In this document: positions 1 through 61,780 of the stretch, piece after piece
Layout of the letters: every line of letters begins with the position of its first letter
How positions within the stretch are numbered: the first letter of the stretch is position 1
Origin: a bacterium
Lineage (GTDB): Bacteria; Cyanobacteriota; Sericytochromatia; S15B-MN24; VGJW01
Direction: 5' to 3'
Length of the DNA: 61,780 nucleotides
Assembly: GCA_021781555.1 (NCBI GenBank)
Contig: JAJXWQ010000004.1
Coordinates: forward strand, 1 to 61,780
Notes under the pieces: generated by a model
What the model saw: only the letters and a program-made list of their open reading frames with translations
What the model was told of the DNA's origin: nothing
Database searches by the model: none
Position numbers and translations under genes: made by a program

Positions 1-99
1 TCCCGGTTTGAAGGGATCGGGCCCGAGGAGTCAAACGGGGCCCGGTTGCGCAGCGAAGCGACCGCGCAGAGGGCCCCGTTCAAACTGCAAAAGGCCCAG
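1..99 (+). repeat. CTAG repeat copy 1 (left end outside window)
   Basis: First copy of the dispersed ~102-bp palindromic element. It lacks about 9 bases at the window edge. The right boundary is CCAG (96-99), a variant of CTAG, and is shared with the next copy. The long arms AACGGGGCCC and GGGCCCCGTT pair perfectly, and the inner stem TGCGC/GCGCA is intact. Confidence 0.9.
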
Positions 100-203
100 G
101 TTGCTCCCGGTTTGAAGGGATCGGGCCCGAGGAGTCAAACGGGGCCCGGTTGCGCAGCGAAGCGACCGCGCAGAGGGATCCGCTCAAGCTTGGAAGACTA
201 CGG
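96..203 (+). repeat. CTAG repeat copy 2 (tandem with copy 1)
   Basis: Head-to-tail with copy 1 at a 104-base period, sharing the boundary at 96-99. The left two thirds match the consensus. The right end diverges after the inner stem (GGATCC, then CTCAAGCTTGG) and resembles the right end of the copy at 37.75 kb, so these two may form a subfamily. Confidence 0.85.
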
Positions 204-555
204 TCCCTGACCCCGCAATCGCCCGGCTTTTCCGGATTCCAGCGGGAGTGCGGGGCGTACTTGCCAGGGTTCTTCGAGAGTGAAGACTTTTAGAATCTTA
301 ATGCGAGGGCCTCGCAGGGCATCTGCTCTGCGTCGTGGCCACTATTGAATCCTGCCGATTCCGCCGTCTGGGCAGCACAGGGATTGTAAAGTTGGCCAGA
401 GTCCATCCCTGCGCCATTGCAACGGTCTTGTTTATATTTGTTAACAGTTCGTGTCGGGCCTAACATAGACTGGGTCGGACGAGAGCCACCTTCGGACAGG
501 TCTCGATCGCCACGTCATCAGGAGATTCCGGCCCCGTGTCTTCGAGGTGGACCGC
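204..555. other. Intergenic region with no gene recognised
   Basis: No ORF with convincing composition. It holds an inverted repeat CCCCGCA (211-217)/TGCGGGG (249-255), an AT-richer stretch near 285-300 with a TAGAAT hexamer, and a good sigma70-type promoter at 438-466 for the following small gene. I saw no tRNA, SRP RNA or riboswitch consensus. Confidence 0.5.
438..466 (+). promoter_or_regulatory. Sigma70-type promoter candidate
   Basis: TTGTTA (438-443), 17-base spacer, TAACAT (461-466), in an AT-rich patch. It predicts a start near 473 and an ~80-nt leader before the ATG at 556. Confidence 0.55.
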
Positions 556-846
556 ATGGCAGAATCAGAACCCAAGAGGCGCCGGGCGCCGCGACCTCGC
601 CGCAAGGCCGAGACCGGTGTTGCCGGAGGGCCCTTCAACCCAGGCCAGATGGCCCTTTTGATGGACCTCCTGCGCGAGTTCAGCTCCCATGTGCAGGTGG
701 ACCTGACGGGAGCCGCGGGCAGCATGACGGTCAAGGTCGAGAGCGATCTGCCCTTCCTCGAGAGTTTCATCGGCTTCAAGATCCGAGATCTCGCCAGCCG
801 GCAACGTCGGCTCGCGGACCTGTGGGAGATGTCCGAGGCAGGCTAG
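556..846 (+). CDS. Small basic N-terminus protein, unknown function
   Basis: A 96-residue protein I do not recognise. The first ~17 residues are rich in Arg/Lys/Pro and probably disordered or nucleic-acid binding. The rest looks like a short amphipathic domain with Leu/Phe heptad-like spacing and ends in a charged helix. The ATG at 556 is preferred over an in-frame GTG at 547 because GAGGTGG (545-551) sits at Shine-Dalgarno distance from it. It stands alone, with an upstream promoter at 438-466 and a strong terminator at 877-913, so it is probably monocistronic. No signal peptide or membrane segment is visible. Confidence 0.65.
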   Translation: MAESEPKRRRAPRPRRKAETGVAGGPFNPGQMALLMDLLREFSSHVQVDLTGAAGSMTVKVESDLPFLESFIGFKIRDLASRQRRLADLWEMSEAG

Positions 847-876
847 CGCTAGACCACCTTGGACCTTCTGCCGACG

Positions 877-913
877 CCGCCCCCCCACCATCCCACGGGG
901 GGGCGGATTTTTT
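877..913 (+). terminator. Strong intrinsic terminator
   Basis: A perfect 10-bp stem CCGCCCCCCC (877-886)/GGGGGGGCGG (897-906) with a 10-base loop, followed by A and six T residues. It ends the transcript of the small gene at 556-846. Confidence 0.92.
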
Positions 914-1007
914 GCGCCAGCCCTCTCGCGGCCGACCCGCTTCGATCAGGAACCTGGCCACCGCGAGAGCCGGGCGACGCAGCAGCTTGCCCGCAGCCGG
1001 AGAGAGT

Positions 1008-1033
1008 TCGAGGGAACGGGCGGGTTCCCTCGA
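1008..1033. repeat. Perfect hairpin downstream of galK
   Basis: A 10-bp inverted repeat TCGAGGGAAC (1008-1017)/GTTCCCTCGA (1024-1033) with loop GGGCGG. It lies downstream of galK on the minus strand, past the CTAG repeat. No T-run follows, so its role as terminator or 3'-end stabiliser is unproven. Confidence 0.5.
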
Positions 1034-1088
1034 GTCACTGCCCGAGCGGAGCGAGGGAGGTCCATCCCGCGCCGCCAGCGATTTTGGC

Positions 1089-1196
1089 CTAGAGTGCTCC
1101 CGGTTTGAATGGATCGAGCCCGATGAGTCAAACGGGGCCCGGTTGCGCAGCGAAGCGACCGCGCAGAGGGACCCGTTCAAACTGCAAAAGGCCTAA
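1089..1196 (+). repeat. CTAG repeat copy 3, ending on the galK stop codon
   Basis: Complete 108-base copy, CTAG (1089-1092) to CTAA (1193-1196). The minus-strand galK stop codon TAG is the complement of 1193-1195, so the element begins exactly at the end of that gene. It sits between the convergent small gene and galK. Confidence 0.93.
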
Positions 1197-2374
1197 TCGA
1201 GCGGGAGCAAGGCCGCACCGTCCGCGGCAGCCAGGCGCCACATCCGAGCCGGCCGGCCGGTCTGCTCCTGGTACCGCGCGAGGGCGCGGTCGAGGTCCGC
1301 AGCAGCGGTCGCCAGGGCCACCGCCGAGCCACCGAATCCGGCGCCGGTCAGGCGAGCGCCGAGGACACCGGGCTCTGAACCGCACAGCTCCACCAGGGTG
1401 TCGAGCTCGGCGCACGAGACCTCGTAATCGTCGCGCAGCGACGCATGCGACTCGTTCATCAGCCGTCCGAAGGTCGTCACATCGCCCGTCGCCAGGGCCC
1501 GTCGCGCCAGGAGCACACGGTCGTTCTCGCTGAAGACGTGCCCCAGGCGCGCCCCGAGCAGGGGCGGGAGCTCCACACGCAGGGCCTCGAATTCCCGGCG
1601 ATCCACGTCGCGCAGGGACCCGAGCGGCCGATCCAGGTGCGTCGCCAGCACAGCCAGGCCCTCCTCGCACTCTTGACGGCGCTGGTTGTAGCCGGCCGTC
1701 GCCAGGGTCCTGGGCACTCCGGAGTCGAGGACGGCGATCTGGACCCCGATGGCCTCGAGATGCAAGGGAACGGCCTCGGTCTCGAGGGACCGACAGTCGA
1801 TGAAAAGAGCGTGGTCCCGCTTGCCGAGGGCGCTGACCATCGGATCCATCACGCCGCAGGCGACCCCCACGAAGGTGTTCTCGGCGCGCTGCGCCAAGAG
1901 GGCGAGGCGGACCGGCGGGAGCCTCCAGCCGAAGAGGGCGTCGAGGGCCTCGAGCACCGCCACCTCCAGGGCCGCCGAGGAAGACAGACCCGAGCCCAGG
2001 GGCACGTCGCCGGCGATCATCAGCTCGCAGGGGGCAACCGGCAAACCGGCCTCCGCGGCGACGCTCACGACCCCGCGGACGTAGCCTTGCCACCCCCCGT
2101 GATGCTCGATCCGCGCAGGCGGAGGGCCGAAGGCATCGCTCTGCTCGAACTGGACGGACCACACTGCGATATCCTCATGGCCCGGACGGGCCGCCACGAG
2201 AGTTTCGAGGTCGATCGCCGCGGGGAACACGAAGCCCCCGTTGTAGTCGGTGTGGTCTCCGATGAGGTTGACGCGTCCGGGAGCCCGGGCCACGAGCCGG
2301 GGCTCATGGCCGTAGTGGCGCTCGAAGGCGCGACCGAGCGCCCGGGCGCGGTCGGTGGAACCGATCATGGGCAT
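1193..2374 (-). CDS. galK: Galactokinase
   Basis: ATP-dependent phosphorylation of galactose to galactose-1-phosphate, the first Leloir step, in the cytosol. The 393-residue length is typical. GHMP-kinase signatures are clear: the galactokinase substrate motif GRVNLIGDHTDYNGG near the N-terminus, the phosphate-binding loop PLGSGLSSSAALE near residue 110, and the C-terminal GARLTGAGFGG motif. The start at 2374 (Met-Pro-Met-Ile) fits the family; the long upstream extension of the frame is the antisense of the next gene. Only 23 bases separate it from the unknown gene upstream on the same strand, so the two are probably cotranscribed. No other Leloir genes are nearby. Its TAG stop is embedded in the boundary of the CTAG repeat. 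Confidence 0.95.
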   Translation of the reverse strand: MPMIGSTDRARALGRAFERHYGHEPRLVARAPGRVNLIGDHTDYNGGFVFPAAIDLETLVAARPGHEDIAVWSVQFEQSDAFGPPPARIEHHGGWQGYVRGVVSVAAEAGLPVAPCELMIAGDVPLGSGLSSSAALEVAVLEALDALFGWRLPPVRLALLAQRAENTFVGVACGVMDPMVSALGKRDHALFIDCRSLETEAVPLHLEAIGVQIAVLDSGVPRTLATAGYNQRRQECEEGLAVLATHLDRPLGSLRDVDRREFEALRVELPPLLGARLGHVFSENDRVLLARRALATGDVTTFGRLMNESHASLRDDYEVSCAELDTLVELCGSEPGVLGARLTGAGFGGSAVALATAAADLDRALARYQEQTGRPARMWRLAAADGAALLPLD

Positions 2375-2397
2375 CGCTATCTTGCCTGCCTGGCCGC

Positions 2398-3069
2398 TCA
2401 CCGGCCATAGAAGCGCAGCGCCAGGATGACCCCGCCGCGGATGGCTCCGGTACCGGGCTCGTCCGAGGCATAGATCGCCCCGCCGAGGTTGTCGACGATG
2501 CGCACCCTCAATCCGAGGGCGACCGCGGTTCGACTGACCGCTCCGGCGTCGACGTCGACGTCCGCCGCGGCGGTCAGGTTTCGCACCAGTGCCAGCTCGT
2601 ATCCGACGTCGATCTTGGGCAGCCAGGTACCGGTAATCGTCGCGCCCGGGCGGGGCGGAATCCAGTCCACGCGGGGGGCGATCCGGGGCGTGCCCCAGGG
2701 CGTGGGCAGCTGCAGCTCCGAGCCCAGTTCGAACAGGTTGCTGTCGAGGGCCGGATTGGGAGTCCACCCCGCGTTGAAGGCCAGCAGACCTGGCAGGAGC
2801 GCGTAGGCTGCGGACAGGAGCCGCCGTCCCTGGGCGGGGATCCCGAGGTCCAGTTCCAACCCGGGCAAGACGCCCGTACGGATGCCTGCGGGGGAAAGGT
2901 ACGAAGGGGTCGGAAAGTAGACCCCCGGGTTGGTGGGACCGCCATTGTAGGCAGCCCCGACCTCGACCTCCCAGATGCCTACCGGCAGGACGTCGGCCGT
3001 GCGGACTTCCTGAGTTGGCGAGAAGGTGTCGAGCGGCGGTCGACCGAGAGGGGAGATGAGATCGATCAC
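2398..3069 (-). CDS. Predicted surface/outer-membrane-like protein, unknown
   Basis: A 223-residue protein with alternating hydrophobic/polar strands, Gly/Pro turns and a C-terminal aromatic residue (Leu-Arg-Phe-Tyr-Gly-Arg), as in small beta-barrels. The repeated 'GxxVxV/DLG' strand pattern fits a transporter-like or YaiO-like barrel. No clear signal peptide is seen at the N-terminus, which counts against simple export. The start is GTG (3067-3069). No Shine-Dalgarno precedes it, but TAATCT ends 6 nt upstream, suggesting a leaderless transcript. It lies 23 bases before galK, so a sugar-related envelope role is possible but unproven. Confidence 0.6.
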   Translation of the reverse strand: MIDLISPLGRPPLDTFSPTQEVRTADVLPVGIWEVEVGAAYNGGPTNPGVYFPTPSYLSPAGIRTGVLPGLELDLGIPAQGRRLLSAAYALLPGLLAFNAGWTPNPALDSNLFELGSELQLPTPWGTPRIAPRVDWIPPRPGATITGTWLPKIDVGYELALVRNLTAAADVDVDAGAVSRTAVALGLRVRIVDNLGGAIYASDEPGTGAIRGGVILALRFYGR

Positions 3070-3075
3070 GAGAAG

Positions 3076-3081
3076 AGATTA
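3076..3081 (-). promoter_or_regulatory. -10 box placed for a leaderless start
   Basis: TAATCT on the minus strand, separated by exactly 6 nt from the GTG start at 3069; no Shine-Dalgarno between. Same geometry as moaA and the response-regulator gene. Confidence 0.4.
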
Positions 3082-3203
3082 GCGCAACCTAGGGTTCGCC
3101 GCGAGGATCGCGCACGCCAGGGCCCGGCTCGGAGGGGTCGATTTACGTCGCGGCCCCCGAGCCGGCGGTGGAATTTCTGCGGGAGGACTGGCCAGGAGGG
3201 GCC

Positions 3204-3800
3204 TCAGGGCTTCTCGAAGCGGGCCACGTCCGTCGGGGTGTTGAGGTTGGCCAGCGAGGCGAGGCTCTCGACCGAGACGGCGATCGCAGCGGCCGCGAAG
3301 GGCTCGAGTATGGCCCGGAGCGTCGTATCGTCGCCAAGACCCCGCAGCTGCGGCTCCAGCAGCCGCGCGCTCAAGAGTAGCGGGTGGCCGCGCCGGTCGC
3401 CCACCATCGGCACCGCATAGGAGTGAACGTCCGGCTCGAACGCGGCCAGGAGGGCCGCCAGGGTTTCTGCCTGGAGGGGTTGATCGACGCCCGTGACCAC
3501 GATGGCCTTTGCGGCGTCCGAGACCGCCGCAAAGGCGAGGCGAAAAGACGCGGAGCGTCCCGTCGACCAGTCCGGATTCTCGACCACGTGGGCTCCGGTC
3601 AGACGCTCGCCGAGCACCTGGCGGATCTCCGCGGCGTGGGCGCCCAGGACCACGATCCGCTGGCCGAACCCGGCCAGCGCGTCTAGCTGTGACTCGAGCA
3701 GCGGCCGGCCGCGCACCTCGACCAGGGCCTTGGGCATGCCCATCCGCACGGAACCCCCTGCGGCCGTGATGATGGCGGCGCACCGCGAACGTTCGATCAC
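3204..3800 (-). CDS. MobA/MocA-like nucleotidyltransferase
   Basis: A 198-residue member of the MobA-like NTP transferase family, which attaches CMP or GMP to the molybdenum cofactor (or, in relatives, other nucleotidyl groups). The N-terminal nucleotide loop AAIITAAGGSVRMGMPKAL has the diagnostic glycines and the catalytic-site lysine. The metal-binding Asp lies in VVTGVDQPL and the substrate region in GDRRGHPLLL. The last pattern is closest to MocA (molybdopterin cytidylyltransferase), as used by xanthine-dehydrogenase-type enzymes. I place the start at GTG 3800, because the longer frame from 3875 begins inside a CTAG repeat. moaA at 15.9 kb supports a molybdenum-cofactor role, but no molybdoenzyme is in view. 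Confidence 0.8.
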   Translation of the reverse strand: MIERSRCAAIITAAGGSVRMGMPKALVEVRGRPLLESQLDALAGFGQRIVVLGAHAAEIRQVLGERLTGAHVVENPDWSTGRSASFRLAFAAVSDAAKAIVVTGVDQPLQAETLAALLAAFEPDVHSYAVPMVGDRRGHPLLLSARLLEPQLRGLGDDTTLRAILEPFAAAAIAVSVESLASLANLNTPTDVARFEKP

Positions 3801-3821
3801 GCTGACGCGCCCCGGGGAACT

Positions 3822-3929
3822 CGATCGTTCTTGGCGCGGGAACAAGTCCCCCTGCGCGGTCGCCGGGCTGCGCAACCGGGTCCCGTGGGCCTCCTCCGGA
3901 CCGCAGCGCTCAAACCGGGGGCACCCTAG
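3822..3929 (-). repeat. CTAG repeat copy 4 (diverged), ending on the recR stop codon
   Basis: Reverse-oriented, diverged copy of the expected 108-base length. CTAG at 3926-3929 contains the recR stop codon (complement of 3926-3928). The opposite end has decayed to CGAT. The inner stem TGCGC/GCGCA is preserved while the outer arms have lost pairing. It separates recR from the MobA-like gene on the same strand. Confidence 0.8.
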
Positions 3930-4522
3930 ACTTCGCGCCGGGCCACCAGGGCTCGGGCGAGCGTGACTTCGTCCGCGTACTCGAGCTCAGAGCCCATCGG
4001 CAGGCCGAAGGCGAGTCGCGTCACCTTGAGTCCGAGGGGCTTCAGCAAGCGGGTGAGGTAGAGGCTCGTGGCCTCCCCTTCGACCGTCGACCCGAGGGCT
4101 AGGATGACCTCGGCGATGCGATCCGTCGCCTGGAGGCGAGCCAGGAGTTCCGCGATCTTGAGCTGCTCGGGACCGACGCCGTCCATCGGCGAGATGAGCC
4201 CGCCCAGCACGTGGTAGCGGCCCTTGAACTCTCGGGTACGCTCGAGCGCGACCAGGTCCCGGGGCTCGGCGACCAGGCACACGACGGCGTCGTCCCTCGG
4301 CGCCAGGCAGAGTTCGCACGGATCCGATTCCGAAAGGTTGCAGCACCGAGAGCAAGTGCGGATGCGTTCCTTGGCCTCCAGGAGCGCAGCGGCAAGCTTT
4401 CGAACCTCGGCCTCAGGCTGGCGCAGGAGGTGAAACGCGAGTCGCTGAGCGCTTTTGGGCCCGATTCCTGGGAGCTTCTGCAGCTCCGAGATCAGGGCTT
4501 GCAGCGTGCGGGTGTATAGCAT
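3926..4522 (-). CDS. recR: Recombination mediator RecR
   Basis: RecFOR-pathway protein that, with RecO, loads RecA onto gapped SSB-coated DNA. 198 residues, the family length. The helix-hairpin-helix [14 protein letters not shown] is at 17-30. A zinc finger follows with Cys57, Cys60, Cys69 and Cys72. The Toprim domain has the AEPRD acidic patch, and the RecR hallmark [16 protein letters not shown] and a [11 protein letters not shown] segment follow. It lies 20 bases after ybaB on the same strand, the conserved ybaB-recR pair; dnaX, usually upstream, is absent here. The stop codon TAG is shared with the edge of a CTAG repeat. Confidence 0.97.
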
Positions 4523-4542
4523 GAGACGCCGGTGTACGGCGC

Positions 4543-4893
4543 CTACATCATGCCGCCGAGCCCCAGGCCTCCCGCGATGCCGCCAAGCTCCTGCTGGGCG
4601 AGCGCGCCGGCCTTGGACTGGGCGTCGCGAATGGCTGCCAGGACGAGGTCCTCGAGGGTCTCGACGTCCTCGGGATCCACCGCCTCCGGCTTGATCTGGA
4701 TGCGGGTGATATCCCGATGGCCATTGGCCGTGACGGTCACAACACCGCCTCCTGCCGTGCCCTCGACCGTGCGGCCGGAGAGGTCCTCCTGGGCCTTGGC
4801 GAGGTCCTCTTGCATCTTCTGGGCCTGCTTCATCATCTTCTGCAGGTCCATGCCGCCCATCGGGCCCGGGAATCCCCCTGGCATCCGCCGCAT
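4543..4893 (-). CDS. ybaB: YbaB/EbfC nucleoid-associated protein
   Basis: Small dimeric DNA-binding protein of the YbaB/EbfC family, usually encoded with recR. The body from [14 protein letters not shown] through the Gly-rich [14 protein letters not shown] beta segment to the acidic helix is typical; the Gly/Met-rich C-terminal tail is also common. The start at 4893 gives 116 residues and has AAGAGGA at ideal distance; an upstream ATG at 4917 has no better site. It is the first gene of a two-gene operon with recR, with a TATAAT box about 70 nt upstream on the minus strand. Confidence 0.95.
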
Positions 4894-5232
4894 GACGATC
4901 CTCTTCCTGAAGTCCAAGTTCCCGGCTTGACCGGGGTGGGGGGCTGCACCGATTACCGGACGCCATTATAAGGGATCGGCCAGGTCGCGGCTCGATGGGT
5001 AGTCCGGGACGCCGGCCCGGCCGGCACCCGTGCATCGCCGTGGCTCCAGCCAGGGGCGCGGATCGAGGCCGGCACCTGTCCGGCGCCAGGTTCCGGTAAC
5101 TGTCCGGGGGGTACAATGCTCGCAGGCGAGTGCCCCCCCCGGCCAGCGACTTGCAGCGACCGGCGGAGGGATCGGTCGACGGGACGGAACCTCGCGTTCG
5201 GTTGTGTCGTCTGGTTGAAAGGATCGGAAGCG
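4894..5232. other. Divergent promoter region between ybaB-recR and the sigma-factor operon
   Basis: Contains a consensus TATAAT for the minus-strand operon (4965-4970) and a weaker TACAAT (5112-5117, plus) preceded by TTCCGG at a short spacing. Otherwise GC-rich with no credible ORF; the apparent N-terminal extension of the sigma-factor frame to 5116 is probably untranslated. Confidence 0.5.
4965..4970 (-). promoter_or_regulatory. -10 box of ybaB-recR
   Basis: Perfect TATAAT on the minus strand; no good -35 is seen at 16-18 nt. It predicts a leader of about 65 nt before the ybaB ATG at 4893. Confidence 0.5.
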
Positions 5233-5862
5233 TTGGCGTCATCTCCGGAACAGCTCGAGCTGATCCGAAGAGCCCGTAACGGCGACAAGGCGGCCTTCGA
5301 GACTCTCGTGGCCCCCATCTTGGACCGTCTGTTCGGGCTCGCGGTGCAGCTCATGCGGAACCATGACGATGCCGCCGACGTGGTCCAGGAAGCACTGGTC
5401 AAGGTCTATCGATCCCTCGGAAGCTTCCGGGGGGACGCGGACTTCTTTATCTGGGTGTCGCGTATCGTTCGGAACACGGTGCTCGACGAGTTGAAGCGCG
5501 CTGTGCGGCGCCACGAGGAACCGACCGAGACCCTCCCGGAGTCCCTGGATCGATCCCTCGAAGGCAAGGCAGAGCAAGAGGAGCTCCAGCATATCGTGCA
5601 GGATTGCATCGGCCAGCTCTCGGTCAAGCTCCGGGAGCCGCTGGTGATGTACGACATCGAGGGCTATGCCTACGAGGAGATCTCCCGGATCTTGGAGCTC
5701 AACCTCGGCACCGTTAAGTCTCGATTGAATCGGGCGCGGGAAGCTTTGCGCCAGAAGCTCATCGGACAGCGGCACAGGCTAGCTGGGTGGATCGAGATTC
5801 CCGACGGCGGCGTCGGGCGATCGGGCGGGGGCAAGGTATCCAATGAAGTGCCAACAAGCTGA
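5233..5862 (+). CDS. ECF-type RNA polymerase sigma factor
   Basis: 209-residue extracytoplasmic-function sigma factor. Region 2 includes [17 protein letters not shown] (core binding and -10 recognition) and [16 protein letters not shown]. Region 4 is a helix-turn-helix, [24 protein letters not shown], for the -35 element. A charged linker, [11 protein letters not shown], lies between. I chose TTG at 5233 because the upstream frame extension is Arg/Pro-rich and AAAGGA lies upstream at 5219-5223. The anti-sigma gene overlaps its 3' end by 20 bases, so the two are translationally coupled. Autoregulation is usual for such pairs but no duplicated promoter motif was identified. Confidence 0.93.
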
Positions 5863-6529
5863 GCCGATCCTGGGTCGGTTCCTCGATCGCGATCTTCCTG
5901 CCGGCAGGTTCGCGGCGGTCGGCGAGCACGTGCGGACCTGCGAGCGCTGCGCCGCTCGCGTCGACGAGCTGCAATGGGTCGTCGCCCAGCTCAAGGCGCA
6001 GCCCCACCCCAAGGCGCCCTCGGAGCTGGCGGCCAGGCTCCACTTGCGACTGGCTGCCGAGCCGGTCCCGGCACGCAAGCCAGTCTTTGACATTCCGCGC
6101 AGCCTCCTCAACTGGCCCTCGCTGGGGCTGGGTGCAGCGGTGGCTGCCGCGTTGATGTTCGTCGTCTTGCGCAGCAGTCAGCCCAGCGTGGGCATCCAGG
6201 TGGCGGCGGTGCCGGTCGATCGGAACGTGGGCGTGCAGATCGCCTTCGGGGTCGATCGGGACGTCAAGGATGTCACGTTCGATATCAAGCTTTCGGATGG
6301 TCTCAGGTTCGTCGATGCCAAGGGCCAGCCCGTCAATACCCAGGAGGTCTCCTGGAAGGGCGAGCTGATGCGGGGCAAGACCGTGGTCCCGGTGACGGTG
6401 CGTGGCATCCGGCCGGGCAAGTGGGATATCCTGGCGATCGTCCGCAAGAATCAGATGGCCCGCGCCACGCAGATCATCGTGCCGGTGCAGGGCGATACGT
6501 CGAGTGTTTTGCCTGGCGGGGAGGGCTGA
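5843..6529 (+). CDS. Membrane anti-sigma factor with zinc finger
   Basis: 228 residues. The N-terminal anti-sigma domain has the HxxxCxxC motif (His29, Cys33, Cys36), expected to hold the ECF sigma factor inactive. One transmembrane helix spans about 92-109 (GLGAAVAAALMFVVL). The extracytoplasmic part (111-228) is all-beta, with repeated 'VxVPVTVRGIRPGKWDI' type strands like an Ig/cadherin-like sensor. It overlaps the sigma gene by 20 bases and is followed 3 bases later by a small secreted-protein gene, implying an envelope-stress or surface-signal operon. The signal and release protease cannot be inferred. Confidence 0.88.
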   Translation: MKCQQAEPILGRFLDRDLPAGRFAAVGEHVRTCERCAARVDELQWVVAQLKAQPHPKAPSELAARLHLRLAAEPVPARKPVFDIPRSLLNWPSLGLGAAVAAALMFVVLRSSQPSVGIQVAAVPVDRNVGVQIAFGVDRDVKDVTFDIKLSDGLRFVDAKGQPVNTQEVSWKGELMRGKTVVPVTVRGIRPGKWDILAIVRKNQMARATQIIVPVQGDTSSVLPGGEG

Positions 6530-6532
6530 TTG

Positions 6533-6745
6533 ATGCGATTGCAGATTGCGATGCTTTGTGTGGGCCTGACGGCCCTTTCGATTCTCGGTACCGCCCGGCC
6601 TGCTCCGGCCGCCGATCCGGCGCTGTCTCCCACGCCCTCACCAACGCCCTCGGGGTTGCCGATCGGTAGCGTCAACGTCAACGTCACCAATCCCAACAGC
6701 CAGCCGACCGGAGCGACGCACGTCGAGCAGCCGCCCCTGCGCTGA
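6533..6745 (+). CDS. Small secreted Pro/Ser/Thr-rich protein, unknown
   Basis: 70 residues: a signal peptide (hydrophobic core ~5-20, cleavage likely near Ala-Pro-Ala-Ala), then a low-complexity SPTPSPTPSG linker and a short Val/Asn-rich tail. It has no family I recognise. The ATG at 6533 lies 3 bases after the anti-sigma stop codon, so it is probably the third gene of that operon. It could be a secreted peptide or an accessory of the sensor domain. Confidence 0.6.
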   Translation: MRLQIAMLCVGLTALSILGTARPAPAADPALSPTPSPTPSGLPIGSVNVNVTNPNSQPTGATHVEQPPLR

Positions 6746-6847
6746 GCAGGGCGACGCCGAGCGCTCGTCGATCCCGGCATTTCCGGTCGATACCTCGGGT
6801 AGGCGATCGAGCCGGGATCCGGCATCCCGCGCAGACCGGAGAAGACC

Positions 6848-7180
6848 ATGATGGAATGTCTTTTTTGCAAGATCGTCGCCGGGGAAATTCCGGCCGCCAG
6901 GGTGTACGAGGACGAGCACGCCATCGCGTTTCGCGACATCGATCCCAAGGCTCCGGTCCACGTCCTCATCATCCCGCGCCCACACATCGCGTCGATCGCC
7001 GATCTCCCCGACTCGCTGGCCGGGCCCATGCTGCGGGCAATCCAGGCGGTGGCCGTCGAGGCGGGGGTCGCCGAGAGCTTCCGGGTGGTTACCAACCACG
7101 GAGCCGAGGCCGGCCAGAGCGTGTTCCACCTGCACTTCCACCTGCTCGGCGGCCGGCGCATGGCCTGGCCGCCCGGGTAG
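6848..7180 (+). CDS. hinT: HIT-family purine nucleoside phosphoramidase (HinT-like)
   Basis: 110-residue histidine-triad hydrolase acting on AMP-lysine or AMP-phosphoramidate adducts in the cytosol. It has the N-terminal CLFCKIVAGEIPA, with the CxxC of zinc-bearing HinT proteins, the central IPRPHIAS, and the triad HLHFHLLGG near the C-terminus with catalytic histidines. GGAGAAG (6838-6844) precedes two adjacent ATGs (6848, 6851); the first has the better spacing. It lies about 100 bases after the secreted protein gene and may be a separate unit. Confidence 0.95.
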   Translation: MMECLFCKIVAGEIPAARVYEDEHAIAFRDIDPKAPVHVLIIPRPHIASIADLPDSLAGPMLRAIQAVAVEAGVAESFRVVTNHGAEAGQSVFHLHFHLLGGRRMAWPPG

Positions 7181-7353
7181 TGGGGTTCTCCCCGCGTCGT
7201 CTGCCGGCGAAGGATCTCCCTTCGGGGCCCCCCGCCGCCGCTGTCCTTGCGATGGACAGCCAATCAATTTTTTGCTAACCTTCGAGATCCGGGCAGCCTG
7301 CGCCCTTGCGTGGGCATCGCGCCCGAGGCCTGACGCGAGGGGGTGAATCTAGA

Positions 7354-7527
7354 TTGGCTGAAATCCGGGTCAACGAAGGCGAGAGCATCGAGTCGGCGCT
7401 CAAGCGCTTCAAGAAGAAGATCCAGAAAGCCGGGATCTTGTCGGAGATCAAGCGGCGCGAGCGCTACGAGAAGCCCAGTGTGCGTCGCAAGCGGAAGTCC
7501 GAAGCTGCGCGCAAGCGCCGGTCCTAG
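7354..7527 (+). CDS. rpsU: 30S ribosomal protein S21
   Basis: 57-residue basic S21: [18 protein letters not shown], then a charged helix ending in [14 protein letters not shown], the standard pattern. S21 binds the 30S platform next to the anti-Shine-Dalgarno helix. The start is TTG at 7354, 9 nt after a strong GAGGGGG (7337-7343); the longer in-frame extension is Arg-rich non-family sequence. It is followed by a hairpin (7562-7593) and then the HD/ybeY/dgkA genes, an arrangement resembling the rpsU-yqeY/ybeY neighbourhoods of other phyla. Confidence 0.95.
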
Positions 7528-7561
7528 GTCCTTCGGTCCTGGGGCCCATCCCCGCGTCGTG

Positions 7562-7593
7562 AACACGCCTCGCGCATGGGCGCGCGGCGTGTT
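7562..7593 (+). terminator. Hairpin after rpsU, possible terminator or attenuator
   Basis: AACACGCC (7562-7569)/GGCGTGTT (7586-7593) with further CGCG pairing inside; followed by TCGGTTCTTTC, only moderately T-rich. It lies between rpsU and the HD gene and could set S21 apart from the downstream genes. Confidence 0.5.
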
Positions 7594-7620
7594 TCGGTTC
7601 TTTCAGGCCGTCTAGAGCCG

Positions 7621-9141
7621 GTGGATACGCAGACCCCCGAGACACTCTCGACCTTCCCGCAGCAGAGCTGGGAAAGGTGGCGGGCCGCCGCGGCTCGGCC
7701 CGCGCTGGTCGCGATCTTGAGCTGGTTGGTGGCATCGACACTGTTCGTGTTCCTCGACAAGGCCTGGCTTCCAGGCTGGCCGCTGACCTGGCGATCGGTG
7801 CTGCCGCTGGTGGCGATCGCGGCTCTGATGGCGGGGCTCATCGCCCAGTTCTCGGTGTACCTGCACGTCCACGAACCGGATGTTGCAAGATCGCCCCGCA
7901 AGCTTTACCTGCTCGCCTTCGTCGCCTCCGGGTACATGGGCGCCCAGCTGATCTTGCGCTCGCTCGGGGCGCCGACGGGCCTGGATCTCGTACCGGCGGT
8001 GGCCATGCTGGCCATGCTGTTCTTGAACTGGCGGGTGGCGATCGGTCTGGCGATGGCCCTGGCGTTGCCGGCCTCGCTGGTCCCCTGGCAAGATCCGGCG
8101 CTGCCCCTGATCGGCCTGGGGGGGGCCTGGGTCGCGGTGCACTCGCTGCGGCGTGTGCGCCAGCGCAAGGACGTCGTTCATGGGGGCTTCCGCGTGGGCC
8201 TTGCGATGGGCCTGGGCGCCACGATCGCGGGGGTCTTGCTGGGCCGGCCGCTGGGGGCGCAGGGCTGGCAGGTGCTCTGGACCGCCCTTTCCGGGCCGGC
8301 TTCCGCCATCCTCGTCATGGGCGTGGCGCCTTATCTCGAGAGTCTGACGGGCATCACCACGCCTTTCACCTTGCTCGAGCTGGCCAACCCGAGCCAGCCG
8401 CTCCTGCGCAACTTGCTGCTCAAGGCTCCGGGGACCTACCACCACTCCATCCTGGTGGGCAACCTGGGCGAGGCGGCTGCCGAGGTTATCGGGGCCGATC
8501 CCTTGCTGGTGAGGGTCGGGGCGTATTACCACGACATCGGAAAGACCAAGCGCCCTTACTTCTTCATCGAGAACCAGATCGGCATGGGCAACCAGCACGA
8601 CAACATCAATCCGCGCCTGTCGAGTCTGGTCATCACGGCGCACGTCAAGGAAGGCGTCGAGCTCGCCCGCGAGTATCGTTTGCCCCAGCAGGTCGCTGAC
8701 TTCATCCCGATGCACCACGGCTGCTCTTTGGTCAGTTACTTCTACCAGAAGGCTCTGGCCGCCGAGGGCCCCGAGGAGGTCTTCGACGAGCACTTCAGGT
8801 ATCCGGGTCCGCGCCCCAACACGAAGGAGACGGCCATCGTGATGCTGGCGGACGGCATCGAGGCCACGACACGCACCTTGACGCGGCCTACGGCCGAGGA
8901 GCTCGAGGCCACCATCCGGCGGATCGTCAACAAGCGGCTGGCCGAAGGCGAGCTTTCCGACGCGCCGTTGACCCTCGGAGACGTCGAGGCGATCGTGCTG
9001 GCTTTCAATCGCGTGCTCCAGGGGCTCTATCACCAGCGGATCGAGTACCCGGATCAAGTCGCCGAGAAGGAAGAGAAGGCGCGCCGCGAGGAGCGCCGCC
9101 GGCCCCGTGGCTTGCGGCTCGGGGGGCATGGCAGGCCGTAG
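7621..9141 (+). CDS. Membrane HD-domain phosphohydrolase (PgpH-like, c-di-AMP phosphodiesterase family)
   Basis: 506 residues from GTG 7621: about seven hydrophobic helices in the N-terminal half, then a cytosolic HD domain. The HD domain has APGTYHHSILVGNL, the metal-binding YYHDIGKTKRP, and HVKEGVELA with MHHG, as in PgpH (YqfF), which hydrolyses c-di-AMP. PgpH proteins normally carry a large extracellular 7TMR-HDED sensor domain; this one begins almost directly with the membrane region, so the sensor is missing. A frame extension to ATG 7576 lies inside a hairpin and is rejected. It ends 2 bases before ybeY, a conserved neighbour. Confidence 0.88.
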   Translation: MDTQTPETLSTFPQQSWERWRAAAARPALVAILSWLVASTLFVFLDKAWLPGWPLTWRSVLPLVAIAALMAGLIAQFSVYLHVHEPDVARSPRKLYLLAFVASGYMGAQLILRSLGAPTGLDLVPAVAMLAMLFLNWRVAIGLAMALALPASLVPWQDPALPLIGLGGAWVAVHSLRRVRQRKDVVHGGFRVGLAMGLGATIAGVLLGRPLGAQGWQVLWTALSGPASAILVMGVAPYLESLTGITTPFTLLELANPSQPLLRNLLLKAPGTYHHSILVGNLGEAAAEVIGADPLLVRVGAYYHDIGKTKRPYFFIENQIGMGNQHDNINPRLSSLVITAHVKEGVELAREYRLPQQVADFIPMHHGCSLVSYFYQKALAAEGPEEVFDEHFRYPGPRPNTKETAIVMLADGIEATTRTLTRPTAEELEATIRRIVNKRLAEGELSDAPLTLGDVEAIVLAFNRVLQGLYHQRIEYPDQVAEKEEKARREERRRPRGLRLGGHGRP

Positions 9142-9143
9142 CG

Positions 9144-9614
9144 GTGGAGGTTCTGATCGCATTCGATGCCGAGGCTGTGGCCTTCGACGAGAGCCTCTGG
9201 CGGAGCCGGTTGGAGGGCCTGATGGCTCACCTCGGGCTGCCGCAGGAGAGCCAGCTTTCGGTGTCGATCGTGGACGACCCGACGATCGCCGATCTCAACC
9301 TCCAGTACCGCAGCAAGGACGGGCCCACGGATGTCCTGTCCTTCCCGCAGTTCGAGTTTGCGGGCCTGGAACAGGCCCTTGGCGAGCTTTCCGGGGGGGC
9401 GCAGCCCTTGCCGCTGGGGGATATCGTGGTGTCGCTCGATGCGGCCGGGCGCCAGGCCCAGGAGTTCGGGCACGCGCTGGAGCGGGAGGTCGGGTTCCTG
9501 CTGGTGCACGGGCTCTTGCACCTGCTGGGCGAGGACCATCTGACGCCAGAGCAGGACGAGCGGATGCGCGAGCGGCAGCGCCAGTGCCTGAGCTTCTGGA
9601 GTCTCGGGATCTGA
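9144..9614 (+). CDS. ybeY: Endoribonuclease YbeY (16S rRNA maturation)
   Basis: 156 residues. Zinc-dependent single-strand RNase needed for 16S 3'-end processing and ribosome quality control. The signature HGLLHLLGEDH (HGxxHLxGxDH) supplies the three zinc-binding histidines, preceded by GDIVVS and YRSKDGPTDVLSFP, all standard. The GTG start is 2 bases after the HD gene stop. The order HD membrane protein - ybeY - dgkA is a widely conserved cluster. Confidence 0.96.
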   Translation: MEVLIAFDAEAVAFDESLWRSRLEGLMAHLGLPQESQLSVSIVDDPTIADLNLQYRSKDGPTDVLSFPQFEFAGLEQALGELSGGAQPLPLGDIVVSLDAAGRQAQEFGHALEREVGFLLVHGLLHLLGEDHLTPEQDERMRERQRQCLSFWSLGI

Positions 9615-9645
9615 TGCCGGCAGCGCGTGCGGTAGGCTGTAAGGC

Positions 9646-10017
9646 TTGAGATTCAGGGCCCATACCTTACTGCACAGCTTCGCCTACGCGCTGGCTGGCA
9701 TCTATTTCATGTTGCGGACCCAGCGCAACATCCGGATCCACCTGAGCGCGGGATTCCTCGCCTACTGCCTGGGGATCTGGCTGGGGCTCTCGCTACGCGA
9801 TTTCGCCGACATCACCATCGTCGTCGGAATGGTGGTCGTGGCCGAGATGTTCAATACGGCCGTAGAGAATGCGGTCGATCTCGCCACGCACCGCCGGCAT
9901 CCCCTGGCCAAGGCTGCCAAGGACGTGGCCGCCGCCGCGGTCCTCATCGCTTCGACCGTGGCCGTCGTCGTCGGCGTGCTGCTCCTGGGTCCCAGGCTCT
10001 GCGCGCGCATCTGGTAG
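9646..10017 (+). CDS. dgkA: Diacylglycerol/undecaprenol kinase family protein
   Basis: 123-residue integral membrane kinase of the DgkA family. Three hydrophobic helices are visible, and the active-site signature EMFNTAVENAVDL (E-x-x-N-T-A-x-E) lies after the first two. In this genomic setting the family usually phosphorylates undecaprenol, feeding cell-wall carrier lipid. The start is TTG 9646, with TAAGGC nearby. The gene ends 9 bases before a CTAG repeat that separates it from the convergent histidine kinase. Confidence 0.9.
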   Translation: MRFRAHTLLHSFAYALAGIYFMLRTQRNIRIHLSAGFLAYCLGIWLGLSLRDFADITIVVGMVVVAEMFNTAVENAVDLATHRRHPLAKAAKDVAAAAVLIASTVAVVVGVLLLGPRLCARIW

Positions 10018-10026
10018 ACCTCCTGC

Positions 10027-10134
10027 CTAGACCTTTTGCAGTTTGAACGGGTCCCTCTGCGCGGTCGCTTCGCTGCGCAACCGGGCCCCGTTTGACTCAT
10101 CGGGCTCGATCCATTCAAACCGGGAGCACTCTAG
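10027..10134 (-). repeat. CTAG repeat copy 5 (complete, convergent intergenic)
   Basis: Complete 108-base copy with exact CTAG at both ends (10027-10030 and 10131-10134), in reverse orientation. It is nearly identical to copy 3 and lies between the convergent dgkA and histidine kinase genes. It defines the element length best. Confidence 0.95.
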
Positions 10135-10167
10135 ACCCGGTTACCCTGCGCGGGGGGACGGCGAGGA

Positions 10168-11676
10168 TCAGCCGAGATGCCGGGTCGTTGCGCCTGCTGC
10201 CAGGGGGAGCCGCACGCTGACCCGGGTGCCTTTGCCCTCGGCACTGTCGAGCGTGATGGTCCCCTGGTGGGCCTGCACGATGGCCTTCACGATGGCGAGG
10301 CCCAGGCCCGAGCCGCCGACCTGGCGAGCGCGGGCCGCGTCCACCCGGTAGAAGCGATCGAAGATGTGCTCTTGGTGGGCCGCCGAGATGCCGCAACCAT
10401 CGTCCTCGATCAGCACCTGGGCCTGGCCGGAGCTCTCCGCGCTGATCACCTTGACCGAACCTTCCGCGGTGATCGCCTTGAGTGCGTTGTCCAGGAGATT
10501 GACAAAAACCCGCCGGATCGCATCTGGATCGCCGTCGACCCACAGCGGGGCCTGGGCCGGGACAACGCGTACCGACCGGTGCAGCACGGCGTATTCCTTG
10601 CCCACATCGAGCGCGAGTGCAGCGACGTCCAGCCGTTCGCGACGCGTCACCGGGGTCTCGGACCGCGCCATCAGCAAGAGGTCGTTGACCAGGCGGGTCA
10701 GCCGGTCGGTTTCCTTGAGAATGGTCTGGAGCGGCATCTCGAAGAGGGTGGGATCGGTCCGGCCCCGCTTGAGCAGGAGCTGGGCGTGGCCGGCGATGGC
10801 CGTGAGCGGCGTGCGGAGCTCGTGGCTGGCGTCGGCGATGAAGCGCTGCTGCGAGATGAAGGCCGCCTCGAGGCGGTCCAGGAGGCGATTGAAGGTGGCA
10901 GCCAGCTTGCCGATCTCGTCGTCGGCGAGGCCGGTGGTGTCGACCCGGCGCCGCAGATCCTTGGCCTCGATGTCGTTGACCTGCGCCGTGAGGCCCATGA
11001 TGGGGCGCAGGGTCCAGCTGGCCAGGTAGAAACCTGCCAGGCCTGCCATGAGCAGGCCGACGATCTCGGAGGCGACGTTGATGGCCAGTTGCTGGTCCAT
11101 CGTCCTCTCGATCGGCTTGAGCACGTCGGCGACCTGCACCTGGGCGATCGGAACGCCCGGGATGTCGAGATAGTGGCTCATCATCAGGAGATGGGGCTGG
11201 CCGGCGGTGTGCGGCAGGGAGAGCACGATGGTCGAGAAGCCGGCCCGGTTGGTGAACGGAAGCTGCAAGTAGCCGAGATTGGAGGACTTGGCCCACACCT
11301 TGCCGTCGGTGCCGACCAGCTGGATGTACATGCCGTTGGCGGCGATCGCATCGGGCAGGAGGACTTGCGGGCGCACGTCCATCGGCGTGTGCTCCTCGCG
11401 GGCCTGCTCGGCGAGGTCCGCGATGTAGTCGTGGATCTGCTGGACCTTGCTCCTGACCTCGTCGCGCTCGACCGCCATCAGGAGCGACCACAGGGCCTGG
11501 TGGCGGAGGACCGAGAGGAAGAGCAGGATGCCGCCCAGGAACGTCACGAAGAGCAGGATCATGCGCGCTCGGAAGGTCATGGGCCTGGCTCCGGGGGCCC
11601 GCATCAAAGGGCGCAGGAGCTCGACCATCGGCGGGCGCGTGGCGGCCGGCAGGTTCGAGTCGCCGCTGGCCTTCAC
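10168..11676 (-). CDS. Sensor histidine kinase
   Basis: 502 residues. The N-terminal helix at about 36-58, an extracytoplasmic loop of ~140 residues and a second helix at 200-221 form a sensor module. HAMP runs ~222-275. HisKA carries phospho-acceptor His285 in FIADASHELRTPL. HATPase_c has the N box (NLLDNALKA), the G1 box (EDDGCGI) and G2 (GGSGLGLAIVKAI). The start is GTG 11676, whose GTGA overlaps the response-regulator stop, so the two are coupled. The partner regulator and the GH57 gene lie upstream on the same strand, so the stimulus may relate to polysaccharide, but that is inference. Confidence 0.95.
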   Translation of the reverse strand: MKASGDSNLPAATRPPMVELLRPLMRAPGARPMTFRARMILLFVTFLGGILLFLSVLRHQALWSLLMAVERDEVRSKVQQIHDYIADLAEQAREEHTPMDVRPQVLLPDAIAANGMYIQLVGTDGKVWAKSSNLGYLQLPFTNRAGFSTIVLSLPHTAGQPHLLMMSHYLDIPGVPIAQVQVADVLKPIERTMDQQLAINVASEIVGLLMAGLAGFYLASWTLRPIMGLTAQVNDIEAKDLRRRVDTTGLADDEIGKLAATFNRLLDRLEAAFISQQRFIADASHELRTPLTAIAGHAQLLLKRGRTDPTLFEMPLQTILKETDRLTRLVNDLLLMARSETPVTRRERLDVAALALDVGKEYAVLHRSVRVVPAQAPLWVDGDPDAIRRVFVNLLDNALKAITAEGSVKVISAESSGQAQVLIEDDGCGISAAHQEHIFDRFYRVDAARARQVGGSGLGLAIVKAIVQAHQGTITLDSAEGKGTRVSVRLPLAAGATTRHLG

Positions 11677-12368
11677 GGGGATTCTTTGACGACGTATCCG
11701 ACCCCGCGGACGGTGTGGATCAGCTTGGGAAGCCCCTCGTCCTCGATCTTGTTACGCAGGTAACGGATGTAGACCTCGAGGATGTTGCTGTCGCCGCCGA
11801 AATCGTAGCCCCAGACGGCCTCGAGCAGGCGATCGCGGGTCATTACTTGCCTGGCGTTGCACACCAGGTGGTGCAGGAGATCGAATTCCTTGGGCGACAG
11901 GTCGATGGGCCGGTCCCCGCGCCGGACTTCCCGCGTGATGGCATCGAGCGTCAGGTCGCCGACCTGGTAGCCCTGCTTGGTGCTCGAGAGGTCGCGTAGC
12001 TGCACGCGCACGCGAGCCAGCAACTCGTCGAGGTCGAACGGCTTGGGCAGGTAATCGTTGGCACCGGCATCGAGTCCGGCCACCCGATCCCGGACGTCGC
12101 CCTTGGCCGTCAACATCAAGATGGGCGTCTCCGAGGTCTGGCGCAGCCGGCGGCAGACCTCCATCCCCTCCACGACCGGCAGCATGAGGTCGAGAATGAC
12201 CAGGTCGGGCGGTTGCTGGCGGGCGGCGATGAGGCCCTTCATCCCGTCGTGGGCGACCTCGACCTGATACCCCTCATAGGTCAGCTCGATCTGGATGAAC
12301 TTGGCGATCTCCTCGTCATCCTCGATGACCAGGATGCGTGCTGGATTGCCAGGCCGATCAGGGATCAT
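11673..12368 (-). CDS. OmpR/PhoB-family response regulator
   Basis: 231 residues. The receiver domain has the acidic pair EDD near 16-18, phospho-acceptor Asp60 (DLVILDLMLP) and the conserved Lys in LTAKGD. The C-terminal winged helix (LTLDAITREVRRG to IRYLRNKIE...VRGVGYVV) binds DNA. It overlaps the kinase start by 4 bases. Its ATG at 12368 lies 3 bases from the GH57 stop codon, and TATAAT, encoded by the last GH57 codons, ends 6 nt before this ATG. The gene may therefore have its own leaderless internal promoter. Confidence 0.96.
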   Translation of the reverse strand: MIPDRPGNPARILVIEDDEEIAKFIQIELTYEGYQVEVAHDGMKGLIAARQQPPDLVILDLMLPVVEGMEVCRRLRQTSETPILMLTAKGDVRDRVAGLDAGANDYLPKPFDLDELLARVRVQLRDLSSTKQGYQVGDLTLDAITREVRRGDRPIDLSPKEFDLLHHLVCNARQVMTRDRLLEAVWGYDFGGDSNILEVYIRYLRNKIEDEGLPKLIHTVRGVGYVVKESP

Positions 12369-12371
12369 GCC

Positions 12372-15173
12372 TCAATTATACGGGGAGATCCAGGGGAGGA
12401 TCGGATCGTCCTCCGTGGCGGGCGGCAAGGATTCGTCCAGAAGATCGGCGAACGCGCTCGGGCCCGCCTGGCTCGTGTGGGCGCCTGGCCACCGCGAGAT
12501 CTCGAGATGAGCTCCCGGTGGCAGCGAGCCCACCAGGAACTTCCAGCTCCGCGGATCGCCGGGGAGCTGGCGCTTGGACACGGCGCAGGCCACGGTTCTC
12601 GCGATCGGGTCGATCTCGACGCGAGCTGGCGCGATATCGGCGCCGTTCGGCAGGAACAACCCGGCGCTTCCTGCGTCGAGCACGACGGCTGCGGTCCACG
12701 GGGACGCCGAGCGGGCGTGGCGGCCCGGCAGGAGCGGTGCGGGAGCCGCCACCGCCTCCGCTGAAACGCTCGCGGGCCGGGTCCAGAGGTAGGCGTCGAG
12801 GATCGGCAGCGGCGGGGGGGCCCCGTAGGCCAGGGGACGTGCCATGTGCTCCAGCTTGAAGACGAACGCCCAGTCAGGACCGTCGTTCTCGACCGAAAAT
12901 CCCGTCAGGGCGTCATCGGGCGGCTTGCCTTCGGGGTGGTCCGCGAGCCTGATCACCGCCCGGCTGGCCAGCGGAGGCACGGTGGCGTGGAGCGGAGCAG
13001 AGAGCAGGGGACTCGCGCCCAGATCCAGGGGCTCGATCGTGACGTCCTCGCCCCCGTGCACCTCGAGATCCAGCCAGGGGATCGCCACCTCGACGCGAGC
13101 GGGCCCCCAGGCCGTCCGGATCGGACGCTCGGTGGGGGGATCGGCGAAGACCAGGAGGTGGCTCGGGCGGACCGGCTTCAGATCCAGGAGGTACTGCACG
13201 GGGAAGGGCACGCCGGCACGCGGAAGGCCGCCCGGCCGTCTCGAGATCCCGATCGCGAATGACACCGGGCCGGGCCGCCTGGAAAAATCCACGGCCAAAT
13301 AGAGGAAGTGGCCATCGTTTCCGGCCTGGATCGCCTTGACCCCGGTAGCCGCCTGCACGTCGCTGGCTGCGGGCCTGACCGTGAGGGCGCCTTGCCAGGC
13401 GTTGCCCCCCGCGCCGTCGAGCGGGGGCGAGATCTTCCCGCGGGCCCGCAGCGGAGGGGTCCCGAGCGGCCTGCAGAGGTACTCGGGCGGTAGGAGACCG
13501 AGCGTCCGGTACGCAGCGGAAAGGTAGGCGCGGAACATCGCGTCGAACCGGCTGGCTTGGCTGGCCGGCGCGTTCGAGCCCTCCCACCAGAACCAGTCGC
13601 TGCCTTCGGCCTTGAGCAACAACGTCGTGGCGCGGGCGCTGTCGGGCGAATCCGGCACCTGCCGCTCGTGCTCCTCCAGGGCGGTTCGAGCTGCCTGGAG
13701 GGCCGCCCAGGCACGGTTCTTGTCGGGCTGACCGATCCACGAGGCGAAGGTCCCGTCGACCCAGGCTCCCGGCCAGATCGGTCGGGGCAGCGGTTGCACC
13801 AGCGCCCGCGACAGGACCGTGGTGGCAAGCGGGAGCACGTTCGCCCCCCGCTTGCGAGTTTCCGGGAGCAGGCCCAGCGCCTCGCCAGGGGTGACGGTCT
13901 CGAGCTCGGGATCGTGATCGAGCCGGGTGTACAGGCTGTCGAGAAAGGCTTCGCCGTTGTCCGGGTAGGCTGACCACGGATTCTGGCCATCGAGAACGAT
14001 GGCCAGGAGGCGCGGCCGCGAGCGATCGACCGCGGCCGCGATGGCATCGAGGCGATGGACCAGATCCCGCGCCGCCGCGGGGCCCTTCCAGGATGGGTAC
14101 TCGAAACCGATGCGGTCGGAGAGGCCGTGATCCCGGAAGAGCACGAAGGGTCCCTGGCCCGCGCGCCAGAAGTCCGTCAGGAGGTCTGGCCGCACCAGCT
14201 TGCCGCCCTGCCTGAGCCCGACTCCGAGGGTCCGCGCCAGGATGCTCTCGTCGGTGGCAATCCAGCGGATCTTGGCGGCGCGGAGCAGAGGCATCACCGC
14301 CGGCGAGACTCCGCCCTCGGGGGGCCACATCCCTGCCGGGCTCCAGCCGAGCCAGTGCCGGTAGATCGCCACCCCGCGGGCGATCTGGATGCGAGCGTCC
14401 GCGACCCGGCGAAAGGCGGGGTGGGGCATCACGCTGTTCGGCTGCGAGACCTCGGCGATATCGCTGTCGACGAGCAGCGGCAGGATCGGATGAGCGTAAG
14501 GGGTCGTGGCGATCTCGATCTGACCGCTTTTCGCGAGCCTGGCGAACTCGGGGAGGACCTTGGCCAGCAGGGCGCGCTGCACCATGAGGACGCTCCGCTT
14601 GTCGGCCTCGGTGAATCCCCGACCCTTCTTGAAGAGGGCGGCCATCCCCGGCTGACGTCGGGCCGACGGGGACAGCCAGACCAGGTTGGCCAGCACCTGG
14701 AGGTCGCGCCAGTCGGCCGTCGTGTAGTCTTCTTCAGGCTTGGCCTGGAGCTCCCGGTAGCGCGGCAGGGCCGCGGTCATCGCGGGGGTGGCCGTGAAAA
14801 ACGTCCGGTGGATCTCCCGCTTCTGGGCCGGGGAGAGGAGGATGGCCGCGATGCTCGAAAGCTCCAAGGCGCGGTCCGTGGCACCCTGGTCATAGGCCTC
14901 GAGCTGCCAGATCAGCGAAGGGGTGAAGTCGAAGGTCACGTGGACGCGATGCCGCGCCACGAGCTGGGCCATCTCGAGGTAGTCCTTCACGGCGTGCAGG
15001 CGGACCCAGGGCTCCTGGTACACGTCGCTGTGGCCCCTCTTGGGGAAGAAAGGCTGGTGCAGGTGCCAGACGATCGCCACCTCGAGGGGGTAGCGCGGCG
15101 GGGCGGCGGCGCCGGTGAGTAGCACCAAGGCCAAGGCGCCGACCAGAGCGAGCGGGCGCATGCGAATCGGCAT
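12372..15173 (-). CDS. Secreted glycoside hydrolase family 57 protein
   Basis: 933 residues. A signal peptide (1-24) leads into a GH57 fold opening with WHLHQP (36-41), one of the family's defining motifs. Later come PPEGGVSP and IRWIATDESIL, which match the family's catalytic-barrel motifs, and a C-terminal beta-rich part resembling DOMON/glucodextranase-type binding modules. GH57 enzymes act on alpha-glucans (amylase, branching, amylopullulanase); the exact substrate is unknown. ATG 15173 is preceded by TAGGAT, usable either as a weak Shine-Dalgarno or as a -10 for leaderless transcription. It heads an operon with the two-component system; its last codons, TAT AAT TGA, form a -10 box. Confidence 0.85.
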   Translation of the reverse strand: MPIRMRPLALVGALALVLLTGAAAPPRYPLEVAIVWHLHQPFFPKRGHSDVYQEPWVRLHAVKDYLEMAQLVARHRVHVTFDFTPSLIWQLEAYDQGATDRALELSSIAAILLSPAQKREIHRTFFTATPAMTAALPRYRELQAKPEEDYTTADWRDLQVLANLVWLSPSARRQPGMAALFKKGRGFTEADKRSVLMVQRALLAKVLPEFARLAKSGQIEIATTPYAHPILPLLVDSDIAEVSQPNSVMPHPAFRRVADARIQIARGVAIYRHWLGWSPAGMWPPEGGVSPAVMPLLRAAKIRWIATDESILARTLGVGLRQGGKLVRPDLLTDFWRAGQGPFVLFRDHGLSDRIGFEYPSWKGPAAARDLVHRLDAIAAAVDRSRPRLLAIVLDGQNPWSAYPDNGEAFLDSLYTRLDHDPELETVTPGEALGLLPETRKRGANVLPLATTVLSRALVQPLPRPIWPGAWVDGTFASWIGQPDKNRAWAALQAARTALEEHERQVPDSPDSARATTLLLKAEGSDWFWWEGSNAPASQASRFDAMFRAYLSAAYRTLGLLPPEYLCRPLGTPPLRARGKISPPLDGAGGNAWQGALTVRPAASDVQAATGVKAIQAGNDGHFLYLAVDFSRRPGPVSFAIGISRRPGGLPRAGVPFPVQYLLDLKPVRPSHLLVFADPPTERPIRTAWGPARVEVAIPWLDLEVHGGEDVTIEPLDLGASPLLSAPLHATVPPLASRAVIRLADHPEGKPPDDALTGFSVENDGPDWAFVFKLEHMARPLAYGAPPPLPILDAYLWTRPASVSAEAVAAPAPLLPGRHARSASPWTAAVVLDAGSAGLFLPNGADIAPARVEIDPIARTVACAVSKRQLPGDPRSWKFLVGSLPPGAHLEISRWPGAHTSQAGPSAFADLLDESLPPATEDDPILPWISPYN
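12375..12380 (-). promoter_or_regulatory. Internal -10 box inside the end of the GH57 gene
   Basis: TATAAT on the minus strand encoded by the final Tyr-Asn codons of GH57; 6 nt later is the ATG of the response regulator. It has almost the same sequence as the moaA start region (CCGTATAAT, then GA, then CATG). Confidence 0.5.
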
Positions 15174-15207
15174 GCCCGATCCTACCCCGCCAGCGCGGCG
15201 GCTGACT

Positions 15208-15660
15208 TCAGCGCGGCGGTTCGACCGTCTCGAGGGGTGGCTCCAGTAGCTCGCTTGCCGACGCGCCCTCGGCCAGCTGGTGCCCGTCCCGCCGGAGCTC
15301 CTGGAAGCGATCCCAGGCGGCCCTGGTCCCGGCCTTGAAAGCCTCGAGATGGATGCGGGCCGGCCGGACGATCCCTTCGTTCACGAAGTTGCCCGCCTCG
15401 ACGACCGAATGTACGGTGATCTGCGCTTCGTCGAGGGTTGCATCGAGCTTGCCGAGCTTGCCGCGCAGGTCATCCGTGATGTCGTTGACCTCGTCCATTG
15501 TCTGGCGTACCTGGGTGAGCAGGTCCTCGACGCGCGGCAGCACCTCGGTCTTGAATGCGCCCAGGAGCGTCACCCCTTGCCACAGGGCAAGGGCCACCAC
15601 CCCACCCACGACCGCCACCACCACGGCGGCGACGACGTAAAGGGCGTTGAGCGCAGTCAA
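15208..15660 (-). CDS. DUF948-like membrane-anchored coiled-coil protein
   Basis: 150 residues. One N-terminal transmembrane helix (about 6-28) is followed by a long amphipathic helix with a VRQTMDEVNDITDDLRGKL pattern, as in DUF948/YtxG-type general-stress envelope proteins, then a variable Arg/Glu-rich tail. Function unknown; probably a cytoplasm-facing coiled coil at the membrane. The start is TTG at 15660 with a strong GGGAGGAGGGGAG upstream. It stands alone, 34 bases from GH57, on the same strand. Confidence 0.7.
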   Translation of the reverse strand: MTALNALYVVAAVVVAVVGGVVALALWQGVTLLGAFKTEVLPRVEDLLTQVRQTMDEVNDITDDLRGKLGKLDATLDEAQITVHSVVEAGNFVNEGIVRPARIHLEAFKAGTRAAWDRFQELRRDGHQLAEGASASELLEPPLETVEPPR

Positions 15661-15733
15661 GGCTCCCCTCCTCCCGGCTGATTCTTGCTTGATATACCCT
15701 TTGCAGCGGCGGCGGGTCGCTCACTCCACCTCA

Positions 15734-15837
15734 CTATACCTTTTCCGGCTGGTACGGGCCCGCCTGCGCGGTCGCTGCGCCGCGTAACCGGGCCCCGGTT
15801 GGCCGCTCGGATCCGATCCGAACCGGGTAAAACCGCC
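15734..15837 (-). repeat. CTAG repeat copy 6 (diverged)
   Basis: Diverged reverse-oriented copy between the divergent DUF948-like and moaA genes. It starts at CTAT (15734-15737) and keeps CCTTTT, the GGGCCC arms and GCGCA, but the far end no longer shows CTAG. It is the only copy in a promoter-containing divergent gap. Confidence 0.75.
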
Positions 15838-15854
15838 CGGATCGCCGTGCCAAA

Positions 15855-15889
15855 CGGTCATGACCGGGATTTGACCGTATAATCGACCC
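15855..15889 (+). promoter_or_regulatory. moaA leaderless promoter with palindromic operator
   Basis: TATAAT (15878-15883) ends 6 nt before the moaA ATG at 15890, so transcription should start at or next to the A of ATG. At the -35 position lies a perfect 12-bp palindrome CGGTCATGACCG (15855-15866), and a further TGACCG half-site repeats at 15872-15877. No -35 consensus is present, suggesting activator or repressor control. Confidence 0.65.
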
Positions 15890-16867
15890 ATGCGCGACGG
15901 CCTCGGCAGGCAGATCGACTACTTGCGCGTCTCGGTTACCGACCGCTGCAATTTTCGGTGTCAGTATTGCATGCCCGCGCGCGGGAAGATCTGGTTCCCC
16001 CGGGAAGAAATCCTGTCGTTCGAGGAGATTCACACCCTCGTGCGGGATGTCTTCATCCCCCTGGGCTTGACGCGGATCCGCCTGACCGGCGGCGAGCCGC
16101 TCCTGCGCCAGGGGCTGGCGACCCTCGTCACGCTCCTGCGCGGCGAACCAGCCCTCGAGGATCTTGCGCTTTCCACCAACGGCGTGCTTCTCGAAGCCCA
16201 GGCCGGCGGCCTTGCGGCGGCCGGTATCGATCGGGTGAACATCAGCCTGGACACGCTGGAGGGCGAGCGCTTCCGCAGGATCACCCGGGGCGGCAACCTG
16301 GAGATCGTCTTGCGGGGCGTGAGGGCGGCACTGGAAGCCGGCATGCACCCGGTCAAGATCAACTGCGTGGTGGTGCCTGGCCTCAACCTGGAGGATGTCA
16401 TAGAGCTCGCCCGGCTCACGATCGAGCTGCCGGTTCACGTCCGATTCATCGAGTTCATGCCCGTGGGGGACCGGGAGCTCTTCGAGGCGAGGGGCACGGT
16501 CACGATCTCGGATGTCGCCGGCCGGCTGCGGGAGCGCTTCGAGCTCGTGCCGGTCGCGGCCCCCCCCGCCGGGAACGGGCCGGCCGACCATCTGGCGATC
16601 CGCGACGCCATGGGTACCCTTGGCTTCATCCACCCCATGAGCCGTCACTTTTGCGATGCGTGCAACCGCCTCCGGTTGACGGCGAATGGCCACATCAAGG
16701 CCTGCCTGCTGACCTCCGGCGAGCTCGACCTCAAGACTCCCCTGCGTCAGGGCGCCTCCGCGGACGAGCTGCGGCAGCTGGTCCAGAGCGCCGTCGCCAT
16801 CAAGCCGGACTGGCACCACATGGGCGATCGGGTCCAGGCTTTGACGATGAGCCAGGTCGGGGGCTAG
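15890..16867 (+). CDS. moaA: GTP 3',8-cyclase MoaA (molybdenum cofactor synthesis)
   Basis: 325-residue radical-SAM enzyme for the first step of molybdopterin synthesis. The N-terminal cluster is Cys20, Cys24 and Cys27 (CNFRCQYC), and RLTGGEPLLR follows. The second Fe-S cluster is Cys255, Cys258 and Cys272 in FCDACNRLRLTANG. The C-terminal Gly-Gly tail needed for MoaA activity is present. No Shine-Dalgarno precedes the ATG; instead TATAAT ends 6 nt upstream. The TAG stop codon coincides with the left boundary CTAG of a repeat. The other moa/moe genes are not in the window. Confidence 0.97.
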   Translation: MRDGLGRQIDYLRVSVTDRCNFRCQYCMPARGKIWFPREEILSFEEIHTLVRDVFIPLGLTRIRLTGGEPLLRQGLATLVTLLRGEPALEDLALSTNGVLLEAQAGGLAAAGIDRVNISLDTLEGERFRRITRGGNLEIVLRGVRAALEAGMHPVKINCVVVPGLNLEDVIELARLTIELPVHVRFIEFMPVGDRELFEARGTVTISDVAGRLRERFELVPVAAPPAGNGPADHLAIRDAMGTLGFIHPMSRHFCDACNRLRLTANGHIKACLLTSGELDLKTPLRQGASADELRQLVQSAVAIKPDWHHMGDRVQALTMSQVGG

Positions 16868-16971
16868 GGGGCTCCCGGCTTGAAAGGACCGGGTTCGAGG
16901 AGTCAAACGGGGCCCGGTTGCGCAGGGCAGCGATCGCGCAGAGGGCCCCGTTCAAACTGCAAAAGGTCTAG
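16864..16971 (+). repeat. CTAG repeat copy 7, starting on the moaA stop codon
   Basis: Complete 108-base copy, CTAG (16864-16867) to CTAG (16968-16971). The moaA stop TAG is 16865-16867. The outer stem pairs perfectly; the loop region carries substitutions (AGGGCAGCGATC) relative to other copies. It shares its right CTAG with copy 8. Confidence 0.95.
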
Positions 16972-17075
16972 GGGGCTCCCGGCTTGAAAGGATCGAGCCC
17001 GATGAGTCAAACGGGGCCCGGTTGCGCAGCGAAGCGACCGCGCAGAGCGACCCGTTCGAATTGCCAAAGTTCTAG
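16968..17075 (+). repeat. CTAG repeat copy 8, ending on the cyclase-regulator stop codon
   Basis: Complete 108-base copy in tandem with copy 7 (period 104). Its right CTAG (17072-17075) contains the TAG stop of the minus-strand cyclase gene. The tandem pair therefore fills the gap between the two convergent stop codons exactly. Confidence 0.95.
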
Positions 17076-20000
17076 CTCGAGGCGTCTTCGAGCGCGGCTT
17101 GCAGTCCGCGGGCCCGCTCGAGGTCGAGCACCGCGCCGATCCGCGCGAAGGCGGCCGTGGCTTCCAGCAGCGCGGCCCGGGCATCCGCGAGCTTGTCCTG
17201 GCGACCCAGGAGATCTGCCGAGATGAGCAGCGCCCTGGCCACCTCGAGCTTGCTGCCGAGACCGGTAAGAACCGCCGCGGCCTGATCGAGGGTCGCCCGG
17301 GCCTCTTGCAGGCGCCATTGCTCGCCCAGCCAGGCGGCCAGATGCCGCAAGATGATGCCCTTTTGCAGCCGATCGCCCATCTGATCGGCAAGCTCCAGAC
17401 CGCGCTCGAGGTGCGCGAGTCCCTCTTCCTGCCGCCCGCTGGCCAGGAGGATGCGCCCGAGGATCTGGTGCGCCTCGGGTTGCACCTCGAGCGCCTCGAT
17501 CCGTTCGAGAACGGCCAGGCCATCCTCGAGCTGGGCCAGTGCCTCCTCGGTCCGGGACAATGCGGCCAGCGCGTTGCCGATCCCGATCTGGGACACGCCC
17601 CACATGAACGTGTTGCCCGTGCGCTCGGCAAGGTCCCGGGTCTTTTCCAGGTGGAGCAGCGCCTCGTCGATCTGGCCCATGTCGAGCTCGAGAGAGCCCA
17701 GGTTGAGCTGCAGCGTGATGAGCTTGGCCACGTCGCCGAGCCGCTCGTAGAGCGCCAGCCCGCGGTGGTAGTGGTCCAGTGCGGCCGGCCAGTCGCCGCG
17801 CTGGTAGTGAACGAGGCCGAGGTTCTGGAGGGCATCCGCGATGCCCATGAGATCCGGTCCCTGTGTCCTGAGCTCCAGGGCCCGGCCGTGGTGATCGAGC
17901 GCCAGATCCCACTCGTTGCGGCGGTAATGGCATACGCCCAGAGTGCCATGCGCCCTGGCGAGATCGACGCCCGACGCGGCGGGCGACTTCGTGATGCGCT
18001 CGAGGGCCTGCCGGGCGAGCGCGAGGGCGGCGTCGTAGTTCCCGATGCGCATCTCGATCCAGGCGGTCTCCAGGAGCAGGCGGGGGACCACGTCGGGGGC
18101 ACGGCTGGCCAGCTCGGCGATGGCCTGCTCGAGGTGCAAGAGGGCGTCCTGGTAGGCCCCCTGGCGATCGAGGGTACGGGCGACCAGGGCATGGAGCTCG
18201 GCGGTCTGGCGCGGATCGAGATCGTCGCGGAGGGCTTCTCGGGCGTGGGCCAGGGCCGGGATGTACTCGCCCAGCAGGGCCTCGACCTCGGCCAGCCCGG
18301 ACAGGATCTCGGCTCGCCCGACTCCGGAGCTGCCGGCCGGGGCAAACGCCAGGGCCTGCTCGAAGGCACGCCGGGCGTCCGCGTTGGCGTAGGCCGCCAG
18401 GGCACGGCGTCCAGCCCGGTGCAGATACTCGGCCGCCTTGGCCGCCTCGCCGGCCCGGCTGAAGTGGTAGGCCAGGACCTCGGCAGCGTCTCGGCGCCGA
18501 TCGCCGAGTAACCGTTCCAGCGCCTCGCCGGCCTTGCGATGCAGATCCTTGCGGGCGGAGAGCAGGAGGGACTCGTAGGCGACCTCCTGGATGATCGCCT
18601 GGTTGAACGCCAGCTCTCCGTTTTCGCGGCAGTGCAGGAAGTCCCGGGCCACGAGTTCGGACGTCAGCGCCACGACGTCTCCGGGGACCAGCTCGGCCAG
18701 CAGGTCGAGGCTGAAGTTGCGCCCGACGACCGACGCCACCTGGATGAGGGTGCGCAGGCCGTGCGGCAGGGCGTCGAGCCGGGCGGAGACGACGCCCTTG
18801 ATCGAAGTCGGAAGATCCGCGTCGTCGGGTTGCCGCGTCACCTCCCAGTGGGTCGGCGTGCGGCGGAGCAGCTTGCTGTCGATCAGCCCCTTGACCAGTT
18901 CCCAGAGAAAGAGCGGATTGCCCTCGCTGCGGCCGAGCACGTGATCGGCCAGGCGAGCGATCTCGTCGGGCCAGAGCGTGGGCGATGCCGGCAATCCGAG
19001 GGCGACAGCCAGCAGGGCCCGCTGATCGCCGGGTGGCAGCGGACCCAGCACGATCTGGGTCAGGTCGACCTTGCCGGCCCACTCGGCCGTCCCCTGGTCA
19101 TTGCGGGGGCGAGCCTGGTAGAGGATCAGCACGGGCAGCGGCTCGTGCTGGTCCGCCAGGCGATCGATGAAGGCGTTGAGCCACTCGAGGGAGCCGAGAT
19201 CGGCCCAGTGCAGGTCGTCGATCGACATGACCAGCGGCTGGTGCCGGGCATCTGCGACCAGCAGGTCGGCCAGGGCGGAAAACCCGGCATCGCGGCGCTG
19301 GCGGGCCGTTCCCTCCGAAGCCGCGTGCTCGCCGGCGATCCCAAGGAGACCGGCGATCAGCTCGGCGGCGGCGGCAGCGTCCGGATAGCCGGCCGCCATG
19401 GCCCTGGCGTGCAAGGCTGCCTGAATGCGCTCTGCGTCGACCGTGCCGCCGAGGTCGAGCCACTCCTGTACGAGCGCCGAGACCATGTGGAGGGCGTGCT
19501 GGCGACCGTAAGAGGGACACCGCACGCGGAGAATCCGGCCCTCTCCCCGCCGGCGGATCCGATCGAGAAATTCCCTGGCCAGCCGGCTCTTGCCGATGCC
19601 CGCTTCTCCTACCAGGCCCACGACCTGAACGATGCCGCCGCGCAGGTTGTCCAGGCAGGCCAGCAGGCGGGTCAGCTCGCTCCTGCGGCCGACCATCGGA
19701 GCGCGCTCGCGAAACTCGCCGCGGGGGATCGGACGCACGCTGACGGGCCGGTAGGCGGGGACCGGCGCGGGCAGCCCTTTCAAGGTCAAGGTGCCGACCA
19801 GCTCGTACTCGAAGCGTTCCTTGGTCACCTTGTACGTGGCCTCGCCGACGTACACCATCCCGGGCGGCGCGGCGGTCTCGAGGCGCTGCGCCAGGTTGAC
19901 GGCATCGCCCATGACCGTGTAATCCCGCTTGGCGCCGCTGCCCACGGCCCCGGCCACGACCAGGCCCGTGTTGATGCCGACACGGACCGCCAGGCGGATG

Positions 20001-20470
20001 CCTGTTCGGGTCTCGAGCTGGGCCGCGAATTCTCGGGCGGCGCTCTGCATCTCGAGGCCCGCCCGCACGGCGCGTTCGGGATCGTCCTCGTGGGCGATCG
20101 GCGCACCGAACAACGCCATGAGCGCGTCGCCCATGTACTTGTCGACGACGCCGCCACAGCGGTACACGGGCTCGCTCAGGGCCGCGAAGAAGGCGTTCAG
20201 GATCTCGGTGACGCGTTCGGGATCGAGCCGGCTCGAGAGCGCGGTGAAACCCTCGACATCGGCGAAGAGCACCGTCACGACGCGGCGATCCGAGGCCGGT
20301 AGATCGAGGTGCGCCGCGCCGGTCAAGCGAGCCCCGCACGACAGGCAATAGGCCCGGTGCTCGGCCACGCTGGCCAGGCATTCCGGACACGATTCTTGCA
20401 CCCGCTTGCCGCATGTGCCGCAAAAGCGTGCCGTCGGAGGCAAGACGGCCTGGCACTCGCTGCAGGTCAT
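17072..20470 (-). CDS. Zinc-ribbon / class III nucleotide cyclase / AAA ATPase / TPR regulator
   Basis: 1132 residues in four blocks. Two zinc ribbons (1-48) have CxxC pairs at 3/6, 17/20, 28/31 and 42/45. A class III cyclase (~62-235) has metal-binding Asp71 and Asp115, Lys111, and transition-state residues Asn192 and Arg196 in GDAVNLAQRLE, so it looks active. An AAA-type ATPase has Walker A GLVGEAGIGKS (285-295) and a DDLHWAD Walker B. About a dozen TPR-like helical repeats run to the C-terminus. This is the architecture of large cyclase-ATPase signalling proteins; the ligand and whether cAMP or cGMP is made are unknown. ATG 20470 has no Shine-Dalgarno, but TATAAT ends 7 nt upstream. Its stop lies on a repeat boundary. 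Confidence 0.92.
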   Translation of the reverse strand: MTCSECQAVLPPTARFCGTCGKRVQESCPECLASVAEHRAYCLSCGARLTGAAHLDLPASDRRVVTVLFADVEGFTALSSRLDPERVTEILNAFFAALSEPVYRCGGVVDKYMGDALMALFGAPIAHEDDPERAVRAGLEMQSAAREFAAQLETRTGIRLAVRVGINTGLVVAGAVGSGAKRDYTVMGDAVNLAQRLETAAPPGMVYVGEATYKVTKERFEYELVGTLTLKGLPAPVPAYRPVSVRPIPRGEFRERAPMVGRRSELTRLLACLDNLRGGIVQVVGLVGEAGIGKSRLAREFLDRIRRRGEGRILRVRCPSYGRQHALHMVSALVQEWLDLGGTVDAERIQAALHARAMAAGYPDAAAAAELIAGLLGIAGEHAASEGTARQRRDAGFSALADLLVADARHQPLVMSIDDLHWADLGSLEWLNAFIDRLADQHEPLPVLILYQARPRNDQGTAEWAGKVDLTQIVLGPLPPGDQRALLAVALGLPASPTLWPDEIARLADHVLGRSEGNPLFLWELVKGLIDSKLLRRTPTHWEVTRQPDDADLPTSIKGVVSARLDALPHGLRTLIQVASVVGRNFSLDLLAELVPGDVVALTSELVARDFLHCRENGELAFNQAIIQEVAYESLLLSARKDLHRKAGEALERLLGDRRRDAAEVLAYHFSRAGEAAKAAEYLHRAGRRALAAYANADARRAFEQALAFAPAGSSGVGRAEILSGLAEVEALLGEYIPALAHAREALRDDLDPRQTAELHALVARTLDRQGAYQDALLHLEQAIAELASRAPDVVPRLLLETAWIEMRIGNYDAALALARQALERITKSPAASGVDLARAHGTLGVCHYRRNEWDLALDHHGRALELRTQGPDLMGIADALQNLGLVHYQRGDWPAALDHYHRGLALYERLGDVAKLITLQLNLGSLELDMGQIDEALLHLEKTRDLAERTGNTFMWGVSQIGIGNALAALSRTEEALAQLEDGLAVLERIEALEVQPEAHQILGRILLASGRQEEGLAHLERGLELADQMGDRLQKGIILRHLAAWLGEQWRLQEARATLDQAAAVLTGLGSKLEVARALLISADLLGRQDKLADARAALLEATAAFARIGAVLDLERARGLQAALEDASS

Positions 20471-20477
20471 GCGGCCG

Positions 20478-20483
20478 ATTATA
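20478..20483 (-). promoter_or_regulatory. -10 box for leaderless cyclase-regulator transcript
   Basis: Perfect TATAAT on the minus strand, 7 nt before ATG 20470, with no Shine-Dalgarno in between. Confidence 0.5.
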
Positions 20484-20604
20484 GGCGAGCGTGCCGGGAC
20501 GCCGGCGACAGAAAAAATGGTGAGCGGCGCCCAAGCTCTCCCCGGGACTCAGGCGAGAGCCCGCCGTCGCCCCCGGCAAACCGGGCCCGGAGCGACCCGG
20601 CTGC

Positions 20605-21402
20605 TTAGCGGCTGGCCTCTGCCAGCTGGACCATGCGGCGGACCCTGGCGACATCGACGCAACCGTCGTCGCCGTGCAATGCCGTCGCCACGATCGCCGC
20701 GTCGGCGAGGCCCGCGAAGTCGCCGAGGGTTTGCTCGCTCAACCCCGAGCCCACGACGAGCGGAGCGTCCGGGAGCGCCCGGCGGACCCGGCGAAAGTCC
20801 TCGGGGTCGGCGGCTTTACCGGTTCCGGAGCCCGACAAGATGAGGGCCGATGCGCCCCCTCGCTCGAAGGCGTCGGTGGCCTGATCCTCGAGCCGCTGGG
20901 CGCCGAGCGGAGCCGCATGCTTGACCATGACGTCGCCCCAGACGGTGATGCTCGTGCCGAGCATTCGGCGGTCGAGCGCCAGATCCCAGGCCTGGCCTTC
21001 GAGGAGCCCCTGGTCGGTCACCATGGCGCTGACCAGGACGTTGACCCGGATGAACGCGGCGCCGACCGCCACGGCGATCGCCAGCGCCGCGCGAGCATCG
21101 TTGCGCAGCACGTTGATGCCAAGTGGGAGTCCGCCGAAGCGTTCCTTGACCGCCAGGGCGATGACCGTGAGGGCAGCCACCGTCGCCGGCGGAGCGGCGC
21201 CCGGGGAGAAGGGGCGATCGCCGAAGTTCTCGATGATGAGGGCCTGCATTCCCCCGTCGGCATAGGCCGCGGCGTCGAAGAGGGCCCGGTCCCTCACCGC
21301 CGCCAGATCGCCGGCCCACTCGGGAGAGCCCGGCAAGGCCAGCAGGTGCAAGACGCCCACCAGGGCGAGTCCGCGGGGCGAGCGAGGATCAAAGGTCGAC
21401 AT
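20605..21402 (-). CDS. BtpA/SgcQ family TIM-barrel protein
   Basis: 265 residues. It has the family opening VGVLHLLALPGSP, the GGMQALIIENFGD segment, PLGINVLRNDA, and the C-terminal VVGSGLSEQTL phosphate-binding loop of an indole-glycerol-phosphate-synthase-like barrel. In cyanobacteria BtpA stabilises photosystem I; elsewhere (SgcQ) the family occurs without photosynthesis and its reaction is unknown. Nothing photosynthetic is nearby. The gene sits 62 bases after ricT on the same strand and may be cotranscribed with holB-ricT. Confidence 0.85.
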   Translation of the reverse strand: MSTFDPRSPRGLALVGVLHLLALPGSPEWAGDLAAVRDRALFDAAAYADGGMQALIIENFGDRPFSPGAAPPATVAALTVIALAVKERFGGLPLGINVLRNDARAALAIAVAVGAAFIRVNVLVSAMVTDQGLLEGQAWDLALDRRMLGTSITVWGDVMVKHAAPLGAQRLEDQATDAFERGGASALILSGSGTGKAADPEDFRRVRRALPDAPLVVGSGLSEQTLGDFAGLADAAIVATALHGDDGCVDVARVRRMVQLAEASR

Positions 21403-21464
21403 GCTGCTGTACTCGCAATGCGCTGAAGGGTGCCGAAAGGTGGCCCACAGGAATCACCCGGTCG

Positions 21465-22298
21465 TCATCCGGGCTCGTGGGCCTCGGGGGTGCGACGCGC
21501 CTCGATCGGCACCACGCGGGATGCCGGGATGCGCAGGACCCGTTCATCCGCGTCCAGCTCGACGCGCAAGGCCTCGTTGAAGTAGTCGTGCCCGACGACC
21601 TTGGCCGGGCCGTCCGGCGTCCGCACCCCGGTGCCCAGGACCGGCAGCTCCCGCTTGATGGAAACGACCATGTCGTGCTCGTAGGTGAGACAGCACTTGA
21701 GCCGCCCACACATCCCCGACAGCTTGGTCGGGTGCAGCGGGAGCGCCTGGTCCTTGGCGAGCTTGATGGTGATCGGCATGAACTCCTTGAGGAAGGTCGC
21801 GCAGCAGAGCTCCTGGCCGCAGACCCCGGCGCCGCCGAGCAGCTTGGCCTCATCGCGAACGCCGATCTGGCGCAGATCGATGCGGGTCCGACGGAAGGTG
21901 CCGGTCAGGTCCTTGAGCAATTCGCGAAAGTCGACGCGATGCTCGGCGGTGTAGTAGAAGGTCAAGCGGGCAAAGTCGAAGGTGTATGCCGTCTGCACGA
22001 GTCGCATCTCGAGCCCGCGCCCGGCGATCTTGTCGGCACAGGTGGCATGGGCGCGCACCTCCTCTTTCCACTTGGTTTCCATCTGGCTCAGGTCGGATGT
22101 GGTGGCGCGCCGGATCAGCTTCACCGTGGCGTCGCCCGGACGCTGGGCGGCCAGGTGCTCGGCGACGAGGACGACCGGGCCGCAGTCGAGGCCGCGCTCG
22201 CTCTGGAACACCGCGAAATCCCCTCGGCCCAGCGTCATGTCGGGTGGCTCGAGGAAACGCAGGGCGCCCAGGCGCTGGCGGATGGCCGGCCTCGCCAT
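21465..22298 (-). CDS. ricT: PSP1-domain protein RicT/YaaT
   Basis: 277 residues. PSP1 domain with the Cys-rich segments CGQELCCATFL and SGMCGRLKCCL typical of RicT (YaaT), which in Bacillus binds Fe-S clusters in the RicAFT complex and aids RNA processing and phosphorelay. ATG 22298 directly abuts the holB stop codon, reproducing the conserved holB-yaaT pair. The N-terminal strand MARPAIRQRLGALRFLE leads into the domain normally. The RicA and RicF partners are not nearby. Confidence 0.93.
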   Translation of the reverse strand: MARPAIRQRLGALRFLEPPDMTLGRGDFAVFQSERGLDCGPVVLVAEHLAAQRPGDATVKLIRRATTSDLSQMETKWKEEVRAHATCADKIAGRGLEMRLVQTAYTFDFARLTFYYTAEHRVDFRELLKDLTGTFRRTRIDLRQIGVRDEAKLLGGAGVCGQELCCATFLKEFMPITIKLAKDQALPLHPTKLSGMCGRLKCCLTYEHDMVVSIKRELPVLGTGVRTPDGPAKVVGHDYFNEALRVELDADERVLRIPASRVVPIEARRTPEAHEPG

Positions 22299-23285
22299 CT
22301 AGCCGACGCTCCAAGGCCGCACGGCCCGGCCTGCCGCCAGATCGCACGCCAGACTCGTCCAGGCCAGGCGAGCGGCGCCCGCGGCCGCCAGGTGCCGGCG
22401 CGTCGCGTCCACGCGCCGCATGACCTCGGCCCAGTATGCACGCGAGGCCGAACGCTCGCCGAGGTGCTCGGCCACCGCAGGCCGGCCTAGCCCATCCCTG
22501 CGGCCCGTCTGCAGCCAGATCCGGACGTCGCGAAGCTGGTCCGTGAGGTCGTCGAGCACCTGGAGTTGCGTCAGGAGCGGCAGTTCGGCCAGCATCTCGG
22601 CTTCTTCCAGCGCCTGGACGAGATCGTCGTTCTCCAGCAGGCGGGTGGCGGGAGGCTCCGGCTCGCTGGCCAGGGCCAGGGCCCGCCCGGGTCTGCCTCC
22701 GGAGCGGCGGGCGCTGTCGCGGGCGCGAACCGGGTCGATGCCCGCAGTGCGCGTGAGCCACGTCGCGATGAGCTCGGGCGCCACCAGGCCGAAGGTGATG
22801 CGCTGGCAGCGCGAGACGAGGGTCGGCAGCAGATCCAAGGCGCTCTGCGCCAGCAGCAGGAGGATCGTCCCGGCGGGCGGTTCCTCCAGGGACTTGAGCA
22901 GGGCATTGACCGATGCCGTGTTGAGGGTGTCGGCCTTCAGGACGTGGACCTGGCGCGCGGCGCGATAGGGGGCGAGATCGGCCTGGCGGATGATTTCGCG
23001 CACCTGGTCGATCGTGGTGTTCTTGCCGTCGGGTTCCCAGACATGCCGGTCGGGATGGTTGCCACTGGCCAGAGTGCGGCACTCGGCGCAGGAGCCACAG
23101 CCCGTCTTGTGCTCGCAGAACAGCGCCTGTATCCAGGCTTCGGCACAGGTGGACTTGCCCGAGCCGGCCGGCCCGACAAACAGGTAGGCGTGGCTCGGCC
23201 GGAGCAGGGCTCGCTCGAGCAGAAAGAGCGCCCGGTCCTGCCCGATGATCGGAGCGAAGGACCTGACGGCCGGAACGGTGCTCAA
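22299..23285 (-). CDS. holB: DNA polymerase III delta' subunit
   Basis: 328-residue clamp-loader subunit. P-loop GPAGSGKST (38-46), zinc module Cys57, Cys63, Cys66 and Cys69, a Walker-B-like KADTLNTASVNALLKSLEEPP region, and an SRCQ sensor motif. It helps open the sliding clamp with tau/gamma and delta. The start is TTG 23285 (Leu read as Met, then Ser-Thr-Val-Pro). It follows the GAF/GGDEF gene by 15 bases and ends flush against ricT, so three genes are probably one operon. Confidence 0.94.
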   Translation of the reverse strand: MSTVPAVRSFAPIIGQDRALFLLERALLRPSHAYLFVGPAGSGKSTCAEAWIQALFCEHKTGCGSCAECRTLASGNHPDRHVWEPDGKNTTIDQVREIIRQADLAPYRAARQVHVLKADTLNTASVNALLKSLEEPPAGTILLLLAQSALDLLPTLVSRCQRITFGLVAPELIATWLTRTAGIDPVRARDSARRSGGRPGRALALASEPEPPATRLLENDDLVQALEEAEMLAELPLLTQLQVLDDLTDQLRDVRIWLQTGRRDGLGRPAVAEHLGERSASRAYWAEVMRRVDATRRHLAAAGAARLAWTSLACDLAAGRAVRPWSVG

Positions 23286-23300
23286 GGCGGGCCCCAGGCG

Positions 23301-24248
23301 CTAGACCTCTCGGTAGAACTGCATGCCGCCACCCGGCGTGGCGTAGCAGATCACCCGGCGCCCGCCATCCTTGCGAGCGAGCTCGATGCGGCGGGTCGCA
23401 AGCTGCACCAGTGCCCGTGGAGAGGTGGTCTCGATGGTGGACGAGACGCCCGCCAGGGGCTCGAGAGCCGGGGAAATGGTGAGGAGACGCTTGGCAAAGC
23501 GCTTGAGGACTTCCACCGCAGCCTCGGCCGAGGTCGAGGGGAAGTAGAACAGGAGATCGTAGCCGTCCCACCGGACCGTCCAGTCCGTCTGACGGACGAC
23601 CTGCCGGACGGCCTGGCCGACCTGCGCGAAGACCTTGTTGGCCTCGTCGGGCGTCATCGTGCGGGCGAGCGCGGCGAAGTTATCGAGGGCGACGATCGCC
23701 ACCGAACCCGTCTCCTTCGAGCGGACCAGGCGCTCGCATTCTTCCCGGAACCGCTCGTTGAAGTAGACGCGATTCCAGAGGCCCGTCAGCTTGTCGGTCG
23801 AGGTGCGCTTGTTGACCTCCTCCTCGAGCTTGTAGGCGTGAGCGATCAGGCCGATCGGCGTCGCCAGGATGCGCGCCAGGCTCTGCATGAACTCGGGATC
23901 CTCGCCGCTCAGCAGCAAGAGACCGTAGTTCTGGCGGTTGGCGATGAGGCCGACCCGGAAGCCAGCTGCGACCTCGGCCAGCGGCTGGAAATCGTGCTCG
24001 GGGAGGTAGTCCTCGATCTCCTTGGTCGACGTGAATGGCTCGAAGGTCTTGTCGGCGTCCGCGGTCAGCGGGATGAGCCCCTCGGGCGCCGGCCACCAGA
24101 CCGCGGCCTGCACGCCTGGCGCCTGCTCCCGCAACGCCTCCTTGATGATCCCGTAGGTATATTCCCAGTTGGTGCTCGGGGCGATCTTGCGGCCTATGGC
24201 CACCAAGCCTTGCAACTGCTCGGCGGGGAGCTGGGTCAATGTTTCCAC
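23301..24248 (-). CDS. GAF-like plus degenerate GGDEF protein
   Basis: 315 residues. The N-terminal part (~10-140) looks like a GAF sensor. The C-terminal half begins with the diguanylate-cyclase start TDKLTGLWNRVYFNERF, but the catalytic GG[DE]EF loop is replaced by RWDGYDLLFY, so it probably cannot make c-di-GMP. It may bind nucleotide or act as a regulatory scaffold. The start is GTG 24248 with GAGAGGAAG upstream. It precedes holB-ricT by 15 bases, an unusual pairing of a signalling remnant with a clamp-loader gene. Confidence 0.8.
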   Translation of the reverse strand: METLTQLPAEQLQGLVAIGRKIAPSTNWEYTYGIIKEALREQAPGVQAAVWWPAPEGLIPLTADADKTFEPFTSTKEIEDYLPEHDFQPLAEVAAGFRVGLIANRQNYGLLLLSGEDPEFMQSLARILATPIGLIAHAYKLEEEVNKRTSTDKLTGLWNRVYFNERFREECERLVRSKETGSVAIVALDNFAALARTMTPDEANKVFAQVGQAVRQVVRQTDWTVRWDGYDLLFYFPSTSAEAAVEVLKRFAKRLLTISPALEPLAGVSSTIETTSPRALVQLATRRIELARKDGGRRVICYATPGGGMQFYREV

Positions 24249-24577
24249 TCTAGCTCTTCCTCTCGAAACGATACTACCAGTTTACCCTCGATTGCAGTGG
24301 ATTTAACCTGCTCGAGATCCGCACCATGCGGGCATCCGCGCCATCCAGGCGGGCTATTCACGACGCGATGATAAAGGCATGACACTCGTGCAATACTCTC
24401 GCCCCACAATCCCCCAGGGAAGACTCTCTGCCCGCGATTCCTTGTGAGCTTGGTCCTACGAGTTCCGGGCGGATCCCGCTAGGCTCTTCCACCAGGAGCG
24501 CGCCGCAGATCGAGTCCCGGCGATTCGCTCCTGGAGGCATCGTCGCACCATCCCTTCCTCGCAGACAAGGAGCCGCC
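24249..24577. other. Divergent region between the GGDEF-like gene and murI
   Basis: Holds the minus-strand leader with TAGTAT as a possible -10, and upstream of murI an inverted repeat CCAGGAGCG (24492-24500)/CGCTCCTGG (24526-24534) with a 25-base loop. Otherwise no ORF of convincing composition. Confidence 0.4.
24492..24534 (+). repeat. Inverted repeat in the murI leader
   Basis: 9-bp perfect arms CCAGGAGCG/CGCTCCTGG, 25-base loop, 44 nt before the murI start. It could form a leader hairpin; no T-run follows. Confidence 0.45.
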
Positions 24578-25480
24578 TTGACCCGCCCTCTCGCTCCCAT
24601 CGGGCTCTACGATTCTGGACTCGGCGGATTGACGGTCGTACGGGAGTTCATGCGCCAGCTTCCGGGCGAGGCCTTCCTGTACCTGGGGGATACGGCCCGG
24701 GTTCCCTATGGCGGCCGGTCGGCGGACGAGCTCGTCACGTTCAACCGCGAGATCGTCGCCTACCTCGCCTCGGAGGGCGCCAAGGCCATCCTGGTGGCCT
24801 GCAACACCTCGTGCGCCACGGCGCTGGACGCGATTCGAGCTGAAAGTCCGGTGCCCGTGGTGGGGATGATCGACGCCGGAGCCCGCCAGGCGGCTCGTCA
24901 TGGCAGGCGCGTCGCGGTGCTCGCGACCGAGGCCACGATCCGTTCGGGGGCCTACCTGCGCGCCCTGCAGGCGCAGGATTCCAGCATCGAGGTCGTGCCG
25001 CTGGCTTGCCCCCACCTGGTCCCGGCCATCGAGAGCGGGATCTGGGAGGGCGCCGAGGCCGAGGCGATCGTACGCGCCGAGCTCGAGCCGCTTGCCGGTC
25101 AAGCTCTCGATGCCGCGATTCTGGGCTGCACCCATTTCCCGCTCATGGCCCGGGCGATCCGGGGCGTTCTCGGCCCGCAGGTCGCGCTGGTCGACCCGGC
25201 GGTCGAGGCCGTACGCGAGCTGGTGGCCGTGCTGACCCGCGCCGGCCAGCTGGCCACCCGGAGCGCAGAAGCTACCGGCGACTTCATCGTCACCGGCGAT
25301 CCTGCGGCTTTCGCCGAGCAGGCCTCGCTCTTGCTCGGCCAGGACGTCGGCCAGGTCGCCAAGGTCTTTCTCCAGACCCTCGAGCTCGCCGGCGGGCGCC
25401 TCGTCGAGGCCGAACCCGCTGCCAGCGCCGCGGGCGATCCGGCGGGGCTGCTCGACCCGGCGTCGGTTTCTGCTGCTTGA
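24578..25480 (+). CDS. murI: Glutamate racemase
   Basis: 300 residues. Converts L- to D-glutamate for peptidoglycan. It carries all diagnostic segments: IGLYDSGLGGLTV, YLGDTARVPYG, the first catalytic cysteine in VACNTSCATA, and the second in LGCTHFPLMA. The start is TTG 24578 with an excellent AAGGAG (24568-24573). It is monocistronic in appearance, convergent with the lipoprotein gene whose stop is only 15 bases away. The C-terminal ~20 residues are Ala/Gly-rich and lie beyond the family core. Confidence 0.96.
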   Translation: MTRPLAPIGLYDSGLGGLTVVREFMRQLPGEAFLYLGDTARVPYGGRSADELVTFNREIVAYLASEGAKAILVACNTSCATALDAIRAESPVPVVGMIDAGARQAARHGRRVAVLATEATIRSGAYLRALQAQDSSIEVVPLACPHLVPAIESGIWEGAEAEAIVRAELEPLAGQALDAAILGCTHFPLMARAIRGVLGPQVALVDPAVEAVRELVAVLTRAGQLATRSAEATGDFIVTGDPAAFAEQASLLLGQDVGQVAKVFLQTLELAGGRLVEAEPAASAAGDPAGLLDPASVSAA

Positions 25481-25495
25481 GGCTCCGGCCGGCCC

Positions 25496-26059
25496 CTAGC
25501 CCGGTTTTGGGCCGAGTTCGAGACCGAGGAGCGACAGCGTCCCCTGCCACCAGCAGAGTTCCCGGGGGTCGTAGTTCTCGCGCCCGGCCGGGATGAGCGG
25601 CCCGCTGTAGGTACACGGGTCGGGCACCGGATGGGCGGCGGACTCGGCCAGGACGAAGGCAAACCTGCGAATACCGGCTTGCAGGAACTCGCCCTTGACG
25701 CCGTGGTAGGACGAGATGGCCTCGAGCCAGCGCCGCGGGGGCGCAGCGGAACGCAGCCGGCCAAGCTCCACGGCCTCTCTCTCCAGGATATCGGTGGCGA
25801 GCGGATCGGCGCCGGTGAGACCCCGGCGAATTCGCTGGCCGGTGGACTTCTCGACGCTCCGGTTGAACTGCCCGAACCCGGTCTCTCCGAGGAACAGGGA
25901 CTGCGTACCTCCGATGAACATGCGTCCGCTCGCGCCGCAGGTCCAGCAGGAGGCGGTCGCGGCGGGTCTGCTCGCGCAGGCTGCCAGAAGCGCCGCCAGC
26001 ACACTTGCCCGCCCGATTCCAAGGTAGCGACGGGATCTCGATCGCACCGTTTTGATCAC
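25496..26059 (-). CDS. Lipoprotein, unknown function
   Basis: 187 residues from GTG 26059, which has a strong AAAGGGGGG upstream. The N-terminus has basic residues, a hydrophobic stretch and a lipobox Leu-Leu-Ala-Ala-Cys near residue 31, so it is probably lipid-anchored. The mature part has a Cys-x-x-Cys pair (CWTCG) and a Trp-rich end (LCWWQGTLSLLGLELG). I do not recognise a family. It diverges from the large propeller lipoprotein gene. The very long reading frame continuing to 28.96 kb is antisense to that gene and not real. Confidence 0.72.
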   Translation of the reverse strand: MIKTVRSRSRRYLGIGRASVLAALLAACASRPAATASCWTCGASGRMFIGGTQSLFLGETGFGQFNRSVEKSTGQRIRRGLTGADPLATDILEREAVELGRLRSAAPPRRWLEAISSYHGVKGEFLQAGIRRFAFVLAESAAHPVPDPCTYSGPLIPAGRENYDPRELCWWQGTLSLLGLELGPKPG

Positions 26060-26368
26060 GGTCCCCCCCTTTGCCAGGGATGCCCCCGGTTCGTCCTGCG
26101 GTCGAGACGTGGCCGTGTAGCAAGGCTTTCCCGGAGCGCAGCTCCAGCACCGATGCGCTGGTCTTCCTCGACGATAGCGATCCTCGCCACGAATGGACCT
26201 GGCCATGCCGACGAATCGGAGGCGGCGAGCATCGGCTGGACGTGACGAGGGCAGGATGGCGCCGTGGCTCGGAGTCCAGTCTGGAGCCGTTAGATCGACG
26301 AAGTTGATATAGGAAAGTCCGCCCGCCGGGTACTTACCGATAGGGAGTCGAACCGGGAGGTGGCCATC
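26060..26368. other. Divergent region between two lipoprotein genes
   Basis: About 300 bases without a gene. Near the plus-strand start is an AT-rich patch with TTGATATAGG (26304-26313) that could serve as an extended -10. No repeat, RNA gene or operator was recognised. Confidence 0.4.
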
Positions 26369-29300
26369 ATGGTGGAACGCTTGCCGCGGGGGATCGGCGG
26401 ATTCGTGGTGCGCCTGGCCATCGTCGCACTGCTGGCCGCCCTGACGGCCTGTCCGAGGCTCGTCGCTCCGATCCGGGGGAGCCTGGGCAACAGCCAGGTG
26501 CAGGGCCTCGTAGCGCCGCACTCGGCGGTCGTTTCGCCGATCCGGGGTCGGGTGGATTTCGGACCGCCGAGCCGCCAGGTCCAGGCGACGATGACGGAGA
26601 TCCAGAACGCTTGCACGGTGTCCCTGATCGACACCTCGACCGGCTACACGGTTGCCACTACCTTGACGGACAGCAGCGGTACCTTCCAGCTGAACTTCCC
26701 GGCGGGCTGGTCGCCGACGCCCGGGACCGTCTACTACCTCGAGGCGATCAAGGGGCTCTCGTCCGGCACGAGCTTCCCCAACCGGGTCGGCGCCGAAGCC
26801 GTGCGCGTCCGGACGCTCGTGAGCGTCTCGTCGATCGGGACCTGGACGAGCATCGTCCCGGGGACGAACATCCCCATCGACGAGACGACGACGGCGCTCT
26901 GCGTCATCTTGTCGCTCCGCAGCCTGACTCCGGCGTCGGCCGGCCGCCAGATTACCCCTTCCTCGCTCATCGGCATCGATACCGGCACCGGCGCCACGAC
27001 GACCCAACCCGACATCTACTCGTACGCCAACACCAGCTTGCTGCCGGCCTCCATGGTGACCGACACCTATCAGTTCGTACTGGAGGCGCTGCGTACCGAC
27101 CGCGATCCCTTCGACTGCATCTCCCTCGTCCAGACGGATCCGCTGTACAACACCGTGGCCCTGGACACGAGTACCCTGGCCATCGGGGCCATCAATCCCG
27201 ACGTGCAGATCATCGGCCAGCCGGTGACCGTCATCGGTTCGGGCTTCGATCCCCAGGCGACCAACGACGTCGTGGCCTTCACGGCCCCGGCGGGTGCCAC
27301 GGTCAGCGCGCCGATCTCCACCGTCAGCCCCGATGGCTCGCGCATCACCGTCACGGTGCCGACGGGCACCGTGGCCGGACCGATCGCCGTGACGGTGGAT
27401 AACCGCCTGATGCCCGGGCCCTGGTTCTACCCGGCTCCCACCACCGGCCACCTGGCGGTCGACGATAGCGGCAACCTTTACGTCGCCAACCAGTCCTTCG
27501 GTACCATCGTCAAGGTCTCGCCCACCGGAGCGATCAGCAACTTCGTCACGGGCCTCGACAACCCACGCAACCTCACGCTCTACAACGGCGTGATGTACGT
27601 GACCTGCGTCGGGAACACCAAGGGGGTGGTCTGGCTCGACCTGGCCGATCCCGCCGCCTCGGGGAGCTACTCGGCGACCGGGTACATCGGCGATCCGCGC
27701 GGCCTGGCCTTCGACGCTTCGGGCACCCTCTGGATCTCGGATGGCGCCAACAACAAGCTCTGGACCATCGCAGCGACCGGGAGCACGCCGGCAGCGTTCT
27801 CCATGGGCGCCGGCCCCGGCCTGAACAACCCGCACGCCATCACCTTCGGCCCCGACGGTGACTTGTACGTGGCCAACTATGGCGCCAACACGGTGCTGCA
27901 GATCAACCCGACTTCTGGGGCCTCCGCGAACTTCCTCAACGGTCTTTCTCAGCCCTGGTCGGTCACCTTCGACTCGCTGGGCAACCTCTACGTCGGCAAC
28001 AACGCCGGCAACTCGATCTACCGCTGGCAGAAGTCCACCGGTACCCTGGCCCCCTTCGCCAGCGTCCCGAGCCCCGGCGGCATGGTCGCCGACCGGGCCG
28101 GCTACCTGTACGCGATCGACAACAAGGCCAACAACGTCTACCGCATCACCCCGGCGGGCGATTCCACGCTCTTCGCCAGCGGCTTCTCGTCGCCGACGGG
28201 GATCGTCAAGGTCGGTAGCACGATCTACGTGCTGAGCAACGCCAACAACTCCCTGGTACAAGTCGATACCACGACGGGCCAGCTCACCACCCTGGCCCGG
28301 GGCTTCAACCAGCCCTTCGGAATCGCCTTCGAGCCTCCCGGTGGACCCGGGGCCGACGCCTCGGGAGATTTCTTCGTCTCCAACGTCGGCGACGGGACGA
28401 TCTCCAGGGTCAACGTGAACACCGGGAGCTCGACCACCGTGCTGACCGGCACGGGGCCCGCGTGGGGCGGAGCCTCGGGCATCACCTACTACAACGGTCG
28501 GCTGTACATGCGAAATGACCAGCTGATCGAGTCCTACGACGTCACGAACTTCGCCACCGCGCCGCAGACCTACCAGTCGATGATGCAGTGGAACCAGGGG
28601 CTCTCCAAGGACGTGGATCCGTCGAGCCCCAACTACGGCTCGTTCTACATCGCCAGCTCCCAGAATCGCATCTTGCGGGTCGTCGGGGACGGGCAGGACT
28701 GGGGGAGCATCGGTGCGGGCAACTACGTCGTCGACTTCGTGGATGCGGCGCAGGGCTCCAACCAGGACACCAACCTGGACAATCCCGTCGACGTCACGGT
28801 GGACGGTGCGGGCAATGTCTGGGTGGTCAACAACGCCAATCGCCTCCTGACCTCCTACACGCCGGCCGGCGCGAAGTACCTCCCGCCCATCTCGCTCGGG
28901 GTCAATCCGCTGGGGATCAACGTCGATCCCTCGGGCTCCGTCGTGTGGGTCACGGCGCACGACGCCGGGACCATCACCGGATACAACACGACCACCGGCG
29001 TGGTGACGACGACCATCACGACCACCGGGTTCAATCCGCGCAATCTCGTGATCGTGGGGAGCACGATGTACGTGACGTCGGACCAGGGCATCCTGGCGAT
29101 CTCGAATTACTCCACGAGCCCGAGCGTTGCGAACATCTACCCGGGCCTGGCGGGCTACAACGGCATCTCGGTGGATGGCTCGGGCAATCTCTACGTGATG
29201 AACGGCGCCGGGCGCAAGGTGATCGACACCGCCGGAACCTACACCCAGGACGTCGCCTGGACTCAGAATTACCAGTCCGAAAACTACATCTATCAGCCCC

Positions 29301-29833
29301 CGGGCTCCGGCCAGTTCTTCCTGTCCCGGAGCAACGGCTTCGTTGACGCCAGCGACTATTCATACCGGTTGCTGGGTGTGATCAACTGGGTCGGGGGCCC
29401 GCAGCTCGCCGGGGTGGACTCCAACGGCAACCTCTACGCCAACGCCGTCGCTTCCTGCGGCAACGAGGTCGTGGACCGCATCAAGCCAAGCTGGCCCCAG
29501 ACGGAATGGTCCTACAACACCTGGGATATCAACTGCTCCGACCCGAGGACCGGCGCGTTCGCCTCGGATCCAAGCGGCAACGAGTACATCTCCAACTACG
29601 ATGGCATGGGGGTTCAGGTGGTCGACGCCAGCGGCAATGTCCGGTCGGTTCCCGATACCCACAACGAAAATGGCTGGGCGCCCGGCTACGACGTCACCGT
29701 GGGGTCGTACTTCGACACGGCAACCAATCTCCTGTACCAGACCGACGAATCGGTGCACGAGGTTCAGACGCTGAACACCACCACGGGCGCGTGGACGGTC
29801 CTACCCTTTGGACTGTCCGGAGCGGACATGTAA
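26369..29833 (+). CDS. Giant NHL/beta-propeller lipoprotein 1
   Basis: 1154 residues from ATG 26369 (GGGAGG 8 nt upstream). Lipobox Leu-Thr-Ala-Cys near residue 30. Then comes a carboxypeptidase-regulatory-like/Ig domain ending in YYLEAIKG and AVRVRT (~60-155), a TIG/IPT-like domain around 270-350, and many NHL-type blades such as LAVDDSGNLYVANQSFG to the C-terminus. Such proteins are surface-displayed propellers binding ligands or partners; the role is unknown. Codon use is strongly ACC/AAC-rich, reflecting Thr/Asn/Gly-rich repeats. The next gene is a paralogue 12 bases downstream. Confidence 0.88.
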   Translation: MVERLPRGIGGFVVRLAIVALLAALTACPRLVAPIRGSLGNSQVQGLVAPHSAVVSPIRGRVDFGPPSRQVQATMTEIQNACTVSLIDTSTGYTVATTLTDSSGTFQLNFPAGWSPTPGTVYYLEAIKGLSSGTSFPNRVGAEAVRVRTLVSVSSIGTWTSIVPGTNIPIDETTTALCVILSLRSLTPASAGRQITPSSLIGIDTGTGATTTQPDIYSYANTSLLPASMVTDTYQFVLEALRTDRDPFDCISLVQTDPLYNTVALDTSTLAIGAINPDVQIIGQPVTVIGSGFDPQATNDVVAFTAPAGATVSAPISTVSPDGSRITVTVPTGTVAGPIAVTVDNRLMPGPWFYPAPTTGHLAVDDSGNLYVANQSFGTIVKVSPTGAISNFVTGLDNPRNLTLYNGVMYVTCVGNTKGVVWLDLADPAASGSYSATGYIGDPRGLAFDASGTLWISDGANNKLWTIAATGSTPAAFSMGAGPGLNNPHAITFGPDGDLYVANYGANTVLQINPTSGASANFLNGLSQPWSVTFDSLGNLYVGNNAGNSIYRWQKSTGTLAPFASVPSPGGMVADRAGYLYAIDNKANNVYRITPAGDSTLFASGFSSPTGIVKVGSTIYVLSNANNSLVQVDTTTGQLTTLARGFNQPFGIAFEPPGGPGADASGDFFVSNVGDGTISRVNVNTGSSTTVLTGTGPAWGGASGITYYNGRLYMRNDQLIESYDVTNFATAPQTYQSMMQWNQGLSKDVDPSSPNYGSFYIASSQNRILRVVGDGQDWGSIGAGNYVVDFVDAAQGSNQDTNLDNPVDVTVDGAGNVWVVNNANRLLTSYTPAGAKYLPPISLGVNPLGINVDPSGSVVWVTAHDAGTITGYNTTTGVVTTTITTTGFNPRNLVIVGSTMYVTSDQGILAISNYSTSPSVANIYPGLAGYNGISVDGSGNLYVMNGAGRKVIDTAGTYTQDVAWTQNYQSENYIYQPPGSGQFFLSRSNGFVDASDYSYRLLGVINWVGGPQLAGVDSNGNLYANAVASCGNEVVDRIKPSWPQTEWSYNTWDINCSDPRTGAFASDPSGNEYISNYDGMGVQVVDASGNVRSVPDTHNENGWAPGYDVTVGSYFDTATNLLYQTDESVHEVQTLNTTTGAWTVLPFGLSGADM

Positions 29834-29845
29834 GGGGGCAGCACG

Positions 29846-32800
29846 ATGAAGAAGTTGATTGCCACCCTCCTCGTGACGCTGCTCCTGGCAGCCTGCATCG
29901 CCAGACCCGGGGCGCTCATGGTGGGGCCTGGGCGAGGGGCGGCGCCGCGTTCGGCGGCCTCGGGCGGCGCGAGTGCGTTTGCGGCCATCACCGGGCGGGT
30001 GGTCTTCGCCCGGTCCACGGCCAGCGGCTACCACGTGCAGGCGACCGCTGCCGATGTCGGCAACGGCGCGACCGTCTCGCTCATCAATGCCAACACGGGC
30101 GTCACCGCAGCGACGAGCCTGTCGGATTCCAGCGGCAACTTCTCGATGCAGTTCACCGGGAACTTCAGTCCGAGTGCCGATCCCGCGACGACGTCGATCT
30201 CCGTGCCTTACTACCTGGAGGCCATCAAGGGAGTTCAGGGCCCCAACACCCAGTTCAACCAGGCCGGGGCCGATGCCGTGAGGGTGCGTACGATGATCTG
30301 GTGGGACTTCCAGCATAACGGCTGGGTGAGCCTGACCAGCGCCTCGGCGTCGACTCCGGTCACGATCAGCGACTCCACCACGGCGGTCTCGATCTTCCTC
30401 AACACGCAGATGGTCAACGGCTTGGCCGAGAAGCCGAGCGATTACATCGGTTGCATCGACCCGCTGGACGCTGCCACGGCTCCAGCTGACTACGGGATTC
30501 CTGTCGGCACGCAGGTGGACGACCTGAGCCAGAGCACTTACAGCAACCTGTACTGGGCGGTCGTCACCGCCATTACCAACAACGAGGATCCGATCCACTA
30601 CCTCGTGGTATCCAACAGCGGCACCGTGGTGAACACCGACACCAGCCTCGCGGTCACGGGCATCACGCCCACCGTCGGGCCGATTGGCACGACCGTGACC
30701 ATCACGGGCAAGAACATGACGCCGTCTCAGGTCAACGTTTCTCTGGGCGGGGCCCTGGCGACGGTCAACCAGACCCTGAGCGCCAGCAACTCGCTCGTGG
30801 TCAACGTCCCGCCCGGCGCGCACACGGGGATGTTCGAGGTCGAACTCAACGGGGTGCAGACCTTCTCGCCCCAGACCTTCACCGTCACCACGACCGACGG
30901 ACACGTGACCACTTACACCGACAGCAACGGCAACACCAGCCTCTACGCCGGTTCGAGCGATATCGGGACCCTGGTCCGGGTCAATCCCGACGGCTCGACC
31001 ACGACGATCTCGACCAGCTTCTCCAAGCCGATGGCGGTCCTGGTCGATCCCGAGCAGGTCGCGAGGCCCCCCTTCCACGTCTACGTGGCCGATGATGGAA
31101 CGAACGAGATCGTGCAGGCCACGGACAACGGCGGGTCCACGCCGGCCACCATCGACGGCGCGAGCTTCCTGGCGGCGACCGACCCGCATGCCATGGTCGA
31201 GGGCCCGGACGGCGACCTCTACGTGGCCGAGACCTCGGCCGGCCAGATTCTCCGCGCCAGCGTCAACTGGAGCGCGGGAACGGTGATCAACGCGGACGTC
31301 GCCACCTACACGGGCTTCAGCGATCCCACCGCGCTGGCCTTCGATCCCAGCGGCAACCTGCACGTCATCGAGACCCAGCTGTCCGGTCAGAACTACGGCG
31401 AAGAGCTGTCTTTCAAGCCCGGGCCGACCGATAGCGGATCGAGCGCCCCCGCGACCCAGTGGAATGCCTACATCACGGACCCCGAGGGCATCGCGATCGA
31501 CACCTTCGGCAATTCGTACGTGACCAGCCCCTCGGAGAATGCCATCTACAAGGTCGATCCCTGGAACAACATGACCGCCTACCTGAGCACGAACGGTCCC
31601 CAGGCGATCAGCCAGGACACCGCGGGCAACCTGTACTTCACCGACACCACCCGAAACCTGATCCGGCGCGTCACGCCGGCGGGTGATCAGCGGATCTACG
31701 CCTACGGGCTCTCGGCACTCAAGGGTCTGGCCGTGGACGGCTCCAGCAACGTCTACGTGGCGCTCAACACGTCCGGGGCCATCCTGAAGATCTCCTCGGA
31801 CGGCGTCACGACCTCGCCCCTCATCTCGGGCATCTCGGAGCCCTATGGTCTGAGGTACCGAAACAGCAACATCTACGTCGCGCAGACGGATACCGACAGC
31901 GTGACGCAGGTGGCGCTCAACGGTACCGCCACGTCCGTGATCCCGGGTGGCCTGACCTACCCGGGGGGCGTCGACTACGATCCCTCGACCTCCACCTTCT
32001 ACGTGGGCCGCTACGGCCCGACCGACGCCTATGCCGCGCTGCGGGGCAGCGACGGGATGTGGGGCCTCGAGCCCAACGGCGGCATCTTCCTCGGGACCGG
32101 CGGCGTGGACGTCGTCACCAATGGCGGGAGCACCATCACCCCCAGGTTTCCGCTCATGGACCTCTTGACCCCGGACTGGAACAACCTGGCCGAGGGGATC
32201 GCCGAGATCGGCTCGGGCACCGGCACCTTCGTCTTCACGGTCCGGGACCAGAAGAAGCTCTACGAGACCAAGGCCCTGCCCGGCGGGGCGTCCTCCCAGC
32301 AGATCGACGACGTCACCCCCTCGTTCGGAGGAACAAGGGCGTTCCCGGGGACCGTCAACGACGTGGTCTACGACGGGACCCAGTACGTCTACGTCGCGTG
32401 CAGCGACGGGAACATCTACCGGCTCGATGCCACCACGTTCAACAATTCGGGCGGCACCAGCGTGGCGGCGATCGGGCCGTTTCCGACCGGCGGGTATCCC
32501 TACGGCTTGACTTTGATGGGCGGCAACCTTTACGCCGTGGATCGAGGACGCCAGACGGTCGTGCGGGTGCTCAACCCCGCCACGGCTTCGGGAATCGATG
32601 GCACCTGGTCTCCGCAGGTGCCGCTCGAGACCAACGCCAACCTCGAGGGCATCACGAATTTCGGCGGGAACCTCTTCATCGCGGACTATGGCAACAGCCA
32701 GGTGGAGGAGATCCCGAGCGGTAGCTCGACGCCGCAGGTCTATGTCTCGGGCCTCAACGGAGCCCCGAGCCGGATCGAGTCGGACAGCAACGGAAGGCTG

Positions 32801-33382
32801 CTGGTCCGCTGCAGCGACGGCGTGCTGTACTGGATCACGCCCGGAACGCCTCCGACCGTTGCCCAGGGCTGGTCGACGATCGGTTGCACCGGCTGCGGTA
32901 TCGAGGACTTCTACATCGACCAGGGCAGTAGTAACGCGATCTACTGGTCACAGCCATACCAGACCAACGTGGCCAACGCGTGGGGCGTTTACAACACGCA
33001 CTCGGTGGTCCTCGATCCCACCGCGTCCTCGGGCGAATGGCTCTACTTGGCCAACTCGAACGGCGTGTACGGGATCAACCTCACCACGGGCGACGAGATC
33101 AGCCTGTCGAACATGGGCGCGGTCCAGGGGGTAGCCGTCAATCCATCCACGCACGACCTTTACGCCCTCAACAGCGGCGGTAACTTCTACCAGGTCGACC
33201 TGGCCAACCGCGATGTCTACAATCGCGCCAACCTTCCCACTGCCGGCTGGGGTGTCGATTACGACACCAGCGCCAACATGATCTATGCGGCCGGCTCGGG
33301 AAATAGCCTCGTCTACAAGATCGACCCCACCTCCTGGGCCGTCTCCCCGCTGAAGGTGGGCCTTCACGCCCCCAGGTTCTGA
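29846..33382 (+). CDS. Giant NHL/beta-propeller lipoprotein 2
   Basis: 1178 residues, paralogous to the preceding gene: lipobox Leu-Ala-Ala-Cys at ~17, the same regulatory-like domain with YYLEAIKG, FNQAGADAVRVRT, an IPT domain (GITPTVGPIGTTVTITGKN), and a long NHL array. AAGGGGG precedes ATG 29846. Sequence identity between the two is clear in the N-terminal domain but low in the blades, so the duplication is old. A third, short lipoprotein follows 14 bases later, making a three-gene surface operon. Confidence 0.88.
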   Translation: MKKLIATLLVTLLLAACIARPGALMVGPGRGAAPRSAASGGASAFAAITGRVVFARSTASGYHVQATAADVGNGATVSLINANTGVTAATSLSDSSGNFSMQFTGNFSPSADPATTSISVPYYLEAIKGVQGPNTQFNQAGADAVRVRTMIWWDFQHNGWVSLTSASASTPVTISDSTTAVSIFLNTQMVNGLAEKPSDYIGCIDPLDAATAPADYGIPVGTQVDDLSQSTYSNLYWAVVTAITNNEDPIHYLVVSNSGTVVNTDTSLAVTGITPTVGPIGTTVTITGKNMTPSQVNVSLGGALATVNQTLSASNSLVVNVPPGAHTGMFEVELNGVQTFSPQTFTVTTTDGHVTTYTDSNGNTSLYAGSSDIGTLVRVNPDGSTTTISTSFSKPMAVLVDPEQVARPPFHVYVADDGTNEIVQATDNGGSTPATIDGASFLAATDPHAMVEGPDGDLYVAETSAGQILRASVNWSAGTVINADVATYTGFSDPTALAFDPSGNLHVIETQLSGQNYGEELSFKPGPTDSGSSAPATQWNAYITDPEGIAIDTFGNSYVTSPSENAIYKVDPWNNMTAYLSTNGPQAISQDTAGNLYFTDTTRNLIRRVTPAGDQRIYAYGLSALKGLAVDGSSNVYVALNTSGAILKISSDGVTTSPLISGISEPYGLRYRNSNIYVAQTDTDSVTQVALNGTATSVIPGGLTYPGGVDYDPSTSTFYVGRYGPTDAYAALRGSDGMWGLEPNGGIFLGTGGVDVVTNGGSTITPRFPLMDLLTPDWNNLAEGIAEIGSGTGTFVFTVRDQKKLYETKALPGGASSQQIDDVTPSFGGTRAFPGTVNDVVYDGTQYVYVACSDGNIYRLDATTFNNSGGTSVAAIGPFPTGGYPYGLTLMGGNLYAVDRGRQTVVRVLNPATASGIDGTWSPQVPLETNANLEGITNFGGNLFIADYGNSQVEEIPSGSSTPQVYVSGLNGAPSRIESDSNGRLLVRCSDGVLYWITPGTPPTVAQGWSTIGCTGCGIEDFYIDQGSSNAIYWSQPYQTNVANAWGVYNTHSVVLDPTASSGEWLYLANSNGVYGINLTTGDEISLSNMGAVQGVAVNPSTHDLYALNSGGNFYQVDLANRDVYNRANLPTAGWGVDYDTSANMIYAAGSGNSLVYKIDPTSWAVSPLKVGLHAPRF

Positions 33383-33396
33383 AGATGGGAGTATTC

Positions 33397-33801
33397 GTGA
33401 ATCGTACCGCCCTCAAGGTGGGCCTCCTGGCACTGCCCCTGCTCCTTGTGGTAGGGGGGTGCCCCAGTTCGGAAAATTCCGCCTTCTCCGGGCCCACCAA
33501 GCCTCCGCGATACCACACTTCCGTGACGACCCCCAAGCCGACATCTACGGGCTCGAACCCGACCCCCGGAAGCGCGACGACACCGGTTCCGACGCCCACC
33601 CCGTGCGCATCGGGGGATCTGGCCTGCGGCGGCATCGTCGCCGGTCGGACGCCCACGCCTGCCCCCACCCCCTCGCCCACGCCGACCTACGGTACCCCGC
33701 CTCCGCCCCCCCCGCCGGCGGCGACGCCTTCGGGCACGCCCAACGTGGTGGGGAGCGGGACCCCGATGCCAGGCGGCCCCTCGCCATCGGTGACGCCCTG
33801 A
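33397..33801 (+). CDS. Thr/Pro-rich lipoprotein
   Basis: 134 residues from GTG 33397, chosen over ATG 33385 because GGGAG (33387-33391) is properly spaced only for the GTG. Lipobox Val-Val-Gly-Gly-Cys. The mature chain is almost entirely low-complexity: (TP)n, PTPTPAPTPSPTP and a seven-proline run, like a wall- or membrane-spanning spacer. One Cys pair (CASGDLACGG) may form a small disulfide. Probably an accessory or linker for the propeller lipoproteins; no family recognised. Confidence 0.7.
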   Translation: MNRTALKVGLLALPLLLVVGGCPSSENSAFSGPTKPPRYHTSVTTPKPTSTGSNPTPGSATTPVPTPTPCASGDLACGGIVAGRTPTPAPTPSPTPTYGTPPPPPPPAATPSGTPNVVGSGTPMPGGPSPSVTP

Positions 33802-33850
33802 CGGGGGCCTGCGGGGATGCCGCGCCCCCGGGGGAGGGTCAAGAAATCGA

Positions 33851-33882
33851 GAAGCCGGCCAGGCGATCGCCTGGCCGGCTTC
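33851..33882. terminator. Perfect hairpin between convergent lipoprotein genes
   Basis: A 32-base perfect palindrome: 14-bp arms GAAGCCGGCCAGGC and its complement around a GATC centre. On the minus strand it is followed by TCGATTTCTT, so it best terminates the LysM gene; it may also stop the opposite operon. Confidence 0.7.
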
Positions 33883-33893
33883 GATCGGGTGAG

Positions 33894-34352
33894 CTACCGA
33901 TGCTTGGCCGGGTGCTTGACAGCCTTGCCGCCCGGCAGGCGGAAGACCTGCCCGGGATAGATCAGCGAGGGGTTGTGGATCCGGCCCTGGTTGGCGTGGA
34001 AGATGCCGCGCCAGCGCCAGGGGTTGCCATAGGCCCGCTTGGCGATCTCCCACAGGTTATCGCCCGGGCGAACGCGATAGCGCGTGCCGCCCATCCTGGA
34101 GCTGTAGCGATGACGGGCAGGCCTCGCCTTGGGTGCCGGCGGCACGTTGATGAGCTGGGGCGCCGGTGCCGGCGTGATCACCGCCGACGGTGCGGCCGGG
34201 GCCTCGGTGGGGAGGACCTGGACCGCCTGCGGCATCAAGGTCACCGCCGGGGCGGGGGTCGGAGTTGCCGCGGGCCTGGCCTGCGGGTGTACGCAGCCTG
34301 CCATCATCAGGGTTGCGGCGATCGTGGCGAGTGGGATCCAGGGTGTCTTCAT
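33894..34352 (-). CDS. LysM-domain lipoprotein
   Basis: 152 residues. Signal with lipobox Met-Ala-Gly-Cys (~20), an Ala/Pro/Thr-rich spacer (25-85), and one C-terminal LysM domain: YRVRPGDNLWEIAKRAYG to SLIYPGQVFRLP. LysM binds peptidoglycan glycan strands, so the protein links membrane and cell wall. GGAGGA precedes ATG 34352. It has a strong downstream hairpin at 33851-33882 and no same-strand partner. Confidence 0.92.
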   Translation of the reverse strand: MKTPWIPLATIAATLMMAGCVHPQARPAATPTPAPAVTLMPQAVQVLPTEAPAAPSAVITPAPAPQLINVPPAPKARPARHRYSSRMGGTRYRVRPGDNLWEIAKRAYGNPWRWRGIFHANQGRIHNPSLIYPGQVFRLPGGKAVKHPAKHR

Positions 34353-34536
34353 TCTCGATTCCTCCGCAGTGCGTCTGGCGGCGCCAGAAACCGGGCAGGC
34401 GCCCGTCCGAACACGCGAGCGTCGCGGACATCATGCCAGCCGAGCAGGCATCCGTCCAGGCGAAAGGCTCGAGGTGGGTTCTCGAGCCGGTTCCGATGAG
34501 CCCGGGCGCCAAAGAGCCGAGGAGTCGAGGGAGAAT

Positions 34537-34565
34537 TTGACGACCTTGGGCGGATGCGCTACCAT
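34537..34565 (+). promoter_or_regulatory. Promoter of tRNA-Glu
   Basis: TTGACG (34537-34542), exactly 17 bases, TACCAT (34560-34565); predicted start ~34572, five bases before the tRNA. The best -35/-10 pair in the window. Confidence 0.8.
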
Positions 34566-34576
34566 CTCGGTTCCTC

Positions 34577-34649
34577 GCCCCCTTCGTCTAGAGGCCCAGG
34601 ACACCGCCCTCTCACGGCGGCAGCAGGGGTTCGAATCCCCTAGGGGGTA
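34577..34649 (+). tRNA. tRNA-Glu (anticodon CTC)
   Basis: Folds into a full cloverleaf: acceptor GCCCCCT/AGGGGGT (with a G-U at the first pair), anticodon stem CCGCC/GGCGG with loop CTCTCAC (anticodon CTC, reading GAG), and T stem AGGGG/CCCCT with TTCGAAT. CCA is not encoded. The stop codon of the minus-strand gene abuts its 3' end. Confidence 0.97.
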
Positions 34650-35357
34650 CTACGGCTCGCTAGCCTGGTCAGGATCCAGGCAGCGAGCCATTTTGCTTCG
34701 GTTCGAGGCACCCGCGGCCGTCTTGTTGCTGGCCGCCACCACCGGTCGGTCGTGCTCGGGCACCGGCCAGTGATCGTGGACGCTCGAGCAGAAGGTGATC
34801 TGCTCGTCGGGCAGCGCGTTCCAGGTCAGGGTCCGATTGGCGGCCGGAAACACCCCCCTTCCGACCCGCGGGCCCTTGCTGTGGCTGGGCAACGGGGGGG
34901 GCTGGAGCAGGTTCTGGGGATCCGGGGAGTGAGAGAGGTAGGTCTCGACCTGGACTCCGCCGGGGATCGGATGGCCCTGGCGATCCCGGATCGACACGTC
35001 GTACATCCCCATGCCCCTGTCCACGTCGGGGACCGCGAAGCCGATGTGAGCCGTCTGACCGGGCTTGAGCATGGCGTAGCTCGATTCCTGATCGCCCGAT
35101 TCGAGCCACTGCGACAGCAGCTCCCGGCCGAGCCGCTTGGCATTGACCGGTCCCCGCGCACCGACCTGATGGCCGTGCTTGCCAAGGTAGAGGTATTCGG
35201 TCTTCTGGCTGGTGTTGGTCACCGCAAAGCCCGCGTAGGCGGGCGATCCCGTTGCGTTGTGGTGGCTCCAGAAGACGCGGAACTTGCCGGTGGTGTCGAC
35301 CTGCTGCGACTGAGCCAGGACGCCCTGCGAATGCACCGTCTCGGGGGCATTGCTCAT
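34650..35357 (-). CDS. Unknown protein, stop codon abutting tRNA-Glu
   Basis: 235 residues, no family recognised and no signal peptide or membrane segment. The first ~150 residues look like a beta-sandwich (FRVFWSHHNATG, YAGFAVTNTSQKTEYLYLG, HIGFAVPDVDRGMGMYDVSI), as in secreted copper- or carbohydrate-binding folds; a Pro-rich stretch follows. The ATG at 35357 overlaps the stop of the small upstream gene (ATGA), so the pair is cotranscribed and translationally coupled. The frame ends with TAG immediately at the tRNA 3' end. Confidence 0.6.
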   Translation of the reverse strand: MSNAPETVHSQGVLAQSQQVDTTGKFRVFWSHHNATGSPAYAGFAVTNTSQKTEYLYLGKHGHQVGARGPVNAKRLGRELLSQWLESGDQESSYAMLKPGQTAHIGFAVPDVDRGMGMYDVSIRDRQGHPIPGGVQVETYLSHSPDPQNLLQPPPLPSHSKGPRVGRGVFPAANRTLTWNALPDEQITFCSSVHDHWPVPEHDRPVVAASNKTAAGASNRSKMARCLDPDQASEP

Positions 35358-35620
35358 GAACAGGGACGCGAGGTGTCCTCGGCCCAGGCGAGCTGCTTCG
35401 AGACGTCGCGCATGCCCGCCAGGGCCGGCACGAGGGCGTCGAGTGCCAGTCGATGGTTCTGCGTGGCCGCGCGAGAAACAAGCAGCTCGTCGGGTCCCGT
35501 CCAGGCGGGCCGGGACGTCGTCAGCGCCGAGGTCTCGCCCGGCGAGCGGTCCGGCGAGACGGCGATCGTGTGCTTGCCTATCTTGAACAAGGGTTTTCGT
35601 CCATGAAGCCTCGACTCCAA
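35354..35620 (-). CDS. Small unknown protein coupled to the downstream gene
   Basis: About 88 residues if TTG 35620 is used; TTG 35590 would give 78. The middle part, KIGKHTIAVSPDRSPGETS and DELLVSRAATQNHRLALDA, has ordinary soluble-protein composition. Its TGA overlaps the ATG of the following gene by the sequence ATGA. The overlap and same-strand order are the main support for reality; the family is unknown. Confidence 0.5.
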   Translation of the reverse strand: MESRLHGRKPLFKIGKHTIAVSPDRSPGETSALTTSRPAWTGPDELLVSRAATQNHRLALDALVPALAGMRDVSKQLAWAEDTSRPCS

Positions 35621-35783
35621 TCTGATTATTCCCCGGCGGGCAGCAGCGCTTGCATTCCACCAGGCGCAACCGAGCTGGCAAGGGAACGCAGACGCCATTC
35701 TAGCGATCGACCGGGCGGTGGGGTAGGATGGCCTTGATCCGGCTGCCTGCCGGAATTGGCGGTTTATCGAGGATGCAAGGCTC

Positions 35784-37040
35784 GTGATTTTTTCGCGTCT
35801 GCGTGCCCTGGTTCTTGGCGCTCTCCTGGTGACGGCTCTTCCGGCGGAGGCGGCCCGGGCGGCCCTGCCGCCGGGCGTCCAGATCGTCGAGAGCGTGCCC
35901 GTGGCGACGAGCTACGGCGAACCCGGCGTGCCGCGAACGCAGGCGGTCTGGCTGGCCATGATTCGCGGCGCAAAGCGCCAGATAGACATCGCCGCCTTCT
36001 ACATCTCCGACAAGCCGCACAGCGAGCTGTCTTTGGTTCTCGACGCGCTGGCAGCGCGGGCGCGAGCCGGTGTCAAGGTCCAGATCCTCGTGGACCAGAC
36101 CTTCCTGGCCAGGAACGCAGCCGCGGTCGATCGCCTCAAGAAGGTTCCGGGCATCACGGTCCGCGTCTTGCCGGTGAACAAGCTCACGGGCGGGGTGCTG
36201 CACGCCAAGTACATGATCATCGATGACCGGAGCGTCTTCGTGGGGAGCCAGAACTGGGACTGGCGTGCACTCGATCAGATCCACGAGGTCGGAGCCCGGA
36301 TCGACAACGCGCGTTTTGCCAGGACCTTCGCCGCGGTCTTCGACTTCGACTGGCATCTGGCCGCCCACCCGGATCTTCCCAGGGCGCGCGAGGTGGCAGT
36401 CAAGCCGCCGACCTTCTCCCCCGTGACGATGGAGGACCCGGTCATTCTCGGGCGCGGCTCAGCCCATCCGGTGGTGGCGTTTCCGGCATTCAGCCCCCCG
36501 GCGCTGGTACCGGCGTGGGTCACCCCCGAGCAGACGGCCCTGGTGCGCATGATCCACGCCAGCCGCCACGTGCTGCGGGTCCAGGTCATGACCTTGTCGG
36601 CGCTCCGCCACTACGGGCCCAAGGGCTGGTGGGCTCCGGTCGATGCTGCGCTGCGCGACGCCGCCGCCCGCGGGGTCCAGGTCCGCATCATCGTTGCCGA
36701 CTGGGCCCTGCGCGAGCCGATGCAATCCTACCTCAAGAGCCTGGCCGTCTTGCCCGGCATCACGGTCAAGTTCAGCCACCTGCCGCCGGCGCCACAGGGC
36801 TTCATTCCCTATGCCCGGGTCGAGCACGCCAAGTATGCCGTCGCGGACGATCGCTTGGCCTTCATCGGCACGGGGAACTGGGAGTGGGGCTACTTCAACA
36901 CCACGGTCGACGCCTCGGTCTTCTTGCAGGGGCGGGCGCCCGCCCGGATCCTCACGCAGATCTTCGACCGCGACTGGAACGGCCCCTACGTCACCAAGCT
37001 GGATGTCTGCAAAGAGGTCTCGCCGCCGCGTATCCGGTGA
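35784..37040 (+). CDS. Secreted phospholipase D-like (HKD) protein
   Basis: 418 residues. Signal peptide (1-~26), then two PLD repeats with the HxKxxxxD motif: HAKYMIIDD near 135 and HAKYAVADD near 350, each followed by the Gly-Ser/Thr-x-Asn-Trp element. Both halves are complete, so a phosphodiester- or transphosphatidylation-type activity is likely; the substrate (phospholipid, cardiolipin or nucleic acid) is unknown. The start is GTG 35784. Downstream is a 6-bp inverted repeat, then yceI. Confidence 0.9.
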   Translation: MIFSRLRALVLGALLVTALPAEAARAALPPGVQIVESVPVATSYGEPGVPRTQAVWLAMIRGAKRQIDIAAFYISDKPHSELSLVLDALAARARAGVKVQILVDQTFLARNAAAVDRLKKVPGITVRVLPVNKLTGGVLHAKYMIIDDRSVFVGSQNWDWRALDQIHEVGARIDNARFARTFAAVFDFDWHLAAHPDLPRAREVAVKPPTFSPVTMEDPVILGRGSAHPVVAFPAFSPPALVPAWVTPEQTALVRMIHASRHVLRVQVMTLSALRHYGPKGWWAPVDAALRDAAARGVQVRIIVADWALREPMQSYLKSLAVLPGITVKFSHLPPAPQGFIPYARVEHAKYAVADDRLAFIGTGNWEWGYFNTTVDASVFLQGRAPARILTQIFDRDWNGPYVTKLDVCKEVSPPRIR

Positions 37041-37090
37041 GGCTCGAGGGACCGGAGAGTTTGCAGCGAGCTGAAGTGGTGGCTGGCGCT

Positions 37091-37115
37091 CCTGGCAAAC
37101 CTTTCGTTCGCCAGG
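37091..37115. repeat. Inverted repeat between the PLD-like gene and yceI
   Basis: CCTGGC (37091-37096)/GCCAGG (37110-37115) with a 13-base loop, just upstream of a TAGAAT box (37124-37129) for yceI. It could be a terminator for the PLD gene or an operator. Confidence 0.4.
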
Positions 37116-37167
37116 GTCAAGAGTAGAATCTCACCGCGACCCTCGAAGCTCGAAAGGATGCGCCGCC

Positions 37168-37752
37168 ATGGCGATTTCGGAGACCCCTGTAAGGCCCGGC
37201 GTCACGACCTTTACCTTTGAACCGGGGCACACCGCCGTCGAGTTCAAGGCCCGCCACATGATGGTTTCGTGGGTTCGCGGTCATATCAAGAACGTCCGCG
37301 GATCCTTGAAGTTCGATCCCGACCGGCCAGCCGAGGCCCGGACGGAAGCCGAGATGGACGTTGCCGACCTGTGGACCGGCGTCAAGGAGCGGGACGACCA
37401 CCTCAAGAGCGCCGATTTCTTCGATGCGGCGAGGTTTCCCAAGATCTTCTTCAAGAGCACGTCGGTGGAGTGCGTCGGCGCGGACCAGTACCGGGTCCAT
37501 GGCGACCTCACCCTCCGCGGCGTGACCCGGTCCGTGACCCTCGAGGTTCGCTACCTCGGCCAGTGGGAGACCCCCTGGTGGGAAGGTGGCGTGAACCGGG
37601 GGCCCAGGATCCGGGCGGGGTTCGAGGCCACCGCGCGGATCGACCGGAAGGATTTCGGGGTCAACTGGAACGACTCTCTCGATCGCGGGGGGCTGGTCGT
37701 GAGCGACGCGATCGACCTGACGATCGACGTCGAGGCCATCCAGCAGGTCTAG
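37168..37752 (+). CDS. YceI-family lipid-binding protein
   Basis: 194-residue YceI domain: VTTFTFEPGHTAVEFKARHMMVSWVRGHI and the long lipocalin-like beta barrel to the end. Family members bind isoprenoid chains, as in polyisoprenoid-binding proteins. No signal peptide is seen, so it is probably cytosolic. AAAGGA is 8 nt before ATG 37168; TAGAAT lies upstream. The TAG stop codon is part of the CTAG boundary of copy 9. Given the isoprenoid genes downstream, an isoprenoid ligand is plausible but inferred. Confidence 0.92.
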   Translation: MAISETPVRPGVTTFTFEPGHTAVEFKARHMMVSWVRGHIKNVRGSLKFDPDRPAEARTEAEMDVADLWTGVKERDDHLKSADFFDAARFPKIFFKSTSVECVGADQYRVHGDLTLRGVTRSVTLEVRYLGQWETPWWEGGVNRGPRIRAGFEATARIDRKDFGVNWNDSLDRGGLVVSDAIDLTIDVEAIQQV

Positions 37753-37850
37753 AGTGCTCCTGGTTTGAATGGATCGAGCCCGAGGAGTCAAACGGGGCCC
37801 GGTTGCGCAGCGCAGCGACCGCGCAGAGGGATCCGTTCAGACTTGGATGG
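37749..37850 (+). repeat. CTAG repeat copy 9, starting on the yceI stop codon
   Basis: The left boundary CTAG (37749-37752) contains the yceI stop TAG. The body matches up to the GCGCA stem; the right end is replaced by GGATCCGTTCAGACTTGG, resembling copy 2. It lies between the convergent yceI and trxC. Confidence 0.88.
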
Positions 37851-37874
37851 CTGTGGTACTGCGGATCCCGGGGC

Positions 37875-38303
37875 TTAGGATCCCGCGCGGCTGAGCCAGT
37901 CCACCATGGTCTGGCTGTCGACGAGGCCCGGCTGCTGGAAGACCGTCTTGCCATCCCGGAGCACGACGAAGTTGGGGATGCCCTGGACCCCGAATCGCGC
38001 CGCCAGTTGCGGATGGCGTTCGGTGTCCACCTTGACGACCAGGGCGCGGCCCGCCATCTCGGCCGCCGTCTTGGCCACCTGCGGCGCCGCCATCCGGCAG
38101 GGGGCGCACCAGGCGGCCCAGAAGTCCACCAGGACCGGGACCCGGGCTTGGGTGGCGATCGCATCGAAGGTGGACTCGTCGACCTCGAGCGGTTCGCTGG
38201 TCGGCCCCAGCGTGGCCTTGCAGGATCCGCAGCGACCCGAATCCGCCAGGTGGCTTTCGGGGATGCGGTTGGATTTTCCACACGAAGGGCATTTTCGGAT
38301 CAT
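37875..38303 (-). CDS. trxC: Zinc-ribbon thioredoxin (thioredoxin 2 type)
   Basis: 142 residues. N-terminal zinc ribbon CPSCGK (5-10) and CGSC (25-28) as in TrxC, then a thioredoxin fold with active site WCAPC near 65-69 and the cis-Pro segment IPNFVVL. It reduces disulfides in the cytosol, often under oxidative stress. ATG 38303 has no Shine-Dalgarno; TAGACT ends 6 nt before it, with TTGCCC 18 bases further up, predicting a leaderless mRNA. Confidence 0.95.
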   Translation of the reverse strand: MIRKCPSCGKSNRIPESHLADSGRCGSCKATLGPTSEPLEVDESTFDAIATQARVPVLVDFWAAWCAPCRMAAPQVAKTAAEMAGRALVVKVDTERHPQLAARFGVQGIPNFVVLRDGKTVFQQPGLVDSQTMVDWLSRAGS

Positions 38304-38309
38304 GGCCCG

Positions 38310-38339
38310 AGTCTAGCTTGACCTCCGCCTGCTGGGCAA
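38310..38339 (-). promoter_or_regulatory. Leaderless promoter of trxC
   Basis: Minus strand TTGCCC (38334-38339), 18-base spacer, TAGACT (38310-38315), then 6 nt to ATG 38303. Confidence 0.45.
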
Positions 38340-38420
38340 TGGGATCCACTACGATGCTCCCGGGCTACGGGAGCCAACGCGAGCTGGGAGTCCCGTCGCC
38401 GCCCCGGCGGCGTCGAGGAG

Positions 38421-39530
38421 CTACTCGACCGTCAGGACCATCTTGCCGTGAATATGGCCCTGCTGACTGATCTCGTGGGCCCGTGCGACCTCCTCGAGGG
38501 GCAGGATCTCGGTCACCGCGACGCGAAGCTTGCCGTCGTCGAACAGGCGCGCGATCTGCCGCAAGAGGGCACCGGTCGGCTCCACCATGAAATGACGGGC
38601 CCTGACGCCTTGCCATTCGGCCTCCTCGACGGGAGGCAAAAGGACCGTCGACACGAGCAGGCCACCCGGCCGCAGGGCCTTGAGGCTCGCCGCCTGGATC
38701 TCCGGGTGCCCGACGAGGTCGAGGACCAGATCGACGTCGCGTAAGCGGGCCATGCCCTCGGCGCCATCGTGCGCGAGGGTCTCATCGGCGCCGAGGGTGC
38801 CGATGAAGCCGAGGTGATCGCGGGATGCGACGCCGATGACGTGGGCTCCCCGGAGCTTGGCCAGCTGGACGGCGAAGTGGCCGATGCCGCCCGCCGCCCC
38901 CCAGATGAGGACCGTCTGTCCGCTCTCGAGCTGGCCGTGTTCGAAGAGCCCCTGCCAGGCGGTCATCGCCGCCAGGGGGACTCCGGCGGCCTGGATGAAG
39001 TCGAGGCTGCGCGGCATCGGTGCCAGCAGCCGGATCGGGGCGACGACGAACTGGGCACAGGCTCCGAGCCGGATCTCCCCGAAGACTTCCTGGCCGATCT
39101 GCCAGCCCTCCACCTGCTCGCCAATCTCGGCGATCTGGCCAGCCACATCCGCCCCCGGAATGGCGGGCAGGGTGACCCGATCCGGGTACCGACCCTCGCG
39201 GAGCTTCCAGTCGATCGGGTTGACACCGACCGCCCGGACCTTGATCAGCACCTCCTGTGGACCCGGTTCCGGGACGGGGACGGTCTCGAGGCTGATCACG
39301 CCCGGGCCGCCGAAGCGCCCGTAGCGCAACGCGCGCATCTTGCGGGGCGGGGCCAGCGAGATCGGCCCGGGCCGGGCTTCCTCCTTGACGGTCTCGGCCG
39401 CGCTCACCAGGTCGGCCGCCTGGCGTGCGAGCTCCTGCAACTCCCGCCACTCGCTGCCCAGCAGCTGGGGCTTCCCCGCCAGTTCCCGCAGCCGGTGGAG
39501 CAGAACCGAGGTGTCGGGAGCCCTTGCCAT
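38421..39530 (-). CDS. Zinc-independent quinone oxidoreductase (MDR family) with N-terminal extension
   Basis: 369 residues. The oxidoreductase core starts at about residue 65 (MRALRYGRFGG) and contains NPIDWKLREG and the NADPH loop GAAGGIGHFAVQLA; the zinc-ligand cysteine is absent, as in quinone oxidoreductases. A ~62-residue N-terminal segment rich in Leu/Glu/Ala (LLHRLRELAGK...LQELARQAADL) has no counterpart in the usual family. GGAGG at ideal distance before ATG 39530 shows that the extension is translated. Physiological substrate unknown. Confidence 0.88.
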   Translation of the reverse strand: MARAPDTSVLLHRLRELAGKPQLLGSEWRELQELARQAADLVSAAETVKEEARPGPISLAPPRKMRALRYGRFGGPGVISLETVPVPEPGPQEVLIKVRAVGVNPIDWKLREGRYPDRVTLPAIPGADVAGQIAEIGEQVEGWQIGQEVFGEIRLGACAQFVVAPIRLLAPMPRSLDFIQAAGVPLAAMTAWQGLFEHGQLESGQTVLIWGAAGGIGHFAVQLAKLRGAHVIGVASRDHLGFIGTLGADETLAHDGAEGMARLRDVDLVLDLVGHPEIQAASLKALRPGGLLVSTVLLPPVEEAEWQGVRARHFMVEPTGALLRQIARLFDDGKLRVAVTEILPLEEVARAHEISQQGHIHGKMVLTVE

Positions 39531-39654
39531 GGCCGAACCTCCATGCCCGCGAGCGCGCCAGCCTATAGCCTACCGGCCTGGGCCCTCGGCACAACGGCCG
39601 ATCGGATGAAATCCTCCGGCGAACTCGAGCTTCGAAGAGCGCGGTGAACCAGTA

Positions 39655-40395
39655 TCAGGTGGCCGGGCGGGCGTCGGCCTCGAGATAGGCCTCGAGGCGG
39701 CGGCCCAGACCGATGAACAGGTCCTTGAGGAAGCGGATGCTGATGTTGCCGGCGCTGGCATCGAGCAGGCGATCGAGCTCGGCAAGGAAGGTCCGTACCT
39801 CCTCGGGGCCGCGCAGGGTGTCGGCCGACAGCGAAATGACCCGCGCTGCATCCGCCCCTGCCTCGGGTTTGCGGAGCAGCGTCAGGGTGACGGGGCCGTA
39901 GGATGTCGACAGTTCCAGGTCGTCCTCGTGGAACCCGCCCCGGCCGTTGGGACGCGGGGCCGGGGTCAGGGCCTTGCGCGTGGCACCGGCCAGCACCGTG
40001 GGATCGAGGCCCGCCGCCAGGAGCAGGGCCGAGCCCCGGGAGCTCTCGGGCCCCTGATTCAAGAGGGCGAGTAGCAGGTGCCCGGGAGCGATCGTGCTGT
40101 GGTGGAACTCCTCGGCGATGGCCCAGGACTGGGCGATCGCCCGCTGTGCATCGGCGCCGAACGGGAGATCTGAAGTGCGCGGGCTCTTGGCCTGGCCGGT
40201 CAGCGCAACCAGGGCTTGCAACAGAGCTTCGACCGAGCCGCCCTGATCTGCGATCAGGCTCGCGACCCTGGCATCGGTGCTGGCCAGGCCGACCAGGAGA
40301 TGCTCGGTCCCGACCGCCGGATGCCCCAGACGCGCCGCCGCGTCGCGGCCGGCGAGTATGGCCCGTACCGCGTCTTCCTCGAATCGCTCGAACAC
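39655..40395 (-). CDS. Stand-alone Clp N-terminal (Clp_N) domain protein
   Basis: 246 residues. Two Clp_N repeats: MFERFEEDAVRAILAGRDAA...GHPAVGTEHLLVGLA (~1-40) and FHHSTIAPGHLLLALLN (~95-115), like the substrate/adaptor domain of ClpC/ClpA. No AAA+ module follows; the C-terminal ~100 residues are a different, possibly helical domain. It may be an adaptor or anti-adaptor for Clp proteases. The start is GTG 40395, with a weak upstream site. Confidence 0.85.
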   Translation of the reverse strand: MFERFEEDAVRAILAGRDAAARLGHPAVGTEHLLVGLASTDARVASLIADQGGSVEALLQALVALTGQAKSPRTSDLPFGADAQRAIAQSWAIAEEFHHSTIAPGHLLLALLNQGPESSRGSALLLAAGLDPTVLAGATRKALTPAPRPNGRGGFHEDDLELSTSYGPVTLTLLRKPEAGADAARVISLSADTLRGPEEVRTFLAELDRLLDASAGNISIRFLKDLFIGLGRRLEAYLEADARPAT

Positions 40396-40493
40396 GAGGC
40401 TGATCTACCCCGCCGGCACTGCCGGTAACTTCTATCCGCAAGGACTACAGGTGTACCGTCGTTAAGAAAAGACTACCCGGCGAATAAAGGTTC

Positions 40494-40502
40494 TGCTATA
40501 CT
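40494..40502 (+). promoter_or_regulatory. Extended -10 promoter of the hopanoid operon
   Basis: TGCTATACT (extended TGn plus TATACT 40497-40502) in an AT-rich patch. No -35 consensus. It predicts a ~69-nt leader, which contains a small GGCCC/GGGCC hairpin before the hpnH start. Confidence 0.55.
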
Positions 40503-40577
40503 TTACTTGACTCGCTAAAATATTCGGCCCTCGGGCCCTATGAAAATCGCCTGCCTTCGCTACAGGAGACGCCGCCA

Positions 40578-41618
40578 TTGGTCACGACCCTTGAAAAGCC
40601 ACCGGCCGAGCATTACAAGCCCTCCGGACGCGCCAAGTTCCCACCTGGAATGATGGGCAAGGTGGCGGGCCACATGATCAAGAATCGGCTCAAGGGCCAA
40701 AGGTTTCCGACGGTCCTCCAGCTCGAGCCCTTGCACACCTGCAACTTTCACTGCAGCGGCTGCGGGCGGATCCGCGAGTACGAGAGCACCATCCACGAGC
40801 AACTGACGCTCGAGCAGTGCCTCGACGCCGTTGACCAGTCGGATGTCCCGGTCGTGAGCATCGCCGGGGGCGAGCCGCTCATCTATCGCCACATCGTTCC
40901 CCTGGTCGAGGAGCTCCAGCGCCGCGACAAGTACATGTACCTCTGCACCAATGGCTGGATCCTGGATCGCAAGATCGACGAGTTCAAGCCGGATAGGCAC
41001 CTGATCGTCAACCTGCATCTCGACGGCATGGAGGAGACCCACGACGCCATCGTCGAGTGGCCCGGAGCCTTCAAGAAGGCGATCGAAGGGATCAAGCTCC
41101 TCAAGGATCGCGGTTTCCACGCCTGCATCAACACGACGATCTACAAGCAGACCCGCAACGACGAGATCGTCGAACTCTTCAAGCTCGTCGAGAGCCTGGG
41201 CATCGATGGCATCCTGGTGTCGCCAGCCTACTCGTACAAGGAGGTCGACCCCGAGTTCTACCAGACCCGCGCCGAGATCCAGGGGCGGTTCCGTGAACTC
41301 GCGCCCCGGCTCCGCGGGTTCAAGCTCTGGAATACCCCGATCTATTTCAGGTACCTGATGGGCGAGATCGATCTGGACTGCACGCCCTGGGGCACGCCCA
41401 CGGCCAACCCCCGCGGCTGGCGCGGGCCTTGCTACCAGCTCGGGGATACCCATCACGGCAGCTTTTCCGAAATGATGAAATCGACGGACTGGCAACGCTA
41501 CATCAAGCACGAAGACGAGCGGTGCAGCGCCTGCATGACTCACGGCGGTTACGAACCTTCTGCGGCCCTCAAGGCCCTCAGCTTCAAGGGGGCCATCGAG
41601 GTCCTCCGGGGCTGGTAA
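40578..41618 (+). CDS. hpnH: Adenosyl-hopene transferase HpnH (radical SAM)
   Basis: 346 residues. Adds the 5'-deoxyadenosyl group to diploptene, the first step of extended (C35) hopanoids. Radical-SAM cysteines in CNFHCSGC, GGEPL, then the HpnH-typical LCTNGWILD, NLHLDG and SPAYSYKEVDPEFYQ segments and the C-terminal CSACMTHGGYEPS. The start is TTG 40578 with AGGAGA upstream. It is the first gene of the hopanoid operon, 10 bases before shc; in many genomes it follows shc instead. Confidence 0.96.
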   Translation: MVTTLEKPPAEHYKPSGRAKFPPGMMGKVAGHMIKNRLKGQRFPTVLQLEPLHTCNFHCSGCGRIREYESTIHEQLTLEQCLDAVDQSDVPVVSIAGGEPLIYRHIVPLVEELQRRDKYMYLCTNGWILDRKIDEFKPDRHLIVNLHLDGMEETHDAIVEWPGAFKKAIEGIKLLKDRGFHACINTTIYKQTRNDEIVELFKLVESLGIDGILVSPAYSYKEVDPEFYQTRAEIQGRFRELAPRLRGFKLWNTPIYFRYLMGEIDLDCTPWGTPTANPRGWRGPCYQLGDTHHGSFSEMMKSTDWQRYIKHEDERCSACMTHGGYEPSAALKALSFKGAIEVLRGW

Positions 41619-41628
41619 GGGGGCTTCC

Positions 41629-43542
41629 GTGCAGCTAGATAGGGCTCTTTCCCGCGCGGCGGATCACCTGCTCGAGCGCCAGTCCGAGGACGGCTCCTGG
41701 GTTTACGAGCTGGGTTGCGATGTCTCGGTGACGGCCGAGTCTCTGTACCTGAGGCACCTTCTCGATCGGGTGGACCGGCATCGCCAGGAGGGGGTGGTCA
41801 AGTGGCTGCTGTCGCACCAACGTGCCGACGGGGCCTGGGCAATCTTCTTCGGCGGCCCCGCGGAGGTCAACGTGACGCTCAAGAGCTACCTGGCTCTGAA
41901 GCTTGCTGGCGTCCCGGAGGACTCCGAGCCGATGGTCAAGGCGCGCCAGGCGGTGTTGGCGATGGGGGGCGTCGAGGCATGCCATCTTTTCACCAAGATC
42001 TACCTGGCGTGGGGCGGCCTGTACTCGTGGGAGCGCCTTCCCCACATTCCGATCGAGATCCTGCGCCTGCCCAAGTGGCTTTTCAGCCGTTATGACCTGT
42101 CTTACTGGGCCCGCACGATTCTCGTGCCGCTCCTGGTCACCCTGGCGCACCGGCCGGTGTTCCCCGTCGGAGTGCGGATCGACGAGCTCGCGACAGAGCG
42201 TCCGGACGTCATCACGATGCCCTCGGGCTTGCCCAGGTGGCAAGAGAAACTGGTCTTCGCCGCCGAGGCGGTGCTCGAGCGGTACGGCCGCCAGCCTTTC
42301 AAGCCCTGGCGCAGGGCGGCGCTGTCCGAAGCCGAGCGCTGGACGGTCGATCGCTTTGCCGACTCCGATGGTCTGGGGGCGATCTGGCCCGCGATGGTCA
42401 ATGCGGCCGTGGCACTGATTTGCCAGGGGCATCGCCCCGATTCGCCGGCGCTGGTCGAGGCGCTCAAGCAGATCGACGCCCTCGAGCAGGAGGATTCCGC
42501 GGGCATCCGCGTCGAGCCGTGCGTTTCGCCCGTCTGGGATACGGTCTGGGTCATGATGGCCCTGCTCGAGGCGGGGCTCGATGGCGATCACCCGGCCCTC
42601 GAAAGGGCCGGGCGCTGGTTGCTCGATCGCCAGGCCCTCAAACCCGGAGACTGGGTGCATGGCGTCGAAGGGCGGCTCGCTCCGGGAGGCTGGTACTTCC
42701 AGTACCGCAACGAGTTCTATCCCGATGTGGACGATACGGCGGTAGCCTTGATGGTGCTCGAGCGCCTTGGCATGGCCGATGAACCCGAGGTCCAGCGCCG
42801 GATCCAGCTGGGTCGCGACTGGATCGTGGGCATGCAGAACCGTGACGGGGGCTGGGGGGCGTTCGATCGGACGCCGCGGCGTCGCGAGTGGCTCAACGCC
42901 TTTTCCTGGGCCCGGCCTTTCGACGGAGCGCTGCTCGATCCCTCGACCGCCGATGTCTCGGCGCGTTGCCTCGAGGCGCTCGCCCGCCACGGTGAGGGCC
43001 GAACTCCCGTCGCGGCGCGCGCCATGCGTTACCTGAGCAGCGAGCAGGAGCCGGACGGAGCGTGGTTCGGGCGCTGGGGCGTCAACTACGTCTACGGCAC
43101 CTGGTCGGTTCTGTCGGCCCTCGGAGCGCAGGGCCAGCAGATCGGCGAGCGGGTCGTCGACCGCGGGGTCGGCTACCTCGAGGCCACGCAGCTCTCCGAC
43201 GGCGGGTGGGGAGAGACCTGCGAAACCTACACGGTGCCCGTTTCCAGGGGAAGCGGACCGAGCACGCCGTCGCAGACCGCCTGGGCATTGCTGGGATTGC
43301 ACGCGGTCGGCGCGGGCGATCGCCCGGCCGCAGCCGGAGGGCTTTCCTACCTGCTCGAGCGCCAGACCCGGGAGGGCTCGTGGCACGAGGAGGACTACAC
43401 GGGCGCCGGATTCCCGCGGGTCTTTTACCTGCAGTACGGCGGCTACTCCGAGATCTTCCCCACCCTGGCCCTGGCGCGCTATCGCCAGCTGGTGGCGCGC
43501 GGCGCCCTGGACACGACGGCTTTCCGGGAGGCGCTGGTTTGA
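41629..43542 (+). CDS. shc: Squalene-hopene cyclase
   Basis: 637 residues, the usual length. Cyclises squalene to hopene. The acid-catalyst motif DVDD is at 366-369, and several QW-type repeats (QSEDGSW, QNRDGGWGAF, QLSDGGWGE, QTREGSWHEE) are distributed as expected. Membrane-associated monotopic enzyme. The start is GTG 41629 with AAGGGGG upstream, 10 bases after hpnH; its TGA overlaps the hpnA start (TTGA). It supplies the substrate of HpnH encoded just upstream. Confidence 0.97.
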   Translation: MQLDRALSRAADHLLERQSEDGSWVYELGCDVSVTAESLYLRHLLDRVDRHRQEGVVKWLLSHQRADGAWAIFFGGPAEVNVTLKSYLALKLAGVPEDSEPMVKARQAVLAMGGVEACHLFTKIYLAWGGLYSWERLPHIPIEILRLPKWLFSRYDLSYWARTILVPLLVTLAHRPVFPVGVRIDELATERPDVITMPSGLPRWQEKLVFAAEAVLERYGRQPFKPWRRAALSEAERWTVDRFADSDGLGAIWPAMVNAAVALICQGHRPDSPALVEALKQIDALEQEDSAGIRVEPCVSPVWDTVWVMMALLEAGLDGDHPALERAGRWLLDRQALKPGDWVHGVEGRLAPGGWYFQYRNEFYPDVDDTAVALMVLERLGMADEPEVQRRIQLGRDWIVGMQNRDGGWGAFDRTPRRREWLNAFSWARPFDGALLDPSTADVSARCLEALARHGEGRTPVAARAMRYLSSEQEPDGAWFGRWGVNYVYGTWSVLSALGAQGQQIGERVVDRGVGYLEATQLSDGGWGETCETYTVPVSRGSGPSTPSQTAWALLGLHAVGAGDRPAAAGGLSYLLERQTREGSWHEEDYTGAGFPRVFYLQYGGYSEIFPTLALARYRQLVARGALDTTAFREALV

Positions 43543-44531
43543 GCGAGGCTCCCGTCGTCGTGACCGGGGCCACGGGGTTCGTCGGGGGGGCGGTGGCCCG
43601 GGCTCTGGTCGCCCAGGGCCAGCGGGTACGCGTCGTGGTGCGTCGCGGTGCCGACCTGGCCAACCTCGAAGGCCTGTCGGTCGAGCGCGCCCTCGGGGAC
43701 GTCTGCGATGCCGAATCCATGCGCGCGGCCCTTGTCGGAGCGCGGGGCCTGTATCACGTGGCGGCGCGCTATAGCCTCTGGAGCCGCGATGCGGGAGACA
43801 TGTACCGCTCGAATGTCGAAGGCACGCGGACCGTCTTGCAGGCGGCGCTCGAGGCGGGGGTGGAGCGGGTGGTCTACACCAGTTCGGTCGGTACCCTCGG
43901 CATCCCGGCAACGGGATCCGGGACGGAAGACACTCCCGTGGCGATCACCGACATGGTCGGCGCGTACAAGCGCAGCAAGTTCATGGCCGAGGCGGTTAGC
44001 CGGGAGTTCGTCTCCCGAGGCCTGCCCGTCGTGATCGTCAATCCATCGACGCCCATCGGGGCCCGCGACCTCAAGCCGACGCCCACGGGTCAGGTGGTGG
44101 TGGATTTCTTGCGCGGTCGCATGCCCGCCATCGTAGAGACGGGGCTCAACTACGTGAGCGTCGAGGACGTGGCGACGGGGCATCTTTTGGCCTACGAACG
44201 GGGCGAGGTGGGGCGCCGTTACATCCTCGGCAACCAGAACCTGTCGCTGGGCGAGTTCCTGGGTCTGGTTGCGGAGGCTTCCAGCCGCCGCCCGCCCCGC
44301 TTCAAGGTCCCGCTCTTCGTGGCCTTGGCCGCAGGGATGGTGAGCGAGGCGGCGAGCTACGTGACCGGGAAGAAGCCGCAGGCCCCGATCGCCGGGGTGC
44401 TGATGGCGCGCAAGAAGATGTACTTCGATGCCTCGCGGGCGGTGCAAGAACTCGAGCTGCCGCAGACTCCGGTCCTGGTCGCGGTGCAGCAGGCCGTGCG
44501 CTGGTTTTTCGACAACGGGTACGCCCGGTGA
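43539..44531 (+). CDS. hpnA: HpnA, hopanoid-associated NAD-dependent sugar epimerase/dehydrogenase
   Basis: 330 residues, extended short-chain dehydrogenase. GATGFVGGAVARAL nucleotide loop at the N-terminus, active-site YKRSKFMAE (YxxxK), and NPSTPIGARDLKPTPTGQ, characteristic of HpnA. It probably acts on the hopanoid side chain or sugar. The start is TTG 43539, overlapping the shc stop by 4 bases with GGGAGG in the shc end; its stop overlaps the next start (GTGA). Confidence 0.94.
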   Translation: MSEAPVVVTGATGFVGGAVARALVAQGQRVRVVVRRGADLANLEGLSVERALGDVCDAESMRAALVGARGLYHVAARYSLWSRDAGDMYRSNVEGTRTVLQAALEAGVERVVYTSSVGTLGIPATGSGTEDTPVAITDMVGAYKRSKFMAEAVSREFVSRGLPVVIVNPSTPIGARDLKPTPTGQVVVDFLRGRMPAIVETGLNYVSVEDVATGHLLAYERGEVGRRYILGNQNLSLGEFLGLVAEASSRRPPRFKVPLFVALAAGMVSEAASYVTGKKPQAPIAGVLMARKKMYFDASRAVQELELPQTPVLVAVQQAVRWFFDNGYAR

Positions 44532-45955
44532 GCGCCCTTGCAGATCCCGCCGCGGGGGCGATCGCCGTCGTGGCCGCGATGCGCCGGGAGGTCGCGCCGC
44601 TGATCGACCAGCTGCAGGGTCGTCGTCGCCTCGATATCTCCGGCTTGCGTGGCTGGAGCGGCCGCATCGCTCGGCGCGAGGTGGTCGTCGTGGTTTGCGG
44701 AGTCGGGCCGCAGAGGGCGGCAGCTGCCGCCGGGTGCCTCCTGCGAGCGCGACCCGATCTCGAACTGGTCGTTTCGGCCGGCTATGCGGGCGGCCTGGCC
44801 GAGGATCTCGACACGGGTGACGTGGTCATCGCCACCGCGGTCATTCTGGACTCCGACTCGGTTCCCTGCGATGCGGGGCGGGTCGCGGCGCTGGCAGCCT
44901 GGACCGGGGCCCGGACGGCCGCCGTGGTCACGGTGGCGCGGGCAGCTTCGACCCCCGAGGCCAAGGCCGCGCTTCGCGAGATCTCCGGGGCCGCCGTCGT
45001 GGACATGGAGGCCTTCGCGGTCGGGCGCGCCGCCAGCGCCGCCGGCGTGTCCTTTCTTGCTATCAAGGTCGTGCTCGACGGGGCCGGCGAGACGCTGTCG
45101 CTGGCCCCTGCCGCCTGGCCGCGCCTGGCGCGCGCCGCGAGCCTCGGCAGCCGGCAGCTCTTCGACGCGCTGATGCACCTGCTGGGGCGCGGTCCGGTGC
45201 GTCCCTGGTGGCGGGCCCTGGGTTTGGCCGTACGCGGGATCTTCCGGCTCGGGGACGAGCGGCGGTACGCCTTTCGCTACTTCGCCGAGGCCCCGGCGGT
45301 CGAGGGGCTGGACGATCTGCCGCCTGGCCCCAAGATCCTGGCCTGCAACCACCAGAGCTGGCTGGATGTGTGCCTGGTCTATGCGGCGGCCCCGTGCCGC
45401 GTGCACTGGGTGGCCAAGGCGGAGCTGTTCGGGCCCCGCCTCCTGCGGTGGTTCCTGAAGAACGTGGGGGCGATCCCGCTCGATCGCGCCCGGGCCAGGA
45501 GCCTGGCTGCCTACGCGACGGTCCTCGCTCGCGGGGGCACGGTCGTGATCTTTCCCGAGGGTACGATCCCCGGCGAGGAGGATCTGCCCCGTTCTGCGGT
45601 CGATCCCGAGACCGGGCTTCTACCGGGCCGTACCGGCGCCGTCAGGCTGGCCCTGGAGACGGGCGTGCCGCTGATCCCGGTGGGCATCTCGGGAACGGGT
45701 CTGGCTCTGCCCCCCGAGGCCGCTCCGCACCTGCAGCAGTTCCCGCTGCCTCGGCGGGGCGTGCGCCTGGCCCTCCGCTTCGGGGCTCCGCTCGATCTCT
45801 CGCCGCGGCGCGACGGGAGCGAAAACGTTCGCCAGGCCACCGAGCGGCTCATGCGGAGCATCGCGTCGCTCGTCGACCCCGAAGATATTGCCCGTGCCCG
45901 ACAGTACTCCCGCCCGCAGCCCGATCCACTCGCGGCTCCTTCGCTCGTCCCGTAG
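44528..45955 (+). CDS. hpnG: HpnG nucleosidase/phosphorylase fused to a PlsC-type acyltransferase
   Basis: 475 residues in one frame. Residues 1-~215 are the hopanoid-associated phosphorylase HpnG, which releases adenine from adenosyl-hopane to give ribosyl-hopane; the family segments VVVCGVGPQRAA and VVDMEAFAVGR (157-167) are present. Residues ~225-450 are a lysophospholipid-acyltransferase domain with HQSWLD (catalytic His275 and Asp280), IPLDRAR, FPEGT (342-346) and PLIPVGI. Normally these are separate proteins. The GTG start overlaps hpnA by 4 bases and hpnC follows 13 bases later. The fusion suggests acylation of a hopanoid or of membrane lipid coupled to hopanoid synthesis. Confidence 0.9.
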   Translation: MSALADPAAGAIAVVAAMRREVAPLIDQLQGRRRLDISGLRGWSGRIARREVVVVVCGVGPQRAAAAAGCLLRARPDLELVVSAGYAGGLAEDLDTGDVVIATAVILDSDSVPCDAGRVAALAAWTGARTAAVVTVARAASTPEAKAALREISGAAVVDMEAFAVGRAASAAGVSFLAIKVVLDGAGETLSLAPAAWPRLARAASLGSRQLFDALMHLLGRGPVRPWWRALGLAVRGIFRLGDERRYAFRYFAEAPAVEGLDDLPPGPKILACNHQSWLDVCLVYAAAPCRVHWVAKAELFGPRLLRWFLKNVGAIPLDRARARSLAAYATVLARGGTVVIFPEGTIPGEEDLPRSAVDPETGLLPGRTGAVRLALETGVPLIPVGISGTGLALPPEAAPHLQQFPLPRRGVRLALRFGAPLDLSPRRDGSENVRQATERLMRSIASLVDPEDIARARQYSRPQPDPLAAPSLVP

Positions 45956-45968
45956 AATCAGCATTCCG

Positions 45969-46871
45969 ATGAGTCTAGCCACCTTCGTGCAAGGTTCCTC
46001 CAACCCCGCTGCCGACCCCACGGCCGCAGATGCGGCTTGCCGCGCGCTGGCGGGTTCGCACTACGAGAACTTCGATGTCGTGGGGATTCTCGTCCCCAAG
46101 GACCTGCGCGCGCACCTGGCCCGACTCTACGCCTTCTGCCGGCACACGGACGACCTTGGCGACGAGGGCGGTGCCAGCGTCGAAGAGCGCCTGGACGCAC
46201 TGACAGCGTGGTCCGAGGATCTCGAGCGCTGCTGGGGAGGCCAGCCCGAGCACCCGTATCTGGTCGCACTGGCCCATTCGGTCCGCGAGCTGGAGCTCCC
46301 CCGCGAGCCGTTCTTCCGCCTCGTCGAGGCCAACCGCATGGACCAGCGGAAGACCTCCTACGACACCTTCGCGGATCTCAGGTACTACTGCCGCCATTCT
46401 GCCGATCCGGTCGGCGAGATGGTGCTGCACTCGGTAGGGGCGGCGACACCCGAGACCATCGCCCTGTCCGACTCGATCTGCACCGGGCTGCAGCTGGCCA
46501 ACTTCTGGCAGGATGTGCGCGTCGACCGCGACAAGGGGCGCAGGTACATCCCGCAAGAGGACCTGGCGAGGTTCGGCGTGAGCGAGAGCGATCTCGCCAG
46601 CCCGATCGCCAGCGACGCGTTCCGGCGGCTCGTCGAGTTCGAGGTCGAGCGTGCGCGCCAGCTGCTGCTGGCTGGAACCCCGCTCGTCAAGCTTGCGCCC
46701 GGGGGAGTGCGCCCCGCGCTGGGCGGATTCGTCCGCGGCGGTCTGGCGATCCTCGACCGGATCGAAAAGCAACGTTACGACGTCCTGGCGCGCCGACCGG
46801 AGGTCTCCCGGCTCGCCAAGGTGGGGATCGCCGTCCGCACGCTGGCCGCGCAGGCGATCGGTGGATGGTGA
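45969..46871 (+). CDS. hpnC: Hydroxysqualene synthase HpnC
   Basis: 300 residues. Squalene/phytoene-synthase fold. Asp-rich motif DDLGDE near residue 60 and the second motif NFWQDVRVDRDKGRRYIP. In the HpnCDE route HpnC converts presqualene diphosphate to hydroxysqualene. ATG 45969 is preferred over an upstream frame that is Ser/Arg-rich and unlike the family. It follows the hpnG fusion by 13 bases and precedes hpnD by 34. Confidence 0.94.
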   Translation: MSLATFVQGSSNPAADPTAADAACRALAGSHYENFDVVGILVPKDLRAHLARLYAFCRHTDDLGDEGGASVEERLDALTAWSEDLERCWGGQPEHPYLVALAHSVRELELPREPFFRLVEANRMDQRKTSYDTFADLRYYCRHSADPVGEMVLHSVGAATPETIALSDSICTGLQLANFWQDVRVDRDKGRRYIPQEDLARFGVSESDLASPIASDAFRRLVEFEVERARQLLLAGTPLVKLAPGGVRPALGGFVRGGLAILDRIEKQRYDVLARRPEVSRLAKVGIAVRTLAAQAIGGW

Positions 46872-46905
46872 GGCTCGGCATGCTGCGACTGGTGGGGATA
46901 CGGTG

Positions 46906-47802
46906 ATGCAGGTCCTCGAGTCCCCGGTACGGCCTGCGGTCTCGCTGGACGAGGCCCGGCGCCACTGCCGCGATCTCACCTGGCGGTCGGCCAAGAACTT
47001 CTTCTATGCCTTCTTGTTCCTGTCGACCGAGCAGCGGGAAGCGGCCTTCGCCATCTACGCCTTCTGCCGCGTGGCCGACGATCTGGCCGACGACGAGAGC
47101 CGGCCCCCCACCGAGCGGCTGGAGGCCCTGGCGCGCTACGAGACCGATCTCGACGCCTGCCTGGCGGGTCGGCCGGTCGCCGATCCGGTCTTCGTCGCCC
47201 TGCGCGCGGTACTCGACCGGGTGGCGGTGCCCGAGCGTGGATTCCGCCTGATGCTCGAAGGGGTGCGCCAGGATCTCGTCGTCGACCGCTACCGGACCTT
47301 CGACGAGCTGGCGGATTACTGCTTCAAGGTCGCTTCGACCGTCGCCCTGTTGCTGATGCCCGTCTTCGATCCGCAGCGACCGGGGGACTACGAGCCTTAC
47401 GTGCGAGCCGGGGGGGTGGCCGTCCAGCTCACGAACATCCTGCGCGATATCAAGGAGGATGCTGCGCGGGGGCGAATCTACCTGCCTGCAGACGACATGG
47501 CGCAGTTCGGCGTGGACGATGCGATGGTGCTGAGTGGCGAGCCTACCGAGCCCTTGCGCTTGCTCATCGCCTTCGAGGTCGAGCGGGCCGAGCGCCTGTA
47601 CGACGAGGCCGAACGCCTGGTCACACCTCGCGATCGCCAGAATCAGATCGTGCTCGAGACCTCGCGGACCTTGTACCGACGCCTGCTGTCGCGCATCCGC
47701 GATCGCCGCTACGACGTGTTTTCTTGCCGGGTCGCGCTCTCGCCGCTGCGCAAGCTGCAGATCTCCCTGGGAGTCCGCATCCGCGGCTGGATCGGGCGGT
47801 GA
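46906..47802 (+). CDS. hpnD: Presqualene diphosphate synthase HpnD
   Basis: 298 residues. Condenses two farnesyl diphosphates into presqualene diphosphate. Motifs ADDLADDESR and QLTNILRDIKEDAARGRIYLP, with the conserved YAFCR start helix. ATG 46906 (or GTG 46903) has GGGGA (46894-46898) upstream. It is in order hpnC-hpnD-hpnE, the standard squalene route that avoids squalene synthase. Confidence 0.94.
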   Translation: MQVLESPVRPAVSLDEARRHCRDLTWRSAKNFFYAFLFLSTEQREAAFAIYAFCRVADDLADDESRPPTERLEALARYETDLDACLAGRPVADPVFVALRAVLDRVAVPERGFRLMLEGVRQDLVVDRYRTFDELADYCFKVASTVALLLMPVFDPQRPGDYEPYVRAGGVAVQLTNILRDIKEDAARGRIYLPADDMAQFGVDDAMVLSGEPTEPLRLLIAFEVERAERLYDEAERLVTPRDRQNQIVLETSRTLYRRLLSRIRDRRYDVFSCRVALSPLRKLQISLGVRIRGWIGR

Positions 47803-47845
47803 GCCCTCGCGGGCTTCGCTCGAGCGATCGCCCTCCTGGCGCGAC

Positions 47846-49369
47846 TTGAACCAAAAGGCGGTAGCTACGAGTCGGATCGCAAGACGGCCCCCCAGGACGC
47901 TCGTCGTCGGGGGCGGGTTCGCCGGGCTGGCGGCCGCCACGGCACTGGTCGACCGCGGCCACGATACGCAGCTCGTCGAGCGCCGTCCGTTCCTGGGCGG
48001 CAAGGTATTCTCGTTCTACGATCCCGCAGCCGGCCATGCCGTGGACAATGGCCAGCACGCCTTCCTTTCGGCCTACCGCAATACCATGGCCCTGCTCGAC
48101 CGGTGGGGCGCGGGCCACCGGGTGGCCTTCGGCCGTCGGCTCGAGATGGTCTTCATGGAGGCGCCGGGCCGCGCTCGGAGGTTCGCCGGGACGGGCCTCC
48201 CCGCGCCGCTGCACCTGCTCGGGGCCCTGCTTCGCTTCGAAGCGCTTCCGGTCCGGGATCGTCTGGCGATGGCCCGGCCGGCGCTGGACCTCCTGGCGCT
48301 GGATGCCGCCGGCCGTCGGGAGCTCGACGCGATGAGCTTCGCGGCTTGGCTGTCCCGACACGACCAGAGCCCCCAAGCCGTCGCAGCCTTCTGGGAACCG
48401 CTGGCGCTCGCGGCGGTCAACGGTTCGCCGCAGGAAGTCAGCGCCTACATGGCCCTGCAGGTGCTCGCGCTCGGCTTTCTGGGGAGCGAGCGGACGAGCC
48501 ATCTGGGGTTCGCGACCGAGGGGCTGTCCGCCCTGGTAGAACCTTTCGTGCCGTACTTCACGGCCCGCGGCGGCGAGCTCCTTGCGAGGCGGGAGGTGCA
48601 AGCCGTGCGGGAGGCTGGCGAGCGCTCGGATGGTTTCCGGTGGGTGGTGGAGTTCCGCGACGGTGACACGCTGGCCGCCGACTCGGTCGTGCTGGCAGTA
48701 CCCCACTGGCGCCTGGCGCGGCTCGTCGATCCGCAGCTCCGGCAGCGGGCCGGCCTCACGGCGAGCGAGGGCCTGGCAGCGGCGCCCATCGTGTCCATCC
48801 AGATCGTGCTGGATCGGCCCGTGGTCGAGCATGCTGCCGTGGCGTTGCTCGCCAGTCCGATCCACTGGGTCTTCGCCGCCGGCCGGCTGCGGTCCGACGC
48901 GCCGCCCGGGGCCCTGGCCCTGACCGTCAGCGCCGGACGCGAGCTCGCCACCCTGCCCCAGGACGAGGTCGCCGCGATCGCCCGGCGGGAGCTCGAACGC
49001 TTCTTCCCCTCGGCGCGCGGGGCGCAGGTTCTGGCGTGCCGCGTGATCAAGGAGATGGATGCCACCCTTTCCTGTGCCCCGGGGAGCGAGGCCCTGCGGC
49101 CCGCGCAGGAGACGATCCTGCCGGGTCTGGCGGTGGCGGGAGCCTGGACCCGGACCGGCTTGCCGGGGACGATCGAGGGCGCGGTCATGAGCGGCCTGCT
49201 CGCGGTGGAGGCGATCGAGCGGGAGCGAGGCCAGGCTTGCTCGCTGGCGCAGCCCCTGTCGGATCCAGGGGGGGCCGCGCTGCTGGCCCGCTGGGTCGGG
49301 CGGGCTCTGGGACGGCGTGCGGCCCCTGTCGAGTCCCTGCTCGAGCGTAACGAGACCTGTTCAAAGTGA
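47846..49369 (+). CDS. hpnE: Hydroxysqualene dehydroxylase HpnE
   Basis: 507 residues. FAD-dependent amine-oxidase/phytoene-desaturase-like fold; reduces hydroxysqualene to squalene. Dinucleotide loop VVGGGFAGLAAATALVDRG, then ERRPFLGGKVFSF, DNGQHAFLSAYRNT and the C-terminal FAD site AGAWTRTGLPGTIEGAVMSG. I use TTG 47846 as start, the only one between the hpnD stop and the FAD loop that avoids the upstream Arg/Ser-rich frame; it is tentative. Last gene of the operon; a CTAG repeat follows. Confidence 0.92.
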   Translation: MNQKAVATSRIARRPPRTLVVGGGFAGLAAATALVDRGHDTQLVERRPFLGGKVFSFYDPAAGHAVDNGQHAFLSAYRNTMALLDRWGAGHRVAFGRRLEMVFMEAPGRARRFAGTGLPAPLHLLGALLRFEALPVRDRLAMARPALDLLALDAAGRRELDAMSFAAWLSRHDQSPQAVAAFWEPLALAAVNGSPQEVSAYMALQVLALGFLGSERTSHLGFATEGLSALVEPFVPYFTARGGELLARREVQAVREAGERSDGFRWVVEFRDGDTLAADSVVLAVPHWRLARLVDPQLRQRAGLTASEGLAAAPIVSIQIVLDRPVVEHAAVALLASPIHWVFAAGRLRSDAPPGALALTVSAGRELATLPQDEVAAIARRELERFFPSARGAQVLACRVIKEMDATLSCAPGSEALRPAQETILPGLAVAGAWTRTGLPGTIEGAVMSGLLAVEAIERERGQACSLAQPLSDPGGAALLARWVGRALGRRAAPVESLLERNETCSK

Positions 49370-49375
49370 GACGAG

Positions 49376-49482
49376 CCCTGCTTTGGGCAGTTTGAACGGG
49401 GCCCTCTGCGCGGTCGCTTCGCTGCGCAACCGGGCCCCGTTTGACTCATCGGGCCCGATCCATTCAAACCGGAGCACTCTAA
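49376..49482 (-). repeat. CTAG repeat copy 10, ending on the ABC permease stop codon
   Basis: Reverse-oriented. The CTAA boundary (49479-49482) contains the minus-strand permease TAG (complement of 49479-49481). The outer stem pairs perfectly (AACGGGGCCC/GGGCCCCGTT); one base is deleted near the end and the hpnE-side end is degenerate. It lies between the convergent hpnE and ABC permease genes. Confidence 0.9.
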
Positions 49483-50276
49483 ATGGCCAGGGCCCGCCGT
49501 TTGAACGCCTGCCAGCCCGCCAGGAGCGCCACCACCGATACCCCCAGAGGGACGCAGAAGCTCGTGGCGCGGACGGCATGCCCCGCCAGGGCATCGAAGG
49601 GGCGAAAGTAGGCGAAGAGCGAGATCCCCACGATCGCCCGCGCAGGAGCCCACATTTGGGCCAAGAGCGAGAGGATCTGGCTGGCGGCCGAGAACCCGAT
49701 CCCGAAGGCGTAGACCCTTCCGGCCTCGCGGGTCAGGGCAGAGACCGCCAGGCAGATCGAGCCGATCGCGACGAAGAGCAGCCAGGCTTCCACCGCCGCC
49801 AGCAGGATGCCGCGGCCGCCCCCGGCGGGAAGATCCCCGAGCCTCCAGGATCCGATGCCAAAGGCCGCGGCCCCGGCTCCCACGACCAGGGCTTCGCCCA
49901 GGACGATGGCCAGGGCCCTGGCGGAGAAGTAGCCGGTGCGAGAGACCGGTGTGGCCAGAACCCAGGCGAGCGTTCCGCGTTCGATCTCCCCGGCGATCGC
50001 GGATCCGGCGGCCGCGATCGGCCAGGCCAGGGCCAGGGCGAGCCAGACCGGGTGCTGGAACGCCCAGGACAAAAAGCCTTCCGGACGGTCTATCGGAGCT
50101 GCCGTCAGCAGCATCCGCACGAAGGATGGGAGGAGCCGCTCCACGAGGGCCGCCTGGGCCCGAAAGGACGGGAAGATCGCCGTCAGGAGCGCGGAGAAGC
50201 CGGCCAGCGCCAGGCCGAGGCCTCCCAGGATCCAGCGCGCCTCGAACAGCGAGCGGCGGAAGACGGCGAGGCTCAC
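49479..50276 (-). CDS. ABC transporter permease (ABC-2 type)
   Basis: 265 residues with about six hydrophobic helices, as in ABC-2 exporters (for example LALALAWPIAAAGSAIAG, EIERGTLAWVLATPVSRTGYF). The 'EIERGT...ATPVSR' loop is a family hallmark. The start is GTG 50276, overlapping the ATPase stop by 4 bases. It is the last gene of the fni operon. The stop codon TAG is on the boundary of copy 10. Substrate unknown; position suggests lipid or surface-polymer export. Confidence 0.88.
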   Translation of the reverse strand: MSLAVFRRSLFEARWILGGLGLALAGFSALLTAIFPSFRAQAALVERLLPSFVRMLLTAAPIDRPEGFLSWAFQHPVWLALALAWPIAAAGSAIAGEIERGTLAWVLATPVSRTGYFSARALAIVLGEALVVGAGAAAFGIGSWRLGDLPAGGGRGILLAAVEAWLLFVAIGSICLAVSALTREAGRVYAFGIGFSAASQILSLLAQMWAPARAIVGISLFAYFRPFDALAGHAVRATSFCVPLGVSVVALLAGWQAFKRRALAI

Positions 50277-51169
50277 GGCGCGCTCCGGTAGAAATCGAGG
50301 AAGGCCTCCTCGAGGGATGCGGGGGCGAAGCTGAAGTCGGCGATCGGAGCGCTCGCCAGCGCCCGGACGATCGCCTCGCCGCCATCTGTGACGGCCAGGC
50401 GGACCGAGCGGCCGTGCGCGCTCATGAGCGTGGCCCCGGGGAGCTGCGCGACGAACTGCGCGAGATCCACGTCGGCGGCAAACTCGAGCTCCAGGTGCCG
50501 GACCTTGCGCCGACGCAGCACCTCGATCTGCTCGGTCGTGACCAGTCGCCCGTCGCGGAGGATGGCGACGCGGTCGCACAGGCGCTCGACCTCGGACAGG
50601 ATGTGGCTCGACATGAACACCGTCCCGCCACCCTCGCGATAGGATTGCAACAGGGCGTAGAAGACCTGCTGGACCAGCGGATCCAGGCCCTCGGTCGGCT
50701 CGTCCAGGACCAGCAGCCGCGGCCTCGGCGCAAGTGCCTGCAGCAGGCCGACCTTCTGCTTGTTGCCCTTGGACAGGGTCCGGATGCAGGCCCGGGTATC
50801 GAGCTCGAGGGCCTCTGCGATCGTGCGCTCCCAGGTGGGGTCGAAGGGCCGCTTGCGGACCTGCTCGAGGTAGCGCAGGAACTCGTCGACGCGCATGGAT
50901 TCGGGGAGGCGGACTTCGCCCGGAAGAAAGCCGATCTGCTGGCGGGTGGCGAGCGCTTCTTGCTGGCAATCGCGGCCGAAGATCTGGCAGCTCCCGTGCT
51001 GCGGGCGCAGGAAATCGAGCAGCAGGCGGATCGTGGTGGTCTTGCCGGCGCCGTTGGGACCCAGAAAGCCGAACAGCGAGCCCTCGGGGACGGTCAGATC
51101 GAGGCCTTCCACGCCCTTGCCGGGGGCGTAGAGCTTGGTCAGGTGGCGGGTGACGATGGCAGCGGCCAA
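50273..51169 (-). CDS. ABC transporter ATP-binding protein
   Basis: 298 residues. Walker A GPNGAGKTTT, signature LSKGNKQKVGL, Walker B LLVLDEPTEGLDP, switch H-loop SSHILSE, then a C-terminal extension of ~80 residues seen in ABC-2 exporters. The start is TTG 51169 with GGGAG upstream, about 20 bases after the MMPL stop. It partners with the overlapping permease gene. Confidence 0.95.
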   Translation of the reverse strand: MAAAIVTRHLTKLYAPGKGVEGLDLTVPEGSLFGFLGPNGAGKTTTIRLLLDFLRPQHGSCQIFGRDCQQEALATRQQIGFLPGEVRLPESMRVDEFLRYLEQVRKRPFDPTWERTIAEALELDTRACIRTLSKGNKQKVGLLQALAPRPRLLVLDEPTEGLDPLVQQVFYALLQSYREGGGTVFMSSHILSEVERLCDRVAILRDGRLVTTEQIEVLRRRKVRHLELEFAADVDLAQFVAQLPGATLMSAHGRSVRLAVTDGGEAIVRALASAPIADFSFAPASLEEAFLDFYRSAP

Positions 51170-51189
51170 GTGCAGGACTCCCGGTGGGG

Positions 51190-53526
51190 TCAGGGCTGCT
51201 GCGGGTGGGTCCGATCCGGGCCCGCGCTGGCCAGCTGGAGTTGCCCCTCGGGATCGACCGGCAGCCGGACGGCCTTTTTGCGCCCCGGCACCCAGTAGTT
51301 CCAGCGGCCCATCAAGATCATCGCGCTCGGCAACAGAGCCAGGCGCACGATCGTGGCGTCCACGGCGATGGCCGTCGCCAGCGCGAGGCCGACCTCCCGC
51401 ATCGGGCTGATGTCGCTGAAGAGGTAGGCTGCGAACACGCTGAACATGATGGCCGCCGCCCCGACGATCACCTTGCCCGACTGGCCGAGGCCCTCGAGAA
51501 TGGCTGTCCGGTTGTCTCCGGTCCGGTCGTAGGCCTCCCGGATCCGCGACAGGATCATGACCTCGTAATCCATGCTGAGGGCAAACAACACCGTCAGCAG
51601 GATCGCCGGCGTCATCATCATCACGTAGCCGGGGGCTTTGATGTGCAGCAAGCCGCCCGCCACGCCGTACTGGAAGACCAGCACGACGACGCCCATGGAC
51701 GCCACCAGCGGCAGCATGTTCATCAAGACGGCCTTGATCGGCAAGACCACCGACCGGAAGGCCAGGCCCAGGATCACCGTGATGGCGATGAGGTTCAGCA
51801 GGGCCACCACCGGCAGCCCCCGAGCAAAGACACGCGCGGTCTCGAGAAGCTGGGCCTGATCGCCGCCCACCTCGATCGAGACCCCATTCCAGCGGTTCTG
51901 GAACGCGGGGACGACGCGGTCGTGCAGGTCGATGATGAGGGCGCGCGTCTGCGCCGAATCCGGCAAGAAGCGCGGCACGACCCGGACCAGGGCGGTGGTG
52001 CCGCCGTGGCCATTGTCGACCAGTGCGCCCAGGCGGGAGTCGGTGCGCAGCAGGGGGTTGCTCCAGAAGGCGTCGTAGGCGGCCAGGGGCCAGCTGGGGT
52101 TGAAGTTGACCATCGAGACGACCGACCCGACCCGCGGATCGCGATCGACCTGGTCCGTGAGCTGGCGCAGGTGGCCGAGGAAGGAGGCCCGATAGGCATC
52201 GCCCGGGTGCGGCGCCGACACTGCGATGTAGATCGGCGACAGCTGGCCGGCTTCGCGCTCCCCTGCCAGCAGCGCGAGGCCGCGCATGGAGTCCAGCTGC
52301 TTGGGCAGCATCGAGATGGTCGGGCTCCAGAACTTGACCGTCGAGATGGGGAGCGCCAGGGCCACCAGCAGCGCCAGGTTGGCCACGAGGTGCAAGACGG
52401 GGTGATCGACCACGCGGCGGTTGAACCGCTCCCAGATGGCGGCCCCGGTCCGGGTGGCAAAGCGGTGCCTGAGCAAGCGCTCGAGCGGGATGTACCGTCC
52501 GACCCAAAACAGGAGCGCCGGCAGGAACGAGAAGCAGAGCACCAGGGCCGTGAGGACCACGAGCGCGATGCTCACGGCCGCCGGCCGGAGGCCCGAGACG
52601 TCGAGGGTGCCGAGAAACAGCGCGCTGATCGCGACGACCAGCCCGGAGAGCCCCGTGGCCTTGCCGGCGGTCTTCGCCGCCCGCAGGAAGGCCTCGACCG
52701 GCCCGTCAGGCGTCTGCGCAAGCTCCTCGCGGAACCGCGACAGCAAGAACAAGGGGTAGTCGATGCCGATCGCCAGTCCGACGATGGCGGTGATGAACTG
52801 GTTGGTCGTGGAGGTCTGGAAGAAGCGCGCGATGAGCACCAGGAGTCCGTTGTTGATCGTGATGCACAAGATCCCGGTCAGCAGCGGCAACGTGGCCGCG
52901 AACAGCCCCCCGAAGACGTAGATCAGGACCACTGCGGACAGCGCCAGTCCCACGGTCTCGATTCGACCGAGCTGCTGAGCCGTGTGGCGGAAGATGTCGT
53001 ACGAGATCGCCGCCATGCCCGTCAGGTGGTGCTCGAGGCCAGCCGGCGCTCGAACGCCTGCGATCTCCCGGCGCAGTCGAGGCACGTCGGTGTTCTGGTC
53101 GATCGGGCGCCTGAAGGTCAACGCCAGCAGGGTGGTGTCGGGTGAAAGCTGGCGCGCGACCCCGAGCTGGGTCGGCGTCATGATCGTGTCGAGGCTAGAA
53201 TCGGCCGACAGCCTGGACGCCACCTGCTGCCGGTAGGCCACGAGGTCGCCGCGGTTGGCATCTTTCATCACCACCACGAGGTAAGGCGTCGTCAGCTGCA
53301 CGAAGCGCTGGTTCAAGATCTTCTGTACGTCGGCCGCCTGCGTCCCCTTGGGGGCATCGAAGCCGTTGGAGATCGCGCTGCCCAGGCGGCCCGCGAAGAA
53401 CCCCCCCACCAGCGTCACCAGCAGCCAGCCGAGCAGCACCCGGCCGCTAGCTCGAGCGGCCAGGCGGACCGAAGCCTCGATGGCCCGGTCGATCCAGCTA
53501 CCGCGTGGTCTTGTCTCGAAGTTCAA
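51190..53526 (-). CDS. MMPL/RND-family transporter
   Basis: 778 residues with twelve predicted membrane helices in two halves. The proton-relay segments GLAIGIDYPLFLLSRFRE and FALSMDYEVMILSRIRE mark both halves, and each has a large extracytoplasmic loop. This is the class to which hopanoid transporter HpnN belongs, but HpnN is normally ~850+ residues and I cannot say this is its orthologue. The start is TTG 53526, 9 bases after fni. Its neighbours suggest export of an isoprenoid or lipid product. Confidence 0.9.
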   Translation of the reverse strand: MNFETRPRGSWIDRAIEASVRLAARASGRVLLGWLLVTLVGGFFAGRLGSAISNGFDAPKGTQAADVQKILNQRFVQLTTPYLVVVMKDANRGDLVAYRQQVASRLSADSSLDTIMTPTQLGVARQLSPDTTLLALTFRRPIDQNTDVPRLRREIAGVRAPAGLEHHLTGMAAISYDIFRHTAQQLGRIETVGLALSAVVLIYVFGGLFAATLPLLTGILCITINNGLLVLIARFFQTSTTNQFITAIVGLAIGIDYPLFLLSRFREELAQTPDGPVEAFLRAAKTAGKATGLSGLVVAISALFLGTLDVSGLRPAAVSIALVVLTALVLCFSFLPALLFWVGRYIPLERLLRHRFATRTGAAIWERFNRRVVDHPVLHLVANLALLVALALPISTVKFWSPTISMLPKQLDSMRGLALLAGEREAGQLSPIYIAVSAPHPGDAYRASFLGHLRQLTDQVDRDPRVGSVVSMVNFNPSWPLAAYDAFWSNPLLRTDSRLGALVDNGHGGTTALVRVVPRFLPDSAQTRALIIDLHDRVVPAFQNRWNGVSIEVGGDQAQLLETARVFARGLPVVALLNLIAITVILGLAFRSVVLPIKAVLMNMLPLVASMGVVVLVFQYGVAGGLLHIKAPGYVMMMTPAILLTVLFALSMDYEVMILSRIREAYDRTGDNRTAILEGLGQSGKVIVGAAAIMFSVFAAYLFSDISPMREVGLALATAIAVDATIVRLALLPSAMILMGRWNYWVPGRKKAVRLPVDPEGQLQLASAGPDRTHPQQP

Positions 53527-53535
53527 CGAATCCCC

Positions 53536-54561
53536 CTATGATTTCTCGATCAGCAGGTGCCGGCTGCGCTTGAGAGTCTGGATGTCGCGCGCTCCCAGAA
53601 GGAACATCGCGGTCTTGAGTTCGAGCAGGATCTGCTCCAGGACGGCGACGACGGCGTCGGCCGACCGCGTGGCCGGCGCGAGCAACGGCATGGCCAGTCC
53701 GACCAGATCGGCCCCGAGGACCAGGGCCTTGGCGGCGTCGATTCCCGTGCGGATTCCGCCCGACGCGACGAGCGGCAGGTCCGGAAGCTCCCGGCGGCAG
53801 CCCACCAGGCACGAAGCCGTCGGGATGCCCCAGTTGGCGAAGACCTCGCCGAGCGCCCGGGAACCAGGTGCCCGATGGGCCTCGATCCGCGACCAGGAGG
53901 TTCCGCCGGCCCCGCCGACGTCGATTGCCGCCACCCCCGCTGCGGCCAGCCTGGCGGCAACCTGGGGGGAGATCCCCGAGCCGACCTCCTTGATGAGGAC
54001 CGGAAAATCGACCTGGCGGATCAGCTCGGCGATCTTCTGCTCGAGCCCCTCGAAATCCGTGTCTCCCTCGGGCTGGACGGCTTCCTGCAGGGGATTGAGG
54101 TGCAGGTACAGGGCGTCGGCGCCCGCCATCTCGACCGCCCGCTGGCAATGCGACGCGTCGTAGCCGTAGTTGAGCTGCACGGCGCCGAGGTTGGCGATGA
54201 GGAGAATGTCGGGCGCGGCCTGGCGGGCGACCGCGAAGGACGCGACCGCCTCGGGCCGCTCCACGGCGATCCGCTGCGATCCCAGACCCATCGGCAAGCC
54301 AAGCCGCTGCGCGGCCTCGGCGAGGTTGCGGTTGATCGTTTCACCCTGCACCGGCCCCCCGGTCATGCTGGAGACCAGGATCGGGGCCTTGAGGCGATGG
54401 CCCAGGAAGGTGGTCTCGAGCGAGACGTCGGACCGACGGATCTCGGGCAGGGCCTGGTGGATGAAGGCATAGGACTCGAAGCCGGCCAGCGAATCCATGG
54501 CTACGTCCTGGGTCAGGCAGAGGTCGAGGTGGTCGCGCTTGCGCTGCGTGATGTCGGTCAT
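53536..54561 (-). CDS. fni: Isopentenyl-diphosphate isomerase type II
   Basis: 341 residues. FMN- and NADPH-dependent isomerase interconverting IPP and DMAPP. Diagnostic segments: RKRDHLDL, SSMTGGP, the LNPLQEAVQPEGD active-site stretch and the FMN phosphate loop VASGGIRTG. ATG 54561 overlaps the upstream glycosidase-like gene by 4 bases, and MMPL follows 9 bases after. It is the only isomerase in view, completing the mevalonate pathway of the divergent operon. Confidence 0.96.
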   Translation of the reverse strand: MTDITQRKRDHLDLCLTQDVAMDSLAGFESYAFIHQALPEIRRSDVSLETTFLGHRLKAPILVSSMTGGPVQGETINRNLAEAAQRLGLPMGLGSQRIAVERPEAVASFAVARQAAPDILLIANLGAVQLNYGYDASHCQRAVEMAGADALYLHLNPLQEAVQPEGDTDFEGLEQKIAELIRQVDFPVLIKEVGSGISPQVAARLAAAGVAAIDVGGAGGTSWSRIEAHRAPGSRALGEVFANWGIPTASCLVGCRRELPDLPLVASGGIRTGIDAAKALVLGADLVGLAMPLLAPATRSADAVVAVLEQILLELKTAMFLLGARDIQTLKRSRHLLIEKS

Positions 54562-55688
54562 GGCGAGTACGAGAGCCTTTGGCTGGGAAGACGGCGGCCT
54601 GGGGATCTTGCGGTGGCGCCGGATGCGATCAGGCGCTGGATCTCGTAGAAGGCCGCCTTGGGAACCAGATTGCGGTGGGCCAATCCCAGCGTGACCTCGG
54701 TGGGGCGCCAGAATTCCCAGAGTTCGAGCGGGGGGCGATCGACGAGCTCGAAGAGGTTGACGTAGGTGAAGCGGTCGGTGAGGCCGAGTCCCTTGACCGA
54801 CGCAGCCAGGCTCGTGAGGGCTGTTCCGTACCAGTGGGCCTGGCGGGCGTCACCGAGGAGGTAGGTCGGGCAGCCCGTCTCGCCGACGGCCAGCAGCTTG
54901 TCGTAGCGGCGGGCGTAGTACCCCAGCTCCTCGAGCGGACGTGACCACCTGGGGTCGTTCCAGAAGTCGTAGCTGCCCGGGTAGTCGTCCAGCGCGATCA
55001 CGTCGATGGCGTCCGTCGCCGCAGGCACGACGGTCGCCAGGGCTCCGGCCCAGTCGGATCCGATGTGAGAAAAGCCATAAAAGGGATTGATGACGATCCG
55101 GGCTCGCCCGGTCGGGTAACGCGCTCGGGCTTCTTGCAGAGCCCTGGCGCCCTCGTGGAAGACACGGACATCCTGGTTCCGCGGTAAGGGATCGAGGATG
55201 GTGTTGAACTCGTTGTCTAGCTGATAGTACGCGACTTGGTTGCGCGCCGCAGCGGCTACTCGGCCGACGTAGCTCCGCCAGGCCGCATAGAAACCCTCGC
55301 GATCTCCCGCCAGCTCGTCGAGCGCCCAGCGCGGATAGCCGCTGAGGTTGACGATGAGATCGAGACCCTTGCGCCGCGCAGCATCCACCAGTCCGATCCG
55401 CCAGGCCAGACGATCCTCGAGCCACAGGCCGCGTTCGGGTTCGAGGTCCGACCAGAAGATATCGAAGCGCACGAGGCCGGCACCCAGCAGAGACGCCAGA
55501 TCGAGGTAAGGCAGGTAACCGAAGGAATTCTCGGTCATGGCCCGGACGTTGAGGTTGACCGACCACGACCAGGGAAAGGCCCTGCCCTGGGAACGCGAAC
55601 TCATTCGCGGGGCGGCGGCGGCCAGGCCGCCCTGCGCCCACCACGCTCCGGCCGCCAGCATGGCGCCGAGGAAGCTACGCCGGTTCAA
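54558..55688 (-). CDS. Secreted (Tat-like signal) TIM-barrel glycosidase-like protein
   Basis: 376 residues. N-terminal RRSFLGAMLAAGAWW resembles a Tat signal, followed by a beta/alpha barrel. Candidate acid/base Glu in YYQLDNEFN and nucleophile Glu in AVGETGCPT are placed as in clan-A glycosidases (GH39/GH5-like). Substrate unknown. The start is TTG 55688. It is first in the operon with fni, overlapping it by 4 bases, which is unexpected for a glycosidase. Confidence 0.75.
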   Translation of the reverse strand: MNRRSFLGAMLAAGAWWAQGGLAAAAPRMSSRSQGRAFPWSWSVNLNVRAMTENSFGYLPYLDLASLLGAGLVRFDIFWSDLEPERGLWLEDRLAWRIGLVDAARRKGLDLIVNLSGYPRWALDELAGDREGFYAAWRSYVGRVAAAARNQVAYYQLDNEFNTILDPLPRNQDVRVFHEGARALQEARARYPTGRARIVINPFYGFSHIGSDWAGALATVVPAATDAIDVIALDDYPGSYDFWNDPRWSRPLEELGYYARRYDKLLAVGETGCPTYLLGDARQAHWYGTALTSLAASVKGLGLTDRFTYVNLFELVDRPPLELWEFWRPTEVTLGLAHRNLVPKAAFYEIQRLIASGATARSPGRRLPSQRLSYSP

Positions 55689-55717
55689 CAGGTCATGTCC
55701 CTAAAACCCTCAATTGC

Positions 55718-55746
55718 ATGATATCCTAAATTATTCAGAGTCTAAA
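55718..55746 (-). promoter_or_regulatory. Promoter of the glycosidase-fni-MMPL-ABC operon
   Basis: Minus strand TTTAGA (55741-55746), 17 bases, TATCAT (55718-55723); predicted 20-25 nt leader before TTG 55688. The same AT-rich patch should hold the mevalonate operon promoter, whose boxes are less clear. Confidence 0.5.
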
Positions 55747-55812
55747 ATAATCGCACCAGTGAACGAAAACTTGCGTCATCCTGAAAGGGTAAAAGCAGGA
55801 GAGTTGCATTCG

Positions 55813-57201
55813 ATGACCCCGTCCCCGCTTACCGGTTCCAGTGGCAGCGTAGCCTCCGACGAGGTGCTTTCCTCCAGCATGTCTCCCCGCAGCTCCCGGA
55901 TTCCTGGGTTTTACCAGTTATCGGCAGAGGATCGCTTGCAGGCTCTGGCTCGATACGCGGATCTCGACGAGCCGGAGATCGACCTGCTGCGCACCGCGGC
56001 GGCGCTCACCCCCGAGCAGGCCGACAAGATGGTCGAGAACGCCGTCGGCGTCCACGCGATGCCGCTGGGGCTGGGACTCAACTTCCTCATCAATGGCCGG
56101 GATTACCTCGTCCCGATGGCGATCGAGGAGGCCTCGGTCGTGGCATCGGCCAGTTACTCGGCCAAGCTGATCCGCGAGGCGGGCGGGTTCACCGCTGGCA
56201 GCTCGGGACGCATCATGATCGGGCAGATTCAGGTCGTCCATTGCCCCAACTTCGATGTGGCTCGCCAGGAGCTCCTCGACCGGGCCGACGAGCTGATCGA
56301 GCTGGCCAACCGCGCCTATCCGTCCATGGCCGAGCGCGGTGGGGGGGCCCGCGAGCTCGAGGTCCGGATCTTGAACGCCGGATCGCGCGAGGGACGGGCT
56401 GCGGCGGCCGGGCGCGGAACCGCGGCGGCCGTACCGATGCTCGTGGCGCAGTTCTACATCGACACGCAGGATGCCATGGGCGCGAACGTCATCAACACGA
56501 TGATGGAGGCCGTGGCGCCGGTGATCGAAGAGTTCACGGGCGGGCGCGTTTACCTCCGGATCCTTTCCAACCTGACGGATCGCTGCCTGGCCTGGTCGCA
56601 GGTCGTCCTGCCACCGCGTGTCCTCAAGACCGGCCATCTTTCGGGCGAAGAGGTCATCGAGGGGATTCTGATGGCGCAGGCGTTTGCCGATGCCGATCCC
56701 TATCGCGCCGCCACCCACAACAAGGGCGTCATGAACGGTATCGACGCCGTTGTCATCGCGACCGGCAACGACTGGAGAGCGATCGAGGCTGGCTGCCATG
56801 CCTACGCGGCGAGTGCCGGGCAATACGGCGCCATGACGCACTGGTCGCGGGACGGCCAGGGCAACCTGGTCGGTCGAATCGAGCTGCCGATGGCGGTCGG
56901 GACGGCCGGAGTCGTCCGTAGCAATCCGGCTTCGGCGCTGGCCCTCAAGATCCTGGGCGTGGCGACCGCCCGGGAGCTCGCCGAGGTTATCGTGTCGGTG
57001 GGCCTGGCCCAGAACCTCGCGGCGATCAAGGCGCTGGCAACCGAGGGCATCCAGAAGGGTCACATGGCCCTGCACGCCCGGAATGTCGCCATGGCGGCCG
57101 GGGCCCGCGGGGACGAGGTGGAGGAGATCGCCCTCGCCATGGTGCAGAGTCGCGAAATCCGCCTGGCCAAGGCCGTGGAGCTGCTCAGCAGGAAGCGCTG
57201 A
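55813..57201 (+). CDS. mvaA: Hydroxymethylglutaryl-CoA reductase (class II)
   Basis: 462 residues. Reduces HMG-CoA to mevalonate. Class II pattern: SRIPGFYQLSAEDR near 28-41, ENAVGVHAMPLG, PMAIEEAS with catalytic Glu, DAMGANVINTM (220-230), THNKGVMNG with Lys304, and GHMALHARNVA with catalytic His. The ATG at 55813 has AGGAGAG 9 nt upstream; the first ~25 residues are a Ser-rich extension relative to homologues, and ATG 55879 is an alternative. First gene of the operon; the next start overlaps its stop (TGATG). Confidence 0.95.
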   Translation: MTPSPLTGSSGSVASDEVLSSSMSPRSSRIPGFYQLSAEDRLQALARYADLDEPEIDLLRTAAALTPEQADKMVENAVGVHAMPLGLGLNFLINGRDYLVPMAIEEASVVASASYSAKLIREAGGFTAGSSGRIMIGQIQVVHCPNFDVARQELLDRADELIELANRAYPSMAERGGGARELEVRILNAGSREGRAAAAGRGTAAAVPMLVAQFYIDTQDAMGANVINTMMEAVAPVIEEFTGGRVYLRILSNLTDRCLAWSQVVLPPRVLKTGHLSGEEVIEGILMAQAFADADPYRAATHNKGVMNGIDAVVIATGNDWRAIEAGCHAYAASAGQYGAMTHWSRDGQGNLVGRIELPMAVGTAGVVRSNPASALALKILGVATARELAEVIVSVGLAQNLAAIKALATEGIQKGHMALHARNVAMAAGARGDEVEEIALAMVQSREIRLAKAVELLSRKR

Positions 57202-58234
57202 TGGCGATAGCGACAGCCCATGCCAAGGTCATTCTCGCAGGCGAGCATGCGGTCGTCTACGGCCAACCGGCCGTGGCCATGCCGGTCTGCACCCTGTCTT
57301 GCGAGGTCGGCATCGTCGACTCTCCGGACGGCCTGACCTCCTTCGTCGCCGACGCTTATCCCGGCCGGTTCCTGGCCGGGGCTCACGAGGAGCACCCGCT
57401 GTCTTTCCTCGAGGAGCTGCTCGGCTGGCTCTTCCGGGACGAGCTTCCCCGCTGGGGGGTCGAGCTCGCAGGGCCGCCGCCCCTGTCCATCAGCGTCCGG
57501 TCCGAGATTCCGATCGGCGCCGGCATGGGGAGCAGTGCCGCCATCCTGGTCGCCGCGACCCGGTCGCTGTTCGCGCACTACGGCATCACGCCGCCGACGA
57601 GCGAGATCCAGCGCCTGGCTCATGCGGCGGAGATGGGCGTACACGGACGTTCGAGCGGCCTGGACGTGGCCGCTGCGGTCCACTCGGCGCCGGTCCTGTT
57701 CACCACGGGGGATCCTGCCACGGCGCTGGCGATCGGGGCTCCCTTCGACCTGCTGATCGCCCGCTCGGGCGTCCAGAGCTTGACCCGCAAGGTCGTCCTC
57801 GATGTGCTCGAGCGGCGCAAGCGCGAGCCGGCGGTCATCGACGGGCTCTTCGGCCAGATGGGCGACATCGCCCGGCGTCTGGCCGAGGCGATTTCCCAGG
57901 GAGAGCTGTCGGCCATGGGGCGCCTGATGAACCGCAACCAGGAGCTCCTGACGGATCTCGGGGTCTCGTGTCCGGATCTCGATCGTCTCGTCGCAGCGGC
58001 GCAGGAGGCCGGGGCCCTGGGTGCCAAGCTCACGGGCGCGGGCCGGGGCGGCTGCATGGTCGCGCTGGCCGAGCCGGTGCTGGTCGGCAGCATCCGCCAG
58101 GCGCTGCTCGAGGCCGGCGCCGTGGAAGTGCACGTGTACCACGTCGACCCCGGGGCTGTCGCCGAGGACGTCGATCTCAAGCTCGCCATGCGGGGTGGTG
58201 GCCGTTCCGGTCAGCCGAGGTCCCCGCGGATCGA

Positions 58235-58238
<4 letters not shown>
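57201..58238 (+). CDS. mvk: Mevalonate kinase
   Basis: 345 residues. GHMP kinase: KVILAGEHAVVYGQPAV at the N-terminus, phosphate loop PIGAGMGSSAAI, the RSSGLDVAAAV acidic segment, and GALGAKLTGAGRGGC near the C-terminus. Phosphorylates mevalonate with ATP. The ATG overlaps the mvaA stop codon by one base; its stop overlaps mvaD (ATGA). The Gly/Arg-rich last 15 residues are beyond the family core. Confidence 0.96.
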
Positions 58239-59253
<1,015 letters not shown>

Positions 59254-59257
<4 letters not shown>

Positions 59258-60282
59258 GCGAGCGCCGGCGCAGGATCTTCAGCGCTCCCGGCAAGCTTGT
59301 TGTGGCCGGCGAGTATGGCGTCGTGGAAGGGAAGCCTGCGGTCGTCGTGGCGGTCGACCGTCGGGCCCGAATTTTCGTCGAAGCTGCCCAGACCTGGAGT
59401 TTTGCTGCGGGTCCCGGAGCCACCCCGGTGGCGATCTCGGAGGCTTCGAGCTTCGTGCGGGCTTGCTTCGAACGCGTCGAGGCGGTGTGCGGTTTGCCCG
59501 GGCCGTGCGCCGTCACCGCCGACACGCGGGCGTTCGCCGGTGCCGGCGGCAAGTACGGCCTGGGCTCCAGCGCGGCCGTGTCGGTTGCCCTCGTGACAGC
59601 CTTGTTGGCCCTTTGCGGGCGCAGGGAGCGCGATCTGGTTTTCCAGGTGGCCTTGGCAGCTCACCAGCAGGCCCAGGGCGGCGGCAGCGGGATCGACGTT
59701 GCAGCAAGCGTTGTGGGCGGGGCGCTCCTGTATGCGCCGCCCGCACGTCTCGAGCTTGTGCCGATTCCGCCTGGAGGGGAGCTCGTCGTGGCGTGGTCGG
59801 GGGCTTCGGCCTCGACCCAGGATCTTGTTTCCGCCGTGGCGTCCTTCTGGCGCGATCGCCCCGATCGCCGGGTGGCTTTTCTCTCCCAAAGCGAGGGCTG
59901 CGCCGAGGCGGTTGCCAGCGGATTGCGAGCCGGGCGCTGGGAGGAGGTCGCCGCGGCCTTGCGCTCCAACCAGCTCCTGCTGGTAGAGCTCGGGGCCGAG
60001 GCCGAGGCTGGGATCGATACCCCCGGACTCCGGCGGCTGGTCGAGGCCGCGGCCCGGGTCCACGGCGCGGCCAAGATCTCGGGCGCCGGCGGCGGGGACT
60101 GTGCCCTCTCGCTGGCTCCGGTGGAGGTCGCCCGCCGGATCCGGCAGGAGTGGTCGGCGCAGGGCCTGGCGGTCCTCGACCTGGCGATCGATCCGCGCGG
60201 GGCCGCAGAGGAGCTGGGAGCGGAGCCCGACCTGGCCCCGGCGACGAGCACCCGCGGCGACAGAATGTACTTGACGGACTGA
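59254..60282 (+). CDS. pmk: Phosphomevalonate kinase
   Basis: 342 residues. GHMP family: APGKLVVAGEYGVVEGKPAV, the GGKYGLGSSAAVSVAL loop, GGGSGIDVAAS, and the phosphomevalonate-kinase-type SGAGGGDCALSL. Phosphorylates mevalonate-5-phosphate. GTG 59254 overlaps the mvaD stop by 4 bases. Last gene of the mevalonate operon; HMG-CoA synthase and acetyl-CoA thiolase are not in this window. Its stop codon lies inside the left arm of a nested inverted repeat. Confidence 0.95.
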
Positions 60283-60337
60283 AGTTTATTCGCTAGTCTA
60301 ACTTTAGACGTAGATATAAAGTTTACCGGTCGTCAAG
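60270..60337. promoter_or_regulatory. Nested inverted repeats and -10 box before the terminal lipoprotein operon
   Basis: Outer arms CTTGACG (60270-60276)/CGTCAAG (60331-60337) enclose an inner palindrome GTCTAA-CT-TTAGAC (60296-60309) and a TATAAA (60315-60320). The most AT-rich stretch in the region; looks like a regulated promoter with an operator. Confidence 0.5.
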
Positions 60338-60379
60338 TAGCTGAGACTCCCCCTGGCTGTCGCTCCACAGGAGAATCCG

Positions 60380-60790
60380 ATGTCGTCCCGACCGTCGCCG
60401 CACTCGCGTTTTTGGGCCTGGCCCGTGGTCCTGGCTCTCGGGATCGCCGGGTGTGACTCGACCACTTCCTATACGGCCGATCTGGGCCAGTCGGGGCCCT
60501 TGCCGGCGATCGCCGCAGCGGTCGCCGCGCCGGTGGCTAATTCCTCGGTCCAGCTGTTCACCTTCAAGGCCCCCGTGGGCGGGGCCCTCCCGGCGTCCTG
60601 GCAATCGGCCCGGAGCCTCAAGGTGCGGATTTCCGGAACCATGATCCCCATGAGCCCTGGCGCACCGGGATCCTACGTGGCGGCCGTGCCCCTCACCCTC
60701 GGCTACGTCCCGCCGCTTGCGGGCGCCGGGGATCCGATGGTCTTCGAGGTCAACGACGATCACGTCATGGTGGCCGAGGTATCGTTCTGA
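60380..60790 (+). CDS. Lipoprotein, unknown
   Basis: 136 residues. Lipobox Ile-Ala-Gly-Cys near residue 25 after a hydrophobic signal core. The mature part is Ala/Pro-rich and beta-rich with no recognised family. AGGAGA precedes ATG 60380. Its TGA overlaps the ATG of the following barrel gene (TGATG), so the two are cotranscribed. The pair may form an envelope complex. Confidence 0.72.
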   Translation: MSSRPSPHSRFWAWPVVLALGIAGCDSTTSYTADLGQSGPLPAIAAAVAAPVANSSVQLFTFKAPVGGALPASWQSARSLKVRISGTMIPMSPGAPGSYVAAVPLTLGYVPPLAGAGDPMVFEVNDDHVMVAEVSF

Positions 60791-61780
60791 TGAAAATCCG
60801 CTATCCGGGCGTACTCCTGGCCATCCTCGGGGTCAGCCTGGCTCCCCTGCCGGCTCTGGCCGCCAGCCGGGTTGCGGGCCCGTCTTCGCGCCCCGGCGGC
60901 AGTCCGCCGAGCCGTCGGTTCGCCCTGGTCCGGGTCAGCGGGCGGGTGCTGGGACCGCACGATGCCCCGGTTGCCGGGGCTTTTATCCAGGTCGCGGACG
61001 GCGTATCGTCCGCGATCTCGGGGCCGGACGGCCGATTCGAGCTTCAGGCCCGCCTGTCCGAGGGGCGCACGCTGATCGTGACGGCCGTGGGTTTCGAGAC
61101 GGCCCGGGTGCTGGTGTCGCGGGCCGCGACGATCGTCCTGGCACCGCTGCCGACGTACCGCCCGGCGATCATTCCGCCGCCGTACCGCAGGGCGGCCGCC
61201 GACTCGCGGGTGTTCGACACGCAGGTCGCGGCGGCCTACCGGATTCGCTACCAGAGCTTCGCGTCCAACGGCAAGGGGGTCTCGGGCTGGGCTGACAACG
61301 AGTTCGGCATCGATGCCCGCTACCGGGCGGCAAACTGGGTCTTCGGGCTGGCGGGCTTCCGCAACAAGGTGCCTTTCACCATCGCCGGGCTGTCGCCGCA
61401 GCCAAGCTCGGCTCCCGAGATCGAGCAGAGTGCGTGGAGCCTGTCGGCGGGCCACGTGTTCTCGGTGGCCCACCTGGAGTTCCTGCCGCAGCTCGTACTT
61501 TCCAACCGCTACTCGGTGCCGTCCTCGTCCGGAACGCCGTGGACCGGGACCCCGCTGGATTTCTCGCAGACCCGCCTGGCGGGCGACGTCGCGCTCGACG
61601 TGGGCTACCGTCTGGGGCCCGTGGTGGCCATCTTGCACGGGGCTCGGTCGTTCGCCGAGGCCACCAGCTTGTCGGGTGCGCCCTACCCGGCCACGGACGT
61701 CGGCATGAACGAGGCGGGGATCGACCTCGGCTACACCATCATGCCCGGCCTGAAGGTGGACCTGTCCTACCTGCGGACCT
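60790..61780 (+). CDS. Outer-membrane-type beta-barrel with regulatory-like plug domain, partial
   Basis: At least 330 residues, open at the window edge. Signal peptide (1-~24), then a carboxypeptidase-regulatory-like domain (VSGRVLGPHDAPVAGAFIQV ... GRFELQARLS, ~47-95), a Pro-rich hinge (PTYRPAIIPPPYR), and a region of alternating aromatic strands (WVFGLAGFRN, LSAGHVFSVAHLEFLPQ, IDLGYTI) typical of barrels. Overlaps the lipoprotein stop by one base. It could be a receptor or porin; the C-terminus is missing. Confidence 0.75.
   Translation, partial: MKIRYPGVLLAILGVSLAPLPALAASRVAGPSSRPGGSPPSRRFALVRVSGRVLGPHDAPVAGAFIQVADGVSSAISGPDGRFELQARLSEGRTLIVTAVGFETARVLVSRAATIVLAPLPTYRPAIIPPPYRRAAADSRVFDTQVAAAYRIRYQSFASNGKGVSGWADNEFGIDARYRAANWVFGLAGFRNKVPFTIAGLSPQPSSAPEIEQSAWSLSAGHVFSVAHLEFLPQLVLSNRYSVPSSSGTPWTGTPLDFSQTRLAGDVALDVGYRLGPVVAILHGARSFAEATSLSGAPYPATDVGMNEAGIDLGYTIMPGLKVDLSYLRT

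Follow-up and report, generated by a model that had tools for sequence, protein, structure and literature searches.

A TA-bounded 102-bp miniature mobile repeat that splits and restores stop codons in a non-photosynthetic relative of cyanobacteria

Why do several genes in this stretch end at the edge of the same short repeat, and what placed the repeat there? In the window, i.e., the whole 61,780-nt stretch of DNA analysed here, repeat search and alignment recovered all ten copies listed in the original prediction. Four of them span exactly 108 nt, counted with their CTAG/CTAA boundaries included, as it had claimed: 1089–1196 (+, CTAG...CTAA) and 10027–10134 (−, CTAG...CTAG), both with 100% identity to the consensus, and a tandem pair at 16864–16971 and 16968–17075 (both +) that shares one CTAG. 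The six TAG stop codons that had been placed on copy boundaries all coincide with them (stop positions from ORF coordinates, gene identities from Pfam). The right edge of the copy at 1089–1196 is the galK stop (1193–1195, −), and the tandem pair is framed by the moaA stop on its left edge (16865–16867, +) and a cyclase-regulator stop on its right edge (17072–17074, −). Left edges provide the other three: recR (3926–3928, −) at an old copy with 76% identity to the consensus (3822–3931, −), yceI (37750–37752, +) at a copy with a decayed right end (37749–37853, +), and an ABC permease (49479–49481, −) at a copy with a TTAG left edge and a decayed right end (49376–49483, −). The remaining copies are one cut by the window start (1–98, +), its tandem neighbour with a decayed right end (95–198, +; copy "96"), and an old copy with 77% identity and a TATAG right edge (15734–15838, −).

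The repeat is abundant throughout the genome, which is assembled in 181 contigs. The left-end 21-mer has 226 matches and the right-end 23-mer has 224 (up to two mismatches), while the reversed-pattern controls gave 0 for both; this load of approximately 225 left and 225 right ends is far above chance. The spacing between the two TAs is almost always 102 bp, and 130 copies are exactly 106 nt long from TA to TA inclusive. The edges are sharp at TA, and the flanks are unrelated between copies. In copies that are otherwise almost identical, the base outside the element is C (81%) or T (17%) on the left and G (78%) or A (21%) on the right. The two sides are thus mirror images, which makes the target a symmetric YTAR with CTAG as its main form. 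On the left the edge is invariably YTAG, on the right either YTAG or YTAA, and a left T is often paired with a right C. The predicted CTAG boundary holds for most edges and is widened to YTAR by TTAG and CTAA. Orientation along the contigs shows no coherence (29 of 59 pairs). In the main subfamily, an imperfect end-registered inverted repeat, GTTTGAAYGGRTC, starts at nt 12 counted from either TA (14 of 24 positions match, p ~0.0016), and the two ends have little in common over their outermost 11 nt. Terminal repeats are better developed in a second subfamily (GAGCGATTTTCGGTTGA and GAGCGTTTTCAGCTTGA). Short, non-coding, multi-copy, and sharply bounded at unrelated sites, the element shows these general traits of a MITE and is a new, well-preserved member of the known class of miniature mobile repeats; the predicted miniature non-autonomous nature of this ~102-bp sequence is supported.

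Comparison with a congener (~87% DNA identity) shows what these sites look like without the element. Several are empty, as anticipated: the congener keeps CTAG or TTAG at recR (CTAG), moaA, window position 10027 (an empty CTAG), and C6:2350, and it has no copy at 15734. At galK and C6:2063, it carries an older relic of the element family. Several congener sites are too diverged for a base-level reading of the empty site, and a search of the same genome with joined flanks yielded no clean paralogous site without the element. The idea that the element edge supplies the stop codon of the adjacent gene failed here. The element-free congener orthologues of recR, moaA, and two C6 genes already end in TAG at the site, and the element was accordingly rejected as a creator of new stops. 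When its TAR is in frame, a YTAR site contains a stop codon before any insertion. The element splits this pre-existing stop; because both ends begin with G after the TA, the codon reads TAG again and the gene stays intact.

A stop codon is touched by 24 of the 46 insertion blocks. The predicted enrichment at stops is real but moderate once site availability is counted (odds ratio 3.3, p ~0.0002). In the sample read in detail (stretches of about 0.8 Mb in total, 21% of the genome), element edges form 56 of the 238 called TAG stops (24%). Much of this concentration is explained by the rarity of CTAG inside genes, which had also been predicted (202 observed in called genes versus ~559 expected from trinucleotides), and a moderate excess remains. 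Of 161 outer boundaries, a single one falls inside a called gene, although called genes contain 85 free CTAG sites. Blocks between convergent genes are frequent (19/46, versus 95/623 gene pairs), and the element shows no orientation preference with respect to its neighbouring gene (L 27, R 29). This is a clear case of fit between a mobile element and its host: genes that avoid CTAG leave their stops as prime targets, and ends starting with G repair the stops that are hit. With ~225 copies and element-free congener sites, it offers a large replicate set from which the sites that tolerate small elements can be measured, and the lineage of Cyanobacteriota concerned has seen little genetics.

The most conserved part of the element across species is an internal hairpin. 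In the copy at 1089–1196, its core occupies 1127–1181 (no strand assigned), with the outer stem AACGGG.../...CCCGTT and the inner part GGTTGCGCAGCGAAGCGACCGCGCAGAGG. This core is common to many older subfamilies and is conserved in G000, G001, G004, and L036, in contrast to the changing outer stem. The outer stem shows 14 double compensatory cells, where 6.3 were expected; 3 of 2000 shuffles reached this number. Judged from these compensatory changes, the element has a palindromic hairpin under structural constraint, as REPs/REPINs do. The only Rfam match was a tRNA, and no Rfam family was found on the element. The original prediction had covered neither this covarying core nor the single-copy Y1 gene described below as a rival candidate enzyme.

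Which enzyme moves the element? The genome contains a sole IS630-type transposase (NF033545, 244 bits), whose IS copy lies within CTAG...CTAG; at two more ends of this IS, the terminal CTAG bears the element. Its ends (GTACCTCTGCACAGAGG) do not match those of the element, and the best end similarity in shuffles (p 0.03–0.05) was internal and out of register and was rejected. None of the DDE_Tnp_1 loci examined, of which the genome has six, carries element ends. We found no autonomous copy with GAGTGCTCCCGG / GGCCTTTTGCAG ends in the stretches read (21% of the genome), no long pair of subfamily-2 ends enclosing a transposase, and no similar sequence in viral contigs or a plasmid collection. A long end pair of 1.7 kb (C85), considered as a transposase-bearing parent, consists of two separate decayed copies. 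No matching transposase is visible, as the original prediction had stated, and the search for an IS630-family transposase with matching ends came back negative. The proposed IS630/Tc1-mariner assignment is supported as to its target, a symmetric YTAR with TA at both ends, and its enzyme part stays putative given the different terminal repeat of the resident IS630. Because of that difference, we do not file the element as an IS630 MITE but only as one that works like it. Its target, a TA with CTAG preferred, is that of IS630, described as a two-fold symmetric CTAG by Tenzen and Ohtsubo (1991), as cited in PMC2170065.

We propose that the element is probably a non-autonomous, MITE-like 102-bp transposon moved in trans into the TA of YTAR, with restoration of stops. 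Most likely, an IS630/Tc1-mariner-type DDE transposase would cut it at TA/GAGTGC...GGYC/TA (slashes mark the cuts) and paste it into the TA of YTAR, preferably CTAG, with duplication of the TA. Whichever strand it is hit from, a TAG or TAA stop would be restored as TAG. Insertions in genes and promoters would be purged, and those on stops and between convergent genes would be retained. With CTAG rebuilt at both of its edges, a copy would present a fresh target or allow unequal exchange, giving 104-bp tandem arrays. We infer the DDE chemistry, the identity of the enzyme, and the TA duplication itself; as TA is constant at both edges, a duplication is indistinguishable from an element carrying its own TA.

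A hairpin with compensatory changes is not needed by a transposase that acts on terminal inverted repeats, and it counts against the DDE reading. It would suit movement as single-stranded DNA by a Y1 (HUH-type) enzyme that recognizes the hairpin core, cleaves between C and TA at both edges, and inserts TAGAGTGC...GGYC between Y and TAR without target duplication. This REP/REPIN-like route seems rather unlikely, yet it has a candidate enzyme. One Y1 (IS200/IS605-type) gene per genome occurs in G000, G001, G002, and G004, and none in G003; like the hairpin, it is thus largely confined to the family. The gene has the same neighbourhood in G000 and G001, a dN/dS of ~0.16, and is, as far as sequence comparison indicates, vertically inherited. 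Furthermore, TnpA_REP cleaves between C and T (PMC8266576, PMC3733652), and ORFs next to GTAG REPs often take their TAG stop from the REP edge (PMC3733652). However, the target preference is mirror-symmetric around TA without strand bias, and the edge is YTAG, whose first base comes from the target, rather than a GTAG tag. The Y1 protein passes the IS200/IS605 model NF033573 (63 vs a cut-off of 55) but falls below the curated cut-off of NF047646 REP_Tyr_transpos (29 vs 80 bits), and it has Q-[LV]-H at the place expected for the HUH motif. Only one 38-bp relic flanks its gene, and the element was not detected in G002, which has the gene. Together, Y1 and the covarying hairpin may keep a REP/RAYT-like route open. 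A bolder version is doubtful: the family-wide Y1 with Q-[LV]-H would be a domesticated transposase acting on single strands in a new REP-like system, recognizing the hairpin core and inserting TA-bounded, stop-preserving elements of ~102 bp at YTAR by a route unlike those of IS630 and RAYT.

IS5-type elements are known to use YTAR targets. A DDE transposase of another family with such targets, whose parent element would have been lost or not captured in the 181 contigs, is a somewhat more doubtful source again, despite the six DDE_Tnp_1 loci, none of which has element ends. The differing left and right tetranucleotides, including a left T that meets a right C, exclude a 4-bp duplication, and an IS5-type MITE with a 4-bp YTAR target site duplication was thus rejected. 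Very improbable is an immobile repeat, spread and homogenized by recombination and gene conversion and kept as a 3′-end RNA element (terminator or stabilizer). The concentration of copies 3′ of genes and between convergent genes, a hairpin stable on both strands (z ~−2.6), and variants shared by neighbours in tandem arrays (e.g., C44 and C67) would fit it; the element-free congener sites, the uniform 102-bp length, the sharp TA edges in unrelated flanks, the lack of orientation preference, and a stem with no adjoining T-run speak against it. Integron attC, Helitron, and IS91-like readings were dropped (no GTT/AAC cores, no TC start, and a symmetric target).

Among known systems, RUP of Streptococcus pneumoniae (107 bp) resembles the element: both are non-autonomous, about 100 bp long, and bounded by TA on either side, and both occur as near-identical copies between genes, numbering ~100 or more. 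RUP has been proposed to be moved by IS630-Spn1 and shares ends with a resident IS630 (PMC2229807), whereas the resident IS630 here has other ends; for RUP, that review mentions neither stop-codon parking nor a hairpin core, both of which the element shows. IS630 (Tc1/mariner superfamily) shares the preferred TA in CTAG, where the resident copy also lies; the element lacks a transposase gene and has other end sequences. ERIC/IRU, Correia/NEMIS, and cyanobacterial MITEs are, like it, small, non-autonomous hairpin elements, and they carry terminal inverted repeats; ERIC and Correia have TA termini (PMC2229807), and Anabaena sp. 90 has MITEs without a matching resident IS (PMC3542288). The likeness to ERIC/IRU, Correia/NEMIS, and the Anabaena sp. 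90 MITEs is one of description, with no sequence relationship found. From GTAG-tagged REPs/REPINs, the element differs in its lack of GTAG, its 102-bp length, fixed TA edges, symmetric target, and a stem that starts ~12 nt in, and its host Y1 differs from RAYTs in its low REP-transposase score and altered HUH motif. With the REP/RAYT systems it shares dispersed hairpins, tandem arrays, a position mostly 3′ of genes, and a single-copy Y1 gene in the host.

The 102-bp element is, with good support, a real MITE-like small repeat (MITE, miniature non-autonomous transposon) and a further case of an already known kind. The original prediction of ten copies in the window holds, since all can be aligned to a single consensus; the 108-nt length claimed for four of them is exact, and copy edges do contain the stop codons of galK, recR, moaA, the cyclase regulator, yceI and the ABC permease. 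The old copies at 3822 and 15734 show 76-77% identity, and the right ends are decayed in three window copies. Across the assembly (3.82 Mb, 181 contigs), in which the window is contig C87, pattern searches matched the left end 226 times and the right end 224 times, with 0 matches for reversed controls. Because many contigs start or end in an element copy, the element probably helped to break the assembly. The inclusive TA-to-TA length was exactly 106 nt in 130 copies from fetched loci and the 0.80 Mb (21% of the genome) read as stretches; because some of these loci overlap the stretches, 130 should not be taken as the number of distinct copies. Tandem copies have one CTAG in common and a period of 104 bp. 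Variants are often common to tandem neighbours, which means that local duplication enlarged some of the arrays. The tandem pair at L127:25-230 (contig C39, also in L008) has CTAAGAGTGC at all left edges; this is longer by one base than the usual edge and looks like duplication of an element with an additional A. Another dispersed repeat, unrelated to this element, lies at window positions 915-1060 and has dozens of copies in the congener G001, some in tandem.

Among 67 non-tandem full copies, the outside base was C (81%), T (17%) or A (2%) on the left and G (78%), A (21%) or C (2%) on the right, the two varying independently. This mirror symmetry shows the target to be a palindromic YTAR, the base past the right TA being part of the target and not of the element. 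Duplication of 4 bp is excluded. Duplication of TA fits the edges, but the outcome would look identical if the element brought its own TA. Along contigs, orientation is random (same-strand pairs, 29/59), as it is with respect to the neighbouring gene (27 vs 29). G001 (approximately 87% DNA identity) does not have the element at window positions 3822, 10027, 15734 and 16864/16968 or at two sites of contig C6. Free of the element, its recR ends in CTAG, its moaA in TTAG and its gene adjoining C6:2350 in CTAG. At galK and C6:2063, G001 has an older relic of the family. Most G001 sites cannot be read to the exact base because of intergenic divergence, and no clean empty site was found there for copies with a CTAA right edge.

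The proposal that the element edge invents a new stop codon was not borne out. The edge instead restores stops, because YTAR in frame as TAR is already a stop; a TAA stop is turned into TAG by insertion. It was previously reported that the edges of GTAG REPs often give TAG to flanking ORFs (PMC3733652). Gene calling based on codon usage gave 642 genes, with 345 TGA, 238 TAG and 55 TAA stops. The 161 outer boundaries comprised 56 at the TAG stop of the adjacent gene, 104 intergenic and 1 within a gene, compared with 64, 113 and 85, respectively, for free CTAG sites. Of 46 independent insertion blocks for which the two edges are both known, 24 touched a stop: 15/28 at CTAG-type sites (64/173 free sites, p = 0.10) and 9/18 at other YTAR-like sites (18/215 free, p = 2e-5), with a pooled odds ratio of 3.3 (p ~0.0002). 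Convergent gene pairs were over-represented among blocks (19/46 vs 95/623 gene pairs) and divergent pairs were rare (4/46 vs 43/173 free CTAG sites). On these counts, target choice and the purging of insertions in genes and promoters together account for most of the placement pattern.

Many older relatives surround the young 102-bp burst. They comprise tandem units of 60 bp that consist of the hairpin only, units of 89 bp and forms with other 5' parts. Short tandem arrays of related 60- and 89-bp hairpin-only units lie at C124:18727, C169:1, C152:1 and in C6 (L138:1082). The hairpin core CCGGTTGCGCAGCGNAGCGACCGCGCAGAGG is conserved, and occurs also in G001, the family member G004 and a metagenome-assembled genome (L036). 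The outer stem varies with compensation (AACGGG/CCCGTT, AAATGG/CCATTT, AAGTGG/CCACT, and GACGCC/GGCGTC in G004). Double compensations numbered 14 against 6.3 in shuffles, 3 of 2000 of which had as many, a comparison that does not control for relatedness. Locus L032 of G004 (C204:760-960; ~52% GC relative) has the same inner core with a wholly different yet complementary outer stem, the unit being repeated between two genes. In a second subfamily the terminal repeats are good, GAGCGATTTTCGGTTGA / GAGCGTTTTCAGCTTGA; the main one has an end-registered subterminal repeat, GTTTGAAYGGRTC.

A family search found two candidate enzymes in the genome, an IS630 transposase (NF033545, 244 bits) and a Y1 protein, each in one copy. 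The symmetric target, lack of strand bias, fixed length and terminal inverted repeats (TIRs) lead us to favour, with modest confidence, movement by a DDE, IS630-like route over the Y1 route. The element works like an IS630-type MITE, but the shared ends that define such a MITE were not found when the resident IS630 was tested, and it is therefore not classed as one. The resident IS630 sits in CTAG...CTAG with the TIR GTACCTCTGCACAGAGG, which is confined to a few loci and does not match the element ends; DDE_Tnp_1 loci also gave no matching ends. In resident IS630 copies at L179 and L183 (C13 and C173), the terminal CTAG is the exact insertion site of a 102-bp element.

Movement by the Y1 protein is less likely but has two points in its favour: the hairpin covaries, and the Y1 gene and the hairpin have a similar spread, limited to the family. 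The 142-aa protein is of IS200/IS605 type by NCBIfam, fell below the cut-off of the REP-transposase profile, and has Q-L-H or Q-V-H at the expected HUH position in its own genome and G001. Its single-copy, vertically inherited gene (L098:1456-1884 on C155; also L097, L195 and L196) occurs once each in G000 (the own genome), G001, G002 and G004 and was not found in G003. Its neighbourhood is the same in G000 and G001, between which dN is 0.046 and dS 0.279 (dN/dS ~0.16). It is likely a domesticated transposase of these related genomes.

Window positions 46037-49369 contain a pair of similar genes and, after them, a flavin amine-oxidoreductase gene, an arrangement that resembles a squalene/hopanoid (hpnCDE) cluster; only the oxidoreductase was tested. 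The host belongs to a class of Cyanobacteriota without photosystem I: PsaA/PsaB were absent from its genome and the tested genomes of the same family, order and class, and present in genomes of the same phylum.

Follow-up and report, generated by a model that had tools for sequence, protein, structure and literature searches.

TAnnnT boxes beside start codons predict a minority of leaderless genes in a non-photosynthetic lineage of Cyanobacteriota

Introduction

Zheng et al. 2011 (PMC3160421) placed the leaderless share of genes at 35.9-46.1% for Deinococcus-Thermus and at about 20% for Actinobacteria; four Chloroflexi had 4.0-5.7%. Cyanobacteria were absent from the leaderless groups of that study, and many of them use neither Shine-Dalgarno (SD) sites nor leaderless starts (PMC3160421). 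Experiments in D. radiodurans showed that an ORF-adjacent TANNNT box drives leaderless transcripts (Zhong et al. 2025, PMC12340547). Synechococcus elongatus UTEX 2973 has 19 gene starts that were classed as leaderless (PMC6091082).

In this study, a 61,780-nt stretch of DNA (the window) was analysed together with its own genome and related genomes. The initial annotation had reported a leaderless-start signature in the window and likened it to Deinococcus-type genomes. The likeness to Deinococcus did not hold: the lineage is Cyanobacteriota, and the signature covers about 4-6% of genes, against 35.9-46.1% in Deinococcus-Thermus (PMC3160421). Of 21 genomes related to the window genome at phylum level only, 10 carried PsaA/PsaB; in the control set, only Synechococcus elongatus did. 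The phylum was thus identified as Cyanobacteriota. None of the 18 genomes of the window's own class had a PsaA/PsaB match, and by exclusion this class is probably Sericytochromatia. The assembly gave no 16S rRNA match, and named MoaA relatives reached at most 50% identity, too little to identify the organism.

Results

Candidate leaderless genes in the window

TATAAT had been placed upstream of moaA, a response regulator and a cyclase regulator, at distances of 6, 6 and 7 nt from the ATG, and these positions proved exact. The geometry claimed for trxC (TAGACT) and for the gene starting at 3069 (TAATCT) was also present, with 6 nt in each. The first three genes had been described as lacking SD sites, and no usable SD was found ahead of any of the five starts; GAGG lies one base before the ATG of the response regulator, a spacing too short for an SD. 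A sixth case, beyond those first listed, was a glycosyl hydrolase family 57 (GH57) gene with TAGGAT 5 nt before its ATG. The features are as follows.

15878-15883, plus strand: TATAAT, putative -10 box of moaA, then 6 nt (CGACCC) and ATG at 15890; read from the sequence
15890-16867, plus strand: moaA, 325 aa, predicted leaderless; Radical_SAM and Mob_synth_C domains (Pfam), frame check
12375-12380, minus strand: TATAAT of the response regulator, then 6 nt (TGAGGC) and ATG at 12368; read from the sequence
11673-12368, minus strand: response regulator with receiver and Trans_reg_C domains, which leads a regulator-histidine kinase pair
10168-11676: histidine kinase, overlapping the response regulator by 4 nt
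20478-20483, minus strand: TATAAT of the cyclase regulator, then 7 nt (CGGCCGC) and ATG at 20470; read from the sequence
17072-20470, minus strand: zinc ribbon/guanylate cyclase/AAA/TPR protein (the cyclase regulator), 1132 aa, predicted leaderless; Pfam
15179-15184, minus strand: TAGGAT, box of the GH57 gene, then 5 nt and ATG at 15173
12372-15173, minus strand: GH57 gene, 933 aa, predicted leaderless; Pfam
38310-38315, minus strand: TAGACT, box of trxC, then 6 nt and ATG at 38303
37875-38303, minus strand: trxC-type thioredoxin with an N-terminal zinc ribbon (Zn_ribbon_Thio2, residues 5-30), predicted leaderless; Pfam
3076-3081, minus strand: TAATCT, box of the gene at 2398-3069, then 6 nt and GTG at 3069; the weakest example

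The protein encoded at 2398-3069 had no Pfam match. For moaA, the response regulator, the cyclase regulator, trxC and the gene at 2398-3069, no alternative ATG, GTG or TTG was found back to the nearest in-frame stop, and these five start codons are firm. In moaA, an in-frame TGA lies at 15872, and ATG 15890 is the sole possible start downstream of it. The zinc ribbon begins at residue 3 of the cyclase regulator, which fixes its start, and at residue 5 of trxC. TATAAT occurs 42 times in 2.05 Mb on both strands. The window holds four copies, and three of them precede a gene start by 6-7 nt, against an estimated chance expectation of about 0.004 (4 sites × 2 positions × 1,794 starts/4.1 Mb of strands). 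Because the hexamer is so rare genome-wide, this arrangement is far beyond chance, and coincidence was ruled out.

Other observations were made around these genes. The cyclase regulator belongs to a large paralogous family: this genome has 13 matches and genome G002 has 54. A BtpA-family gene (PF03437; the family takes its name from a photosystem I biogenesis protein) adjoins it at 20605-21402, in a genome that has no photosystem I. The sole Rfam match in the window was a tRNA-Glu (CTC) at 34577-34650.

Of the three TATAAT cases, that of the response regulator is the least secure, and it is ambiguous. Its box doubles as the Tyr-Asn codons at the end of the GH57 gene, the bases reading TAT AAT TGA, then GGC and ATG. 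Only 3 nt separate the two genes, and TATAAT may here be nothing but the end of the GH57 coding sequence; the regulator would then be read from the GH57 mRNA through translational coupling over the gap. We regard this as a serious possibility. The odds nevertheless lean modestly towards an internal promoter for the regulator-kinase pair: a pair placed behind a glycosidase would benefit from a promoter of its own, and tightly internal genes elsewhere show the same geometry above expectation (7 against 0.6). The box and its spacing are also kept in the congener (TATAAT-N6-ATG at the same place, G001:C128:1833-1847), but the box is GH57 coding sequence, so this conservation is confounded by coding constraint.

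Genome-wide position of the box

The analysis covered 2.05 of the 3.82 Mb of the window's own genome. Gene starts came from a simple in-house codon-model caller, not a standard one, which gave 1,794 genes. The initial annotation had called for a genome-wide count of TAnnnT positions relative to starts. This check was run, and the positions were non-random, with a peak at spacers 6 and 7. In a count made without gene calls, TA..AT-N6-ATG occurred 50 times and TA..AT-N7-ATG 36 times, and the other spacings had a mean of about 15 (2-26). In the called genes, TA...T ahead of ATG starts reached 45 occurrences at -12 and 22 at -13, with 0-8 per position from -24 to -16. TAnnnT at spacer 6 or 7 was present in 84 of 1743 genes, whereas control pairs of spacings gave 9-19 genes. 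A start-agnostic count put the surplus at spacers 5-8 at about 100 genes (5.6%). The predicted leaderless share in this genome is thus about 4-6% of genes. No functional enrichment was seen among the predicted leaderless genes, whose Pfam families were scattered.

An error in start calling could in principle mimic such a peak. When TAA or TAG stands in frame just before the first possible ATG, TA hexamers would appear at multiples of three, and the boxes of trxC and of the gene at 2398-3069 do start with an in-frame TAG or TAA. However, the peak also appears in the count made without gene calls, which largely refutes the artefact. Spacer 7 is out of frame, TATAAT at spacer 6 holds no in-frame stop, and little or no peak was seen at -9 (4) and -15 (12) against 45 at -12. 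We consider this explanation to have a negligible probability.

A separate spike, seen at TA...T-N13-ATG and, for TTG starts, at N9, was false; it came from a dispersed palindromic repeat of about 104 bp and left spacers 6-7 unaffected. This repeat (TAGAGTGCTCCCGGTTTGAATGGATCGAGCCCGATGAGTCAAACGGGGCCCGGTTGCGCA...) lies in the window at 1102 (+), 10121 (-), 37762 (+) and 49470 (-), behind or between genes. About 100 copies are present in the 2.05 Mb, sometimes in tandem with a 104-bp period. It is a REP/BIME-like family, and its core GTTTGAATGGATCG was absent from the examined loci of other genomes.

SD-like motifs were seen ahead of 42.7% of starts, compared with 12.6% for a control stretch. 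Among the boxed genes, 8 of 84 had such a motif, compared with 736 of 1659 others (P=1.6e-11); put the other way, SD was absent in 76 of 84 boxed genes and in 56% of the remaining genes. Two initiation modes had been suggested to coexist. The TAnnnT peak in SD-depleted genes and the common SD elsewhere point the same way, and the two modes do seem to coexist. The leaderless-start reading is thereby supported as a prediction.

Promoter character of the box

Boxes were enriched at the first genes of transcription units. Divergent genes had 43 boxes against 7 expected, an excess of 7.2%. Co-directional genes separated from the preceding gene by 100 nt or more showed an excess of 2.4%. Tightly internal genes (gap of 10 nt or less) had 7 boxes against 0.6 expected, an excess of 1.9%. 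The boxes favour A at the fourth and fifth positions, and G at -2 of the box, in the extended -10 style, was found in 53 of 76 against 113 of 223 (P=0.005). Enrichment of a -35 element was not seen among the boxes (9/76 versus 25/197). A preference for ATG among boxed genes was not significant (59/76 versus 1126/1667, P=0.08).

The box might instead be a translational element, either an A/U-rich patch that holds the start accessible or a binding site for ribosomal protein S1. Nakagawa and co-workers noted that the upstream AT bias of non-SD genes admits either reading (PMC5397173). A TAnnnT consensus at a fixed distance, with G at -2, nevertheless resembles a -10, and divergent genes show about four times the excess of tightly internal ones. 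A translational role without promoter function is therefore very unlikely.

We infer from the sequence the promoter function of the box, the site of transcription start and the mode of ribosome engagement. With a 6-nt spacer and the usual sigma-70 distance from -10 to +1, transcription would start at the A of AUG. The predicted promoters would be of the housekeeping (sigma-70/SigA) type, with a -10 hexamer TAnnnT, best TATAAT, ending 5-7 nt before the start codon. Transcription would begin at the A of AUG or one to two nt away, since the -10 ends so close to the start codon, and the mRNA would carry no leader or almost none. The ribosome would then take up the message through its 5'-terminal start codon and not through SD pairing. 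This would be a minority mode, used by about 4-6% of genes, chiefly the first in a transcription unit, alongside ordinary SD-led initiation. We put the probability at about 85% that -10-adjacent housekeeping promoters give mRNAs with no leader or almost none in this way.

A variant with very short leaders keeps the box as the -10 and moves the transcription start to a few nt before the AUG or to a position inside the first codon, so that the mRNA would be near-leaderless. The spacers do range from 5 to 8 nt, and the choice of transcription start on a given -10 is known to be flexible. The peak, however, is sharp at spacer 6 and then 7, and spacers 8-10 are hardly raised. We consider short leaders improbable as the general explanation, and the start at or beside the AUG is preferred.

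Conservation of the boxes

A congener with 86% protein identity keeps the moaA arrangement CCGTATAAT-N6-ATG, as does another genus of the family at 63%, where the upstream DNA outside the box could not be aligned. In other families of the order, moaA had TAGGAT-N6-ATG (G005), TACAAT-N8-ATG (G008) or a plain SD (G006, G007 and G009). With a -10-adjacent box in some families and an SD in others, the gene seems to switch between initiation modes. For the GH57 gene, GCGGGGTAGGATCGGGC-ATG, that is, the 17 nt ahead of the ATG with the box included, was identical in the congener, whereas 20 of 50 positions were identical 21-70 nt upstream. The TATAAT of the cyclase regulator, with its 7-nt spacing, is also present in the congener. 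The flank there is largely conserved too, so the conservation of this box says little.

Distribution in the phylum

The reach of the signature was measured by whole-genome counts of TANNAT-N6-ATG against the phase-matched spacings 9 and 18. In the window's own order the ratio was 1.95, with a spacer-6 excess in 9 of 10 genomes (z 2.0-10.2); G004, a 64% complete genome of the same family, showed no such excess. The rest of the class had a ratio of 1.14, and another family of the class had an excess in all five genomes (z 2.4-4.3). In the small genomes without photosystem I, the ratio was 1.28 and the excess was present in 11 of 11 (z 3.5-6.1). We infer that these eleven are probably Vampirovibrionia. 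The ten genomes with photosystem I had a ratio of 1.06, with a clear excess in just one of them. This one, G024 (ratio 1.70, z 5.4), may be a photosynthetic cyanobacterium with many leaderless genes.

With the out-of-phase spacing 14 as control, clear signals were limited to the order, to family f5 of the class and to G024. Spacing 14 is out of codon phase, so the reading that the signal is confined to the window's own order was withdrawn; measured against the phase-matched spacings 9 and 18, genomes beyond the order also have an excess, though a weaker one. A control with the reversed pattern was judged unsuitable.

One sequence, TATAATCGAGCCATG, was found with its spacer in five genomes of the order from three families (G000:C169:38103-38117, G001:C19:5969-5983, G005:C193:8365-8379, G007:C44:14051-14065 and G008:C480:1669-1683). 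These sites are perhaps one orthologous leaderless gene.

Discussion

The signature is secure for the order of the window genome and suggestive in other non-photosynthetic members of the phylum. That leaderless initiation is general in the non-photosynthetic classes of Cyanobacteriota, and was lost or nearly so in most photosynthetic members, is a tentative idea and rather doubtful at present. If this class-level pattern is true, leaderless initiation in the ancestor of the phylum and its loss toward photosynthetic cyanobacteria become testable.

The work extends predicted -10-adjacent leaderless genes to an uncultured, non-photosynthetic sister group of oxygenic cyanobacteria; translation start in Cyanobacteria had previously been described as largely unexplained (PMC3160421). 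The geometry of -10 and ATG is also of use in annotation, where it pins true start codons in these metagenome-assembled genomes. Among the matches listed in a literature search, no description was found of leaderless genes with Sericytochromatia, Melainabacteria or Vampirovibrionia.

The mechanism is already known in other bacteria, and this lineage is a new place for it. Deinococcus-Thermus is similar in having TAnnnT a few nt before the start without SD, beside a GGAG-type ribosome-binding class (PMC12340547; PMC3160421). It differs in phylum and in extent: the share predicted here from sequence is about a tenth of that in Deinococcus-Thermus. Actinobacteria (Streptomyces and Mycobacterium) share high GC, a TAnnnT with a loose middle and use in a minority of genes (PMC3160421, PMC3898074), but the proportion there is about 20% and the lineage is unrelated. 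Synechococcus elongatus UTEX 2973 belongs to the same phylum and likewise has few leaderless transcripts (PMC6091082), although leaderless genes are apparently rarer in photosynthetic Cyanobacteria than in the genome studied here.
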